NCBI RefSeq assembly: GCF_947623445.1
Contig: NC_135245.1
Coordinates: 4,037,501 to 4,101,500 of the forward strand
Length of the DNA stretch: 64,000 nucleotides
Direction of reading: 5' to 3'
Origin: Clavelina lepadiformis
Taxonomy: Eukaryota > Chordata > Ascidiacea > Aplousobranchia > Clavelinidae
In this document: one piece after another, positions 1 through 64,000 of the stretch
Numbering within the stretch: the first letter of the stretch is position 1
Layout of the letters: every line of letters starts with the position of its first letter
Program-made: the position numbers and the translations under genes
Notes under the pieces: model-generated
What the model saw: the letters and a program-made list of their open reading frames with translations, nothing else
Databases searched by the model: none
What the model was told of the DNA's origin: nothing

Positions 1-2950
1 TTGAAACAGGTGAGCTTATTAAAACACGTTCTGGCACACGCCGATCCAAAAAAACGTATTTTCTATATCAGTAAGTTTATGTAGAAGTGCTTCAATCAGT
101 GCATAAAGTCTTTAATGAATTTTTTCTATAGTAAGAAGTTAATCCAACAAAACGTCTAACGTGTTTGAAGGACAGCGGAATTGGTCACTCCGTTACAACG
201 CGAGCCTTGTCTGGATCGCATTTTATGCCACATTGGGTCACCACGTGATCAAAAATTGTGAACTTTGATGTAAAACAACGTACATTTCGTACATTTCTCC
301 GGTGTTAAACAACGTACATTTCGTAGGCTTACGAGTGAAGCGCGTAACTTTAAACCGCTCCAGAATTGATTCAGCCTATCCAGGTGTTCTTCAAACGTAC
401 AACCATATACAATTATGTCATCAAGATAAGTTAGGACGTCGTTCCCCTCCACGCCATTATTGGCATAAGGCGCTGAAAACTGGTAGTAGAGTTATTCAAC
501 CCCTTAGGCCAAGACTTCTCAAACTTTTTGGTTCTGCGACCTCATTATAGAAACGAAATTTCTATGCGACCACTTGAGGGGTAGCCTACATGTTAAAGAT
601 ATTAAAACAATAAACGCCCAATTACAAATTTCAAGTGGTATTTTGTCTCTAGCAAAATCATACAAGTGCACACAATCCACCAAAGTACAGTGACTGTAGC
701 CTGCAGCAATAAAAGAATCTCGTGATGGAAACAGTAAAGCGAATAAAGAATTAACAAAAAACAATCCAATTTATGAAAATTTAATTTGTTTCACGACCCC
801 AAAATAACATTTTGTGACCCCAAACGAGGTCGCGACCCACATTTTGAGAAGCTCTGCCGTAAGCAATAAATTGTATTCGAAACGACCGACATGGCTTGTG
901 AAGGCCGTAACCTTGCGCGATGGGTCTTATTCATTGGTATCCGCCAATACTCTTGACTTCAAGCAGAAAAATATTTACAACCCGCCAACTCGTCGATACT
1001 ATCGTTAATGCTACAGTTCAGGAAACTATTTTTCTTGGCTTTTTTTATTTACCTGGCGGTAGTCGACACAAAATCGCGTCACACCTGCTTTCTACTTCAC
1101 CAACACAATTGGACTGGACCAAAGCGACTTCAAGGTGGTTGTTAGGTCTTCTTTGTGCATGTCTTTGATAATATCTTCCACATGTATTTTCTGCTGAAAT
1201 CCCGTCCGCCCTGCGTCTGTATCGTTGGATTGGCGCCCTGTATCTATAACATGATGAATGCAGTGCAGCCAGGATTGTTTTTCCAAAACTGAAAGCGCAC
1301 TTTGGTGTTTTTATTTAAAACTGCTAAAATGTGTTGCTAAAATGTAAAACTGCTTGTGTTTGCTTGCTATACAGCCCCTCGTTGAACTTGACGTCACCTT
1401 GTATCTTATGTGCCAGTGTTTAGGATTATTTTGCAGAGCCTTCGCGGTTGCAGTAGGTTAAACTGTTCCCTGCGTAAACACATCCGTAATCTATATAACT
1501 GCAGTACTTTGGAATAAGATTCTCAATTCGCTGTCTTCACTAAAGTATGTCAGCAACAATGGAACACGTGCATCCAACGAAGTCACAATGCAACTAGCCG
1601 TTAAAATTCCATACTTAACCCAAAATTCAGATTTCCGCTCTAAATAGGCTGAAAAGATAAAAGATATTTTCTATGGACGTCGTTGTTGAGTTTAACCCCG
1701 CTGATCTCGGAAGAAGCCAGAACGATCGCTGTCACAAAGATCTCGTTTTGTTTCGGGACGAGCGGCCATTTTAGCAAAGGAACTTCTGCAATGGACATGC
1801 TCATAAAAGTATTCCACAATGCTCAATGATAAAACTGTAGAAGATCAGGGCCGATTATTAGATCAAGCACTATATTGGAACAAACAAAATGATCAACATT
1901 AAAGGTTAAAGACACAAGTGTGAACGAGACTTTACCTTTACCCTCAATGACGAAGTCGCTGCCTCCGGCTAAAACAAAATGCGTTTCTACCGCTGATGCT
2001 GACATACGTGCTTTTTCAACAGAGTTCAAACCATCCCAAAGCGATTTCTTGATGAGGAATACGCTGGCACCAGTATCTACCAAGGCACATATTACTTTAT
2101 CTCGGAAAATTACGTCACAAAACGGTGCAAATCTGCACTCGCGTTCTGTCATGCAATAACTACATTTTCAGTTATCGAAGAAATTTTTGTCGAACCGTCC
2201 GCTGGTTTGGGTTCCCGTCGGACATCGTAACTGCAGTAAACAGACGAATCAGGATTGTGGTTACAACATCGCGGACACCCCTTAACAAGATGCTTTACCG
2301 AACCGCATCCAAAACATTTATGACGGCGCCGGACGGTGTTGGTATAGATAGGCACCGACCATCATCTTTATCCGAAAAAACGTTAAACATTAGTTGCATC
2401 AATCTGTTCGTTGACTTATCTCAACTTTTAGTTCTGAAATTGTTTCATTGTGGCGTTCTTTATACTCTTTCATCCCTCGCTCTTTACTTTACTTTGCATA
2501 AAACAGCAGAAACGTCACGGGATGAGGGCAGCACTGAACAAGTTTGAGTCGACTCCACCTTCACTGAACCATTAGTGTTAGCGCTGAAAACTCTGTCGGC
2601 TGTGGCCATAAAATCACGTTCATACCTGAGCGTTGCTGGTATGCTGGAGGCCAATCGCCGGTCTCTCCAACGCTTGATCAGTCACAAGTGCTGTACTTCG
2701 TTCCTCAGGCGGATGTCGTCGTCTTAATGGTAACATTTATTACCGAGCGCTTTCACTGCATAAAAAATTCCGGCGAATCTTCTTGTAGCTGTTCGACACG
2801 CTGGACCAATTCTATGCGCAGCTTGTGTCAAATTTTGCGCTGTTGCTGGCTTTGGTGGCCCTTTCGACTAAGGTTTAAAACGAAATCTCGTAGATATATT
2901 TATCCTCGCTTCGAATCTTCAACTTCAAATCGTGATTGATGGCATTCCAG
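1..2950 (-). mobile_element. Decayed Gypsy-type LTR retroelement, copy A (gag-pol remnant)
   Basis: Reading the minus strand from high to low coordinates gives a CCHC zinc knuckle (2149-2355, C-x2-C-x4-H-x4-C), an aspartic protease (1823-2152, with ALVDTGAS), the start of reverse transcriptase (1092-1286, SSPIVLVK), the RT catalytic box (249-452, YLDDIIVYG), and the start of the RNase H region at the window edge. This zinc knuckle, PR, RT, RNase H order is that of the Ty3/Gypsy class. The frames are broken by stops and by a hAT insertion, so it is a dead copy. I could not identify LTRs. Confidence 0.85.
510..856. mobile_element. hAT-type MITE inserted in retroelement copy A
   Basis: A 347-bp segment begins caagacttctcaaac and ends with the inverse of cagagcttctcaaaa, with GGTTCTGCGACC and GGTCGCGACCC just inside, as in non-autonomous hAT elements. 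The flanks ccttaggc (502-509) and ccgtaagc (857-864) are an imperfect 8-bp target duplication. The sibling retroelement at 23620 has an uninterrupted ccgttagc at this point, which is the empty site. It has no coding capacity. Confidence 0.8.
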
Positions 2951-3299
2951 AACAAATGCCTTTTAACATCTTCGGAAGCATGAACAATAACCCAATAAGA
3001 TTTAAAAACCTACAAAACTTGACCAGATCATCACCTGGATTGAAGCAAGGCGATGTCATGAATAAGTCAGAGACCATTTCACATCAGCAAAGCTGGTAAT
3101 CCTTGAAATGGTGATTAATCCTGGAGCGCTCGCCAATTTTTTACAGAATTTGTCTGCCAGATACTTTCTTACAGCTTACACGGTCAACTACAAACTAAGC
3201 GAGCAGATTAAAAGCGGCTTGAAATTGGATTATAATGTACAACTGGTCGATTAAACAATGTAAGAAGAGTCACTAACGTACTTGTACAGTAAAAGCGAT

Positions 3300-4380
3300 G
3301 ATTGACGAAGGTTCTCACTCTTTGCCCGTACGTCTGGAATGCCTTCTCGAACAATGATCTGCATCAAAAGAAAACCCAATTACACAACAATGCCAGCAGG
3401 CCACCAATCAGGAAAAGACGCCTATAGCAGTTATGTGGACAATTGTATCGAAGCGTTAAGCGGCAAATTAAATAAAAATCCACAAAATAACGATAACGTG
3501 CATAAAGGAAATCTGTGTACGAAAAAAACGTAAAAATACCAGAAACAACCAAAATTTGAGAGAAAGAAAACACAGAAAATAAAAACAAATACAATATTTT
3601 GCCACAACTGTACCAGGCAATCGCTTTAGTTTTGCTGTTGCAATGAAATATGTTGCTTTTACGGCAAGTAATGAAGACTTTCTCTGTAATTAACTCGTGA
3701 CCCGCCGTTAAAATCGCCTGTAGCAGAAGTGAGCAACCGTTTGAGCATGACGACCGACTCAAAAGCAAACTGATGGTTTGCAATCGACATATGGATCGCT
3801 AAACACATCTTTTTCATGCGGTAATCATACATCTGTGAGTTGTTAAGTCAGTGGTTTGGTCACAAACCGTTTTCGAACAGCGGTGTCTAAAAACGCCAAA
3901 TTATTACAATTCGACACTGGACAAATTATAACTTTCCTCGATTTTCGCTTAACTACAGAAGCGCTACGCCAAGGGCCAAAAATTATCCAACACCCTTTCT
4001 CTTAACCCACTATCTTGAGAGAAGATGGAAAAAGTGGGCGTGCTGCACCTACACTAAATAATGTTTGACCATAATGGTTGAACAAATTTTGATTAGTTCA
4101 ATTAAAAATAGAATTCATTAATTTTGATGATTAAAACATATTTAACAAGACAAAATATTTTTTGTACTTTGCAATCGATAAATCGGACGTTTACAAACAT
4201 ACTAACCTACTGAAAATCCAGAACCAACAAACAAGCCTTGTTACTGCACGTTAGCATTGACATCACACAAATGAATTATGATGTCTATGGCCAGTGCAAA
4301 TATTTCCAGTGTGAGCTAGCAGCGAAAGCAGGTAAAGTAAATCTAATGTCCAAGTTATGATGATTGCAGTTATTATTTAA
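3300..4380 (+). other. Conserved plus-strand ORF block, decayed copy (unknown function)
   Basis: This block is shared with 14340-15450 and 62390-63510. It contains an open frame at 3339-3533 (64 codons, with NYTTMPAG and DAYSSYVDN) whose counterparts are at 14440-14630 and 62398-62670. A second short frame, intact in the other two copies (74 codons ending LKSRWATV), is broken here. A third short motif (MNYDVYGQCKY) near 4271-4360 is also shared. I recognise no domain. It could be the untranslated leader or 5' region of the retroelement read on its opposite strand, or a captured gene. No function is assigned. Confidence 0.4.
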
Positions 4381-4893
4381 AAACTTTGTAAAAATATTAT
4401 CTAGTAATGGTTGTGTCATTTACGATGTACATAATGCAGTACACATACGCTAAATGTGACCCAATAAAATCTTTAAAATGATAATAAAAATTACTTTGTA
4501 GAAACTAATGGTGGGAGCAAAGTAGCCTACTGTAACGATGAGAGCACTTCGCCGTAGACATGACTTCAAGGAAAGCCAACGATCGACAATTTGCAAAATG
4601 TGGGCTTTAAAAATTGACTCAGAAATTTAAATCAGCGTAGGTGCATGCAGTGACGTACAGTTTACGTTGTGGCGGAAGTTGCGTCCACACTACCACATAC
4701 ACATCTAAAATTGGAATTTTATTGACGTGTTTTCTCATTGGTTTGTTTGCGTGTCAAGGTCACTGACCATGTTGACCGGTTAATTTATTTTACTCATGTC
4801 ACTGACAGGCGCACAGCATTTTGTTTCGAGCGTGAAATAACAAGTTAAATACGGTACAGATTGGTTTATGCAGCATTAGTTAAAACTCTAGTT

Positions 4894-4980
4894 AAGGTAC
4901 GGTCTAGAGTCTAGACCGTACCTTGGATGGTCGACCTTTGGATGGTCCTTTGTCTAGACTCTAGACAAAGGACCATCCAA
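4894..4980. repeat. Two adjacent perfect palindromes
   Basis: Positions 4894-4908 (aaggtacggtctaga) are the exact inverse of 4910-4924, with one base between. Positions 4938-4958 are the exact inverse of 4960-4980, also with one base between. Both have TCTAGA at the centre, and the direct repeat ttggatggtc links the two. Such near spacer-free inverted repeats can extrude as cruciforms. In unit B only one arm survives (15841-15858), next to a hAT remnant. Confidence 0.9.
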
Positions 4981-6349
4981 ACAAACAACCACTGCTGCAA
5001 TGTCAAATGTGAAACTTTGCAGGTTTTTATTTTGCAGCTGGGTTAAGGTAGTTCATGAGCATTGTATCGAAATACTTGAAATTTTTCATGAAATAATTTA
5101 GGTTTAATTCCAAGATTTTGAGTTACGCAAATGTGCTTGCCCTTATTTAATTTGTCAATATTCAAGAAATAATTTCCTTTATTAAGCATTTCTGCTACTA
5201 CATGGCGCCAATGTTACCTCAATTTAAGTTTATAAATGCGTTTATGGTTTGTACTTGGCAGTAAGCTTTCTGGGAAACTTTATGGAAAAGACAACTTTTA
5301 ATTCAAAACAAACTTGTTGACCACATTTAAAATAGCAACGTCGGGCAAACAGTTTCCACCTTTCTATGTAATTTGAACTTTATTGTTTTGTTGAAATTTA
5401 TTTTGTCTCCAGTTTTTGTCTTAAGAAGTGCACCAACTTTGAAAAGTTTTCAGAACTGTCGATATGCTAGCAAGCTGTTTTGTGACTGATTTCCCATACA
5501 CGTTAGACGTATAAATATTCCCATATTTATTACATTTTGGTGTTATTGACATTTCACAATTTTTTAATTTCCGACAAAAATTATTACCAAAACACACAGT
5601 TTGTGTTTGTTCATTTGTGTAGATGAAACTACTTTGAACAGTGAAATTCGAACTTTAAAAAGCAGCCATCATGACACAAATCTTTGCAAAATAGAATTTT
5701 CTCCAATGTTTATTTCGCAAATACAATTTGTATTTGTAAAATAAGAATGTAATATTGTATAAATAAACCGTCATTACATCGCTGCTACAGAATATAGGCA
5801 ATAAGTGACGCAAACACAAAACATGCAAAAACGATTATAACATAACCCACTGCCTACTGCGTGTAAATCAGTATTTCATTAACGTGTGATGACTTTCGTC
5901 AGCATTCCTGTTTGGCTTATATGGTGACAGAGGATCTCAGGGTTTCGAACTTTGCATAGTTTGCAGTATAACTTTAACACCAAGTACTTAAAATTTCCCA
6001 CGTGAAAAGATTTGGTTCCACGATTTCAGATTTCAACGATGTTGTTGGTCAGGCCAGAAACAAATATTTCCAACATACAACTTCCTTCGTGACGTATTTC
6101 TTTCAACTACTGGCGTCATTGTCAACCACCTTGTGTTTTCGAGTAAATTGTTTTTAGCAATGTTTTGGAAAAACTGAACAAAAATAGTTAAATACCAGAG
6201 ACAACGTTTTGATAAAACATTTTGAATTTAAAATGACTTATTCGTGTTAAAATTTGGTAAATTTACACTTGAAAAACTTGATCAGTTTTTACAACAATGT
6301 TCTGCATGTTCTGCAATATTGCATGAACCTTAGAGCGGTACTTGACAAA
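4981..6349. other. Intergenic sequence upstream of gene copy 1
   Basis: I see no coding sequence here. It aligns closely with 15855-17204 upstream of gene copy 2. Part of it (about 5985-6190) aligns more distantly with 48405-48620 upstream of gene copy 5, so it is old flanking sequence carried along with the genes. Confidence 0.6.
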
Positions 6350-6902
6350 ACATTTGAACTGACTACACCACGTGGGCTAAAAACCCTATTGTGATAAGAT
6401 TTTATTATAGTTTATCTGTGATTTCTTTTTGTAAGCTTTGCGGCTCACGGAATGAGTGCTGGATAGGAAAGAAAAACGAAAAGAAAAAATTGAAAAGAAA
6501 AAATGAAAAAGAAAAAAGAAAAAGGATTTGTGCGTTGTGAGAAAAAGGATTTCCACAATTTTCAGTTCTTGCATGCTTGTGGTGTAAATTGGTTTTGTGA
6601 GCGCTTTGAAGCACATAAAGACAACGTAGCATACTTCAGCAATGCAGGTTTAAAGCGAAGATTGATGGAGGTGCTGCAAGGTTAGAGTATGAGGTTTTTA
6701 AATTATGACAAGGATTTTACCTTTAGTTGCACAAAATATACAAAATAATGTATTCATCACCGAAGGGGACCTTAAATACAGCAGCTTCATAACTATTGTA
6801 CGTAGAAAATGTTTTCAGCAAATAAGTTGAGAAACCAAACCGACTGACTATAAGATTTTAGTCTCAGATTTGAAGCATTAAGAGTTTGTTGCAAAATTTA
6901 AA
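6350..6902 (+). promoter_or_regulatory. Conserved upstream block with CACGTG and leader splice acceptor, copy 1
   Basis: This segment is conserved upstream of all three intact genes. It contains CACGTGGG (6369-6374 is the CACGTG core), a purine-rich stretch, and a pyrimidine-AG splice acceptor (gtctcag, AG at 6866-6867) exactly 35 bases before the ATG. The acceptor at the same distance in copies 2 and 5 suggests either a 5' UTR intron or an SL trans-splicing site, which is known in Ciona. No TATA box stands out. Function is inferred from conservation alone. Confidence 0.4.
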
Positions 6903-9900
6903 ATGATTTCTCCACGTAATTTGTGGATATTGCTGATGACGTGTTCCTCGTGGAAAGGAGTGATGAGCTTGGATAGAGAAGCGTGTGTGCCAATACGATT
7001 ATCACCGAACCAGCAGGACACGTTACCAGATGTGGAAACGTTAAGAATTCAAAGAGGATTACCTGGAAAAGCTGGAGGAATTGGGCCAGTTGGATCCCAG
7101 GGAGCTCAAGGACCCAGGGGATTTCCCGGCACTTGTGCTTGTGATCCGAGCGAAATTGCTCAAATACATGGTAAGTTCGAAAAATTGAATTTCATATTTA
7201 TTAAACAATAACTGAAGTATTTAAACCGAATAACTTCAACTGCACGGTTATATTGATGACAGCCCAAGAAATAACCTTGTTTGTGATAAATTAGTGTCTA
7301 TATGTTAATCGAATGGAAAATCGTCATTTCTTGTTATGGGAAATGCAAATGTTTGTAGTCTTCGGATTTTGACTCGTTCAAACTATATAAGATCATGTTT
7401 AAAATCTTTTCAAACCACTTTCAAAAATAAAAAAAACTATATAAAAGGACTTGTGTTTTATCTTCTTAGTTTTCCTGGGAAATATAACCGCAAAGCTCGA
7501 AAGTTTGATTGCATTGCATCATTACGCTCTAAAAGGTTGGTCGTACTTTAAATATAATATTTTATAAAAATATATTATTACTGTCGTAAGTTTCTTTTAC
7601 ATTTCTTTTAGACATATTATTATAGCTAAGAGACAAGAGTAGTTTTTAAGGGTTGGAATTTATTCGTATCCTATAACCACACTTTATAGTCTTTCCAATT
7701 TATTCATTAAACGTCGCCTTTTTGTTTTAACGCTTAAAGAGCTGATTAAGTGTTCACATACTCTTTGAAATTTGAAACAATTTAAAAGAAAATTATCTAT
7801 ATTCCTCACTGTATTATGGTTTATTTCCTGCCATGATATCATTTGTGGCTTTTTATCGTTTTTATTACCAAATTAAAATATATAATGGAAATATATTTAG
7901 TCGATCAATGCGACCACATGCCATGTAAAAATGGAGGAACTTGTATCAACGATGGCAACTCGTATATATGCAACTGCACTGATGGATATGAGGGACATGA
8001 CTGCTCCATAAGTAAATAGTTTTCGCAATAAAAACATAAACAAGTTTATTTGAATTGACTTTAGTGATACTTTTCGTGACGACGCATTGATGATAAAAAT
8101 TGTTTACAAATTATTTGTATAGCTCGGTTTATAAAAAATTGCATTATTTTGTGCAGGAATCCAGTGCGTGGTGCCGTCGGCGCCCAACAACGGAACGATC
8201 TCTCGAGAAAGTGGTCAACTGGTTCCTTATAAGGAAAACATTACATACAGATGCAACGATAGACACGTGGTGGCGTATGAAGTGAATAATTTTCTAGTTG
8301 CAACTTGTCAGGAAACTAAACAATGGACAAAAGATACTCCAGTGTGCGTGGGTAGGTCTTTTAACTGACTTTAAATATATTTTTTTATAAACAGCAAGTC
8401 TAAATTTTGCATCTGTTTTTATCAAACTTGTTAAAATTTTCAGTTGATGATTGTAATCCCGACTCATGCTCTGGAAGAGGAACTTGTATCAATCAAATCG
8501 GCCGAACAATTTGTGAATGTGATGAAGGATACGAAGGAAGCGATTGTTCAGTTCAAAGTGAACTTTCTTAAATCAAACTCGACGATTATTGCAATAAATT
8601 CAAAGAAAATTGTGATTATGACGTAATACTTAGCTCAGCATTCAACTCCAAGCACTCGTAATAGAAAGTGTTTGTAGATAATCCGTGTGATCTATCTCCC
8701 TGCGGTCAAAGAGGAGTTTGCGTGTTGGAAGAAGATATGAACTACACCTGCCGATGTCTCACTGGACATCATGGAAAGAACTGCGAGACAATTATCGGTT
8801 TGTAAATTTCCTTCAAATAAATAAAAACCGAGATATGGGTTCGGTGATTTCCGTTTCAAAAAAATTCAAACTTAAGATTTTTTATTATGCGCTAGTCGGA
8901 TATGCTTTTTCAAAATTATTTAGTCAGAACTATTATGTTTAAATTGATTTTTACAACCATTTAGATTATAACTTTATTTAACTCATGTTTAACTCATTTT
9001 TGTAATTTCAGCAAGTGATTGTGTACGCGCTGTTGGTATGGAGGACGGCAGGGTAGGAAATAACGATATTACCGCCTCACGGTCACATAGCAGTTACACA
9101 CCGCATAAAGCCCGATTGAGACAAACTGGAGGTTGGCTGTCACCATATCCACGTAAATGAGCAACTAGATGAAGTTTTCATTGTGATTTGACAAACTGCC
9201 GCAGTTGCCAAATGTTGTTTTAATAATTTTGAATATTTTTTTTCCGAACACAGAAATATATTAAATATTGTTCGAAAATTTTGCTTTGACATTGATACAT
9301 TTTATACGTTTTTATTAGAAATATTTTACTTTAATTCGAAATATATACGAGGAGAATGATTTGTCCACATTTTTTTATAGTTTTCTTACTTGTTTGTTAG
9401 CTCAGCGCGGTGAATGGCTTCAAGTGGATTTAAAATCATCTACCACTGTCGTCGCTGTTGCAACTCAAGGTTTTGTTGGACATTGGACAACAAGTTACAA
9501 AATAGCGCATGGCTTCACCGAGAACGATTTGCAGATTATACAAAACAATCAAGGACAAGATTTGGTAAGTTCATTCTTGTGGTTGCTAAATGATTGTTTC
9601 AGAGAGTTGACCGCAACAAAAACTAAATTACGTAACCACACACGCATAACTAAGTTAACTGTTAGTGTTCATGAAATGTTAAGCGAATTGAACAGAAGCA
9701 ATCCAGGGTTTCTAAATCGTGTATTGAAACTATGGTAGCGATTTTAACCATTATTGTTTTTAGTATTATATAAGCATTCTAGGTTGATGTTTTGCAAACT
9801 TTTGAGCTTATTAATTTTATCCAGTTAAATTTTTGAAATTATTAGACAGCATTTACCTGCAGGTTTTTCAAGGTAACCGGGACTACAATAACGTCGTTAG

Positions 9901-10012
9901 AAACAATTTTCCGGCTCCAGTGACCGCGAGATTATTCCGACTCCTTGTACAAACATGGTATGGCCCTAATGGCTATCGCGCAGCCCTTCGTGTAGAATAC
10001 TATACCTGTTAA
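6903..10012 (+). CDS. Secreted collagen-EGF-sushi-EGF-EGF-discoidin protein, copy 1
   Basis: Nine exons: 6903-7170, 7470-7535, 7901-8011, 8157-8351, 8444-8557, 8678-8797, 9012-9152, 9401-9564 and 9863-10012. They join in frame to 442 residues with GT/AG junctions throughout. Order: hydrophobic signal peptide (about 1-22), collagen repeats GLPGKAGGIGPVG to GFPG (52-76, eight G-x-y), CACD hinge, 22-residue neck (90-111), EGF (112-148), sushi/CCP with four Cys and one Trp (149-213), EGF (214-251), EGF (252-291) and F5/8C discoidin (about 295-442, starting VGMEDGRV, ending LRVEYYTC). Introns 1-7 are phase 1 and intron 8 is phase 0, so domains sit on symmetric exons. The collagen and neck suggest trimerisation and the discoidin domain suggests binding of glycans or lipids, so a secreted lectin-like recognition role is inferred. 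The ATG matches the start in copies 2 and 5. No inactivating change is seen. Confidence 0.85.
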
Positions 10013-10840
10013 CGGTTAAGAATTTCTGCAAAACTTTTCAATGTATATTTGTCATCTGCTATTGAACTTTTCCTCTATATACCGTGTAAATTTGTTTACA
10101 ATCTTATAATTCATATTATTCACCAGCAAAATTTTTAGTGCACGGAACAATTAACATACAAATAATAAACATGCTAACTCTTAATATTGTGTTATGTGAG
10201 CATGCATTGCAAACGTTCGATTGAAGTGGTTGTGAGTATATAGCTGCATATGTCCAGGACAATATTAAGGGAGTTGAGTTGTTTTGTAACTTCAGAATTT
10301 GTGACAAAGTTATCAGGGATTAGTCCACGCGGCTAAAGCGTAAACAAATTGACAAATACTTAAATGACATAAAATTGGGAAAACGCAGCAATCTAAAAAT
10401 TAACATGTTATGAGCAACCTCGTTTGCACCTCCGTTTTGTATTGCCGTAAATGGTACCCGGCAGAATGTTAGAAAAATTAAGCTCAAGAAATTATTTGTA
10501 TCAAATTTCCTCCTGCGTGTGCGCATAGACCTTACTGCAGCGGTGGCTTTAGGTTTGGTTGGAAAGACAAAATTTTTTTCTGAAGATTTTAGAACGTTGC
10601 AAACATATTGCGACAAAATATTTCCATGTTTAACCAGTTAAGCTAAATAATACCTCGTATATTTTCGAATTCAATTACTACAAACATAGAAAAAATATTT
10701 CGTAATTTCTCACATTCCGTAAATTAGTATCGCCTTACTCGGTTTCCTCCTTCCGTAAATTAGTGTTGTTTTGGTCTTGGCATAATTCTTTAAATCACGT
10801 GACTGTTTAAGCATTATTAAAAAGTTTGTTACCAAGCAAA
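10013..10840. other. 3' flank of gene copy 1
   Basis: I see no gene. The sequence just after the stop aligns with the 3' flanks of copies 2 (20903-21650) and 5 (53903-54350), including the motif ctattgaacttttcctctatataccg. The last part leads into retroelement copy B. Confidence 0.6.
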
Positions 10841-13800
10841 TAGCAACGGAAAAGCTTTAAAGCATAAACAATCGTCAACAATTCATTTCTGGTCGTAGAA
10901 TAGTTCCGTTCGATTTTAACGATCGATTGTCATAAGCAACCATTTGTTCGCTGCCATCAACTTCCTGAAATAAGGCTCAACCAACGGCGACATCTGAAGC
11001 ATCGGTGTCCAAAATAAAAGGTTTATTAAAATCGGAGTAGCTTGAAACAGGTGAGCTTATTAAAACACGTTCTGACACTCGCCGATCCAGAAAAACGTTT
11101 TTCCTATATCAGTAAGTTTATGTAGAGATACTGCAATCAGTGCATAAAGTTTTTAATGAATTTTCTATAGTAAGAAGTCAATCCAACAACACGTTTAACG
11201 TGTATGACGGACAGCGGAATTGGCCACTCCATTACAACGCGAGCCTTGTCTGGATCGCATTTTATGCCCTATTGGGACACCACGTGATCAAAAAATGTGA
11301 ACCTTGATGTAAAACAACGTACATTTCGTAGGCTTAAGAGTGAAGCGCGCAACTTTAAACCGCTCCAGAATTAATTCAGCCTATCCAGATGTGCTTCAAA
11401 CGTACAACCATACGCAATTACGTCATCGAGATTGGTTAAGACGCCGTTCCCCTCCACGCCATTATTCGCATAAGGCGCTGAAAAATGGTAGTAGAGTTAT
11501 TCAACCCCATAGGCCAAGACTTCCCAAACCTTTTGGTTCTGCGACCACAATATAGAAACGAAATTTTTATGCGACCCCTTGAGGGGTAACTTACACGTTA
11601 AAGATATTAAAACAATAAACGCCCAATTACAAATCTCATGTGGTATTTTGTCTCTAGCAAAATCATACAAGTGCACACAATCCAACGAAGTACAGTGACT
11701 GTAACCTGCAGTAATAAAAGAATCTCGTAATGGAAACAGTAAAGCGAATAAAAAATTAACAAAAAATATTCAATTTTTAGAAATTGAATGCGTTTCCCGA
11801 CACCAAAATTACATTTTATGACCCTAAACGGGGTCGCGACCCACAGTTTGAGAAGCTCTGCCGTAAGCAATAAATTGTATTCGAAACGACCGACATGGCT
11901 TGTGAAGGCCGTAACCTTGCGCGACGGGTCTTATTCATGGTGTCCGCCAATACTCTTGACTTCAAGCAGAGAAATATTTACAACCCACAAACTCGTCGAG
12001 ACTATCGTTAATGCTGCAGTTCAGGAAACTATTTTTCTTGGCTTTTTTATTTACCTGACGGTAGTCGACACAAAATCACGTCCCACCTGCTTTCTTCTTC
12101 ACCAACACCATTGGACTGGACCAAAGCGACTTAAAGGTGCTTATTAGGTCTTCTTTGTGCATGTCTTTGATAATATCTTCCACATGTATTTTCTGCTGAA
12201 ATCCCGTCCGCTCTGCGTCTGTCGCGTTGGATTGGCGCCTTGTATCTATAACATGATGAATAAATTCAGTGCAGCCAAGATTGTTTTTCCTAACTGAAAA
12301 GGCACTTTGGTGTTTTTTTTTAACTGCTAAAACCGCTTGTGTTTGCTTGCCAGACAGTCCCTCGTTAAAGTTGAACTCACCTTGTATCTTATGTGCCAGT
12401 TTACAGGATTTTTTTGCAGGGCCTTCGCGAGTACAGTAGGTTAAACTGTTCACTGCAGAAACACATCCGTAACCAATTTAACTGCTGTACTTTCGAATAA
12501 GATTCTCAATTAAGGCACATAATTGCCGGGCAGTTTGTAAGTCACGTTAATTATTACAGAGATCGGGAAAACGGTGGTAACTTGCGTACCATTGGGTATT
12601 ATAACGCTGTCGTCGCTAAAGTTTGCCAGCAACACTGGAACACGTGCATCCAACGCAGTCACAATACAACTAGCTGTAAAAATTCCATACTTAACTCTAA
12701 ATTCAGTATTCCGCTCTAAATAAGCTGAAAAGGATAAACATATTCTCTATGGACGTCGTTGTTGAGTTTAATGACGCTGATCTCGGAAGAAGGCGGAACG
12801 ACTACGATCGCTGTCACAAAGATCTCGTTGCGTTTCGAGACAAGCGGCCGTTTTAGTAGAGGAACGTCAGCTTCGCTTATAGACATGCTCATAAAAGTAT
12901 AGCACAAAGCTCAATGACGAAACTTAAGGAAATCAAGGCCGATTATAAAATCATGCACTTAATTGGAACAAACAAAATGATCAACATTAAAGGTTAAACA
13001 CCCAAGTGTGAACGAGACTTTACCTTGACCCACAATGACGAAGTCGCTTCCGCCGGCTCGGACAAAATGCGTTTCTTCCGGTGATGCTGACATGGGTACT
13101 TTTACAACAGAGCTCAAACCATACCAAAACGATGTCTTGATGAGAAACACGCAGGCACCAGTATCTACCAAGGCACATATTGCTTTATCTCGAAACATTA
13201 CGTCAAAAAACGGTGCAAATCTGCACTCGCGTTCTGTCCCGCAATAACTACATTTTCAGTTATCGAAGAAATTTCTGTCGAACCTTCCACCGGTTTGTGT
13301 TCCCGTCGGATATCGTGACTGCTGTAAACAGACGAATCAAAATTGTTGTTACGACATCGCGGACAACCCTTAAAAAGATGCTTTATCGAACCGCATACAA
13401 ATTATTTAAGACGGCGCCGGACGGTGTTGGTAGATAGGCACCAACCATCACCTTTATTCGAAAAAACGTTAAGCATTAGTTGCATCGATCTGTTCGTTGG
13501 CTTATCTCACTTATTAGTTCTGAAGCGGTTTCACAGTGGCGTTCTTTATACGCTTTCGTCTCTCGCTCCATACTTTACTTTGCTTAAAACGGCAGAAACG
13601 TCCTGGGATGAGGGCAGCGCTGAACAAGTTTAGGTCAACTGCAGCCCCACTGAAACATTGGAGTTTGCGCTGAAAACTTTGTCGGCCGTGGCCATAAAAT
13701 CACGCTCATACCTGAGCGTTGCTGGTATGCTGGAGGCCAATCGCCGGTCTCTCTAACACTTGTTCAGTCACAAGTACAGTACTTCGTTCCTCAGGAGGAT

Positions 13801-14040
13801 GTCGTCGTCTTTAAGGTGACATCTACTGTGGAATGCTTTCAGTGTATAAACAAAATCCCGCGAATCTTCTTGTGGCGCTTCGATACGCTGGACCAATTCC
13901 AAACGCAACTTGTGGGCAAATTTTTCGCTGTTGCTGGCTTCGTTGGCCCTTTCGACTAAAGATTCGAACGAAATCATGTAAAAATAAATTATCCTCGCTT
14001 CGAATCTTCTTCATGAATCTTCGCTTCATGCTGCAATAAC
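10841..14040 (-). mobile_element. Decayed Gypsy-type LTR retroelement, copy B
   Basis: It is homologous to copy A. On the minus strand from high to low come a gag-like fragment (13768-13977, with RLELVQRIEAPQEDSRDF), a damaged zinc-knuckle region (about 13250-13420), aspartic protease (12959-13198, ALVDTGACVFLI), RT N-terminal region (12076-12453, SSPMVLVKKK), the RT catalytic box (near 11415-11440, here NLDDVIAYG) and the RNase H region (10841-11100). The changed catalytic tyrosine and the hAT insertion show that it is inactive. It forms the left end of segmental unit B. Confidence 0.82.
11515..11860. mobile_element. hAT-type MITE, unit B copy
   Basis: This is the same 346-bp element as 510-856, with ends caagacttcccaaac and gagaagctctg. 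It is flanked by ccataggc and ccgtaagc. Sharing the insertion site with unit A shows common descent rather than independent insertion. Confidence 0.8.
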
Positions 14041-14339
14041 ACATTAAGATAATAAACTTTCAAAACTTGACCAGATCATCACCTGGATTGAAGCGAGGCG
14101 GTGTCATCAATAAGTCAGAGAGCATTTCACATCAGCAAAGCTGGTAATCCTAGAATTGGTGATTAATCTTGGAGGGCTCGCCAATTTGTTACCGAATTCG
14201 TCTGCCAGATACTCTGTTACAGCTTTCACGGTGCGCTCCAAACAAAACGAGCAGAATAAAAACAGCTAGCAATTGTATTATAACGTGAAACTCGTCGATT
14301 AAAACATATAAGAAGAGTCACTAACGAACTGGTATAGGC

Positions 14340-15450
14340 TAGTAATGAGATAATTAAAACTTGTTTACAGCGGACCCGTGAAACACAACAAGAACGAAGG
14401 TTTTCACTCTGGGCCCGGACGTCTGGAATGTCCTCTCAAGAAATATTTTGCATCAAAGGAAAATCCAATTACACAACAATGCCTGCAAGCTACCAATCGC
14501 GATAAGACGCCTATAACAGCTTTGTGGTCAACTCTATCGAAGCGTTAAGCGACAGATTACATAAAAATCCACAAAGTAACGATACTGTGCATAAAAGAAA
14601 TCAGTGTACGATAAAAACGTAAAAATACCAGAAACGAGCAAAATTCGAGAGAAGGAAAACACAGATAATACAAACAATTACAAGTGCAAATATTTTGCCA
14701 CAACTGTACCGGGCTATCGCTCTAGTTTTGCTGATGCAATGAAAGATGATGCTTTTACGTCAAGTTATCAAGACTTTCTCGGTAATTTTCGTGACACAAT
14801 GTTAAAATCGCGGTGGGCAACAGTTTGAGCATAACGACCAACTCAAAAGCAAACTGATGGGTTGCAATCGACCTATGGTCTATGGATCACTAAACACATC
14901 TTTTTAATGCTGTAATCATACATTTGTGATTTGTTAAGTCAGTGCGTTAGGCACAAACCGCTTTTTAACGGTGGGGTCTGAAGATGCCAAATTTTTACAT
15001 TTCGACACTGGACAAATTATAACTTTCATCGATTTTCCCTTTACTACTGAAGCGTTGCGCCAAGGGTAAAAAATATCCTACACCCTTTCCCTTAACCCAC
15101 TTTCTCAAGAGAAGATGGAAAAGTGCGCGTGCTGCACCTACACTAGATTATTCTTGACCATAATGGTTGAACAAATTTTGATTACTTCATTTAAGAATAG
15201 GATTCGTTAATTTTGATGATTAAAACATATTTCACAAGACAAAACATTTTTTGTACTGTGCGATCGATAAATCGGACGTTTACAAACCTACTGACCTACT
15301 GCAAAACCAGAACCAACAAACAAGCCTTGTTACTACACGTTAGCATTTACATCACACAAATGAATTATGATTTCTATGGCCAGTGCAAATATTTACAGTC
15401 TGAGCTAGCAGTGAAAGCAGGCAAAGTAAAGCTCATGTCCAAGTAATGAC
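14340..15450 (+). other. Conserved plus-strand ORF block, unit B copy
   Basis: Counterpart of 3300-4380 and 62390-63510. The first frame (about 14440-14625) has an in-frame stop (SYQSR then TAA). The second frame at 14604-14828 is open for 74 codons and nearly identical to the one at 62652-62876 (SSYQDFLGNFRD, LKSRWATV). A third frame (15213-15446) ends KAGKVKLMSK. It has no recognised domain, and coding status is uncertain. Confidence 0.4.
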
Positions 15451-15515
15451 GATTGCAGTTATATTTTGAACACTTTATGAAAATATTATTTAATAATGGT
15501 TGTGTCATTTACGAT

Positions 15516-15839
15516 TGCGTCGCGAACCCCTGTTGGGTTGTTTGCCTTTTCTCCGGGGGTCGCGAAGACGACAATTAAATACCAATCACTATTACGAGAA
15601 TGCAAATTAATTACCATAAAAAATTAACTCTAATAAGGGATGTGCATGAATTCAATAAATGAGTATTTTTTTCAACAGGGTGGTATCATAATTTATTTTA
15701 TTTTTAATTATAATTTTTTGTGCTATTGCGCTTACACAAATGTATTACATACGCCTTAATCAAAATTTTTGGAAGGGGGTCGTTAGCTACATTGGGTTGT
15801 TAAAATGGGTCGCGGTATGAAAAAGGTTGAAAACCACTG
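15516..15839. mobile_element. Truncated hAT-like element in unit B
   Basis: The right end, read inverted, is CAGTGGTTTTCAACC followed by a GCGACCC motif, the classic end of many hAT elements. The left part contains gtcgcgaacccctgttggg and gggggtcgcgaag but lacks the matching terminus, so the left end has been lost. Compared with unit A, its arrival replaced 4420-4960. There is no ORF of note. Confidence 0.7.
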
Positions 15840-15854
15840 GTCTAGACAAAGAAC

Positions 15855-17204
15855 CATCCAAACAAACAACCACTGCTGCAATGTCAAATGTGATACTTTG
15901 CAGGTTTTTATTTTGGAGCTGGGTTATGGTAGTTCATCAGCAATGTAACGAAATATTTGAAATTTTCCAGGAAATAATTTAGGTTTGATTCCAAGATTTT
16001 GGGTTACCCAAAAGTGCTTGCCCTTATTTCAATTGTCAATATTCAAGAAATAATTTCCTTTATTAAGCATTTCTGCTACTACATGGCGCCAATGTTACCT
16101 CAATTTAAGTTTATAAATGCGTTTATGGTTTGTATTTGGAAGTGAGCTCTCTGGGAAACTCTATGGCAAAAACAAAATTTAATTCAAAACAAACTTGTTG
16201 ACCACAGTTAAAATGGCAACGTCAGGCAAACAACTTCAACATTTCTATGTAATTTGAACTGCCGTGGAAAATTTTGTTGAAACTTATTTTGTCTTAAGAA
16301 GTGCACCAATTATAAAAAGTTTTCAGAACTCTCGATATGCCAGCAAGCTGCTTTGTGACTGAGTTCCCATATATTTATTACATTTTGATGTTGTTGACAT
16401 TTCACTTTTTTTTTTATTTCCGACAAAAATTATTACCAAAACACACAGTTTGTTTTTGTTCATTTGTATAAGTAAAACTTCTTTCAATAATTCAAATTCA
16501 AACTTTAAAAAGCAGCCATCATGACAAAATGCTTTGCAAAATAGTATTTTCTCCTATGTTTATTTCGTAAATACAGTTTGTATTTGTAAAATAAGAATAT
16601 AATAGTCTATAAATAAACCGTAATTACATCGCTGCTACAGAAAATACGCTATACGTGACGCAAACACAAAACATGCAAAAACGACTAAAACATAACCCAC
16701 TGCCTAATGCATGTAACTCAGTATTTCATTAACGTGTGATGACTTTGGTCAGCATTCCTGTTTGGCTTATATGGTGACAGAGGATCTCAGGATTTCGACT
16801 TTGCATAGTTTGCAGTTTAAATTTAACACCAAGTACTTAAAATTTCACACGTGAAAAGATTTGGTTCCAAGATTACAGATTTCAACGATGTTGTTGGTCA
16901 GGTCAGAAACAAATATTTCCAATATACAACTTCTTTTGTGACGTATTTCTTTTAACTACTGGCGTCATTGTCAACCACCTTGTGTTTTCGAGTAAGTTGT
17001 TTTCAGCAATGTTTTGGAAAAACTTAACAAAAATAGTTAAATACCAGAGACAACTTTTTGATCAAACATTTTGAATTTAAATTGACTTATTCGTGTTAAA
17101 ATTTGGTAAATTTACACTTGAAAAATTTGATCAGTTTTTACAACAATGTTCTGCATGTTCTGCAATACTGCATGAACCTTAAAGCGGCACTGGACAAAAC
17201 ATTT
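15855..17204. other. Intergenic sequence upstream of gene copy 2
   Basis: It aligns with 4981-6349 in unit A. No coding sequence or other element was recognised. Confidence 0.6.
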
Positions 17205-17725
17205 GAACTGACTACACCACGTGGGCTAAAAGCCTTATTGTGACAAGATTTTACAATAGCTTATATGTGATTTCTTTTCGTAAGCTTTGTGGCTCGCAGA
17301 ATGAGTGCTGGAAATGAAAGAAAAAATGAAAAGAAAAAAGAAAAAGGTTTTGTGCGTTATGAGAAAAAGGATTTCCACAATTTTCAGTTCTTGCATGCTT
17401 GTGGTATAAATTGTATTTGTGAGCGCCTTGAAGCACATAAAGACAAAGAAAAATACTTCTGCAATGCAGGTTTAATGCGTAGATCGATGGAGGTGCTGCA
17501 AGTTGAAAATATGAGGTTTTTAAATTTTGACAAAGATTTTACCTTTAGTTGCACAAAATATACAAAATAATGTATTCATCACTGAAGGGGACCTCTAAAT
17601 ACAGTAGCTTCATAACTATTGTACGTAGAAAATGTTATCAGCAAATAAGTTGAGAAACTAAACCGTCTGTCTTTAAGTTTTTATTCTCAGATTTGAAGCA
17701 TCGAGAGTTTGTCGCAAAATTTAAA
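17205..17725 (+). promoter_or_regulatory. Conserved upstream block, copy 2
   Basis: It has the same block as upstream of copies 1 and 5: CACGTG at 17218-17223 and a splice acceptor (ttctcag, AG at 17689-17690) 35 bases before the ATG. An in-frame upstream ATG at 17693 exists only in this copy and would put 11 polar residues before the signal peptide, so the start at 17726 is preferred. Confidence 0.4.
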
Positions 17726-20700
17726 ATGATTTCTCCACGTATTTTGTGGATATTGCTGATGACGTGTTCCTCGTGGAAAGGAGTGATGAGCTTGGATAGA
17801 GAAGCGTGTATGCCCATACGATTATCACCGACCCAGCAGGATTCGTTACCAGATATGGAAACGTTAAGGATTCAAAGAGGATTACCTGGAAAAGCTGGAG
17901 GAATTGGGCCAGTTGGACCCCAGGGAAGTCAAGGACCCAGGGGACTTCCCGGCACTTGTGCTTGTGATCCGAGCGAAATTGCTCAAATACATGGTAAGTT
18001 CGAAAAACTGAATTTCATATTTATTAAATAATGACTGAAGTGTTTAAACCGAATAACTTCAACTGCATGGTTATATTCATGACAGGCAAAGAAATAACCT
18101 TGTTTGTGATAAATTCAAAGCCAATTAATATCTCTATATTAATCGAATGGAAAATCGTCATTTCTTGTTATGGGAAATGCAAATGTTTAGGCTTCGGATT
18201 TTGACTCGTTCAAACTATATAAGATCATGTTTAAAATCTTTTCGAACCACTTTCAACAATTAAAAAACTATATAAAAGGACTTGTGTTTTATCTCCTTAG
18301 TTTTCCTGGGAAATATAACCGCAAAGCTCGAAAGTTTGATTGCATTGCATCATTACGCTCTAAAAGGTTGGTCGTACTTTAAATATAATAAGGTTTTTTA
18401 TAAAAATATGTTATTACTGTCGTAAGTTTCTTTTACATTTCTTTTAGATATACTGTTATAGCAAAGTGACAAGAGTAGTCTTTAAGGGTTGGAATATATT
18501 CATATCCTATAACCACACTTTAATCTTTCCAATTTATTCGTTAAACGTCGCCATTTTGTTTTAACGCCTAAAGAGCTGATTAAGTGTTCAAATACTCTTT
18601 GAAAATTGAAACAATTTAAAAGAGCATCACCTATATTCAGCAACCTCACTGTATATTCCTCATTGTATTGTGGTTTATTTCCTGCCACGATATCATTTAT
18701 GACATTTTATCGTTTTTATTACCAAGCTAAAATATATAATGGAAATATATTTAGTCGATCAATGCGACCACATGCCATGTAAAAATGGAGGAACTTGTAT
18801 CAACGATGGACACTCGTATATATGCAACTGCACTGATGAATATGAGGGACATGACTGCTCCATAAGTAAATAGTTTTCACAATAATAATATAAACAAGTT
18901 TATTTGAATCGATTTTTGTGATACTTTTGGTGACGACGCATTGTTGGTAAAAATTGTTTACATTTTATTTGTATATGGTTCGGTTTATAAAAAATTGCAT
19001 TATTTTGCTCAGGAATCCAGTGCGTGGTGCCGTCGGCGCCCAACAACGGAACGATCTCTCGAGAAAGTGGTCAACTGGTTCCTTATAAGGAAAACATTAC
19101 ATACAGATGCAACGATAGACACGTGGTGGCGTATCAAGTAAATAATTTTCTAGTTTCAACTTGTCAGGAAACTAAACAATGGACAAAAGATACTCCAGTG
19201 TGCGTGGGTAGGTCTTTTAACTGACTTTAAATTTGTTTTTACAAACAACAAGTCTAAATTTTGCATCTGTTTTTATTAAACTTTTTAAAATTTTCAGTTG
19301 ATGATTGTAATCCCGACTCATGCTCTGGAAGAGGAACTTGCATCAATCAAATCGGCCGAACAATTTGTGAATGTGATGAAGGATACGAAGGAAGCGATTG
19401 TTCAGTTCAAAGTGAACTTTCTTAAATCAAACTCGGCGATTATTGCAATAAATTCAAAGAAAATTGTGATTATGACGTAATAGTGAGCTCAGTATTCAAC
19501 TCCAAGCACTCGTAATAGAAAGTGTTTGTAGGTAATCCTTGTGATCTATCTCCCTGCGGTCAAAGAGGAGTTTGCGTGTTGGAAGAAGATATGAACTACA
19601 CCTGCCGATGTCTCGCTGGATATTTCGGAAAAAATTGCGAGACAAATATCGGTTTGTAAATTTCCTTAAGATAACTAAAAAGCCGAGATATGGGTTCGGT
19701 GATTTTCGTTTTAAAAAATTCAAACTTTAAGTATTTCATTATATGCTAATCAGATATGCTTTTTCAGAATTATTTAGTAAGAACTTTTATATTTATATTG
19801 ATTTTTAAAGCCATCTATATTATAGCTTTATTTAACTCATGTTTAACTCATTTTTGTAATTTCAGCAAGAGATTGTGTACGCGCTGTTGGTATGGAGGAC
19901 GGCAGAGTAGGAAATAACGATATTACAGCCTCACGGTCACATAGCATAGCAAGTTACCCACCGCATAAAGCCCGATTGAGACAACCTTCAAGTTGGCTGT
20001 CACCCCATCCACGTAAATGAGCAACTAGATGAAGTTTTCATTGTGACTTGACAAACTGCCGCAGTTGCAAAATGTTGTTTTAATAATTTTAAATCACTTT
20101 TTTTCCGGAACTCAGAACAACACATAACACAGAAATATTCGCTATTTTTGTAATATTGTTCGATAATTTTGCTTAGACATTTATGCATTTCATATGGTTT
20201 TATTAAAAACCTTTTAACTTAATTCGACATATATACGAGGAGAATGATTTGCGCACATTTTTCTTTACAGATTTCTTACTTATTTGTTAGCTCAGCGCGA
20301 TGAATGGCTTCAAGTGGATTTAAAATCATCTACCACTGTCGTCGCTGTTGCAACTCAAGGTCATTCATATGGTTCATATTGGACGACAAGTTACAAAATA
20401 CAGTATGGCTTCACCGAGAACGATTTGCAGATTATACAAAACAATCAAGGACAAGATTTGGTAAGTTCATTCTTGTGGTTGCTAAATGATTGTTGCACAG
20501 AGTTGATCGCAACAAAAACTAAATTACGTAAGCACCCATTCATAACTAAGTTAACTGTTAGTGTTCATGAAATGTTACACGAATGGAACAGATGCAGTCC
20601 AGGGTTCCTGAATCGTGCATTGAAACTATAGTAACAATTTTAACCATTAGTGTTTTAAGTACTATGTAAGCATTCCAGGTTGATGTTTTGCAAACTTTTG

Positions 20701-20902
20701 TGCTTATAAATTTTATCCAGTTAAATTTTTGAAATTATTATTAGTGAGCATTTTCCTGCAGATTTTTCAAGGTAACCGGGACCACAATAGCGTCGTTAGA
20801 AACAATTTTCCGGTTCCAGTGACCGCGAGATATTTCCGACTCCTTGTACAAACATGGCGATATTATTACGCAGCCCTTCGTGTAGAATATTATACCTGTT
20901 AA
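17726..20902 (+). CDS. Secreted collagen-EGF-sushi-EGF-EGF-discoidin protein, copy 2
   Basis: Nine exons: 17726-17993, 18301-18366, 18755-18865, 19013-19207, 19298-19411, 19532-19651, 19866-20012, 20291-20460 and 20762-20902. They join in frame to 443 residues. Domains match copy 1: signal peptide, collagen repeats (GLPG to GLPG), neck, EGF, CCP, EGF, EGF, F5/8C. The first six exons differ from copy 1 by scattered single substitutions. The three discoidin exons carry in-frame length changes: +6 in exon 7, +6 in exon 8 (TQGHSYGSYWTTSYK against TQGFVGHWTTSYK) and -9 in exon 9 (QTWRYYYAALRVEYY). All splice sites are canonical and no stop is seen. Inferred role: a secreted recognition molecule with altered discoidin loops. 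Confidence 0.85.
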
Positions 20903-22829
20903 TGGTTAAGAATTTCTGCATAACTTTTCATTGATTATATTTGTCATCTGCTATTGGACCTTTCCTCTATATACCGTGTAAATTTGTTTACAATCTCATA
21001 ATTCATATTCTTCACCAGCAAAGTTTCTACTGTACGGAACAATTAACATATCAATAATAAACATGCTAGCTCTTGATATTGTGTTATGTGAGCATGCATT
21101 GCAAACGTTAGATTTAACTGGTTGTGAATATATAGCTGCATATTTCCAGGGCAATATTAAGGGAGTTGAGTTGTTTTGTAACTTCAGAATTTGTGACAAA
21201 GATATCAGGGAATGATCCACGCGGCTCAAGCGTAAAAGATTGACAAATACTTAAAGGACATAAAATTGGGAAAACGCAGCACTCTAAAAATTAACATGTC
21301 ATGTGAAACCTCATTTACACCTCCGTTTTGCATTGCCGTAAATGGTAGGCTGAAGAATGTTAGACTAATTAAGCTTGATAAATTAATTATATCAAACTAC
21401 CTCCTGTGTGTGCGCATTGACCTCACTGCAGTGGTGGCTTTAGGCTTGGGTGGGGAGACAAAAATGTTTTCTTTGAAGATTTTAGAAAGTTCCAAACACA
21501 TTGCGACAAAAATATTTCCATGTTTTCTACTAGCATTTACTACAAACATAGAAAAAAGTATTTCGTAATTTTTCACTTTCTATAAAATAATGTCGCCTTA
21601 CTTAGTTTCCACCTTCCGTAAATTAGTGTTGTCCTCGTCTTGGCATGATGCTTTAACCACTTGATCGTTTAAACAACAAGCTATATGAAAATAATCTCAA
21701 TGCAGGAGCGGACCAATTTACACGGAGGTTTGATTTTCACAACTTTCCCCAATTCTATATTCAGTTCTTACAGCTAATTAGCAATAACCAATGATCAATT
21801 CCTGTCCCGGGAAATCGCGAATAGTAATACTCGTAACAATAATACTCGTATGCAATGTTTGTTCCTTTAGAGCGCGTATACACAATCAGGGGGGCCCACT
21901 TGGAGGGGGGATTTCAGGCAACCGTCTTGCTCGCCTCATCTTGAAGCCCTTTTAAAAAACGGTCAAAACATTTGAAAAGTTTAGCATTGTTTATTGGGAT
22001 TTTTAACATATTGCATTAAATTAGGTAATAATCTTATCGAGCACAAATATTTGCCTATAATGGCTAATACGCCTATTTATTTATAACTAATACATTAAAA
22101 AAATAATAAACATCGGCTAAAATTTGGGATATATAAATAGTATACATTTCGTATTTACAACCCCTTCAAGATCTTTTGCACTTACCATTACAGTTGATGG
22201 CCGTTTTAACAAGAGATTGATTTAATCTCATCTTGGTTCTATATCGGACAAAAGTAAAACGAAAACAAACATTTAAATCTTCGTTAAAAATGAAGTAAAC
22301 ATAGAAACAAGTCAAGATATTACTTTGCATTGTTCATAACCAACACAAACTTCAGTCAAATGCATGATTCCACCATAATCTTAATCAAGATGTTACAAGT
22401 CTACAACTAAAGAGCTAACTCTTAAACTTCACTCTGTCATCCCGCCTCGAAAAAGGTCTTGGTTATACGTTTCACAGTGCAAGGTAAATAACTTTTCCAC
22501 GCAAACACAAACGTTTTAAAAATATTTTTAAAACACGATCTTCCATCTGGAAATAAAATCGAGTGTTCGTAAATGTTATATCTGGCCATTATTTTCTCAT
22601 TGTGGTATAACTTGGACGGTCGATAGAAGAGACACACGTAACAGAATTATTGCTGTAAGAATGTGGTTGCTGCTGAGGCAAATACTACACAGTCATCACC
22701 ATTGTCCCACGACAAAGGAAGCTCTGAGCGACTGTAATGAAGAAACAGCTGTGGTTCCTTGTACAGTTAATGCATAAAAAAGCTTTCTAGATCTTCATAC
22801 ATACCGGGAAAACAGGCAGGCAGTCGTGC
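20903..22829. other. 3' flank of copy 2 and intergenic sequence
   Basis: The first 750 bases match the 3' flank of copy 1. Parts of 21750-22830 (acagctaattagc, aagtcaagatatta, ctggccgtacatctcc) reappear in compressed form at 54365-54780 downstream of copy 5. No gene is recognised. Confidence 0.5.
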
Positions 22830-24950
22830 CTAGAATATAGAAAAGAAAGGTGTTCCAGCCATCTTGCACACTGGCCGTACATCTCCTTCGATCATCAGAG
22901 CCAATGGAGTAAAGCATGATTTGTACGCAAAAAAAATTATTACCAAACAAATAACAGCAGAAAAGCTTTGAAGCATAAACAATCGCAACAACTCTTTTAT
23001 GGTCTTAGAATAGTTCCGTTCGCTTTTACATAATGATCGGTTGTAATAAGCAACCACTTGTTCGACGCCATCAACTTTCTGGGATAAGACACAACCAACG
23101 GCGACATTTGAAGTGTCGGTGTCCAAAATAAAATGTTTATTAAAATCGAGGTAGCTTGAAACAGGTGATCTTATTAAAACACGTTCTGGCACTGGCCGGT
23201 CCAGAAAAAACGTTTTTGCTATTTCGGTAAGTTTATGTAGAAGTGCTGCAATCAGTGCATAAAGTCTTTAATGAATTTTCTATAGTCAGAAGTCAAGCCA
23301 ACAAAATGTTTAACGTGTTTGATGGACAGCGGAATTGGCCACTCCGTTACGACGTAAGTCTTGTCAGTATCACATTTTATACTCCGATAGGACACGACGT
23401 AACCACAAAAATAAACCTCAGTGTTAAACAACGTACATTTTGTAGGCTTAAAATTGAAGCCAGCAACTTCAATCCGCTCCAGAACCAATTGAAGCATATT
23501 CAGATCTTCGTTTAAAGTACGACCATACACAATTATGTCATCGAGGTAATCATCAACGCCGTTCCACTTCACGCCATTATTCGCATAAGGCGCTGAAAAT
23601 TTGGAGCAGAGTTACACAACCCCGTTAGCTTTACATTAAATTCTAAAAGACCGACATGGCTTGTGAAGGCCGTAGCCTCGAGAGAAATCTTATCCATTGG
23701 TATCTGCCAATATCCTTCTAGTCTAGAGTAGAAAAATATTTGCAACCCGCCAACTCGTCGGGACTATCTTCAATGCTCCAGTTTGGGAAACTATTTTTCT
23801 TGGTCTTTTCATTTAGCTGGCTGTTGTCGACACAAAATCGTGTCTCACATGCTCTCTTCCTCACCAACACAACTAAACGGAACTTGGCCAAAGTGATTTT
23901 GAGGGGCGTATTAGGTCTTTGATAATATCTTCCACAATTGTGTTTTCTGCTGAAGTCCCAACCTCTTTGGCGCCTGTCGCGTTAGAGTGGCCCCGCCTGT
24001 ATCTATAACGTGAGGGATATGATCAGTGCCGGCCAAGATCGTCTTTACAAACAGAAAACGCCATTTGGTGTTTTCTCAAAATCGCTTGTGTTTTCTCGTA
24101 AGACAGGTCTTCGTTAAAGTCGACGTCACCTTGTTTCTTGTGCCAGTGTTCAGGATCATTTTGCGGGGCCCTCGAGATTAGGTTAAACTGCTCCCGCATT
24201 AACACATCCGCGACCGATACAACTGAAGTTCTAAGGAATAGGATTCATAATTGAGGCACATGTGCCGGGCACTTTGCAAGGCACGTAATCTGTCACAGAG
24301 ACTGGAGAAACCGGGGCAACTCGCGTACCTTTGGTTATTAAAGTATAACGCTGTCATCGCCAAGGTTTGCCAGCAACATAAGAATACGTGTAGGCCTATA
24401 CATGGACGTCACAACACAACTAGCCGCTAAAATCCCCACTTAATGTTAAATTCAGTATTCCTCACTAAATAAGCTGAGAAGAGTAAAAGGTCTTTTCTAT
24501 CGACGTCGTTGTTGGGTTTAGCCGACACGCTGATCTCGGAAGAAGACTACGCTCTCTATCACAAAGATCTCGTTGATATTTGGGACGAGCTGCCGTTTTA
24601 GCAGAGGAACTTCAGCTTCGCTTATAAACATGTTCATAGAAGTACAGCACAAAGCTCAATGATGAAACTAAGGAAAATCAAGGCCGATTATAAAATCATG
24701 CACTATATTGAAACAAACAAAAGATCAAGATCAAAGGCTAACTCCCCAAGTTTTAACAAGACTTTACCTTTATCCACAATGAATTAGTCGCTGTCGTCGG
24801 CTCCGACAAAACGCGTTTCTACCGGTGATGCTAACATGGGTGCTTTTTCAACAGAGTTCAAACCATTCCAAAGCGATTTCCTGACGAGTGACACGCTGGC
24901 CCAGTATTCACCAAACTACATCTTATTTTGTCCTGGAAAAATTACTGTAG
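22830..24950 (-). mobile_element. Decayed Gypsy-type retroelement, copy C, lacking the hAT MITE
   Basis: The best preserved pol of the set. On the minus strand are RT with YLDDIIVYG followed by an intact FKPTKCTLF-type segment (23252-23572), the RNase H start (22830-23192, FILDTDTSNVAVGCVLSQ and ERNYSKTIKELL), RT upstream fragments (24023-24205), and part of the protease near 24840-24945. At about 23616 it has the uninterrupted target (ccgttagc) where copies A and B carry the MITE, so it separated earlier. The protease end joins directly to a discoidin-gene exon at about 24950. Confidence 0.82.
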
Positions 24951-24957
24951 GTAATGT

Positions 24958-27842
24958 TGATGAAGGGTACGAAGGAAACGATTGTTCAGTTCAAAGTAAA
25001 ATTTTCTTAGAGCAAACGCAGTAAATATCGCAATTAATGCAATGATGATTGTCATTATTTCGTCATATTGGGATCATCCGATTCTACGATATGTAAAGTT
25101 CTATAGTTCTATACAAAATCACATTTGCTTACAGGCTACACTGTATATAGGTAATCCCTGTGATTTGTTTCCGTGTGGTGAAAGGGGTGTTTGTATCTGG
25201 AATGGTGGTACCAGCTACACTTGCAGATGTCTCGTTGAATTCCGAGGAAACAACTGCGAGACATATGACGGTTGGTAAATTGCTAATAGAGTTAACAATA
25301 GAAGTGCTCGTCTCCAATTTAGAGATATCAGTTTTGCATATTGGAGTGCTAGATCAATCAAAATTGCTGACTACTGACTACTCATTGCTCACCACTGGAG
25401 CAATAGCTGCATCTATTTCATTTATATTACAGCTTTAATGTTGCTTTACAACTATCTTGATTTACGATTGCAAAACTAGTGCTTGTATAGCGTACAGGTA
25501 AAGTTGATTTTATTCTGCTGTTTTACAGCTAACTCGTGTGCACATACCGTTGGTATGGAAGATGGTAGAGTGGAAGACGGAGATATTTCGGCATCACGTA
25601 GCAGTAATCATCCATCGTACCGAGCTCGATTGCACAATTCTTATGGATGGGAAATATATTCAGGTATATCATATAATGTGCACATTTATCTACGATATTT
25701 TGCTACATGACCATCGTCATATAAAGTTAGGCTATATTATAAAGATGTCAATTTTTATAAGTATTTACAGCTATTATGTACATATTTGAGTAGTTTATTA
25801 AGTTATATTTATTATAAGGTATATTAAGTTTGTATTATTTCTATGAATATATTAATAGCATAGCCTAATTCTAGTGCATAAATAAATCCGGCGTTTTATT
25901 TACCATTTATCATTCTTATCTCTTATAGCCAACATTTATGACTGGCTTCAAGTGGATTTGAAGAAAAATACAACCGTTGTAGCTGTAGCGTCCCAGGGGA
26001 GCGCGAGTGGTTCATACTACGTGAGGGGTTACAAAATTGCATATGGGTTTGCCCCAAACGCTCTGCAAATCATCAAAGACAGCAACGGAGAAGATATGGT
26101 AAGTGTATTCTATGGTTTCATAAAGTAATCAAAGCGACTATTTTATCAAAAATATAAGTCGAAATATAACGATATATATTAAAGTTGCTAGATAAGGAAA
26201 ACGAAAGGACGGCAATAGGTTAGGGAAATGAATCCGCAAAAGCTGAATTTAGTTATTTTAGATTACACCTTTAATAATGTTATGAAATACAAGATAAATT
26301 TGGAATAGGTTGAAATTAGCAAGCGATACCTTTCAAATTTGTATAATGTTGAAATCTTTAAAGTTCAGGATATCCCGCCTTAACGGTTATTCAATTTAGC
26401 CAAACCTACAATTTCCTGAATGCCTCCATCTGTCGACCGAATCAAAGCAACGATTTGTTTAATTCTCATAAAAACTCATAATTCGGGCAGAACTTCATTC
26501 GAAAATACTTGTCGTGATCGCCCTCCGTCCTTCCAATCATGTTAAATCAAACAATAAAAACAACGCACCGTTCATCAAGCTACAGTAATTAAAAGTTGCA
26601 ATGGGCATTCCTTGCTTCGAGGAGGGAAGGCGTAGGAGGGATTCGAGACAGTTCGGTACACTGATCGCACATTTGATAAAACGTGCGAGTTTTCAATCAA
26701 AACTTAAACACGTGTTTACAAACGAATGATATTCTTTATAACTGTGTGGGTTCGAGATGTCATATCGGTATATACAAAAAAATACAAAAGTCAAAGTCTG
26801 TGTTAACTTATACCCTATAGGCTACAGTGCAACAAACATGTGCGTGCAAGCAAGCTACATACGTTCAGTATAAAACGTTAAAAACGAAAACCTAAAAAAG
26901 TGCAAGAAAACAAAACATACGTTTCGTAACAGTTGTTTAAGATTTATTCAAAATTAGTAGCTTTGAACGCTCGAAATATTGACAGTTTATAATTGTTAAA
27001 CAATGACATGTAAAAGCCTGGTCGTTTTAGCAAATGCACCAAGTAAAATCTCCGTCAAAAAGTGAGTCCAGTGCTGTAACACATCTGTGCTTAATATAAA
27101 AGAAAACATGACAAAAATTTTTAAAATGCCTTGTTGGTACAGTATATGTAGACCTACTCTCAAATACTGACATGGAATAATTAGGTTGACAATCGCACAA
27201 CGATGCAAATTGCGATAAACGTGACATCACAGAGGAAAATCCTTAGGAGCAAACGCTCGGTAAATTTTCGATATTCCTCACTGTTTTTTTCGAAAAAAGT
27301 TGGAAGTTAAGAGTTTTCTATTATAAAATTCAAATGCAAGTTTAAAGCATAAAGTTTAAACGCATCTTTCTGATCGAGGTTTTAGTTTAACTTAACTTTT
27401 TCCGGAATTTATACCAGAGTCACAAAAAGAGATACAAAGAAGTGCAAGATCCTAATTTGAACTATAGGTATATTGATATTTAAAAAAAGATATTTGTAGA
27501 CTAAATGTTAACCAATTTTCTGCTGAGTACAAAGCAAAACAGCAACAATAAAATATTTTGCTTGACTACGGTCGTAAACAAAAAAGGCCGTTACACCTGA
27601 AATGAATTTCGAGGAATGAAATGCATTTATATGTAGCAAGTATGTCTAACCTATTTCAACAAAGTTTAAGAAATTATCATTCAGCTTTTTCCCAGATTTT
27701 TCAAGGAAATTCGAACCACAATACAGTCGTGAGAAACAATTTCCCTTCTCCGGTTAGAGCGAGATATTTCAGGATTCTTCTACAAAGTTGGAATGGCGGT
27801 TATGGAGGCCTACGCTTAGAGTACTATTCCTGCTATCCTTAA
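24958..27842 (+). pseudogene. 5'-truncated collagen/EGF/discoidin gene, copy 3
   Basis: Only the 3' half is present: a fragment of exon 5 (24958-24995, DEGYEGNDCSVQ), exon 6 EGF (25151-25270), exon 7 (25529-25663), exon 8 (25929-26098) and exon 9 (27696-27842, ending LRLEYYSCYP). These exons keep open frames, canonical splice sites and the expected phases, so decay after truncation is slight. The discoidin part is more diverged from copies 1, 2 and 5 and resembles copy 4, including the two-residue tail after the last Cys. Signal peptide, collagen, neck, first EGF and sushi exons are missing and replaced by retroelement copy C. Intron 8 is long (1.6 kb) and holds nothing recognised. It might still be transcribed from a new 5' end. 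Confidence 0.75.
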
Positions 27843-28210
27843 ACATTTTTTGACGGCAAAGTTTTAGATGAGATTGAATGTTAATCATACTTCTCTTAGT
27901 GTTGCTTTTATTTTGGTTACAATTTAATCTAATAATTGTATGGGAAAGATTCCTTGATACGTTGGTTATTTCAAACGTCCAATAACACATAAGCAGCAGC
28001 ATATGTAATGAATATTACAGGGAAATCTTATAAAACGAAAAATATCACTAAGTACCTTGAGATTATTCCATCAAAGACGTATATATTTGTTTTTGTACTT
28101 AACAATTGCATACACTGTTATTTTGTTAAACACTTTAACTAAACACGAAAAGTGAGGCCTAAAAGAAACGCCTAAAGTGGTTACATGTTTAAATCGCACA
28201 TGTTTATTCT

Positions 28211-28316
28211 GTTTGGTGTTTAAATGTTGTACGTGTTTACTAACTAGGTGTTTATTATCTTTGGTGTTTATGTTTAAATGTTGTACGTGTTTACTAACTA
28301 GGTGTTTATTATCTTT
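28211..28316. repeat. Subterminal tandem repeat of the EnSpm-like element
   Basis: Two copies of a roughly 50-56-bp unit containing gttgtacgtgtttactaac and ggtgtttattatct lie side by side. Subterminal repeats are known binding sites for element-encoded proteins in plant CACTA elements; the same role here is an inference. Confidence 0.75.
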
Positions 28317-28484
28317 TGCGTCTAGTCATTTGGCAGTCCAAATTTCCAAAAGAAACGTTTATTAAGGTACAATCACGAAACAGAAAGGAAACAAATCACA
28401 AAAACAAGGCAGGTACAGAAACACGGGCGCCGCAATTAGGGCACGTACTATTGACAGGGGGCATAATTCTAAAAAGGGCAAAAT

Positions 28485-31400
28485 TCATAATGTTACATGT
28501 TCATATTGCTTCTCAAAGAAGACGTATTTGGAGGACTTATGATAACCACACAGACTATCCTTCAACAGATGAGCTTGTAAAAAACCCAAAATAGGGTAAA
28601 CCTTTGGGTATTGCAATTGCCAAGCATAATAACAACCGATAAGTTGCATTAAATAACCTAACACCACCCTCGAATCGTTGTTACATGTGATGTGAATTGA
28701 ATCAGCAACAATGAATGCTTGCATGGTTCCTGCTTCGTTGTAAGAAACAAGCAAACTTGGCGGTGTTTTCTTTCTGGAGTTTAAATTAATCCGAAATGCC
28801 TAAAAAATTAAAACAAAAGTGTCAATCTATACAAATTGTTATGTGAAGCCATCAGTTAAATGAAGCAACTACAACTCACATCAACAGTCTGAATTGTATC
28901 AAACAGATTTGTTTTGCGAGTCGGCTGAAGTTGTTTTTGTAACCTCAGAAAAAGATTAAGTTCATCCTGTTGTGATGGATCCTACAAAAATTTTGTTAGG
29001 TTAATACACCATTTAAAATGAATTTATAATTTATTCAATATATATCAAATGTCTCAAGATCTGAACGCATTGTTCTTCAACAAAGCATAAGTAATAAACT
29101 AGCACACAAACAACCAACTTTTTGTTAATTGCTGCATGAATGCTTAGATTGCTCACCTCAGTTTCATCGCATTGCCGCTCAACATTGCTGTTAAATATTT
29201 TGTCAAGTGTTGTTAGCATGATTACATAAGCCTCTTCTATCGCATTGCAATCATATTCATAAACGTTTTTGAATTCTTCCTCAATCTGCATAATTTATCA
29301 TCATATCAATAACCATGTCGCAGCTTCCAAACATGATCTACAACTGTAATCCTGTACAAAAGTATCAAAATCTAAAACATCTTATCATAGTTTCTCTCAG
29401 AGACTTACAAAAGGCATGTGGCCCAATAATGGAAACTTTTCAATGATTTCACTGACGCAACCATCTTTCATTAAACGAATTGCTTCTTGTCGAAAGACAG
29501 CATTGGCATTAAATGCCTGTTTTAGTAAACTATACTCCCATTCTGATTCTTCCTTTTGTAATTGTTGTCTAATAAATTCAGCCGCCTTTTCTTTTGTCCA
29601 TTCTGAATCTACAGTAATTACAAATATAACACGGCATGTGCAGTCTACATCAAAATTAGTTCAATATATCCAATAATATAAATTTTATGTGGATCAAAAA
29701 TATATAATTCTGCATCACCTGCCACTCTTTGCAGCTGAAGGAAACCTAACGATGCGGATCGTTTACCATGTGATGGCACAGGTGGATGGCTTCTCTTCCA
29801 CCGTAAATTTCTAAGCTTTTCTGATAACTTTCTACAGAAAAAGCCCTTAAAGAAATAGTTTAGTATAAATTGTTATAGCCTATTAAGTACAAAAATATTT
29901 TATAATATAGGAAATTTATCATTACAGTGTATTGAAAACTTTTTCTTTAGGCTCCATACATCACTAATTATGTCTTCATTCTACTAATTGATTAAAGCAG
30001 CAGTTTTCAAACATTCTTCACTCAAAGCACATCCCACACTAAAGTTTCAGGACAAACCTTGCTGATTTAAAAATTTTCTTACTACTAAATGATCAAAATG
30101 AAATGTTTACCCAAGGTTTTGCTCTAGAATCAGAAGTTCCAGAAAAGTTTAAAGAGGGGTATCTTTTCAGCATTTGCTTTCCAAATGCCTCATACTCAGA
30201 CTTTGTCTTGATATCACCATTAAATAACAAAAAAGAAGCCGTTTCTGCAACAACCATATGGAAATTTTTTTTATCTATGACAGGTGCAGCAAGGATAAGC
30301 TCAACTTCTTCTTTGAATTTAGGTAAAACCATGGTATAGCTCTCAAAAGCAAGCACATCCTCATTAACGTCAGCAATAACTTCAGTATCTCTGCTGTTTG
30401 AACATTGTGATTCATATGACACCTGGAAAGATAAAGGAAAAATTCTAAGCAATAACAATAATTCAGCTTTGAACTGTCTCAGTTTAATTCCTGATCTTAT
30501 TCAAAGTTTGAAAAATATTAACAGGTGACACTCTAGTACTTCTAGACCACTAGACTACTTCTGTTTGCGTTTCCATAAACACAAGCAATTTATTCACTAT
30601 TCCCACTTTCCCTGGATACATCAAGCGTAAATCACTTTCAGTAAGTTTTTTAAAGGCAAGTTCGTCAACCTCGTTCTCTGCAAACATGGAAATAATTTAA
30701 ATTCAATTTGTAAAATTTGAAAATTATTAGAAAGTAAAATTTAATGAAAGTTGCAAGCAATGCAGATAAAACATGATGACCATTTTGATACTCTACTAAA
30801 AAATAGTCACTTATGTATTTGCAAGTTAAAAGTACGTCGAAAATTTCTACAACCCACTCAAACGTTTACTGTATTAAAAATAGTAACATTTCCAACACAA
30901 TGATCGATTCATTATCTTGGGAAGCTGGAAATACTGTAAATTGAAAGGGCAGCAATGTAATTATCTAACTGAGCCTGCAAATATGGCTTCACTACTGTAT
31001 AAGATAAGAAAAGCATATTATTTTGGAAAACAATCTTCTCCAAATTATACTGGAAGTAAACCTAACTAAGATTGGCTTTTTAATCACTCCAAACCCTACC
31101 CACATGTTGCATCATAACAAAAGTCTTGTGCTTAGCGCAATGCACTAATTGTGGCCAAACACAGAAAGATTTTGCAAGCAACAAAAATGAAGTAGATTCT
31201 GAACGCAACACTTCAAAGCAATTCAACTCACGACAAAAATCACCAGTAACAAGATCATTACAAAAAAAGCAAGTCACATCATCAATAATGACAATTTCTT
31301 TTAATTCAGTAAACTCAGGAACCTCAGTACCCTGCTCACTAGAGAAATCTTTTAACAAAACTGTTCCTCTCCTATATGTTATCCCGTGAATTTTAACTTC

Positions 31401-34400
31401 CCCAACAAAGAGAACTCTTTCCAAAGTGTTTCCAGGAAAACCAGCATCAAGCATAAAAGTCAATAGTTGTGGTAAATTGTTTTCGATTTCTTCCAAAGTA
31501 ACTGTTCTTATTTTAGAATTACAAACTTGGTGATCGAGATAATTTTGGCAACGAAGACCTGATTCATCTATCATATTACAACACATCCATTTTTGGTGAA
31601 AAACTGACAAGCTAAGCGGTAAATTTATGAAGTTGAACCATTTCTTCTGTTTGAAAAAGCCATTTTTGGCTTCAAGTCTCATACACCAGTGATAACGAAG
31701 TGGCCCAAACAAGCGCATTTGCTCTCCAAGGTGCACCATATAGTGCATTTTTGGTGTGAAGGAATGGTCTGGATAAAGCATTTGCGTAACATCAATATAT
31801 GTAGCTACGAGGCACTCCAGCTCTACAATTGTGTCCTTGTACACAGTGACAGATGTGCATAGTTGTACAATTTGTAGTAACCTAATAAAATTCATCCAAT
31901 TATTATTTTGTGGAGGGATCCAGTCAACAACAAAAAATGGTAGCAAATGCATCAAGTTGAGCATACTAGCAGCTGTTTGAGGAAAAGTAGAACCATCCAG
32001 TAAATGCTTCTTCTCAATTATCTGTGGCTTGTCCAGGCCCTCTTCTACAGAATACTCAAAAAACTCAATGCAGTGATTAAATTGCTCCAAAGTGAAATAT
32101 TTTTTCTCAAAAATCAAATATAACATCACATGCTGCACTTCTGACTTGCAAACACCTTCCAATAAAATATGCATAGGGTCTTGCAAAATACATTGACAAA
32201 TATCAAATCCAGGAATATCCAAAAGGAATGATGATTTTGTTATACCCCATTGAGATGAATAGGCTGTCCTTTGATCTGCCATGCCATTTAAACTAACTAT
32301 TCTCGAAACATGCTCACTGTGCGTTCGTAACGGGCATCTTTGATGCTCTAAATAGCTGCTTAAAGTAGCTCTGGTCACGTTACATCTTCTGCATGGGCAA
32401 TTTGCTGCACCAACTCCCTCTTTGAACCCACCCATTGCCTGTGCTGCTGGAGTGTCTCCCACAGCATAGAGTAACAACCCCTGAAATAACCTTTGTTGAC
32501 CTCCAACATTTAAAAGAACACCATTATACAACTCTATCATGCTCTGTACGAAATCTTTTAGCATCATCCCAACGGCATCAAACTCCTTGATATCCTTAGA
32601 TTTACCCAAACAAAGTAACTGTATTAATTTCAACTTGTTTCTCACGTAAGGGGGTAAATTCAACAATGTCCAATAGTAAACAGTAATTTTATGCTTCTTT
32701 CGGTATGACCCGATAGGATTAACTATCTCAAAATCATCTGTATACAACGAGAAAAGCAAACAGCTAACACTACTTCTCATTAACTCATGACTTTGCCAAT
32801 AAGCACCATCTCCAATGTCAACCAATCTATCAGCAAAGCTTTGTGTTGTGTTTGAATTTAAGTGGCTCAAGACTTCTGGCATATTAAGTAAAGAAGTGAG
32901 CTGAGATAAAAATGGTACATAATACACCTTTACAGGTTGGCGAATTCGCTGAACACCAGACTTTCCTTTTATATTTTTGTACTTTGCACCAATAACTGCA
33001 GCAATCGGTTTCACAAAACCAAAATGATTTGTAAAATACTCCTCTTGTGAGCTTTTAGTCATCAGCCTATCGAAGGAACAGCCGATTTTATTAGGATTCG
33101 CAATAGCATTATTCATGGAGGAAATTTTCTTCTCAATCAAGCAAGACATTGACTTTAAAATATCTTTTACAGCGCTTTCACTTGATTTATGGAAGGTGAG
33201 AAGTTTTAAAATAAATGCGGCTTCATTACGCAAAGAGTCTGTTTGACTATAAGAGCCAGTGGGAGCAGTATTCATCATAAAGGTATTAACTTCAGGTAAG
33301 TCCATATCCTGTTCATTGTTATGAACATTGCTGCTAGATTGAATATGGTATCGTTGGCAATGGTTTAAAAACTGTTTATATTTTGTAAACCGTCTCCTGC
33401 AGTCCTCTGCACCGCACTGATAAACCAGGTTCGAGTCACGATGTTTCTTCAATATGTGTTTGTTTAAATTTAAGCGTGACAAAGCAGTATGAGAACAAAA
33501 CATGCATGAATAATTATTTAACGATGTCATAAGGCTAAAAGGAAACTACAAGTCCACCACTATTAAGCTAAATCAATGTTATCCCTAAATAAAAAGTGCA
33601 CATAGCAAAAAACAATCTTGAAAAAAATCATAATACTTTGGAAGTAGACAGCAATTTTACCAGTGTTGTAGCTTAACATAACGGAATAGATTAATAAATT
33701 TTCCTGTTTTGTGTTTGACAATAGGAAACAATAGGCATACCTTACAAAGAAAATAACCAAAATACATCTCACGCTGTTTTATCAACTTCACTCATCAAGG
33801 TTAATTTTAATGCATATATTTAAATGGTGTACTATTTCCGATCGCATAAAATGGATCGCATAAATGGATTGGATATAAAAGATCTGTGCAAAAAGCTACA
33901 AAGCAAATTATTCTTTTGTTTCATTTTAATTAATAGGCCTATACATAGTTTTAATTATGTATGGGAATTAAACGTTTGCCTTTATCAAATATTTCATATC
34001 TTTGGTCCAATTTTTAAAAGCAGTCATTTTGCATTGGACTCATGCTAAACTAATTGCCCATTGTTAACATTCAGAGTATTTAGGCCCCTTATTTGATCAT
34101 GTTAAACATGTGTGAAAGTACAAATGGTCACTTGTGGTCGTTCATCAAGACTAGTGCAAATCATCATGCTTGGTTTACAGTTCTTAACATAACTTAAGTT
34201 TAATTTATTTTCTCAAATGCATTCTAAGATATAAACTTTATTTTTATCTGTTAGGTGTCAACCTGTTCTATCAACCTATAATACATATATAGAAAACTGT
34301 AGACTAACACAGCACTACAGTAGAAAGTTTGCAAAAGGAGACGTTGGTTTTGCTGTATCTGCAATTTGGAACATATCCAAACTTTAAAAAATATATGCCG

Positions 34401-34618
34401 CTTGATATGATTGTAATATACACAAGCGCTAGGCCTATAGCATCTGCATTTTCCTTGTTACATGTCGTAACCGAAATCTACTTCAGTTACTCATTTTGCA
34501 AACTTTCTAGTGAAGTACAAGCACAGCAAACAAAGTACAGCTTACCTTTCATGGTCTTAGCCACCTCTACTGAAAAGTTAGCATTTACTAGTTTTTGAAA
34601 TATACCATCACAATCCAT
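28485..34618 (-). CDS. SAM-domain protein (SAMD3-like), second gene of the EnSpm-like element
   Basis: Eight exons on the minus strand: 34618-34546, 30677-30559, 30422-30111, 29845-29719, 29608-29409, 29285-29157, 28981-28880 and 28799-28485. They join without a stop to 458 residues, and every junction is GT/AG with matching phase. Exons 1-2 give a SAM domain (about residues 1-60, MDCDGIFQKLVNANFS, then ELAFKKLTESDLRLMYPGK and KLLVFM). The middle has TKSEYEAFGKQMLKRYPSL and KLSEKLRNLRWKR, and later SEWTKEKAAEFIRQQLQKEE, resembling the SAMD3-like proteins that are multicopy in fish genomes. Intron 1 is 3.9 kb and contains the whole transposase ORF. It may act as a DNA-binding or accessory transposition protein, as the second gene of plant CACTA elements does; this is inferred. 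The true 5' end is unknown. Confidence 0.75.
31080..33530 (-). CDS. C2H2 zinc-finger transposase of the EnSpm-like element
   Basis: A single uninterrupted ORF of 816 codons, by far the longest in the window. Two C2H2 fingers open it (C9-x2-C12-x12-H25-x4-H30 and C39-x4-C44-x12-H57-x4-H62). A Cys cluster (CPCRRC) precedes LQDPMHILLEGV at about residue 450. MHYMVHLGEQMRLFGPLRYHW and EAKNGFFKQKKW follow at about 597-625, a layout like the tnp2/DUF4218 transposases of EnSpm elements. The D of DPMH and the E of EAKNG are candidate catalytic acids, by analogy only. It presumably cuts and joins the CACTG ends. No stop or frameshift suggests recent activity. It lies wholly inside intron 1 of the SAM-domain gene, same strand. 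An upstream non-coding exon cannot be excluded. Confidence 0.82.
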   Translation of the reverse strand: MTSLNNYSCMFCSHTALSRLNLNKHILKKHRDSNLVYQCGAEDCRRRFTKYKQFLNHCQRYHIQSSSNVHNNEQDMDLPEVNTFMMNTAPTGSYSQTDSLRNEAAFILKLLTFHKSSESAVKDILKSMSCLIEKKISSMNNAIANPNKIGCSFDRLMTKSSQEEYFTNHFGFVKPIAAVIGAKYKNIKGKSGVQRIRQPVKVYYVPFLSQLTSLLNMPEVLSHLNSNTTQSFADRLVDIGDGAYWQSHELMRSSVSCLLFSLYTDDFEIVNPIGSYRKKHKITVYYWTLLNLPPYVRNKLKLIQLLCLGKSKDIKEFDAVGMMLKDFVQSMIELYNGVLLNVGGQQRLFQGLLLYAVGDTPAAQAMGGFKEGVGAANCPCRRCNVTRATLSSYLEHQRCPLRTHSEHVSRIVSLNGMADQRTAYSSQWGITKSSFLLDIPGFDICQCILQDPMHILLEGVCKSEVQHVMLYLIFEKKYFTLEQFNHCIEFFEYSVEEGLDKPQIIEKKHLLDGSTFPQTAASMLNLMHLLPFFVVDWIPPQNNNWMNFIRLLQIVQLCTSVTVYKDTIVELECLVATYIDVTQMLYPDHSFTPKMHYMVHLGEQMRLFGPLRYHWCMRLEAKNGFFKQKKWFNFINLPLSLSVFHQKWMCCNMIDESGLRCQNYLDHQVCNSKIRTVTLEEIENNLPQLLTFMLDAGFPGNTLERVLFVGEVKIHGITYRRGTVLLKDFSSEQGTEVPEFTELKEIVIIDDVTCFFCNDLVTGDFCRELNCFEVLRSESTSFLLLAKSFCVWPQLVHCAKHKTFVMMQHVGRVWSD

Positions 34619-36293
34619 GATAGAAAGGTAGTTTACCGTATGATATATGATAATGTATACGTTATTCCAAGGAGTGCTGGCCTGCACAAGGAGAAACAGC
34701 TTAACAGACTCTTTCCGGGTTTTTGTCTGAGTGACAAGATTAGCCACCTGAGCGAAACCTTTGCAATGCAATGTCTAGGCTACAACAATTGCAATTTGAA
34801 AAAGAACCAAAGAGGGTCAACAATTTTCACTGAGGGTGTAGGACAACACTAATCTATAAAAATGCGCAAGCAAAAACATTGTAACAATAGGCTACGGCGC
34901 TACACAATGCCTTAAAACAATTCGCTGTCTGCATATGTAAGCTCAAAATGGATTTAGATTTTACAGCCTGTAGCCGGCTGAAGCTGGTATATGCGCGGAC
35001 ACATTTTTGACAATGGTGGAATTTAACATGTTGTTTCATATAACTTAAAGCAATCTAGAAATGGCAAACTTGTTGGATAAAAAGTAAATATAAAATAATT
35101 GCGTATTCCAATATAAAAAAAACGTTTAATGTTACGAAAGCATTTTTAACTTCTTTATTTTAGGTTTGGAGTTATTTAAACATGAAAGAAATAGTAATAT
35201 CCTATTTTTTTCAGTTGCATATTCTAGATTATATGAACAAACGCTGATCTGACATTTCACACCATTAAGTGGTGATAAAGACTTTTCTTTAGCCTTCCAA
35301 TCGAAAGGCGACGAAGATAACGCACATGTTTGGGTATGCCCGAGTGATTTTAAACTTTGATGGGCAAAGCGTGATAATTGGTCTCTCACTCTCCATTCCT
35401 GGGTGAATGGCTTTACTTAAAAACCAATTACAGCCAAAAACATATGATGAAATATGGCCTACAGTAACGCCTGAACAATACAATTTAGTGCTCAGCCACT
35501 CCATACAGGAAAAATTTCAAAACGATTTTAAGTTGCCAATGTTTTATTCCATTGTCCAACTTTAAACCTAAGAATTGAGTTCGACATATAAATCTATATA
35601 CTGAACTATAGTTCGTGTAATTGGGTAATGCGAGCAAGTCTAAAGCATTTGGCTAGTACCGAAAAAGGTGCCCTTGAACTATTAGTTTTTTAAAAGGAAC
35701 ACGATCAACACTAAAAAAACAAAAACATTGGCATACGACGATCGACCGATGATATAAAATTAAACCCGCGTTTAGTTAGGTATAGAAAAACTAATAAATG
35801 TTCTTGCTTTGGCTGAATTATTCAAGCCATTTAAACTTATTCTGCTGATGATATATATTAAAATATGCTTAACTTGCGATCCAAACCGAAAAAACTGGTT
35901 CCAACTTGAGCCACACAATTGGAAAATATGTATATGATTAAAAGCAAATATAAAATGTTTTAGATATATTCTTTCTAAAGTAACTTAAAGTATAAGTTAT
36001 GATTCAATAAAACTCATTAAAATAAACACATTCCTCCTAAACGCCTTTTGGTTTGACACATTTTGTAATCTTTGTGTTATGTGTTTAACATTTAAACGCT
36101 AAAAGCGTGGAAAAAGTGTAGAATAGGCATAAATCATTACTAAACGTGTCATGGATTGTGGTGTTTAACCCATAAAGTGTTTAAATTTTGTCAAATTAAC
36201 AAAATTTATACACTTAAACACATAATTAAACACTTTAACATGTTTAAAGCGGTAAAATTGTGTTTAAATTTTAAACACATGAATGACAGTGTA

Positions 36294-38327
36294 CCCTACA
36301 TACTGTATAAATGAGCTCTGTTTTCTAAATATGTTTTCTTGGAATGTTTTATTAGGACTCGGCGAAAAGCAAACATAAGGTTGAATAAATTGTACCCAAT
36401 ATAACGCGGTGCTTGTCTAAGTGTCAGCTCGTGTCACGTTTATACAGCATCATATAACATCATTTATACAACACACTTTTCGAGTAATCTGTATCGTGCT
36501 TGTTTATAACTCGTGAGTTAAATTGTTTTGCTTCGTGTGTATTAGTGGTGATGTGCATCACTACATTGATAAATGTACGTATGATAACAAGAAAAATATG
36601 ATAACAACACAAACCTGTTGGCTTGCAATTTAAATGGTTTAATCTAAGGTTTGAAATAAAAGCAGCAGCTTAGGTAAAGCAGACATGACGGTAAGTTATT
36701 ATTTTGTTTATTTAGCAGAATTGTGTCTTAGTAAAAATGTAACAGAAAGCTTTCGCTTGAAACATTTTTCATTTTATATTTAAATTTTTGCATCAATTCT
36801 CATTTTTGAAATCTCCATAAATATTTGAGGACAGTTATATAAATGTTTTCAAAAAGTTAAAAACACATATATTTTGTAAAACCGCATTCCGTATTACACA
36901 ATTGCTGAAACACTGTAAAAAGTAATAATACAGCATATTATGGACAACCTACCGTAGTATTTAGGGTAATACCAGATATATTGTGGTGGATATGAAGTGT
37001 ATCCAACACGTAATCTAATGTGGCATCATAATCATGCATATAGATATGTTTGCATGTCGAAATTCCTAAACTACCTAATTCTTTGTTTTCAATAAAATTT
37101 CTGGACATAAAGGAAGCGGCGTGAAATGGGTTAGAGCTTCCCTACTTTTATAGTTATTCAGTTACCAATTCATTATCGCCAACCAACAACATTTACAATT
37201 GACTAAGTTAACAAAAAGGTGTAATGAGGACTGGAATTCACGTTTTGAGTATATTACTGAATAAATAGCTAGAAAACCGGAAATCAACTTGAAACCAGTG
37301 CTAGAGTAGTGCGATTTGGGTAATGTCACTTGAACCAGTGGCGAACCGAGCACACGCAAGCTTTCTGAATCTGATGTGTGGTGGCCGACACGTGACACAG
37401 AAGCTTTTTCTTAATTTTGCCAATTTTTCTATTGATTTTTATGTTTTATTTATTGTTTTTAATCTATTTTGTTAATTTTCACATTTTCTAAAAACGTTTT
37501 TGCATTATATTTTATAGTTTTTTTGTTTTAAAATACTTTTTCTTTTCAAAATCATTATTTTTATAAAATATTTTTGTAATTAAATCTTTTTTATTTAATT
37601 GTTTTAAATTTGCTTTTAATTAATTTTTTTAATTTAAGTTTTGAGAACCTTTTTTTAATTAAAAATATAATTAAAATTTTTTTTAATAAAAAATAAAAAA
37701 TAAAACATTTTAAAAAATTTTTCACACTGGGGGATTTTCACGAAGTAAGTTGATTTTTTATCTCCAGAAGCCTCCTCTCTTCGAAGCCGAGAAGTGCCGA
37801 GAAAGTGTTTCCTTGTCAGAAAATATCTTTTAGGGTACAGGAAGTTTGCTAGAGCAGACTTTAGGAGGTTAATTAGGTTTTGTTGCTGAATGTAATGTGG
37901 TAAAACAAATTGTGTGATGGCGTTTTTTTTTTGGTTAATAACCTAGTTTGTCATCTTTTGAATGTACGAACAGTGCTGGTATATAGGCCTACGGCGCAAA
38001 TAAACTACCAGTAGGTACCGTACTTCAGCATACCGTCAAAAATCAGTCTGTTGGAAATTACTTTCCACACACAACAAGATGTGAGAATTAGCAAAGCTCT
38101 AACGCTAAAAAGAAATTTCGTGAAGCTTTAACCGAAACTTTCATTGAAACAAACAAATATGTTAATGGCAGAATAATCTCAAAAAATAGTTAATATTCTT
38201 AACAACGTTTGTTCAACATTGAAGCAATTTATGTATTGCAAATATATCGCAAAAGTATCACTTATGTACATGCTAAACGTATAGCTAGAATTTTAATCAT
38301 GCAGTTTCATTATCACAAAAAAAACTG
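36294..38327. other. Intergenic DNA with AT-rich low-complexity tract
   Basis: It lies between the right end of the EnSpm-like element and the 3' end of gene copy 4. No coding sequence is recognised. From about 37410 to 37720 it is almost pure A/T with runs of T and A. It was joined to 27843-28110 before the transposon inserted. Confidence 0.6.
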
Positions 38328-41300
38328 TTAAGGATCGCAGGTATAGTATTCTACGCGTAGCCCTGCGTAATTGGTGTTCCAACTATGTATAAGGATTTTA
38401 AAATATCTTGCTGTCACTGGAGCAGGAAAGTTGTTTCTGACGATAGTATGCGAGTCTCGATTACCTTGAAATATCTGAGAAAACAAACAAAGCAATATTT
38501 AAAAAAATTCAATCACATGTGTAATTGTATGGTATTTCTAATGAAGACATGTGATATGTTTATTGAAGGTGTCTATATATAGAAGGTATAGCCATAGCTA
38601 TAATTAAAAGTGCGTTAAACGGTGAGTTACAATAACTTCGCTGCTCTAAAACGTAACAGCAAATGCCAAATTAATTAGTCATCAGCTGTAACTAGATAAA
38701 TATTACTCAACCAAAGTGAATTATTAATTTTTACTATTTTTTATCATTACCATTCATAGTATTCTTTGATAAATATACTTCATTTGCACTTTTTCTACAT
38801 TTTAATTTGTTCTTTACATCTTTGATTTAAACGATCACACTTCACCTAAGAATTAATTTATAAAATACCAGACTGCATTTACCAAATCTCCTCCCCCAAT
38901 GTTTTGCATAATCTGTAAAGCGTCCTGGCTAAAACCGTACGCTATTTTGTAACTTCTCACGTAGTATGATGAACTGCCTGGGTCACCTTGGGTTGCGATA
39001 GCCGCGACAGTTGTATTTTTCCTTAAGTCCACTTGAAGCCAGTCATTAGCATTAACTAAATAAAACAATTAGGAAACATACGGTTAGAAGCGAGAAATGA
39101 TGCGATATTGCTTTATTTGTCAAAGCTTTATTTATATTTTTATCTGATTCCACAGTAATAATTTTTACAGGTTGATGATAAACATAGGCTTATAATTATA
39201 TATAAATTGCTACGGTATACTTCTCATATGACAGTAGCAAAAAGATAAGAAAAAGTTGCTGAAACACATCGCCAATTTAAACGTGTTAAAGGTTAACCTG
39301 GATGTAGTCGCCAACTGTTAGAATACTGCAGTCGGGCATACGTTGCTGGGTAACTGCTGTAACGCGACGCCGTAATATCACGGCTCTGTACTCTTCTGTC
39401 TTCCATACCAACAGTGTACCGACATAAACTTGCTGAACACATATCATAAAATTACAAAACTAAGCGAAATTTAATTTAATTTAGTTTAACGTGGCTGATA
39501 AGTTTACGATAAAAATATTGCTTTTCGACAACTTAATTTTTAATTTACTTTTAAATGTTTCGCAATGTCTTCCTTTATACCCTGGAAGACATCTGCACAA
39601 GTAGTTTCTGCCACCTTCTGAAAAGCAAACCCCGCTTTGGCCACAAGGAGGATTGGCCATGTGACAAGGATTACCTATAAGACAAGTGTCTTCTAAAATA
39701 TTTATATGTATAATCTCAAGATGGCGTCATATAGCAATAATAATAATAATTTATGTCACCCATATAACAATAATTTTTGATTTTGTTTTCTAAATAGTTT
39801 TTACTTTCTACTAAACATTTGTTCCCTTCGTATCCTTCATCACATTCACAAATTATCCGGCCGATTTCATTGATACAAGTTCCTCTACCAGAGCATGAGC
39901 CAGGATCACAATGATCCACTGAAAACAAAAATTCACATATTTTGACAAAAAGACGGGAATTAGTATAACTTGCAGGTATATTTTAAAACGCGATTGCGTT
40001 CGACTTACAGACACACACAGGAGTATATCTTGTCCATTTCTTTTTATGACAAGTTGCAACAAGATAATTATTCACGTCGTAGGCCACTACATATTTGTTG
40101 TTGCATCTGTACGTAATGTTTTCGTTGTGTGGAACAAGCTGTCCACTCTGAGGAAATACTGTTCCGTTATTGGGCGCCGCCGGCACTACGCATTGGACCC
40201 CTGGTCATAACATTACGGAAATCAAATTGGTTTTAATTATTTATGTAACAAATTCGAACAATCTTTTGTTTCGCAAAGGTAAATGCAATGTAACTAAAAT
40301 CTATGATAAGTACGAGAATACCGTTTTCAAATATACAATAAATTTAGCAAAAATGCCTGCAAATCACAACATATTTAGATTAAAATTAAATGAAGTTCGC
40401 ATATTTAGCTAAATTGCATTTAGCATTTAGCCAAATTGTTAAATCGTGAACCAATATTGTCCGTGAGCTGTTCGCATTTTTGCAATTTGTCCGTAAGTGT
40501 TACGTATGCTTACCATACCATTATTTACAAACGGCATCCCACATAAACAGTAGATATATAGAGATATAGCTCGTGTATGATTAAAAACCATATTTACTTA
40601 TGGAGCAGTCATGTCCTTCGTAATCATCAGTGCAGTTGCATATATATGAGTTTCCATCGTTGATACAAGTTCCTCCATTTTTACATGGCATGTGGTCGCA
40701 TTGATCGACTAAATATTTGTTGGCATGTAATGGATTATACTCATAAACTCATTGTCATCAATCAATTAATTAGCATTAAAAATTAGTCACAGTAATACTA
40801 ACAACACAAAGAAAACATGGAGACTTTAACTGCCAAAAAAAGGCCTTAAAAATTGATTTGAAGGAATCAGAAGGTGGAAAATGTTTTTTCGGGTATGCAC
40901 AATGTGTATTTATAATTATACTTTCCAACATATTGAAATATTTAATACTAAATTTTGACACTTGTTTGTTTGCTGTATTTTTTATTGCTTTTTTAACGTC
41001 ATTTTTCATGACATTACCGCCTTACATTAATAGTACCCTATGACGTAAGAGGAGTAACTTTTTACTTGCAAGCAATAAAACATGTATTTTCTTGTACAGC
41101 AATAATAATTACAAAATGATAGCGTGTTTTTTTAAATAAAACTTAGTTCCATATTTTTGGCCATTGAAAATCCTCTATAGCCGATTGTATAGAGTAAACA
41201 TAAAATGTTTATGGTTATTATGTAATCACTCAACATTTTACAGGCCTGCATGAACTTCAAAACCAACAAAATTTGCAGTATATCACAAGTGAGGAGTATA

Positions 41301-42895
41301 TCTTGCCTATAAGTTTAGTCTCAAGTTTTTGGTTTGATTCCTTTGATAATGAAACAACAAGAAATACAGTCTAAACGCAAAGGTAAGAGTTAAAGCATTC
41401 ATGCAATAATTGAAAAGCTATAAGTATAAAAGATGGCTGGAAGTAAAGTAACAAAATACCACCCAAGACGTCAAATAGGTTCTTGCTGCTATAAATGCTT
41501 CAAATATTCTGTAAACGCAGCAGAATCATATACAAATGAGTGACAAACCTCTGATAGCGTAATGATGCAATTCACTCAGACGTTCGAGCTTTGCCGTGAT
41601 ATTTTCCAGAGCATCTTAGGAAGTAAAACAAGTTTTTAAGTTTAACTACATTTGGCAAAACATACTAAGTATAACCTAAGTTTCAGAATATAGTATCTCA
41701 ATTTATAGTCTTTGTATTATTATTATATGTATTATTAAACGTATTGGACTTTTAAACACTATAATGGACTTAAAATTTTGCACATTTTATAAGGTACCTG
41801 TACCGAATAAGGCCCGGTTCCTAATAAGGCCCATTGCTCATATTTCGCAAACCCGTGCAAATAAATGAAAGATTTTGTCCCTACATAAAAACTAATATAA
41901 ATTCATGATGGTTTACCAGATTTCATCCTTGTCACGTGATCAACCGATTCACTAGAGCACAACAAAAATTTGATATTTGCAGTTAAGGTGGTTTTGTTAA
42001 TTTAGAAAAAAAGTAAGTGAGAATTTGGCCGGTTAAATGAACTGTTGTCAGCCGGCTGAAGTTTTCATGTAACAACCAACTTAGTATTGAAAAGGATAAT
42101 GCACTTTTTTTTGCTAAAATTTTTCTGATGATAAAAATGTGACATTTTTTTCGTGGATGCCACATGCGCCTAATAAGGCCCATACAACATGCTTGGCTAA
42201 TTGATGTCCAGACTTCAAGAGTGGTTCCAGTCATCAGTTGGCAAATTGTTGCAGTTACTTTGATGCGCCTAGTGGAATCTTTTTAAATGTTTGTACAACT
42301 TAAAATATGAAATTTCTAATAATGTTATATGTTGTCTATTACTATGTTTTGAATCAAAATACTCACAAAATTGGTGGGCCTTATTAGGAACCTATGCTCC
42401 TAATAAGGCCCATTTTTTGGAATTTTTAATTTCTTTATAAAAAATTTTTGGGGGGTTGTCAGGTATTGTGGTTTTAATATGTTGTAGTCATATACCCTCA
42501 CTAATAGAATACGATTTTTCAGTCTATTCTCATTTATGGTTCTTGAGTTATTTTCAAAAAAGTGTTAGGTGGGCCTTATTCGGTACAGGTACCTTATATC
42601 AGCTACAATTTAACTTGAATGAAGCTAAGTTATTGAACAAGCGCTTAGATACACCTTCAAATTTTTCAAACTTGTTGTACATCTGTGCAATTTCACTTGG
42701 ATCACAACCGCAACGGCCAGGAATTCCTCGTGGTCCTTGCGGTCCAACTGCTAGCTTAAAACCGTTAATAAATGTTGAAGAATTTTGGGATGGCGATTAA
42801 GGTATGGGTGTATAGGCTTCGCTATACGAGTTAATTGCCCCATTCCCCAAATGATATGTCATTAAAAAAATCCACAAGAAACACGGAAAAATCAT
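38328..42895 (-). pseudogene. Inverted collagen/EGF/sushi/discoidin gene, copy 4, exon 1 broken
   Basis: Exons 2-9 are clean: 41614-41549 (neck), 40708-40598 (EGF), 40200-40009 (CCP), 39918-39805 (EGF), 39674-39549 (EGF), 39432-39298, 39055-38883 and 38474-38328 (F5/8C, ending LRVEYYTCDP). All are open, with GT/AG and matching phases. Exon 1 (42895 to about 42640) starts with a signal-like MIFPCFLWIFLMT but reaches TAA at codon 33 (after YTPIP). The conserved Cys is lost, about half of the collagen repeats are missing, and the usual donor is mutated; a donor at GAAG/GTGTAT would restore phase 1. The clean downstream exons mean that either inactivation is recent or another first exon is used. 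Intron 1 contains a MITE. Confidence 0.78.
41792..42594. mobile_element. TA-flanked MITE in intron 1 of copy 4
   Basis: The termini aggtacctgtaccgaataag and its exact inverse (about 24 bases in all) enclose 803 bp. The flank is tata on both sides (41788-41791 and 42595-42598), as for Tc1/mariner-type TA insertion. The motif cctaataaggccca or its inverse recurs inside. There is no transposase. Confidence 0.8.
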
Positions 42896-42909
42896 CCTTA
42901 TTCAATACT

Positions 42910-45900
42910 CTAAAACAAACGTTATAAAGTATGTATGAAATAACGAATAATAAAATCCAACTGACTTAATGAAACATAAATCATTAAATTATTTATAATT
43001 AATTTTTTTTCGAAAAATACTTCCTTCACTATAAACTGACTTGGACTATAATTGCAGGGAGAACTCCTTGATTGTTGTGTATTCTTGTATTTCATACTTA
43101 TAACTATGTATCAAAATTTTATGAAAGCAATGTAATATGAGCTAAAAAATGTGAATACCAACTCATGCTTACAGTATCAAAAATTATATTGCCGTACGTT
43201 GCATGCTCATATCTTTTGTAAATGTGCAGCAATGGTGCAACGCTAACATCTTAAATACGTTCAAATATTTGCCGGCAAAAACTCGTAAATTTTAAAATAC
43301 TTTATTGCAGCAGCAAATTATTCATGAATCTCCCTGGGCCACAGCTCCCTACACATGTAGTGCAAACCTTTTACTTTATCATCAGACTCACCGCAATAAT
43401 TTTATAATATACACACACTCCTGCAAAAAGCACTGCAAGTCACAATGACATCAACTTAGATATTTGGTTGCTGCATTTATTACCTTGTTTTAGATACAAA
43501 TTTAATCTCTAGTTGTTACAATCTTTCTGTCTCAATTCAAATAATTTTGAGAAACGTTTTTCATCGTTTTGCTTGCTCACATTGTTTTTCCTGCGTTTTT
43601 CCGCTTGCGGGTAAACAAAATTACAGTTCTCGCAAGGCTAAGAATTTGCGAAAATGTGGCGCTTTTTTCTTCAGACAAGGTTCAATGTTCTGCAGACAAA
43701 TGTTGTCTGCAATGTGCAGGCACTTTGAAACGTAACCAAAACTCAAACACAATTGTTTGTCGACATTTTTGTTGTTAGTTTTCTGCTAACCCACCAGACT
43801 GATCTTAGTCTGATCAGTGATACTGCTAAAGTTAATTACACACGCAGAGGGAAACGACATTGAATAGAAAAGAATGATTATAATAAGATAATTTAGTTTC
43901 CACTAAATCGGTTGATGTGCATACTTAACTTGAGTTTGTGATTGATTCTGTGTTCAATCGCTATAATTCATAGTGCTAACGACCTCATTAAGTGACTGCA
44001 TCAGCTAGCCTGCTGATTGCAATCAATTTTTAAGGGATCATTTAAGTTGCTAGGAGGAGTTAAGAAGCTTAGACCCAAAGGATGAGAAAAACAAGCAGAT
44101 AATCATTAATTGCCTATGTATACAAAGGATAACCCAGTAATTTAAATAAACTTTTCGTTATCTGGTGACGCAGTTTGCCGATTCTGAACTTTGCAAGTTA
44201 TATTTTGTAGTAGTTTTATGCGTTTCAACAGCATTGAAAACAATTAATAATTGAAAAATTTTCGTCAAGGAAAAATATTTAATTTAAAGAATTCAACAGA
44301 AGAACCAACCTTTTTGGCTGCGTTTAAAATATCAACTTTCCACAAACAATTTCCTTTACTACGCCATTATTGTCGAAACCGAAGTTTTGAACAGAGCGTG
44401 GTAAAGTTTTAACTTTCCAAGTACTTGATGGCGCCGAACAAGATTGCTTGTTGATCGGACTTAAAATAGAAACTTTCTACAAACAACTCCCAAACTCATG
44501 TAATTAAACTGTCATTGAAACCTCCATTGGTGAAAAAATAATTTGCCCCATGTTTACGAAAACAAGATGCCCTCGACTTAAAAAAAGCCTTAGAGCTGTT
44601 GCTGGCATGACGAGCTCTTTTGATACTGCATTTCAACACATCCACCTTCGGTTTGCTTGAAACTTCGAATCTGTCTGGCTTGCTTAAGAAAACTGAACCA
44701 CAGCCTCCAAATTCAGGTTTGGTAGTCTTATTATGTCAAGGTTTAAAAGCAAAAACATATTTCAAGCATAGAAATAACCTCGTTATAAGTGGTAATTAAC
44801 GGAAAGAAGAATAGAGGCAATACAGAGCAAAATGTTCGAAGATTTAACTATATTAAATATTGATGTTTTCATCTGAATATTCACTTCACCATCATGACAT
44901 TAACCTTACACACATGAATACAAACCCGAAGATGTCAAGGTTGTTACGTTGTAAAAGTCCTGTTTGTATCACAACGTGTAACGTTGGTTTAATTGTTGAT
45001 TAAACTCGTTGTCATCGACGTGACCTGGCTTAAAGTAAGAAACTTAGGGGAAGTCCAAACATAAGTTGGCCTTAAAAATCAAAGAGTAGGCTAGTTGTCA
45101 GTAAATATGCTGGAAGATTTGTACTAATACGTTGTAATTAAGCAGTTATTGCCATAAATAAGTGGCAAAAAACGAAATTCATTGCTGAATTATCACGTAA
45201 ATCACGTTATTATTACGTCACAAGAAATAAAACAATAAGGATAACTCAAGTATTTGAACCAGGTATGAACAGAATGTTTCGTGTGGCCAGTAAATCAATA
45301 GTAATAGCAATAATTAAAGAGTATACTTAAGTATATAACTGGAACATTTTGCGTTAAATATAACTAAACTACAGTAGCTTACAGTTGGTGTATTTGTACT
45401 AGTTAATGTAGATGTTAACCTATACAAATTTTCTAAACAACCTAAATAAATTTTTAGTAAAAAAATTGTTGTTTCATTGGTAGAAAACGCTGCAAGGTTT
45501 GAACAAAAATACAGGAAAATTACTTGAAAAGTAATTGTCATAACAGTAAGTTAAGGGAATCTGCACAACTCGACTTGTTGGGCAATCTGATGACAATTAA
45601 CGTCAATTAATTGGGATTAACGCGGTTCAACAACATTGTTGCAAAATATTTGCTTCTAGCTGGCAATTAAAGGTTTTGGTTTCAAAAGTCTTAATTTTAT
45701 AAAACCTATAAATTTAAAATGTCAATTCAAATATATAATATCCTTTATTACGTAAATCTTTTATAGCCTTCATGTTCTCAGCTACTGGCGCCATCATTCT
45801 TTATTTTGGTTTTCATGAGCACGTATGTCAACATTCAAAAGTTTAGCGACTTCGTCACTTTGCTGAACAAGTTAATATTTGACCTCTTGACCTCAACGAG

Positions 45901-46603
45901 AGCTAAGTCAAAGAAAAATCGCAGTTAGTAAAGTCAAACGTTTGAAAACTTATGACAACGTGGAATTACGAATTACGAATTACAACGTGAAGTCTTGTTT
46001 CGCAATGTATTAGCCGATTAGCTGATTGAAATTGGCGCTCATTTAGTAAGGACTAATCTTTTTCTTATACGGAATAAATCGATAGCGAGGTATGACAAAA
46101 TACTCATTCAAAATGTTATGTTTTAAGACAAATTGAACTTTTTACAAACCTATAACATCGCCAAATAGGCAAGCAAAAACATCTGAAACATAAAGTTGCT
46201 ATATAAATTAATGGTGCAATTAGAGCAAAACGCCCAAGAAGCTGGCACAAATGTGATATTACTTGAAACAAATTGGCATAAAATATCGATACCACTAATC
46301 TGTATCGTATTTGAATTCTAATTTTGCTATGTTCTTATGTTCTTTTGTTGGTATGAGCTTAACTCTTAAAGCTTTCAAGCGAGATGCGTGGAAATAGATG
46401 TCCAATAGAAATCCTATTGAAATCCCTCTTGTCCTGTGGAATGGGATGGATAAATGAGCATAGAAGTATCTCTACAAATAATTCCAGCTTTTAATGAAAG
46501 CATCAGAAGACACAATAAAGTTTTTAAAAAACGAATTTTACTTTTAATATACTAATTCTAATAGCTGTCTACTTTTAATTCAACTTGCAATACCAGTTGT
46601 TTT
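42910..46603. other. Intergenic region between head-to-head copies 4 and 5, left part
   Basis: No supported gene. A splice acceptor (gttttag) lies 14 bases upstream of the copy 4 ATG (AG at 42911-42910, minus strand). The remainder is AT-rich and lacks ORFs with family features. Confidence 0.5.
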
Positions 46604-46727
46604 GTACAAAACATAGACACCTTAAATAGAAGGACTAGTAACTATACCATACCAACTATACTATACGAGTATAGTTATATTATACAACTATACCAGTCCT
46701 TCTATTTAAGGTGTCTATGGTACAAAA
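46604..46727. mobile_element. Short foldback element with 8-bp target duplication
   Basis: The 46612-46719 core is an inverted repeat, catagacaccttaaatagaa at the left and its exact inverse at the right, with a small palindromic centre. It is bounded by perfect gtacaaaa repeats at 46604-46611 and 46720-46727. An 8-bp duplication suggests a hAT-like mobiliser. It is non-coding. Confidence 0.88.
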
Positions 46728-49700
46728 GCAAATAATTTACTGTAATTATTGCATGCATAGATATCACATTAACACTTTAATGTAGTGTTTATGCTGCAAG
46801 AGTTGTGGCGAAATTTGCTGAGTCACGAGTGTAGAAGAAAACCTTAATTAATAAGTGTACCTTAACAATACCTTAATAATTACTCTTTGTCAACTCCAAG
46901 TGGTGAGCAATGTTAAAATACGAACTGCAGTTTGAAAATCAATGGACGTGTCGTTTCTGCTGAAATTGCAAAACACAATGTACTTGGATCTCAATCATAC
47001 GTTTACAAAAGTAAACAGTCATAGTTTTAACGTATAGCGTCAGATTTAAGCACTACTAATCGTGGTCATAATCAAAATTTTAAAACAAATTGCAGAAAAT
47101 CGAACTAAGGACACAAGTGTTAGGTAGTGTATCGGGGTTTCATTGCAAACGTTAAATACTATTCAAAAGATTGCCAGTCACACAGCGCCGTTGTTTAAAG
47201 TTGATATGTATCATTACAGTTCAACGCAGTGTTTCTCAAATTTTTGTCCAAACGTCTCCTAATAGGTAATTTTCCCAAAATCTGCAACCACCGCAATTTG
47301 TTTTGCTGAAAAATATCCTTTTTGCTAATGTGACGTCAGAATTGCTATTGTGACAATTTTATTTATTATGTGTTCGCATATACTCAGTATTTGTTTTGGA
47401 GTTAATTGCCAAGTGTTAAACTTCATTTCCCTCGTAGGGAAATTAAAACTCCGTGTATTCTTTTTTCTAATAAATGCGGATTTCTCCAAATACATAGTGT
47501 TTACTGTATAGTTTCCCAGCACTATCTAAGAAATTTTGAGGACCAATGTAGCTTAGCTTAGTTTCCATACATTTTAATCGTTTCTTGCGGACAGAAACAG
47601 TGTTTTTGCTTCCTGTATGGCATAGCTTCAGAGTGTATGGTAATTTGAAATGCTAAAAGCTTTCTTGTTTACTAAAGATCCAAATTATAAAATCATCCTA
47701 AGCATATGAAGAAACGTGATTCAACTCATCGAGACAATGAGGACGTGATAAAGTTAAATTTTGGTGTGATTTGGCCTGCAACGGGTTTATATGTCTGCAT
47801 TTAATGAGAGATTTTTATAACGCTTATTGCAATTGTGTGGTTTTTATCTTCTTATAAATAAATTTATAACTGTGTGCCGTTCTCTTTAAATATCATTTCA
47901 GTCTTAAAACCAAAAAGGTGTGATATGTTATAACGTGTACTGCGCTGCTACTGCGTCAATGTCACATGCCTGCGTTGCGGCTTATGTCATTCCATAAGAC
48001 GAGCGAGATGGATGGTGAAGTTTGATTATATTTCACGACTATTCCTCGTTACTAATGAATCTCATCTCAAGACGTGAATATTCCTGGTTAGTAGTTGTCC
48101 TAGGAATGACTTGCATACGTTCAGATAAACACATATTAATTTCCATTTGTTTAATTTGTTTGACCGTCTGGGCAAAAAGCCTGGACGGTCAAAAGTGGTC
48201 AATTCAAATTATTACATCTTTAACTGTTGTAAAACTAAGTGTGTCTTGGGACAGAGATACAGCTTCCTTTTTAAAATACCTTGTTGACACAACAATCACA
48301 GCAAGTTTTCAAGTACCAACACCAATTTCAACCGATTTTCAAAATATGCGAAACACAGCTACAACCTACGGCGCAGTCTGCGGTTTATGAATTAAAACAA
48401 ATAATCTCAAAGTTCCACGCACATAAAAGATTAGGTTCCGCGACTTCTGATTCTAACGATCTTGTTGTTGAGATCATAAACACAAATTTTCAACATACAG
48501 ATTTGTTCAATAAGTAGGCTATATGTCTTAACCACTGGCGACAATTTTATCCACTGCGTGATTTCAGATGAATTGTTTTCAGCCATGTCTTGGAAAAACT
48601 GCCAAAAACAGGATTAATTTCTAAGACAACCTGTTGATCAAAACTTTTCAGTTGAATTCAACTTGTTTGTGTTAATAATTAAGTATAGTTGTAATAATTA
48701 GGTATTGTACCATGTCATGTGTATTCTCAATTCGCTTACTTATTCACTTAAACTTTGACCATAATGTTGCTGTTTAAGGTAGATGAAATAAAGGATAAAA
48801 TTAATGTTTTTGTTATTTTGTGTCTAACTGTACCGACCCAACGGTGGGCCGATTGTAGCAGTATCGGTTAGTGTGACCAAGCGGATATTATGACACAAAT
48901 AGTGTGGTCCCAAAGTGGTCATAATAATAAGCGGAGTCTACTGTAGTCTGTACATAATCATAAAAGCTAATTTTACAAATAAAAGTATTAAACATTGCTG
49001 CCATGGATACCGATTTGAATATTGGCCAGAATGACTGGCATATAGTGAATTCAATAGATTTCTTTTCAAGCTTTGTTTTGTTAAAATAAAAATCTTTTCA
49101 AAATTGTTAATAGTGCAATTGTTAAAATTTGCTCATCACTCGCAGCTTTTATGATTTGAGAAACATAACGTGCTTTCAAAGCCCTTTGGCGTAAGTTTTT
49201 AAACCATCTTCTGAGAGCTTGTAATATCAGATGGCACAGTTAAATGAATAGCATCCTTTGTGATTCCATGTTGTAGTCATCACCTCACAGTTACTGTGTG
49301 CCTTGGCTTCCTCCGGGCATTGAACATTTCCCAATTTATGTTTTCTATAAAGATTATATTTATGCGCTTGGCATTCGTGCGTTTGCGAAATTCGCTCTCA
49401 GTTAACTCATACTGTGTCTCTGTAAACGATAAATTATCTTCAGAATTCCCACTTCATCTACAGTCTTATGTATTAGTCATAGGTAAATTACTGATACTGC
49501 TGTACGATTGTGATAAACAAGGTACTTGACTTCACTTTGCTAATCCTTTCGCACTATGTCATTAACCTATTCAGTGACTAACTCTAACGTACAGTATATG
49601 TAATGTCACTTAGTCAAGATCGAAACCTAATCGTTAAAGCCAATGACGATCGACCTTCGTGTTCGAAAAAAAGGTTTACAAGTTCGGTCTGAATCAGTAA

Positions 49701-50254
49701 AACTTATCAACCAAGAGTCGTAGGAACAATTTTGTCAGCAAATACACTTGGCCCAGTATGGAATGTAAGTTTTTGTGCACCGGCGGCGTCATTTTCAAAG
49801 ACTGGTGAGCACCAGTAGGCAACAAAAAGTGTGCATCGGTATGCGCGAGTGTGCATTAAATGTCCCCGATTTGGAATTACTTAGATTACAAAGGAGCTTT
49901 TTTGACCCATTTTGAGCACCAGATAGTTACGTTTTGCACCCGAGAAAGCTTTCTTTCCGAATGGACATTTAGCTGTGAAAAGACAATCACCACCAGAGAA
50001 AGTATGTAGACTTGTTATAGTCAGTCAGACCATCATCTCTTGATGCAAATATGATTGTGATGTCAGCATCAACAGAGGAAGCAATTCTGCTGATCCTTTG
50101 GTTAAAACTTACGCAATATAAATCAATAAAATATAAACCCCAATCGGTAAAATAAAACGTTGAAAATCTTCAAAAAGTTCGAACTAAATATTTTGATCCA
50201 CAAAGTTCATTCGAGTGTATTACTAAATGAAACCTAAAACGACAGTTGACAATA
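46728..50254. other. Intergenic region between copies 4 and 5, right part
   Basis: No supported gene. About 48405-48620 aligns with the upstream region of copy 1 (5990-6190). The matching block nearer the gene does not resume until 50255, so about 1.6 kb has been inserted or has diverged between them. Confidence 0.5.
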
Positions 50255-50724
50255 CATTTGAATTAACTGAAACCACGTGGGCGAGATTACAAATCTTGAT
50301 AAGCTTTCACTAACCGTTGTGAATATTTTTACATTAGCCTGTGTGCTTCGCTAATGAAGTGCAGAAAATGAACGAAAAAAGCAAATAGAAAAGAAAAAAG
50401 CTTTGTGTGGAGTGAGAAAAAGATTTCCAGGATTTTTAGTCTTATCTTGCATGCATGTGATATAACAGCGGATGATATTATAAGTGCCATTGAACACAAC
50501 GAAAATTTAAGTAAACTTCCAGTAGGCGTTGATTTCGTAAAGAAAAAATACTCACTTTTACTCACCAGTGAAACAGATCTCTAAATGTAATAATAGCTTC
50601 ATATCTTTATAGTGCAAGGCAGATTCGTTTTCAGCAAAAACATTTGATAAATTAAACCGATTAACTCTAATGTGCTCATTAATTCTCAGATCGCAAACGT
50701 TACGATTTTGTTGAACCAATCAAA
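50255..50724 (+). promoter_or_regulatory. Conserved upstream block, copy 5
   Basis: CACGTG is at 50274-50279, followed by a purine-rich stretch and a splice acceptor (ttctcag, AG at 50688-50689) 35 bases before the ATG, as in copies 1 and 2. The intervening sequence is more diverged than between copies 1 and 2, which makes the retained CACGTG and acceptor more notable. Confidence 0.4.
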
Positions 50725-53700
50725 ATGATTTCTCTCCATATTTCGTGGTTATTGCTGATGACGTATTTCTCGTGGAAAGGAGTGATGAGCTTGGATAGAG
50801 AAGCGTGTATGCCCATACGATTATCACCGACCCAGCAGGATTCGTTACCAGATATGGAAACGTTAAGGACTCAAAGAGGATTACCTGGCAAAGCTGGAGG
50901 AATTGGGCCAGTTGGACCCCAGGGAGCTCAAGGACCCAGGGGGCTTCCCGGAACTTGTACTTGTGATCCGAGCGAAATTGCTCAAATACATGGTAAGTTC
51001 GAAAAAAATAAAATTCATATCTTTTATATCATAACTGAATTGCTTATATCGAATAACTTCACCTGCATGGTTATATTAATGGCAGTTTGAAAATTAACCT
51101 TATCGGTGCAAAAATGTTAAGTTTTTATTGACCAATTCACTATTAAATCTCAAATACCACGTATTGCAATTTCTTAAATTACTTTACAAAAATTAAAAAA
51201 CTATATAATAATTTATGCTGGATTTGTTCAGTTATCCTTGCAAATATTACCGCAAAGCTCGAAAGCTTGATTGGATTGCATCATTACGCTATGGAAGGTT
51301 GGTTATTTTTTTAATAACATTACTTTTTGTTGACTTAATATTATACTGTCGTATGGTTTTTGTAAATTTATTGTAATTATTACCAAGTTGGAAGATTTAT
51401 CTTTAAACGCTTGCGAATTTAATTGCATCTCATAATACGATTTATCTTTTTATTTTGTCCATTCATGTTCGCCATTTTATTTCCCGGTTAACTGATTGTT
51501 ACCTGATTTTTTTCTAATATACGACAAACAATAAAAGCATGTCACCTATAGCTGATTGCAATGTAATCTATTTCCAGCTGCGATAAAATTTTTTGGCTTT
51601 TCTAATTCTATTGTTTTTATTATTTTATTTATTTATTTATTTGTATAATGGACATATATTTAACCAATCAATGTCAATCATGTTTTCTCTGTGTTGTTAG
51701 TATTAACGTGACTAATTGTTATTGCTAATTGATTGATTGATGACAATGAGTTTATGAATATAATCCATTACATGCAAACAAATATTTAGTCGATCAATGC
51801 GACCACATGCCATGCAAAAATGGAGGAACTTGTATCAACGATGGAAACTCGTATATATGCAACTGCACTGATGATTACGAAGGACATGACTGCTCCATAA
51901 GTGAATAGTTTTCATAACAAAAATATAAACGAGTGTATTTGAGTTGATTTTTGGGATATTTTTAATGACGACTCCTTAAAATTTGATTATATCTATATAG
52001 TTTGGTTTATAAAAAATTGCATTATTTTGCGCAGGAATCTCGTGCGTGGTGCCGTCGGCGCCCAATAACGGAACGATCTCTCGAGAAATTGGTCAGCTGG
52101 TTCCTTATAAGGAAAACATTACATACAGATGCAACGATAGACACGTGGTGGCTTATGAAGTAAAAAATTTTCTAGTTGCAACTTGTCAGAAAACTAAACA
52201 ATGGACAAAAGATACTCCAGTGTGTGTGGGTAGGTTTTTAACTGACTTTAAATTTGTTTTTACAAACAACAAGTCTAAATTTTGCATCTGTTTTTATCAA
52301 ACTTGTTAAAATTTTCAGTTGATGATTGTAATTCCGACTCATGCTCTGGAAGAGGAACTTGCATCAATCAAATCGGCCGAACAATTTGTGAATGTGATGA
52401 AGGATACGAAGGAAGCGATTGTTCAGTTCAAAGTGAACTTTCTTGAAACAAACTCGGCGATTATTGCAGTAAATTCAAAGCAAATTGTGATTATGACGTA
52501 ATATTGAGCTCAGCATTCAACTCGAATCACTCATAATAGAAAGTATTTGTAGGTAATCCCTGTGATCTATCTCCCTGCGGTCAAACAGGAGTTTGTGTGT
52601 GGGAAGAAGACATGAACTACACCTGCCGATGTCTCGCTGGATATTTCGGAACAAACTGCGAAACATATAACGGTTTGTAAATTTCCTTCACATAACTAAA
52701 AAGCCGATGTATGGGTTCGGTGATTTTCGTTTAAAAAAATTCAAACTTAAGGTTTTTTATTATGCGCTAATCGGATATGCTTTTTCAAAATTATTTAGTA
52801 AGAAGTTTAATATTTATATTGAATTTTATAACCATTTAGATTATAGCTTTATTTAACTCTTGTTTAACTCATTTTTGTAATTTCAGCAAGTGATTGTGTA
52901 CGCGCTGTTGGTATGGAGGACGGCAGAGTAGGAAATAACGATATTACCGCCTCACGGTTACATAGTAGCAGTTACCCACCGTATCATGCCCGATTGGAAA
53001 CATCTGGAAGTTGGCTGTCACCACATCCACGTAAATGAGCAACTAGATGAAGTTTTCATTGTGACTTGACAAATTGCCGCAGTTGCCAAATGTTGTTTTA
53101 ATAATTTTAAATCACTTTTCTTCCGAAAACAGAAATATTTGCTATATTGTGATGTTGTTCGATAATATTGCTTAGATATTTATGCATTTTACATGGTTTT
53201 ATTAAAAGCCTTTTAATTTAATTCGACATATATACGAGGAGAATGATTTGCCCACTTTTTAACTTACAGTTTTCTTACTTGTTTGTTAGCTCATCGCGAT
53301 GACTGGCTTCAAGTGGATTTAAAAACATCTACGACTGTTGTTGCTGTTGCAACTCAAGGTATTCCATACGGTGGTTCATATTGGACGACTGGTTACAAAA
53401 TAGCGCATGGCTTCACCGAGAACGATTTGCAGATTGTACAAAACAATCAAGGACAAGATTTGGTAAGTTCATTCTTGTGGTTCCTATATGATTGTTTCAG
53501 AGAGTTGACCGCAACAAAAACTAAATTACGTAAGCACCCATGCATAACTAAGCTAACTGTTAGTGTTCATGAAATGTTACGCGAATGGAACAGAAGCAAT
53601 CCAGGGTTTCTGAATCGTGCATTGAAACTACGGTAGCAATTTTAACCATTAGCGTCTTAAGTATTATATAAGCATTCCACGTTGATGATTTTGCAAACTT

Positions 53701-53902
53701 TTGTGCTTATAAATTTTATCCAGTTAAATTTTTGAAATTATTAGTCAGCATTTTCCTGCAGATTTTTCAAGGTAACCGGGACAACAATGGCATCGTTAGA
53801 AACGATTTTCCGGCTCCAGTGACCGCGAGATATTTCCGAATCCTTGTACAAACATGGCATGGCACTTTAGCAGCCCTTCGTGTAGAATACTATACCTGTT
53901 AA
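50725..53902 (+). CDS. Secreted collagen-EGF-sushi-EGF-EGF-discoidin protein, copy 5
   Basis: Nine exons: 50725-50992, 51232-51297, 51790-51900, 52035-52229, 52319-52432, 52553-52672, 52887-53030, 53290-53462 and 53762-53902. They join in frame to 443 residues with canonical splice sites. Domains and phases match copies 1 and 2. Exon 7 has SRLHSSSYPPYHARLETSGSW, exon 8 has TQGIPYGGSYWTTGYK and exon 9 has QTWHGTLAALRV, so the discoidin loops again differ in length and sequence while exon 5 encodes the same EGF as in copies 1 and 2. Intron 2 carries a decayed exon-3 remnant and a stretch nearly identical to copy 4. It is transcribed away from copy 4. Function is inferred as for copy 1. Confidence 0.85.
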
Positions 53903-54860
53903 CGGTTAAGAATTTCTGCAAAACTTTTCAATGAATATTTGTCATCTGCTATTGAATCTTTCCTCTATATACCGTGTAAGTTTGTTTGCAATCTCATAAT
54001 TCATATTCTTCACGAGCAAAGTTTCTACTGTACGGAACAATTAACATATCAATAATAAACATGTTAGCTCTTGATATTGTGTTATGTGAGCATACATTGC
54101 AAACGTTCGATTTAAGTGGTTGTTAGTATATAGCTGCATATGTCCAGGGCAATATTACAAATCTTTGAAGGACATAAATTGGGAAAACGCGGAAGCCTAA
54201 AAAATAACATATCATGGGAATCCTGTTCTCCGTTTTGCATTGCCGTAAATGGTAGGCTGAAGAATGTTAGAGAAATTAAGCTCGAGGAATTAATTACATC
54301 AAATTTTATCCTGGTGGCTTTAGGTTTGGGTGGGGAGATATAAAAATTTCTTTAATTTTCAATACAGTCCATACAGCTAATTAGCATTAACCAATGGTTC
54401 CTGTCCTGAAAAAATGTGACTATAGTTAACAATAATACTCGTATGCAATAGAAACAAATCAAGATATTACATTGCATAGTTCAGAACTAACTCAAATTTC
54501 AGTAAAACCATATCTTATATCTAATGACTTGACGTTCATCAGGTAAGTCGATAGTAAGGAAAATTTCTCGAGCTGTCGTGATGTTCTTTCCTGGCTGCCA
54601 TAAAACATATGGGAAGTCAGCTGCATGGCGTTACCTCCAACTTGGCTCTGCTTAGAGCGTATCTCGATGTACAAGTTCAAATACATTAGCGAAAAAGTAT
54701 TTCACCCATCTTGGACACTGGCCGTACATCTCCTTCGATTGCCAGAGTAAACGGAGTGAAGCATGATCTTTACGCAAAAGAAATAGCAGCAGAAAAGCAA
54801 ATAGCAACCAAGCAAATAACAACAGAAAAGCTTTTTACGGGCGGCATGTGCGGCAATGCT
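53903..54860. other. 3' flank of copy 5 with a compressed repeat-unit tail
   Basis: 53903-54350 matches the 3' flanks of copies 1 and 2. 54365-54780 matches pieces of 21750-22930, including the sequence bordering retroelement copy C (ctggccgtacatctccttcg), but pol itself does not follow. This is a truncated end of the same segmental unit. Confidence 0.55.
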
Positions 54861-57800
54861 GACACAAAAAAATTCTAACAGAAATTCTTCAAAGTCCTCG
54901 TTGGAATTGTATTTTGATGAGAGTACCACCGTATTAAAAGCCGTTATCGGTTCTGTGAGGGCAACCGGCAAACAAGACGTCAATACTTCGCGCTCTCCAA
55001 TTTACGTTAGATTTCTTCCACTAACGGCCAGTCACATCAGCCAAATCTTATTAAAACCAAATTTATTTGCCGGCAAATGACAGCATAACAAAGACCTTCA
55101 AGCCAGGCACCACACCCAGACTAAAAATTTAATTACCATCCCGTCGGTCTACTTATTTTTCTGCGGCGAGTCAAAGAGCGCTGCGTTTCATGCCTAGGGC
55201 AGGACAGCTTCAAAATGAAGTGGAGAAAACATGTAAACGTGTAAACGCTTGAAAACGTGTACAAACAAACCTATAATGTGAAATACTAGAGAACAACTTA
55301 AAAAGTACAAAACGGTATACAACATGACGTATATCTATATGTATATCCGCAACATGTTACTTGCTTTTGTTAATCGTACCTCTGATATATAGCCTATAAC
55401 TGCGGTATGGTGAAAATTCCGTTGCAAATACGCCACTGATTGCAGGGCGTACATTTTTTTGAAAGCAAAAGTGGGGCTTGGGACAAAAACGTTTGGGAAA
55501 CACCGGCTTATTCTGTTGTTATCTGAACGTAAAAACGGTATATATGCATATATATACCATACGAATAAGTTACCGGTGTAGGCATAGCTCAGCTTGCCGG
55601 CACAAACCTGTTTGTGCCGGAAAATTGCTTCCTAAACACAGCAAGACGTCAGAATTAGCCAGACTGCAGCGTTATAAGTTACGTCACGTGCACACCACAG
55701 TTATTTGCACGCCAAAAGTGATGCACACCAAGGCGTATTACTCATTCCAAAAAAGTATAGTTTTTCATTATATCCTTACCAAAATTCCAAGCTAAAGCAA
55801 ACTGTTTTCCGTATTAAGATTTAGCTCATTTTATTACTGATACCAAAAATCATCCCTTGCACAATTCGTCCTTTAGTAAAAGCGTTAAAATTCTCGGACA
55901 CGTAAATGGTGGCCATCTCTTCTTCAAAACAAAGGCGAAAACAAGGGTTCCCAAACTTTTCTGATACATTTCTAGTGCAGCAGCAACACTCGGTTTTTCT
56001 TGGTTTCTGCGTTCTTCTGGCTTGTGGCAAAACGTCCAATATAAATGGCTATTGATAAAACAAAGGTAAAATTATAAGAGTTTATGAAATTTTGAGTTTA
56101 TAACTTTCAATTAATTTCATTTTACTTTCGTTTTAAAAGATAAGGCTTTTTGTTATACAGTAAGATATTACTTTGGATTTATTGAAGAATACAACTTTAG
56201 GAATACAGAAAAAGTCAAGTTTGTACATGATTTGTGGTAAAGAAATGTAATTAAACCCTCATACGAGGTAGTCAGCATGCATGGCAGTTGCCAATCTAAT
56301 TTTAATTGTTAAAAACTCACTCATGTTCAAGATACAAGTATACATCTGCCGCAAATACGATATTGTAAAGTAAAGTAAAGATCAATTATGTCAAAAGTAA
56401 AAAAACCTGATAAAGTATACCATTTATCAATTACTTTTGGAACAACGATTATAAAATATGTCTTTTGATATTCAAACGGATACTCAGAAACTATTGTACG
56501 TGAAACACAAACAACTAGTAGTAGTGCAAGTGTAGTTGTGACAAAAAATGTTCAATACAGGAATTTATTCAATTGTTTTCAACGCCAATTCTGTGTATTA
56601 AATTCTGTATATCCAAGTTTTCCTTTAAAACTTTGCACCCAAGTTTCATCAGAAGACTAATGCCTGGATCAAACTTAATGAAATTTTCTGACTTTCGGCG
56701 AATAAAAGTTTTTATCAAGATTACTGACGCCAGCACATATGCTTGTATAGTTAACATACTTTTTCGCAAATGTGATAGGGTATATCAATTTTTTTAAGTT
56801 TCTTCAAATTTTTTTGATTCTTTCTAAGTTTCTTGTAGTTACCATGAACTTATTTGAAATTCTTTAAAATTTTTGTTTCATTTGTGTTGATTTATTTGAA
56901 TTTTTATTGCTTTGATAATTCAATTTATCAGAATTTTTTGCAACTTTTACTGATTTATTCAATTCTACAACAATTTCTGTGAATTTATTTAAATTCATAA
57001 CTTTTACGACAGGAAGCAAAATTGTTAAGCAACTTCACATTTTGAATAACTGACTGATTAAGTATACCGGAAACCTCGAAACAATTTAACGACGGTTTAA
57101 TTCCAAAAAAATCTGTCTTCTAGAAAATAAACAACAACTCATTTTCTATTTCGCGATAATTTATTAGATTATAATTATGCAGGCCCATTTGCAATGACAA
57201 CTGAAACTCGTCAAGCGAAAACACTGACTGACTTAAGGTCGAGATGTATGGAAGAATTTTCATTGTTAAGAGAAATGTAGCAATTGGAAGGAATTAACGC
57301 AAACACATTGAACAACAACTACAATAAATAAGTCTACATAGAAGCTATAGTGTTATCAGAATCTTACAAAAAATCGCAATCCCAGTATAGTTAGATGGAT
57401 ATGAGGAGTTTACCAGAATACAAGAGTCTTACACAAACAAACAAGAAAAGGAACAAGCAACTCTGAAAATGGCGCACAATTACCGAATTTCATTGATCAC
57501 GACTTAAACTGAAAAACACAAGTATTATACGTCTCAGGGACCCATTTGCCTGCGATGCAACAGCATATAGGAGATGCAAAGCATAGAATTTTGTTGAGCT
57601 TACACCAAGCAGAAAAGTAGAAGTTGCCAAAAACTTTTGGCAAATAAAATTGTATTAAGATTACTGACACCAGCAAGGAGCATATGAAATAAGTGTACAC
57701 TGCGCATGCTCTTACCCAACAACGACACAGCATCAAGTTAGCAAAGTAGGTCGATAACCTCAGTTCGCTTATTATCTGGGCAATTTTGATAGAATGAAAG

Positions 57801-57996
57801 ACAACTCAGTTCTCAAACAACTTTTACATATGTACGCATCGGGAAAGATTTTGTTTTGGATGTTTGTTGAATTATGAAAATATTTTTGCTTTTCATCACA
57901 AATTAAATTTTGCAGAACGCGCTTTGCATAATTTAAGATGTCATATATAAGAGGACGGAAGAAGAAAAAAAAACAAGTTGATGATGAAATGAGAAT
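54861..57996. other. Intergenic region between copy 5 and the UGP2 locus
   Basis: No supported gene. A short sequence (aagattactgacgccagca near 56720, aagattactgacaccagca near 57658) occurs twice, suggesting an old dispersed repeat. Confidence 0.4.
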
Positions 57997-61153
<3,157 letters not shown>

Positions 61154-61496
61154 TTAATGGAAAAATTTACCATTTGGTTTTCCTTGCAGGCTACGAAATG
61201 ATGTATTTCTTCGTGTTAGCTGCCTTACTGTGTACGATCCACAATCCAACCACCATTATTAATCAACGAGAAAAAGGATTCGCGGGTAGTGTGACTTGCT
61301 TCGGGAAAGAGTTGTAGGGAACAAAGGAAAACGTGTACGCGTATCTACATCTACAATTTGCTAAAAACGATAAAAGTGTCACAAGTGTCACAACGGTAAA
61401 ATATTACTACACGATAACAAACTACACCGCAAAATAGTGTCTTAAACATTGGATTATATAATTAAAATGCAGTGCTTCTTAAAACAAGTGCATAAA

Positions 61497-61686
61497 GATA
61501 TTCTGGTGTACAGACACTTAATCACGCGACACTTAATCACCGACACATAATTACTTAGACAGTTAATCACCCGAAATTTAATCGTGATTAAATTTTGTGG
61601 TTATGTATTATGTGATTATGTGTCGCGTGATTAAATGTCGTGTGATTAACTGTCCAAGTGATTAAGTGTCACCAAACCGATATTCT
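61497..61686. mobile_element. Foldback element with internal ACTTAATCAC repeats and 8-bp target duplication
   Basis: The 61505-61678 core folds on itself: gacacttaatcac at 61513 is mirrored by gtgattaagtgtc ending at 61670, and variants of the ttaatcac unit recur between. Perfect gatattct repeats flank it (61497-61504 and 61679-61686). It is non-coding and probably mobilised by a hAT-like transposase. Confidence 0.85.
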
Positions 61687-61845
61687 CGTGACACTTGTAC
61701 CGAGGCCGCCATTGCTGAGTTTGACTACGACCAATTTGCTGAGCAGCTCTTGCTCTGAAGATTGCATAGGTCTCGCCGACATTTCGCTATATGACCTAAT
61801 CTATAAATAAAACTCGCTAGTTGCAGTGAAACATCAGGAATGTTG

Positions 61846-62400
61846 CTAAGTGGAAGTTAAGATTGAGGAAAAATCAAAGAAAAAAATCATCAAAAGGTTA
61901 AAGACCGAAGTGGTAATGAGTAATGACACTTTACCTTTACCCGCAATAAATATGTCTGTGGCACGGGCTAGGACAAAATGCGTTTCTTCTGGTGATGCTG
62001 ACATGGGTGCTTCTTCAACAGAGTTCAAACTATCCCGAACCGATTTCTTGATGAGGGACACGCTGGCACTAGTATCTACCAAGGCACGTATTACTTTATC
62101 CCGGAAAATTACCGTCACAAAACTATACAAATCTGCACTCGCATTCTATTCCGCAATAACGACTTTTTTAGTCATCGAAGAAATTTCTATCGAACCGTTT
62201 ACCTGCTTGAGTTCTCGTCGGCCATCGTGACTGCTGTAAATGGAAAAATCAAGATTGTGTCTACATAGTCGCCGAAACTCCCTGAAAAGTTGCCTTACCA
62301 AACCGCATACAAAACGCTTATAATGGCGTCTCATCTTGGAAAATCCTCGGTTAAACAATGTAAGAGGAGTTATTGACGTACTTGTACAGTAAAAGCGATG
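61846..62400 (-). mobile_element. Decayed Gypsy-type retroelement, copy D (protease and gag end only)
   Basis: The minus strand shows an aspartic protease remnant (61846-62130, RALVDTSASVSLIKKS, with the catalytic DTG changed to DTS) and a degenerate zinc-knuckle region (62146-62358). RT and RNase H are absent, so the element is truncated near 61850, close to the foldback element and the UGP2 exons. Confidence 0.75.
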
Positions 62401-63510
62401 ATTAAAACTTGTTTAAAGCGGACTCGTGTAACACAACGAGAACGAAGGTTTTCACTCTGGGCCCGTAAGTCTAGAATGCCCCCTCGAGCAATGTTTTGCA
62501 TCAAAGGAAAATCCAATTACACAACAATGCCTGCAAGCTACCAATCGCGAAAAGACGCCTATAACACCTTTGTGGTCAACTCTATCGAAGCGTTAAGCGA
62601 CAAATTACATAAAAATCCACAAAGTTACAATACTGTGCACAAAAGAAATCAGTGTACGATAAAAACGTAAAAATACCAGAAAAAACCGAAGTTCGAGAGA
62701 AAGAAAACACAGATAACAAAAACAATTACAAGTGCAAATATTTTGCCACAACTGGATTGGGATATCGCTCTAGGTTTGCTGTTGCAATGAAAGATGATGC
62801 TTTTACGTCAAGTTATCAAGACTTTCTCGGTAATTTTCGTGACACAATGTTAAAATCGCGGTGGGCAACCGTTTGAGCATGACGACCGACTTAAAAGCAA
62901 ACTGATGGGTTGCAATCGACCTATGGTCTATGGATCACTAAACACATCTTTTTTTGCTGTAATCATACATCTGTGAGTTGTTAAGTCAGTGTATTAGTCA
63001 TAAACCGCTTTCTAACGGTGGGGTCTAAAGAAGCCAAATTTTTACAAAAAGTACATTTTGATACTGGACAAATTATAACCTTCATCGATTTTCGCTTAAC
63101 TACTGAAGCGCTACGCCAAGGGTAAAAAATTATCCTACACCCTTTCTCGTAACCCACTTTTTCAAGAGAAGATAGAAAAGTGCGCATGCTGCACCTACAC
63201 TAAATTATGCTTGACCAAAATGGTTGAACAAATTTTGATTATTTCACTTAAGAATAAGATTCATTAATTTTGATGATTAAAACATATTTAAAAAGACAAA
63301 GCATTTTTTTGTACTCTGCAAGCGTTAAATCGGACGTTTACAACCTACTGACCTACTGCAAAAGCAGAACCAACAAACAAGCCTTGTTACTGCACGTTAG
63401 CATTGACATCACACAAATGAATTATGATGTCTATGGCCAGTGCAAATATTTACAGTCTGAGCTAGCAGTGAAAGCAGGTAAGGTAAAGCTCATGTCCAAG
63501 TAATGACGAT
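62398..63510 (+). other. Conserved plus-strand ORF block, best preserved copy
   Basis: Three short plus-strand frames are open here: 62398-62670 (90 codons, NYTTMPASYQSRKDAYNTF), 62652-62876 (74 codons, KDDAFTSSYQDFLGNFRD, ending LKSRWATV) and 63270-63503 (77 codons, MNYDVYGQCKY, KAGKVKLMSK). The first two overlap in different frames. The counterparts at 14340-15450 and 3300-4380 are increasingly damaged. No signal peptide, membrane span or known domain is evident. It may be an unrecognised gene carried by the repeat or chance frames in a conserved non-coding part of the retroelement. Confidence 0.45.
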
Positions 63511-64000
63511 TGCAGTTATATTTTGAACACTTTGTGAAAATATTATTTAGTAATGGTTGTGCCATTTACGATGTGCATAATGCAATACACATACGCTAAA
63601 TGTGACACAATAAAATCTTTACAATGATAATAATAATAATTACTCTGTAGAAACTAATGGTGGATTCAAAGTAGCCTACTGTACATGAACAAAAACGGTG
63701 AGAGCACTTCGCCGTAGTCATGCCTTCAACGGAGACCATCGATCGACAATTTGCAAACCATGGGCTTTAAAAATTGACTCAGAATTTTAAATCAGAGTAG
63801 GTGTATCCAGTGACGTATAGTTTACGTTGTTGCGGAAGTTGCGTTCACAGTACCACATAGACATCTAAAATTGGGTTTGACCTCAATTAATTGTATTTTT
63901 CCATGGAATATTATATATTGTTATATTTACATTATATTTGTTATAGCAGTGTATGATTTTTAGCTTTTTATTGACGTGTTTTCTCATTGGTTTGTTTGCG
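63511..64000. repeat. Start of a further segmental-unit flank at the window edge
   Basis: This matches 4370-4751 of unit A, with an insertion near 63875-63965, up to the last base (attgacgtgttttctcattgg at the edge equals 4720-4740). By analogy with unit A, the region upstream of another gene copy could follow outside the window. Confidence 0.7.

Follow-up and report, generated by a model that had tools for sequence, protein, structure and literature searches.

A tandem array of discoidin genes with a putative collagen stalk in Clavelina lepadiformis and its diversity, concentrated in predicted ligand-binding loops

Diversified soluble recognition families exist on immunoglobulin, fibrinogen and lectin folds. 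In snail FREPs, VCBPs and the products of Botryllus fuhc, germline diversity is centred on the recognition part, and ficolins and collectins consist of a leader, a short collagen, a neck and a C-terminal recognition domain. EDIL3 and lactadherin (MFGE8) carry two C-terminal F5/8C (discoidin) domains and an RGD integrin motif in an EGF domain. We know of no such recognition gene from Clavelina's ascidian order, and no published discoidin or Clavelina recognition family was found in the open-access literature searched. In the b1 domain of neuropilin, the pocket loops L1-L3 are described as holding the C-terminal arginine of VEGF peptides (PMC8945599).

The Clavelina genes analysed here apparently share the order of leader, collagen, neck and C-terminal head with ficolins and collectins, so the same multivalent logic is likely; however, an F5/8C domain stands where those proteins have a fibrinogen or C-type lectin head, the spacer is EGF-CCP-EGF-EGF, and the copies form a diversified array. 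FREPs, VCBPs and fuhc products have different folds, and the diversity of fuhc is allelic rather than arrayed. EDIL3, lactadherin and retinoschisin resemble the Clavelina proteins in database names and in EGF plus F5/8C content, but the latter have one F5/8C where EDIL3 and lactadherin have two, no RGD (14 array copies examined, G13 left out), an additional collagen and CCP, and variable spikes. The variable loops match neuropilin pocket loops L1-L3 plus an adjoining fourth loop, although neuropilin b1 differs from a single, apparently secreted head on a collagen stalk in 15 diversified copies. Oyster sperm bindin has the same jellyroll fold, with positive selection at the binding face and recombination (PMC5712786), but is reported to use few genes with repeated F-type lectin heads, in contrast to one F5/8C per collagen-stalked gene. 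The neuropilin/coagulation-factor discoidin fold has apparently made a diversified recognition family, with a hypervariable ligand pocket, in the vertebrates' sister group.

The array and its proteins

The window, a stretch of 64,000 nucleotides, lies on chromosome 6 of Clavelina lepadiformis; an earlier note based on its letters had mistaken the source for Ciona. It holds three copies of a same-strand (+) array that covers 205 kb (C6:4.044-4.250 Mb) and continues past the window to at least 15 copies, where the earlier note had counted a family of five. Ten of the 15 have an open frame and canonical splice sites, and in the other five the frame is broken, exons are missing or a splice site is non-canonical. 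Six more divergent members exist besides the array copies. Two of the five genes to which the note had given one architecture, D3 and D4, belong there: the architecture stands for the three intact copies, but D3 has exons 6-9 only and D4 has a stop in exon 1.

6903..10012, + strand: G01, intact, nine exons, 442 aa, canonical splice sites, open frame
G01 exons 1-5, + strand: 6903-7170, 7470-7535, 7901-8011, 8157-8351, 8444-8557
G01 exons 6-9, + strand: 8678-8797, 9012-9152, 9401-9564, 9863-10012
9012..10012, + strand: exons 7-9 of G01, which encode its F5/8C domain and variable loops
17726..20902, + strand: G02, intact, nine exons, 443 aa
G02 exons 1-5, + strand: 17726-17993, 18301-18366, 18755-18865, 19013-19207, 19298-19411
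G02 exons 6-9, + strand: 19532-19651, 19866-20012, 20291-20460, 20762-20902
24944..24997, + strand: broken exon 5 remnant, upstream of orphan cassette D3
25151..27842, + strand: divergent relative D3, exons 6-9 only, open, splice sites present
D3 exons, + strand: 25151-25270, 25529-25663, 25929-26098, 27696-27842
38331..42895, - strand: divergent relative D4, every exon recognisable
42895-42656, - strand: D4 exon 1 block with in-frame stop
38474-38331, - strand: D4 last exon block
50725..53902, + strand: G03, intact, nine exons, 443 aa
G03 exons 1-5, + strand: 50725-50992, 51232-51297, 51790-51900, 52035-52229, 52319-52432
G03 exons 6-9, + strand: 52553-52672, 52887-53030, 53290-53462, 53762-53902

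Exons 1-6 of the three intact nine-exon copies have the same lengths (268, 66, 111, 195, 114 and 120), and G01/G02/G03 measure 141/147/144 in exon 7, 164/170/173 in exon 8 and 150/141/141 in exon 9, exactly as had been claimed. Every length difference in exons 7-9 is a multiple of three, which the note had observed for these copies and which extends to all 15. D3 lies ∼5.7 kb downstream of G02 exon 5 and is a putative alternative 3' cassette of that gene; in the database protein P0005, the equivalent pair G06 and L023 appears joined.

The copies encode, in order, a Gly-X-Y stalk, a neck, EGF, CCP, EGF, EGF and one F5/8C. G03 equals the database protein P0002 ('retinoschisin-like', C. lepadiformis), sequences matched by eye, and residues 311-434 of P0002 matched PF00754 in Pfam with 66.6 bits (cut-off 28.2, 3e-18). 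Across four proteins, Pfam gave one F5/8C stretch per protein, and no fibrinogen-like or C-type lectin domain among matches up to E 0.1. The closest solved relatives by sequence were neuropilin-2 and factor V (PDB). No named full-architecture homologue outside C. lepadiformis, and no named tunicate, was among the matches listed by protein searches that depend on shared short words, one of them giving best candidates only.

The stalk has 8-9 Gly-X-Y triplets, with a run of nine G-x-x triplets in 14 of 14 array copies examined. With so short a collagen stretch, which scores under the Pfam Collagen cut-off (18 bits against 27.2), it is uncertain whether trimers form. AlphaFold gave a poor model (pLDDT 51), with a helix at 82-108 in that low-confidence model; as full-protein AlphaFold and Foldseek confidence was too low, residues were mapped by sequence alignment to neuropilin-2. 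In G01-G03 no 19-residue window had a mean hydropathy above 1.28, and so no membrane anchor is apparent in these three. The proteins are apparently secreted and possibly oligomerising, which is the form in which the note's secreted, oligomerising protein is supported.

Loops of the discoidin domain

Variation in the F5/8C domain is concentrated in four loops, which the neuropilin-2 alignment places at and around the ligand pocket of neuropilin b1:

L1: flanked by ITAS and ARL, exon 7
L2: between the two Trp, exons 7-8
L3: after TQG, exon 8
L4: after QTW, exon 9

All 14 length-variable F5/8C columns fell in loops, and the loops mapped on neuropilin, taken together with loop 4, had an entropy of 0.963 bits vs 0.205 elsewhere (p 2e-12). 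Nine of the 12 mapped sites fitted by a one-tree site model on exons 7-9 were in loops (p 0.00015), the exceptions being 331, 332 and 405 of copy 3. Ser, Tyr and Gly are abundant in the loops, and the combination of loops 1, 3 and 4 is different in each of the 15 copies. The alignment bore out the placing of length changes after SR, TQG and QTW in the earlier note; a fourth loop, L2, varies as well, at constant length. The same note had confined diversity to the loops, and this is right for every F5/8C length change but not for exon 1 (8-15 of 89 residues differ among G01-G03), exon 6 (5-9 of 40) or the three fitted sites outside. Likewise, the exon 5 EGF, said to be identical in the three copies, differs at one residue in copy 3.

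The D copies showed no loop length change and loop pN/pS of 0.053/0.063 and 0.035/0.059, a weak contrast, given three copies per class and a total over all pairs of 8-12 nonsynonymous differences.

We rejected a neuropilin-type C-end-rule receptor, in that the pocket residues Tyr299, Asp323, Ser349, Thr352 and Tyr356 of NRP2 are not kept. The Tyr299 column reads H/L/V/Y (Tyr in 2/15), the Thr352 column S/V/P and the Tyr356 column Y/H/S/F, and Ser349 falls in an alignment gap. At the ligand contact Asp323, in a loop where the neuropilin-2 alignment is shifted by one residue, the column is Pro in 15/15; in the Trp register it is P, R, T or L, never Asp. Since the copies have no counterpart of this Asp, the ligand chemistry is not that of neuropilin.

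Exchange between copies and selection on the loops

The copies are mosaics through gene conversion or recombination: incompatibility between nearby sites in 14 copies was lower than in all 1000 permutations. G12 and G13 are near-identical across their shared exons, and every other pair is at least 3.9 percent different over the aligned gene. The database protein P0003 is a further mosaic, with a loop mix not present in the 14 reference copies compared, and is encoded on an 11.5-Mb contig whose size is unlike that of any of the nine reference chromosomes. This one protein suggests that the repertoire probably varies between individuals.

Loop dN/dS was 2.27 (bootstrap 1.22-4.71) over 15 copies and 2.06 (1.19-4.19) over the 10 intact copies, ratios made imprecise by the only ∼24 synonymous sites in the loops. 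The earlier note had named loop values at or below 1 as contrary to its reading, and the loops gave higher ones; its tandem, copy-number-prone family, with diversity mainly in predicted ligand-binding loops of a discoidin fold, is supported. Outside the loops, dN/dS was 0.49 both in the remainder of the domain (0.31-0.78) and across exons 1-6 (0.34-0.71). It was 0.73 in exon 6 and, for exons 7-9 taken whole, 0.87 (15 copies) or 0.97 (10 intact). Over whole exons 8 and 9 the ratio is below 1, and we therefore make no claim of positive selection there. Nonsynonymous change is in excess in the predicted binding surface, as would be expected of a diversified immune or allorecognition receptor. Divergence over 15 copies was 0.0997 in exon 7 vs 0.0755 and 0.0755 in its flanking introns, and 0.0942 in exon 6 vs 0.0775 and 0.0755.

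Recombination inflates one-tree site models. Such a model gave 2dlnL 68 for exons 7-9, p 1.6e-6 for exons 1-5 and, with the 10 intact copies, p 1.3e-6 for exons 1-6, the last standing as a one-tree result. As the signal in exons 1-5 was gone once exons 1-2 and 3-5 had their own trees, we dropped these models as main evidence and turned instead to local trees and to simulations of recombination. In site models on local trees, p was 0.013, 0.00075 and 0.0002 (uncorrected) for exons 7, 8 and 9, and exons 1-2, 3-5 and 6 were not significant. The summed statistic was 40.2, against a maximum of 22.0 among 64 null simulations with within-exon recombination and without positive selection (0/64 reach it). 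The exon 7 signal alone fails correction for six tests and was matched by 2/64 of the simulations.

GC-biased conversion was rejected as the cause: A/T to G/C differences make up no larger a share in the loops (0.709) than they do in the remainder of the domain (0.759), in exons 1-6 (0.770) or in introns 6-8 (0.727).

Candidate functions

We favour, with reasonable though far from complete confidence, germline-diversified, secreted, probably trimeric recognition proteins that would most likely serve humoral recognition of microbes or non-self cells. Secreted subunits would assemble as trimers via the 8-9 triplets and a short helical neck, with EGF-CCP-EGF-EGF as a spacer and the one neuropilin/coagulation-factor-type F5/8C as recognition head. 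Tandem duplication would multiply copies, and gene conversion or unequal crossing over would swap segments, while purifying selection would hold the scaffold fairly constant and diversifying selection would act on the loops, which in neuropilin b1 form the ligand pocket and in factor V/VIII the membrane or ligand spikes. The outcome would be a germline repertoire of ∼10-15 binding specificities per haplotype.

More tentatively, the locus may be a germline repertoire comparable to antibodies but built on a new scaffold, in which multivalent discoidin heads on collagen stalks would present Ser/Tyr/Gly-rich, length-variable loops shuffled among ∼15 tandem genes by conversion, with more heads gained where upstream exons are spliced to orphan discoidin cassettes further downstream; it might let a colonial ascidian tell self from non-self. 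A review describes Clavelinidae as a family in which neither fusion nor allorecognition has been studied (PMC7344649). The discoidin scaffold seems suited to recognition, because a factor VIII discoidin domain has been engineered for integrin binding with antibody-like affinity, as the title of PDB entry 4pt6 puts it. The locus is a concrete ascidian candidate for humoral or colony recognition, and the array is a natural experiment in which gene conversion spreads while selection diversifies.

A role in gamete recognition, with egg or sperm coat proteins whose loops diverge by sexual conflict or self-sterility, is unlikely. The fucose motif of F-type lectins, HX(26)RXDX4(R/K), was missing from 20 of 20 proteins examined with spacing 24-28. 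The lectin domain of oyster bindin does have the fold of the Clavelina head, and the mosaic copies and possible alternative 3' cassette resemble bindin, for which pocket-clustered positive selection, intron recombination and alternative splicing are reported (PMC5712786). Bindin, however, comes from few single-copy genes with repeated domains, unlike 15 one-domain genes with a collagen stalk.

It is improbable that the loops are simply tolerant and drifting under relaxed constraint, with gene conversion keeping the remainder alike. Exchange between copies is real, and damage or a doubtful splice site in 5/15 copies fits such drift, but relaxed constraint predicts dN/dS up to 1, under the lower bound for the loops. 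Moreover, loop pN (0.201) is over twice the divergence of introns 6-8 (0.0755-0.0902), while loop pS (0.096) resembles that of the rest of the domain (0.089), and the exon 7-9 length changes keep the frame in 15 copies.

Very improbable is a lactadherin- or EDIL3-like binder of apoptotic cells or phospholipid, with copy-number growth incidental. The F5/8C spikes of factor V/VIII bind membranes, and database names for these proteins include retinoschisin-like, lactadherin-like, and EGF-like repeat and discoidin I-like domain-containing protein 3. A phosphatidylserine binder would nevertheless be expected to conserve its spikes, and here these vary more than any other part of the domain. The single F5/8C, in place of two, and the lack of RGD in the 14 array copies examined also argue against it. 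We favour recognition proteins over an assembly artefact, in which uncollapsed haplotypes or misjoined repeats inflate copy number and mosaicism, an idea hardly credible despite the near-identity of G12 and G13, given a reference described as HiFi, 117-fold and scaffolded to chromosomes (PMC10884593), the divergence of all other pairs, 15 of 15 distinct loop combinations, and a further mosaic in P0003 on its separate contig.

The chromosome 6 array and its products

The window (C6:4037501-4101500, forward) lies within a 209-Mb assembly, in which C6 (20,771,506 bases) and C5 (24,617,235 bases) agree in length with kaClaLepa1 chromosome 6 (20.77 Mb) and chromosome 5 (24.62 Mb) as given in PMC10884593. 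We searched the whole assembly with the F5/8C part and the EGF-CCP part of the genes, copy counts being lower bounds, and found an array of at least 15 copies (G01-G15), all on one strand, from ~4.044 to 4.250 Mb on C6. The window holds G01-G03; the loci of the other 12 copies were retrieved and then aligned. Relatives were also present on C5 (locus L025, most exons located) and C3 (matches to EGF, CCP and F5/8C exons). The top protein matches were named for Clavelina lepadiformis, and most of these sit on a contig as long as chromosome 6; the species is not Ciona. In the alignment, the reading frame was open and the splice sites canonical in 10 of the 15 copies; the defects in the other five were:

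G05: exon 1 donor is GA
G07: frameshift in exon 6
G08: exon 3 acceptor is AT
G10: stop in exon 4, plus a GA donor
G13: exons 1-3 absent

This truncated copy (L018) is adjacent to, and near-identical with, G12 (L017); the pair is a recent partial duplication.

The nine exons of G01 are bounded by canonical splice sites and together code for 442 residues: a hydrophobic N-terminus (by eye), 8-9 Gly-X-Y triplets closing with Cys-x-Cys, a short neck, then EGF, CCP, EGF, EGF and one F5/8C domain. In P0002, a database protein that reads the same as G03, F5/8C and EGF were over the Pfam cut-off and Sushi had no Pfam match; two relatives, P0010 and P0011, passed the cut-off for Sushi, and a precomputed Sushi entry is listed for P0001. 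The Collagen match was under the cut-off. No membrane anchor was apparent in G01-G03, because mean hydropathy was at most 1.28 in every 19-residue window.

Diversity in the discoidin loops

The earlier note held that diversity was confined to loops of the discoidin domain and named a loop dN/dS at or below 1 as evidence against this. With four loops delimited by motif, the finding already being in hand, NG86 dN/dS among the 15 copies was 2.27 in the loops (codon bootstrap 1.22-4.71), and 0.49 both in F5/8C outside the loops and in exons 1-6; among the 10 intact copies the values were 2.06 (1.19-4.19), 0.58 and 0.47, respectively. The loop ratio thus exceeded 1 in both copy sets. In within-domain permutations with 5000 random codon sets, the loop pN was never matched, whichever copy set was used; the loop dN/dS was reached by 23 of 5000 (15 copies) and 104 of 5000 (10 intact).

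We also defined loops by the neuropilin-2 pocket residues, from PMC8945599, plus the fourth loop. Mean entropy was then 0.963 bits in loops vs 0.205 elsewhere, or 0.895 vs 0.277 bits without the fourth loop; the nine mappable contact residues alone gave a weaker contrast (0.84 vs 0.37, p 0.017). Within these loops lay 9 of the 12 mapped sites (13 in total) that a one-tree model fitted as positively selected, and all 14 length-variable columns. Confinement to the loops therefore held for length variation of the domain; it did not hold for exon 6 (divergence 0.0942), which like exon 7 (0.0997) was above the adjoining introns (0.0755-0.0775). Exons 1-5 were below every intron, exon 8 (0.0581) was less diverged than its adjoining introns, and exon 9 (0.0877) was about equal.

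The array copies are mosaics: the nearest neighbour of a copy switches from block to block, and adjacent-site compatibility was above all 1000 permutations (G13 excluded). Mosaicism inflates one-tree site models, as exons 1-5 show. We compared M8 with M7 using likelihoods from purpose-written code rather than a standard package, leaving out G13 for exons 1-5 and G07 for exon 6. With one tree per exon, uncorrected p was 0.013, 0.00075 and 0.0002 for exons 7, 8 and 9 (0.017, 0.0037 and 0.0017 without gapped columns); with one tree per block, M8 was not better for exons 1-2 (0.19), 3-5 (0.16) or 6 (0.38), again uncorrected. The observed summed statistic was 40.2, vs at most 22.0 in 64 null simulations that gave each exon two trees and left out positive selection; taken singly, the observed value was reached in 2 of 64 for exon 7 and in none for exons 8 and 9.

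Distinct sequences among the 15 copies numbered 13 for loop 1, 10 for loop 2 and 12 each for loops 3 and 4, and every copy had its own combination of loops 1, 3 and 4. Residues enriched in the loops were Ser (18.9 percent), Tyr (15.8 percent) and Gly (9.8 percent). A further mosaic, the database protein P0003, resembled G08 in EGF3, G12 in loop 1 and G04 in loops 3 and 4 (14 copies compared). P0003 is encoded on an 11.5-Mb contig that differs in length from all nine reference chromosomes. We take it to stem from a second C. lepadiformis assembly, and this one protein suggests differences between individuals.

Relation to known families

By that domain's definition, the array proteins carry an F5/8C domain. 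They lack defining features that were tested for EDIL3/MFGE8, F-type lectins, ficolins proper and neuropilin-type receptors. The closest solved structures by sequence were neuropilin-2 and factor V. We take the array to encode recognition proteins, apparently secreted and probably trimeric, that are diversified in the germline. Their stalk, neck and head would follow the logic of ficolins, with a neuropilin-like F5/8C domain as the head. The chemistry is not that of neuropilin: none of the 15 copies has an Asp opposite the one with which neuropilin contacts the arginine of its ligand. The diversification of the array resembles that of oyster bindin, as described in PMC5712786.

Among the matches listed were smaller C. 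lepadiformis proteins, four of the six on the contig of chromosome 6 length:

P0012, P0013, P0015, P0025, P0026, P0034: ~252-266 residues; one F5/8C domain on a Gly-X-Y stalk with neck, without EGF or CCP

Their existence points to a stalk with a discoidin head as a wider theme in this species. By eye, their loop 1 looks variable too. Further F5/8C exon clusters were seen at C7:19.74-19.99 Mb, where some exons sit in near-identical repeats at ~10.5 kb spacing, and at C2:24.58-24.79 Mb, C2:20.63-20.69 Mb and C6:17.8-18.3 Mb.

Divergent members and other elements

Six divergent members of two classes are situated among and beside G01-G15 (L numbers denote loci outside the window):

L021, + strand: all exons
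Window 25.2-27.8 kb (D3), + strand: exons 6-9 only
L023, + strand: exons 6-9 only
L022, - strand
Window 38.3-42.9 kb (D4), - strand: stop in exon 1
L024, - strand

In P0009, the closest database protein to L021, the neck is retained, but G-x-x triplets never occur three or more in succession, which means that this protein lacks the collagen stalk.

By eye, P0005 ('isoform X1', on the contig of chromosome 6 length) joins exons 1-5 of G06 to exons 6-9 from L023, whose orphan cassette lies ~4.6 kb downstream of G06. The window repeats this arrangement, with G02 followed by the orphan cassette D3 and a broken exon 5 remnant. Such downstream cassettes could possibly serve as alternative discoidin heads for upstream copies. 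They look as if they are used, given open frames, intact splice sites and nonsynonymous/synonymous ratios of 0.30-0.46 among D1, D3 and D5 (per pair, 6-9 synonymous and 8-10 nonsynonymous changes).

Mobile-element features in the window were:

31080-33545, - strand: transposon-like gene with an 821-residue open frame; DUF4218 just over cut-off, Plavaka transposase under cut-off
22833-23267 and 1823-2361, - strand: retroelement pieces; RT RNase H domain, and protease-like and zinc-knuckle frames by eye

The 1823-2361 stretch has a repeat at 12.9 kb (87 percent), with weaker matches at 24.6 and 61.8 kb.
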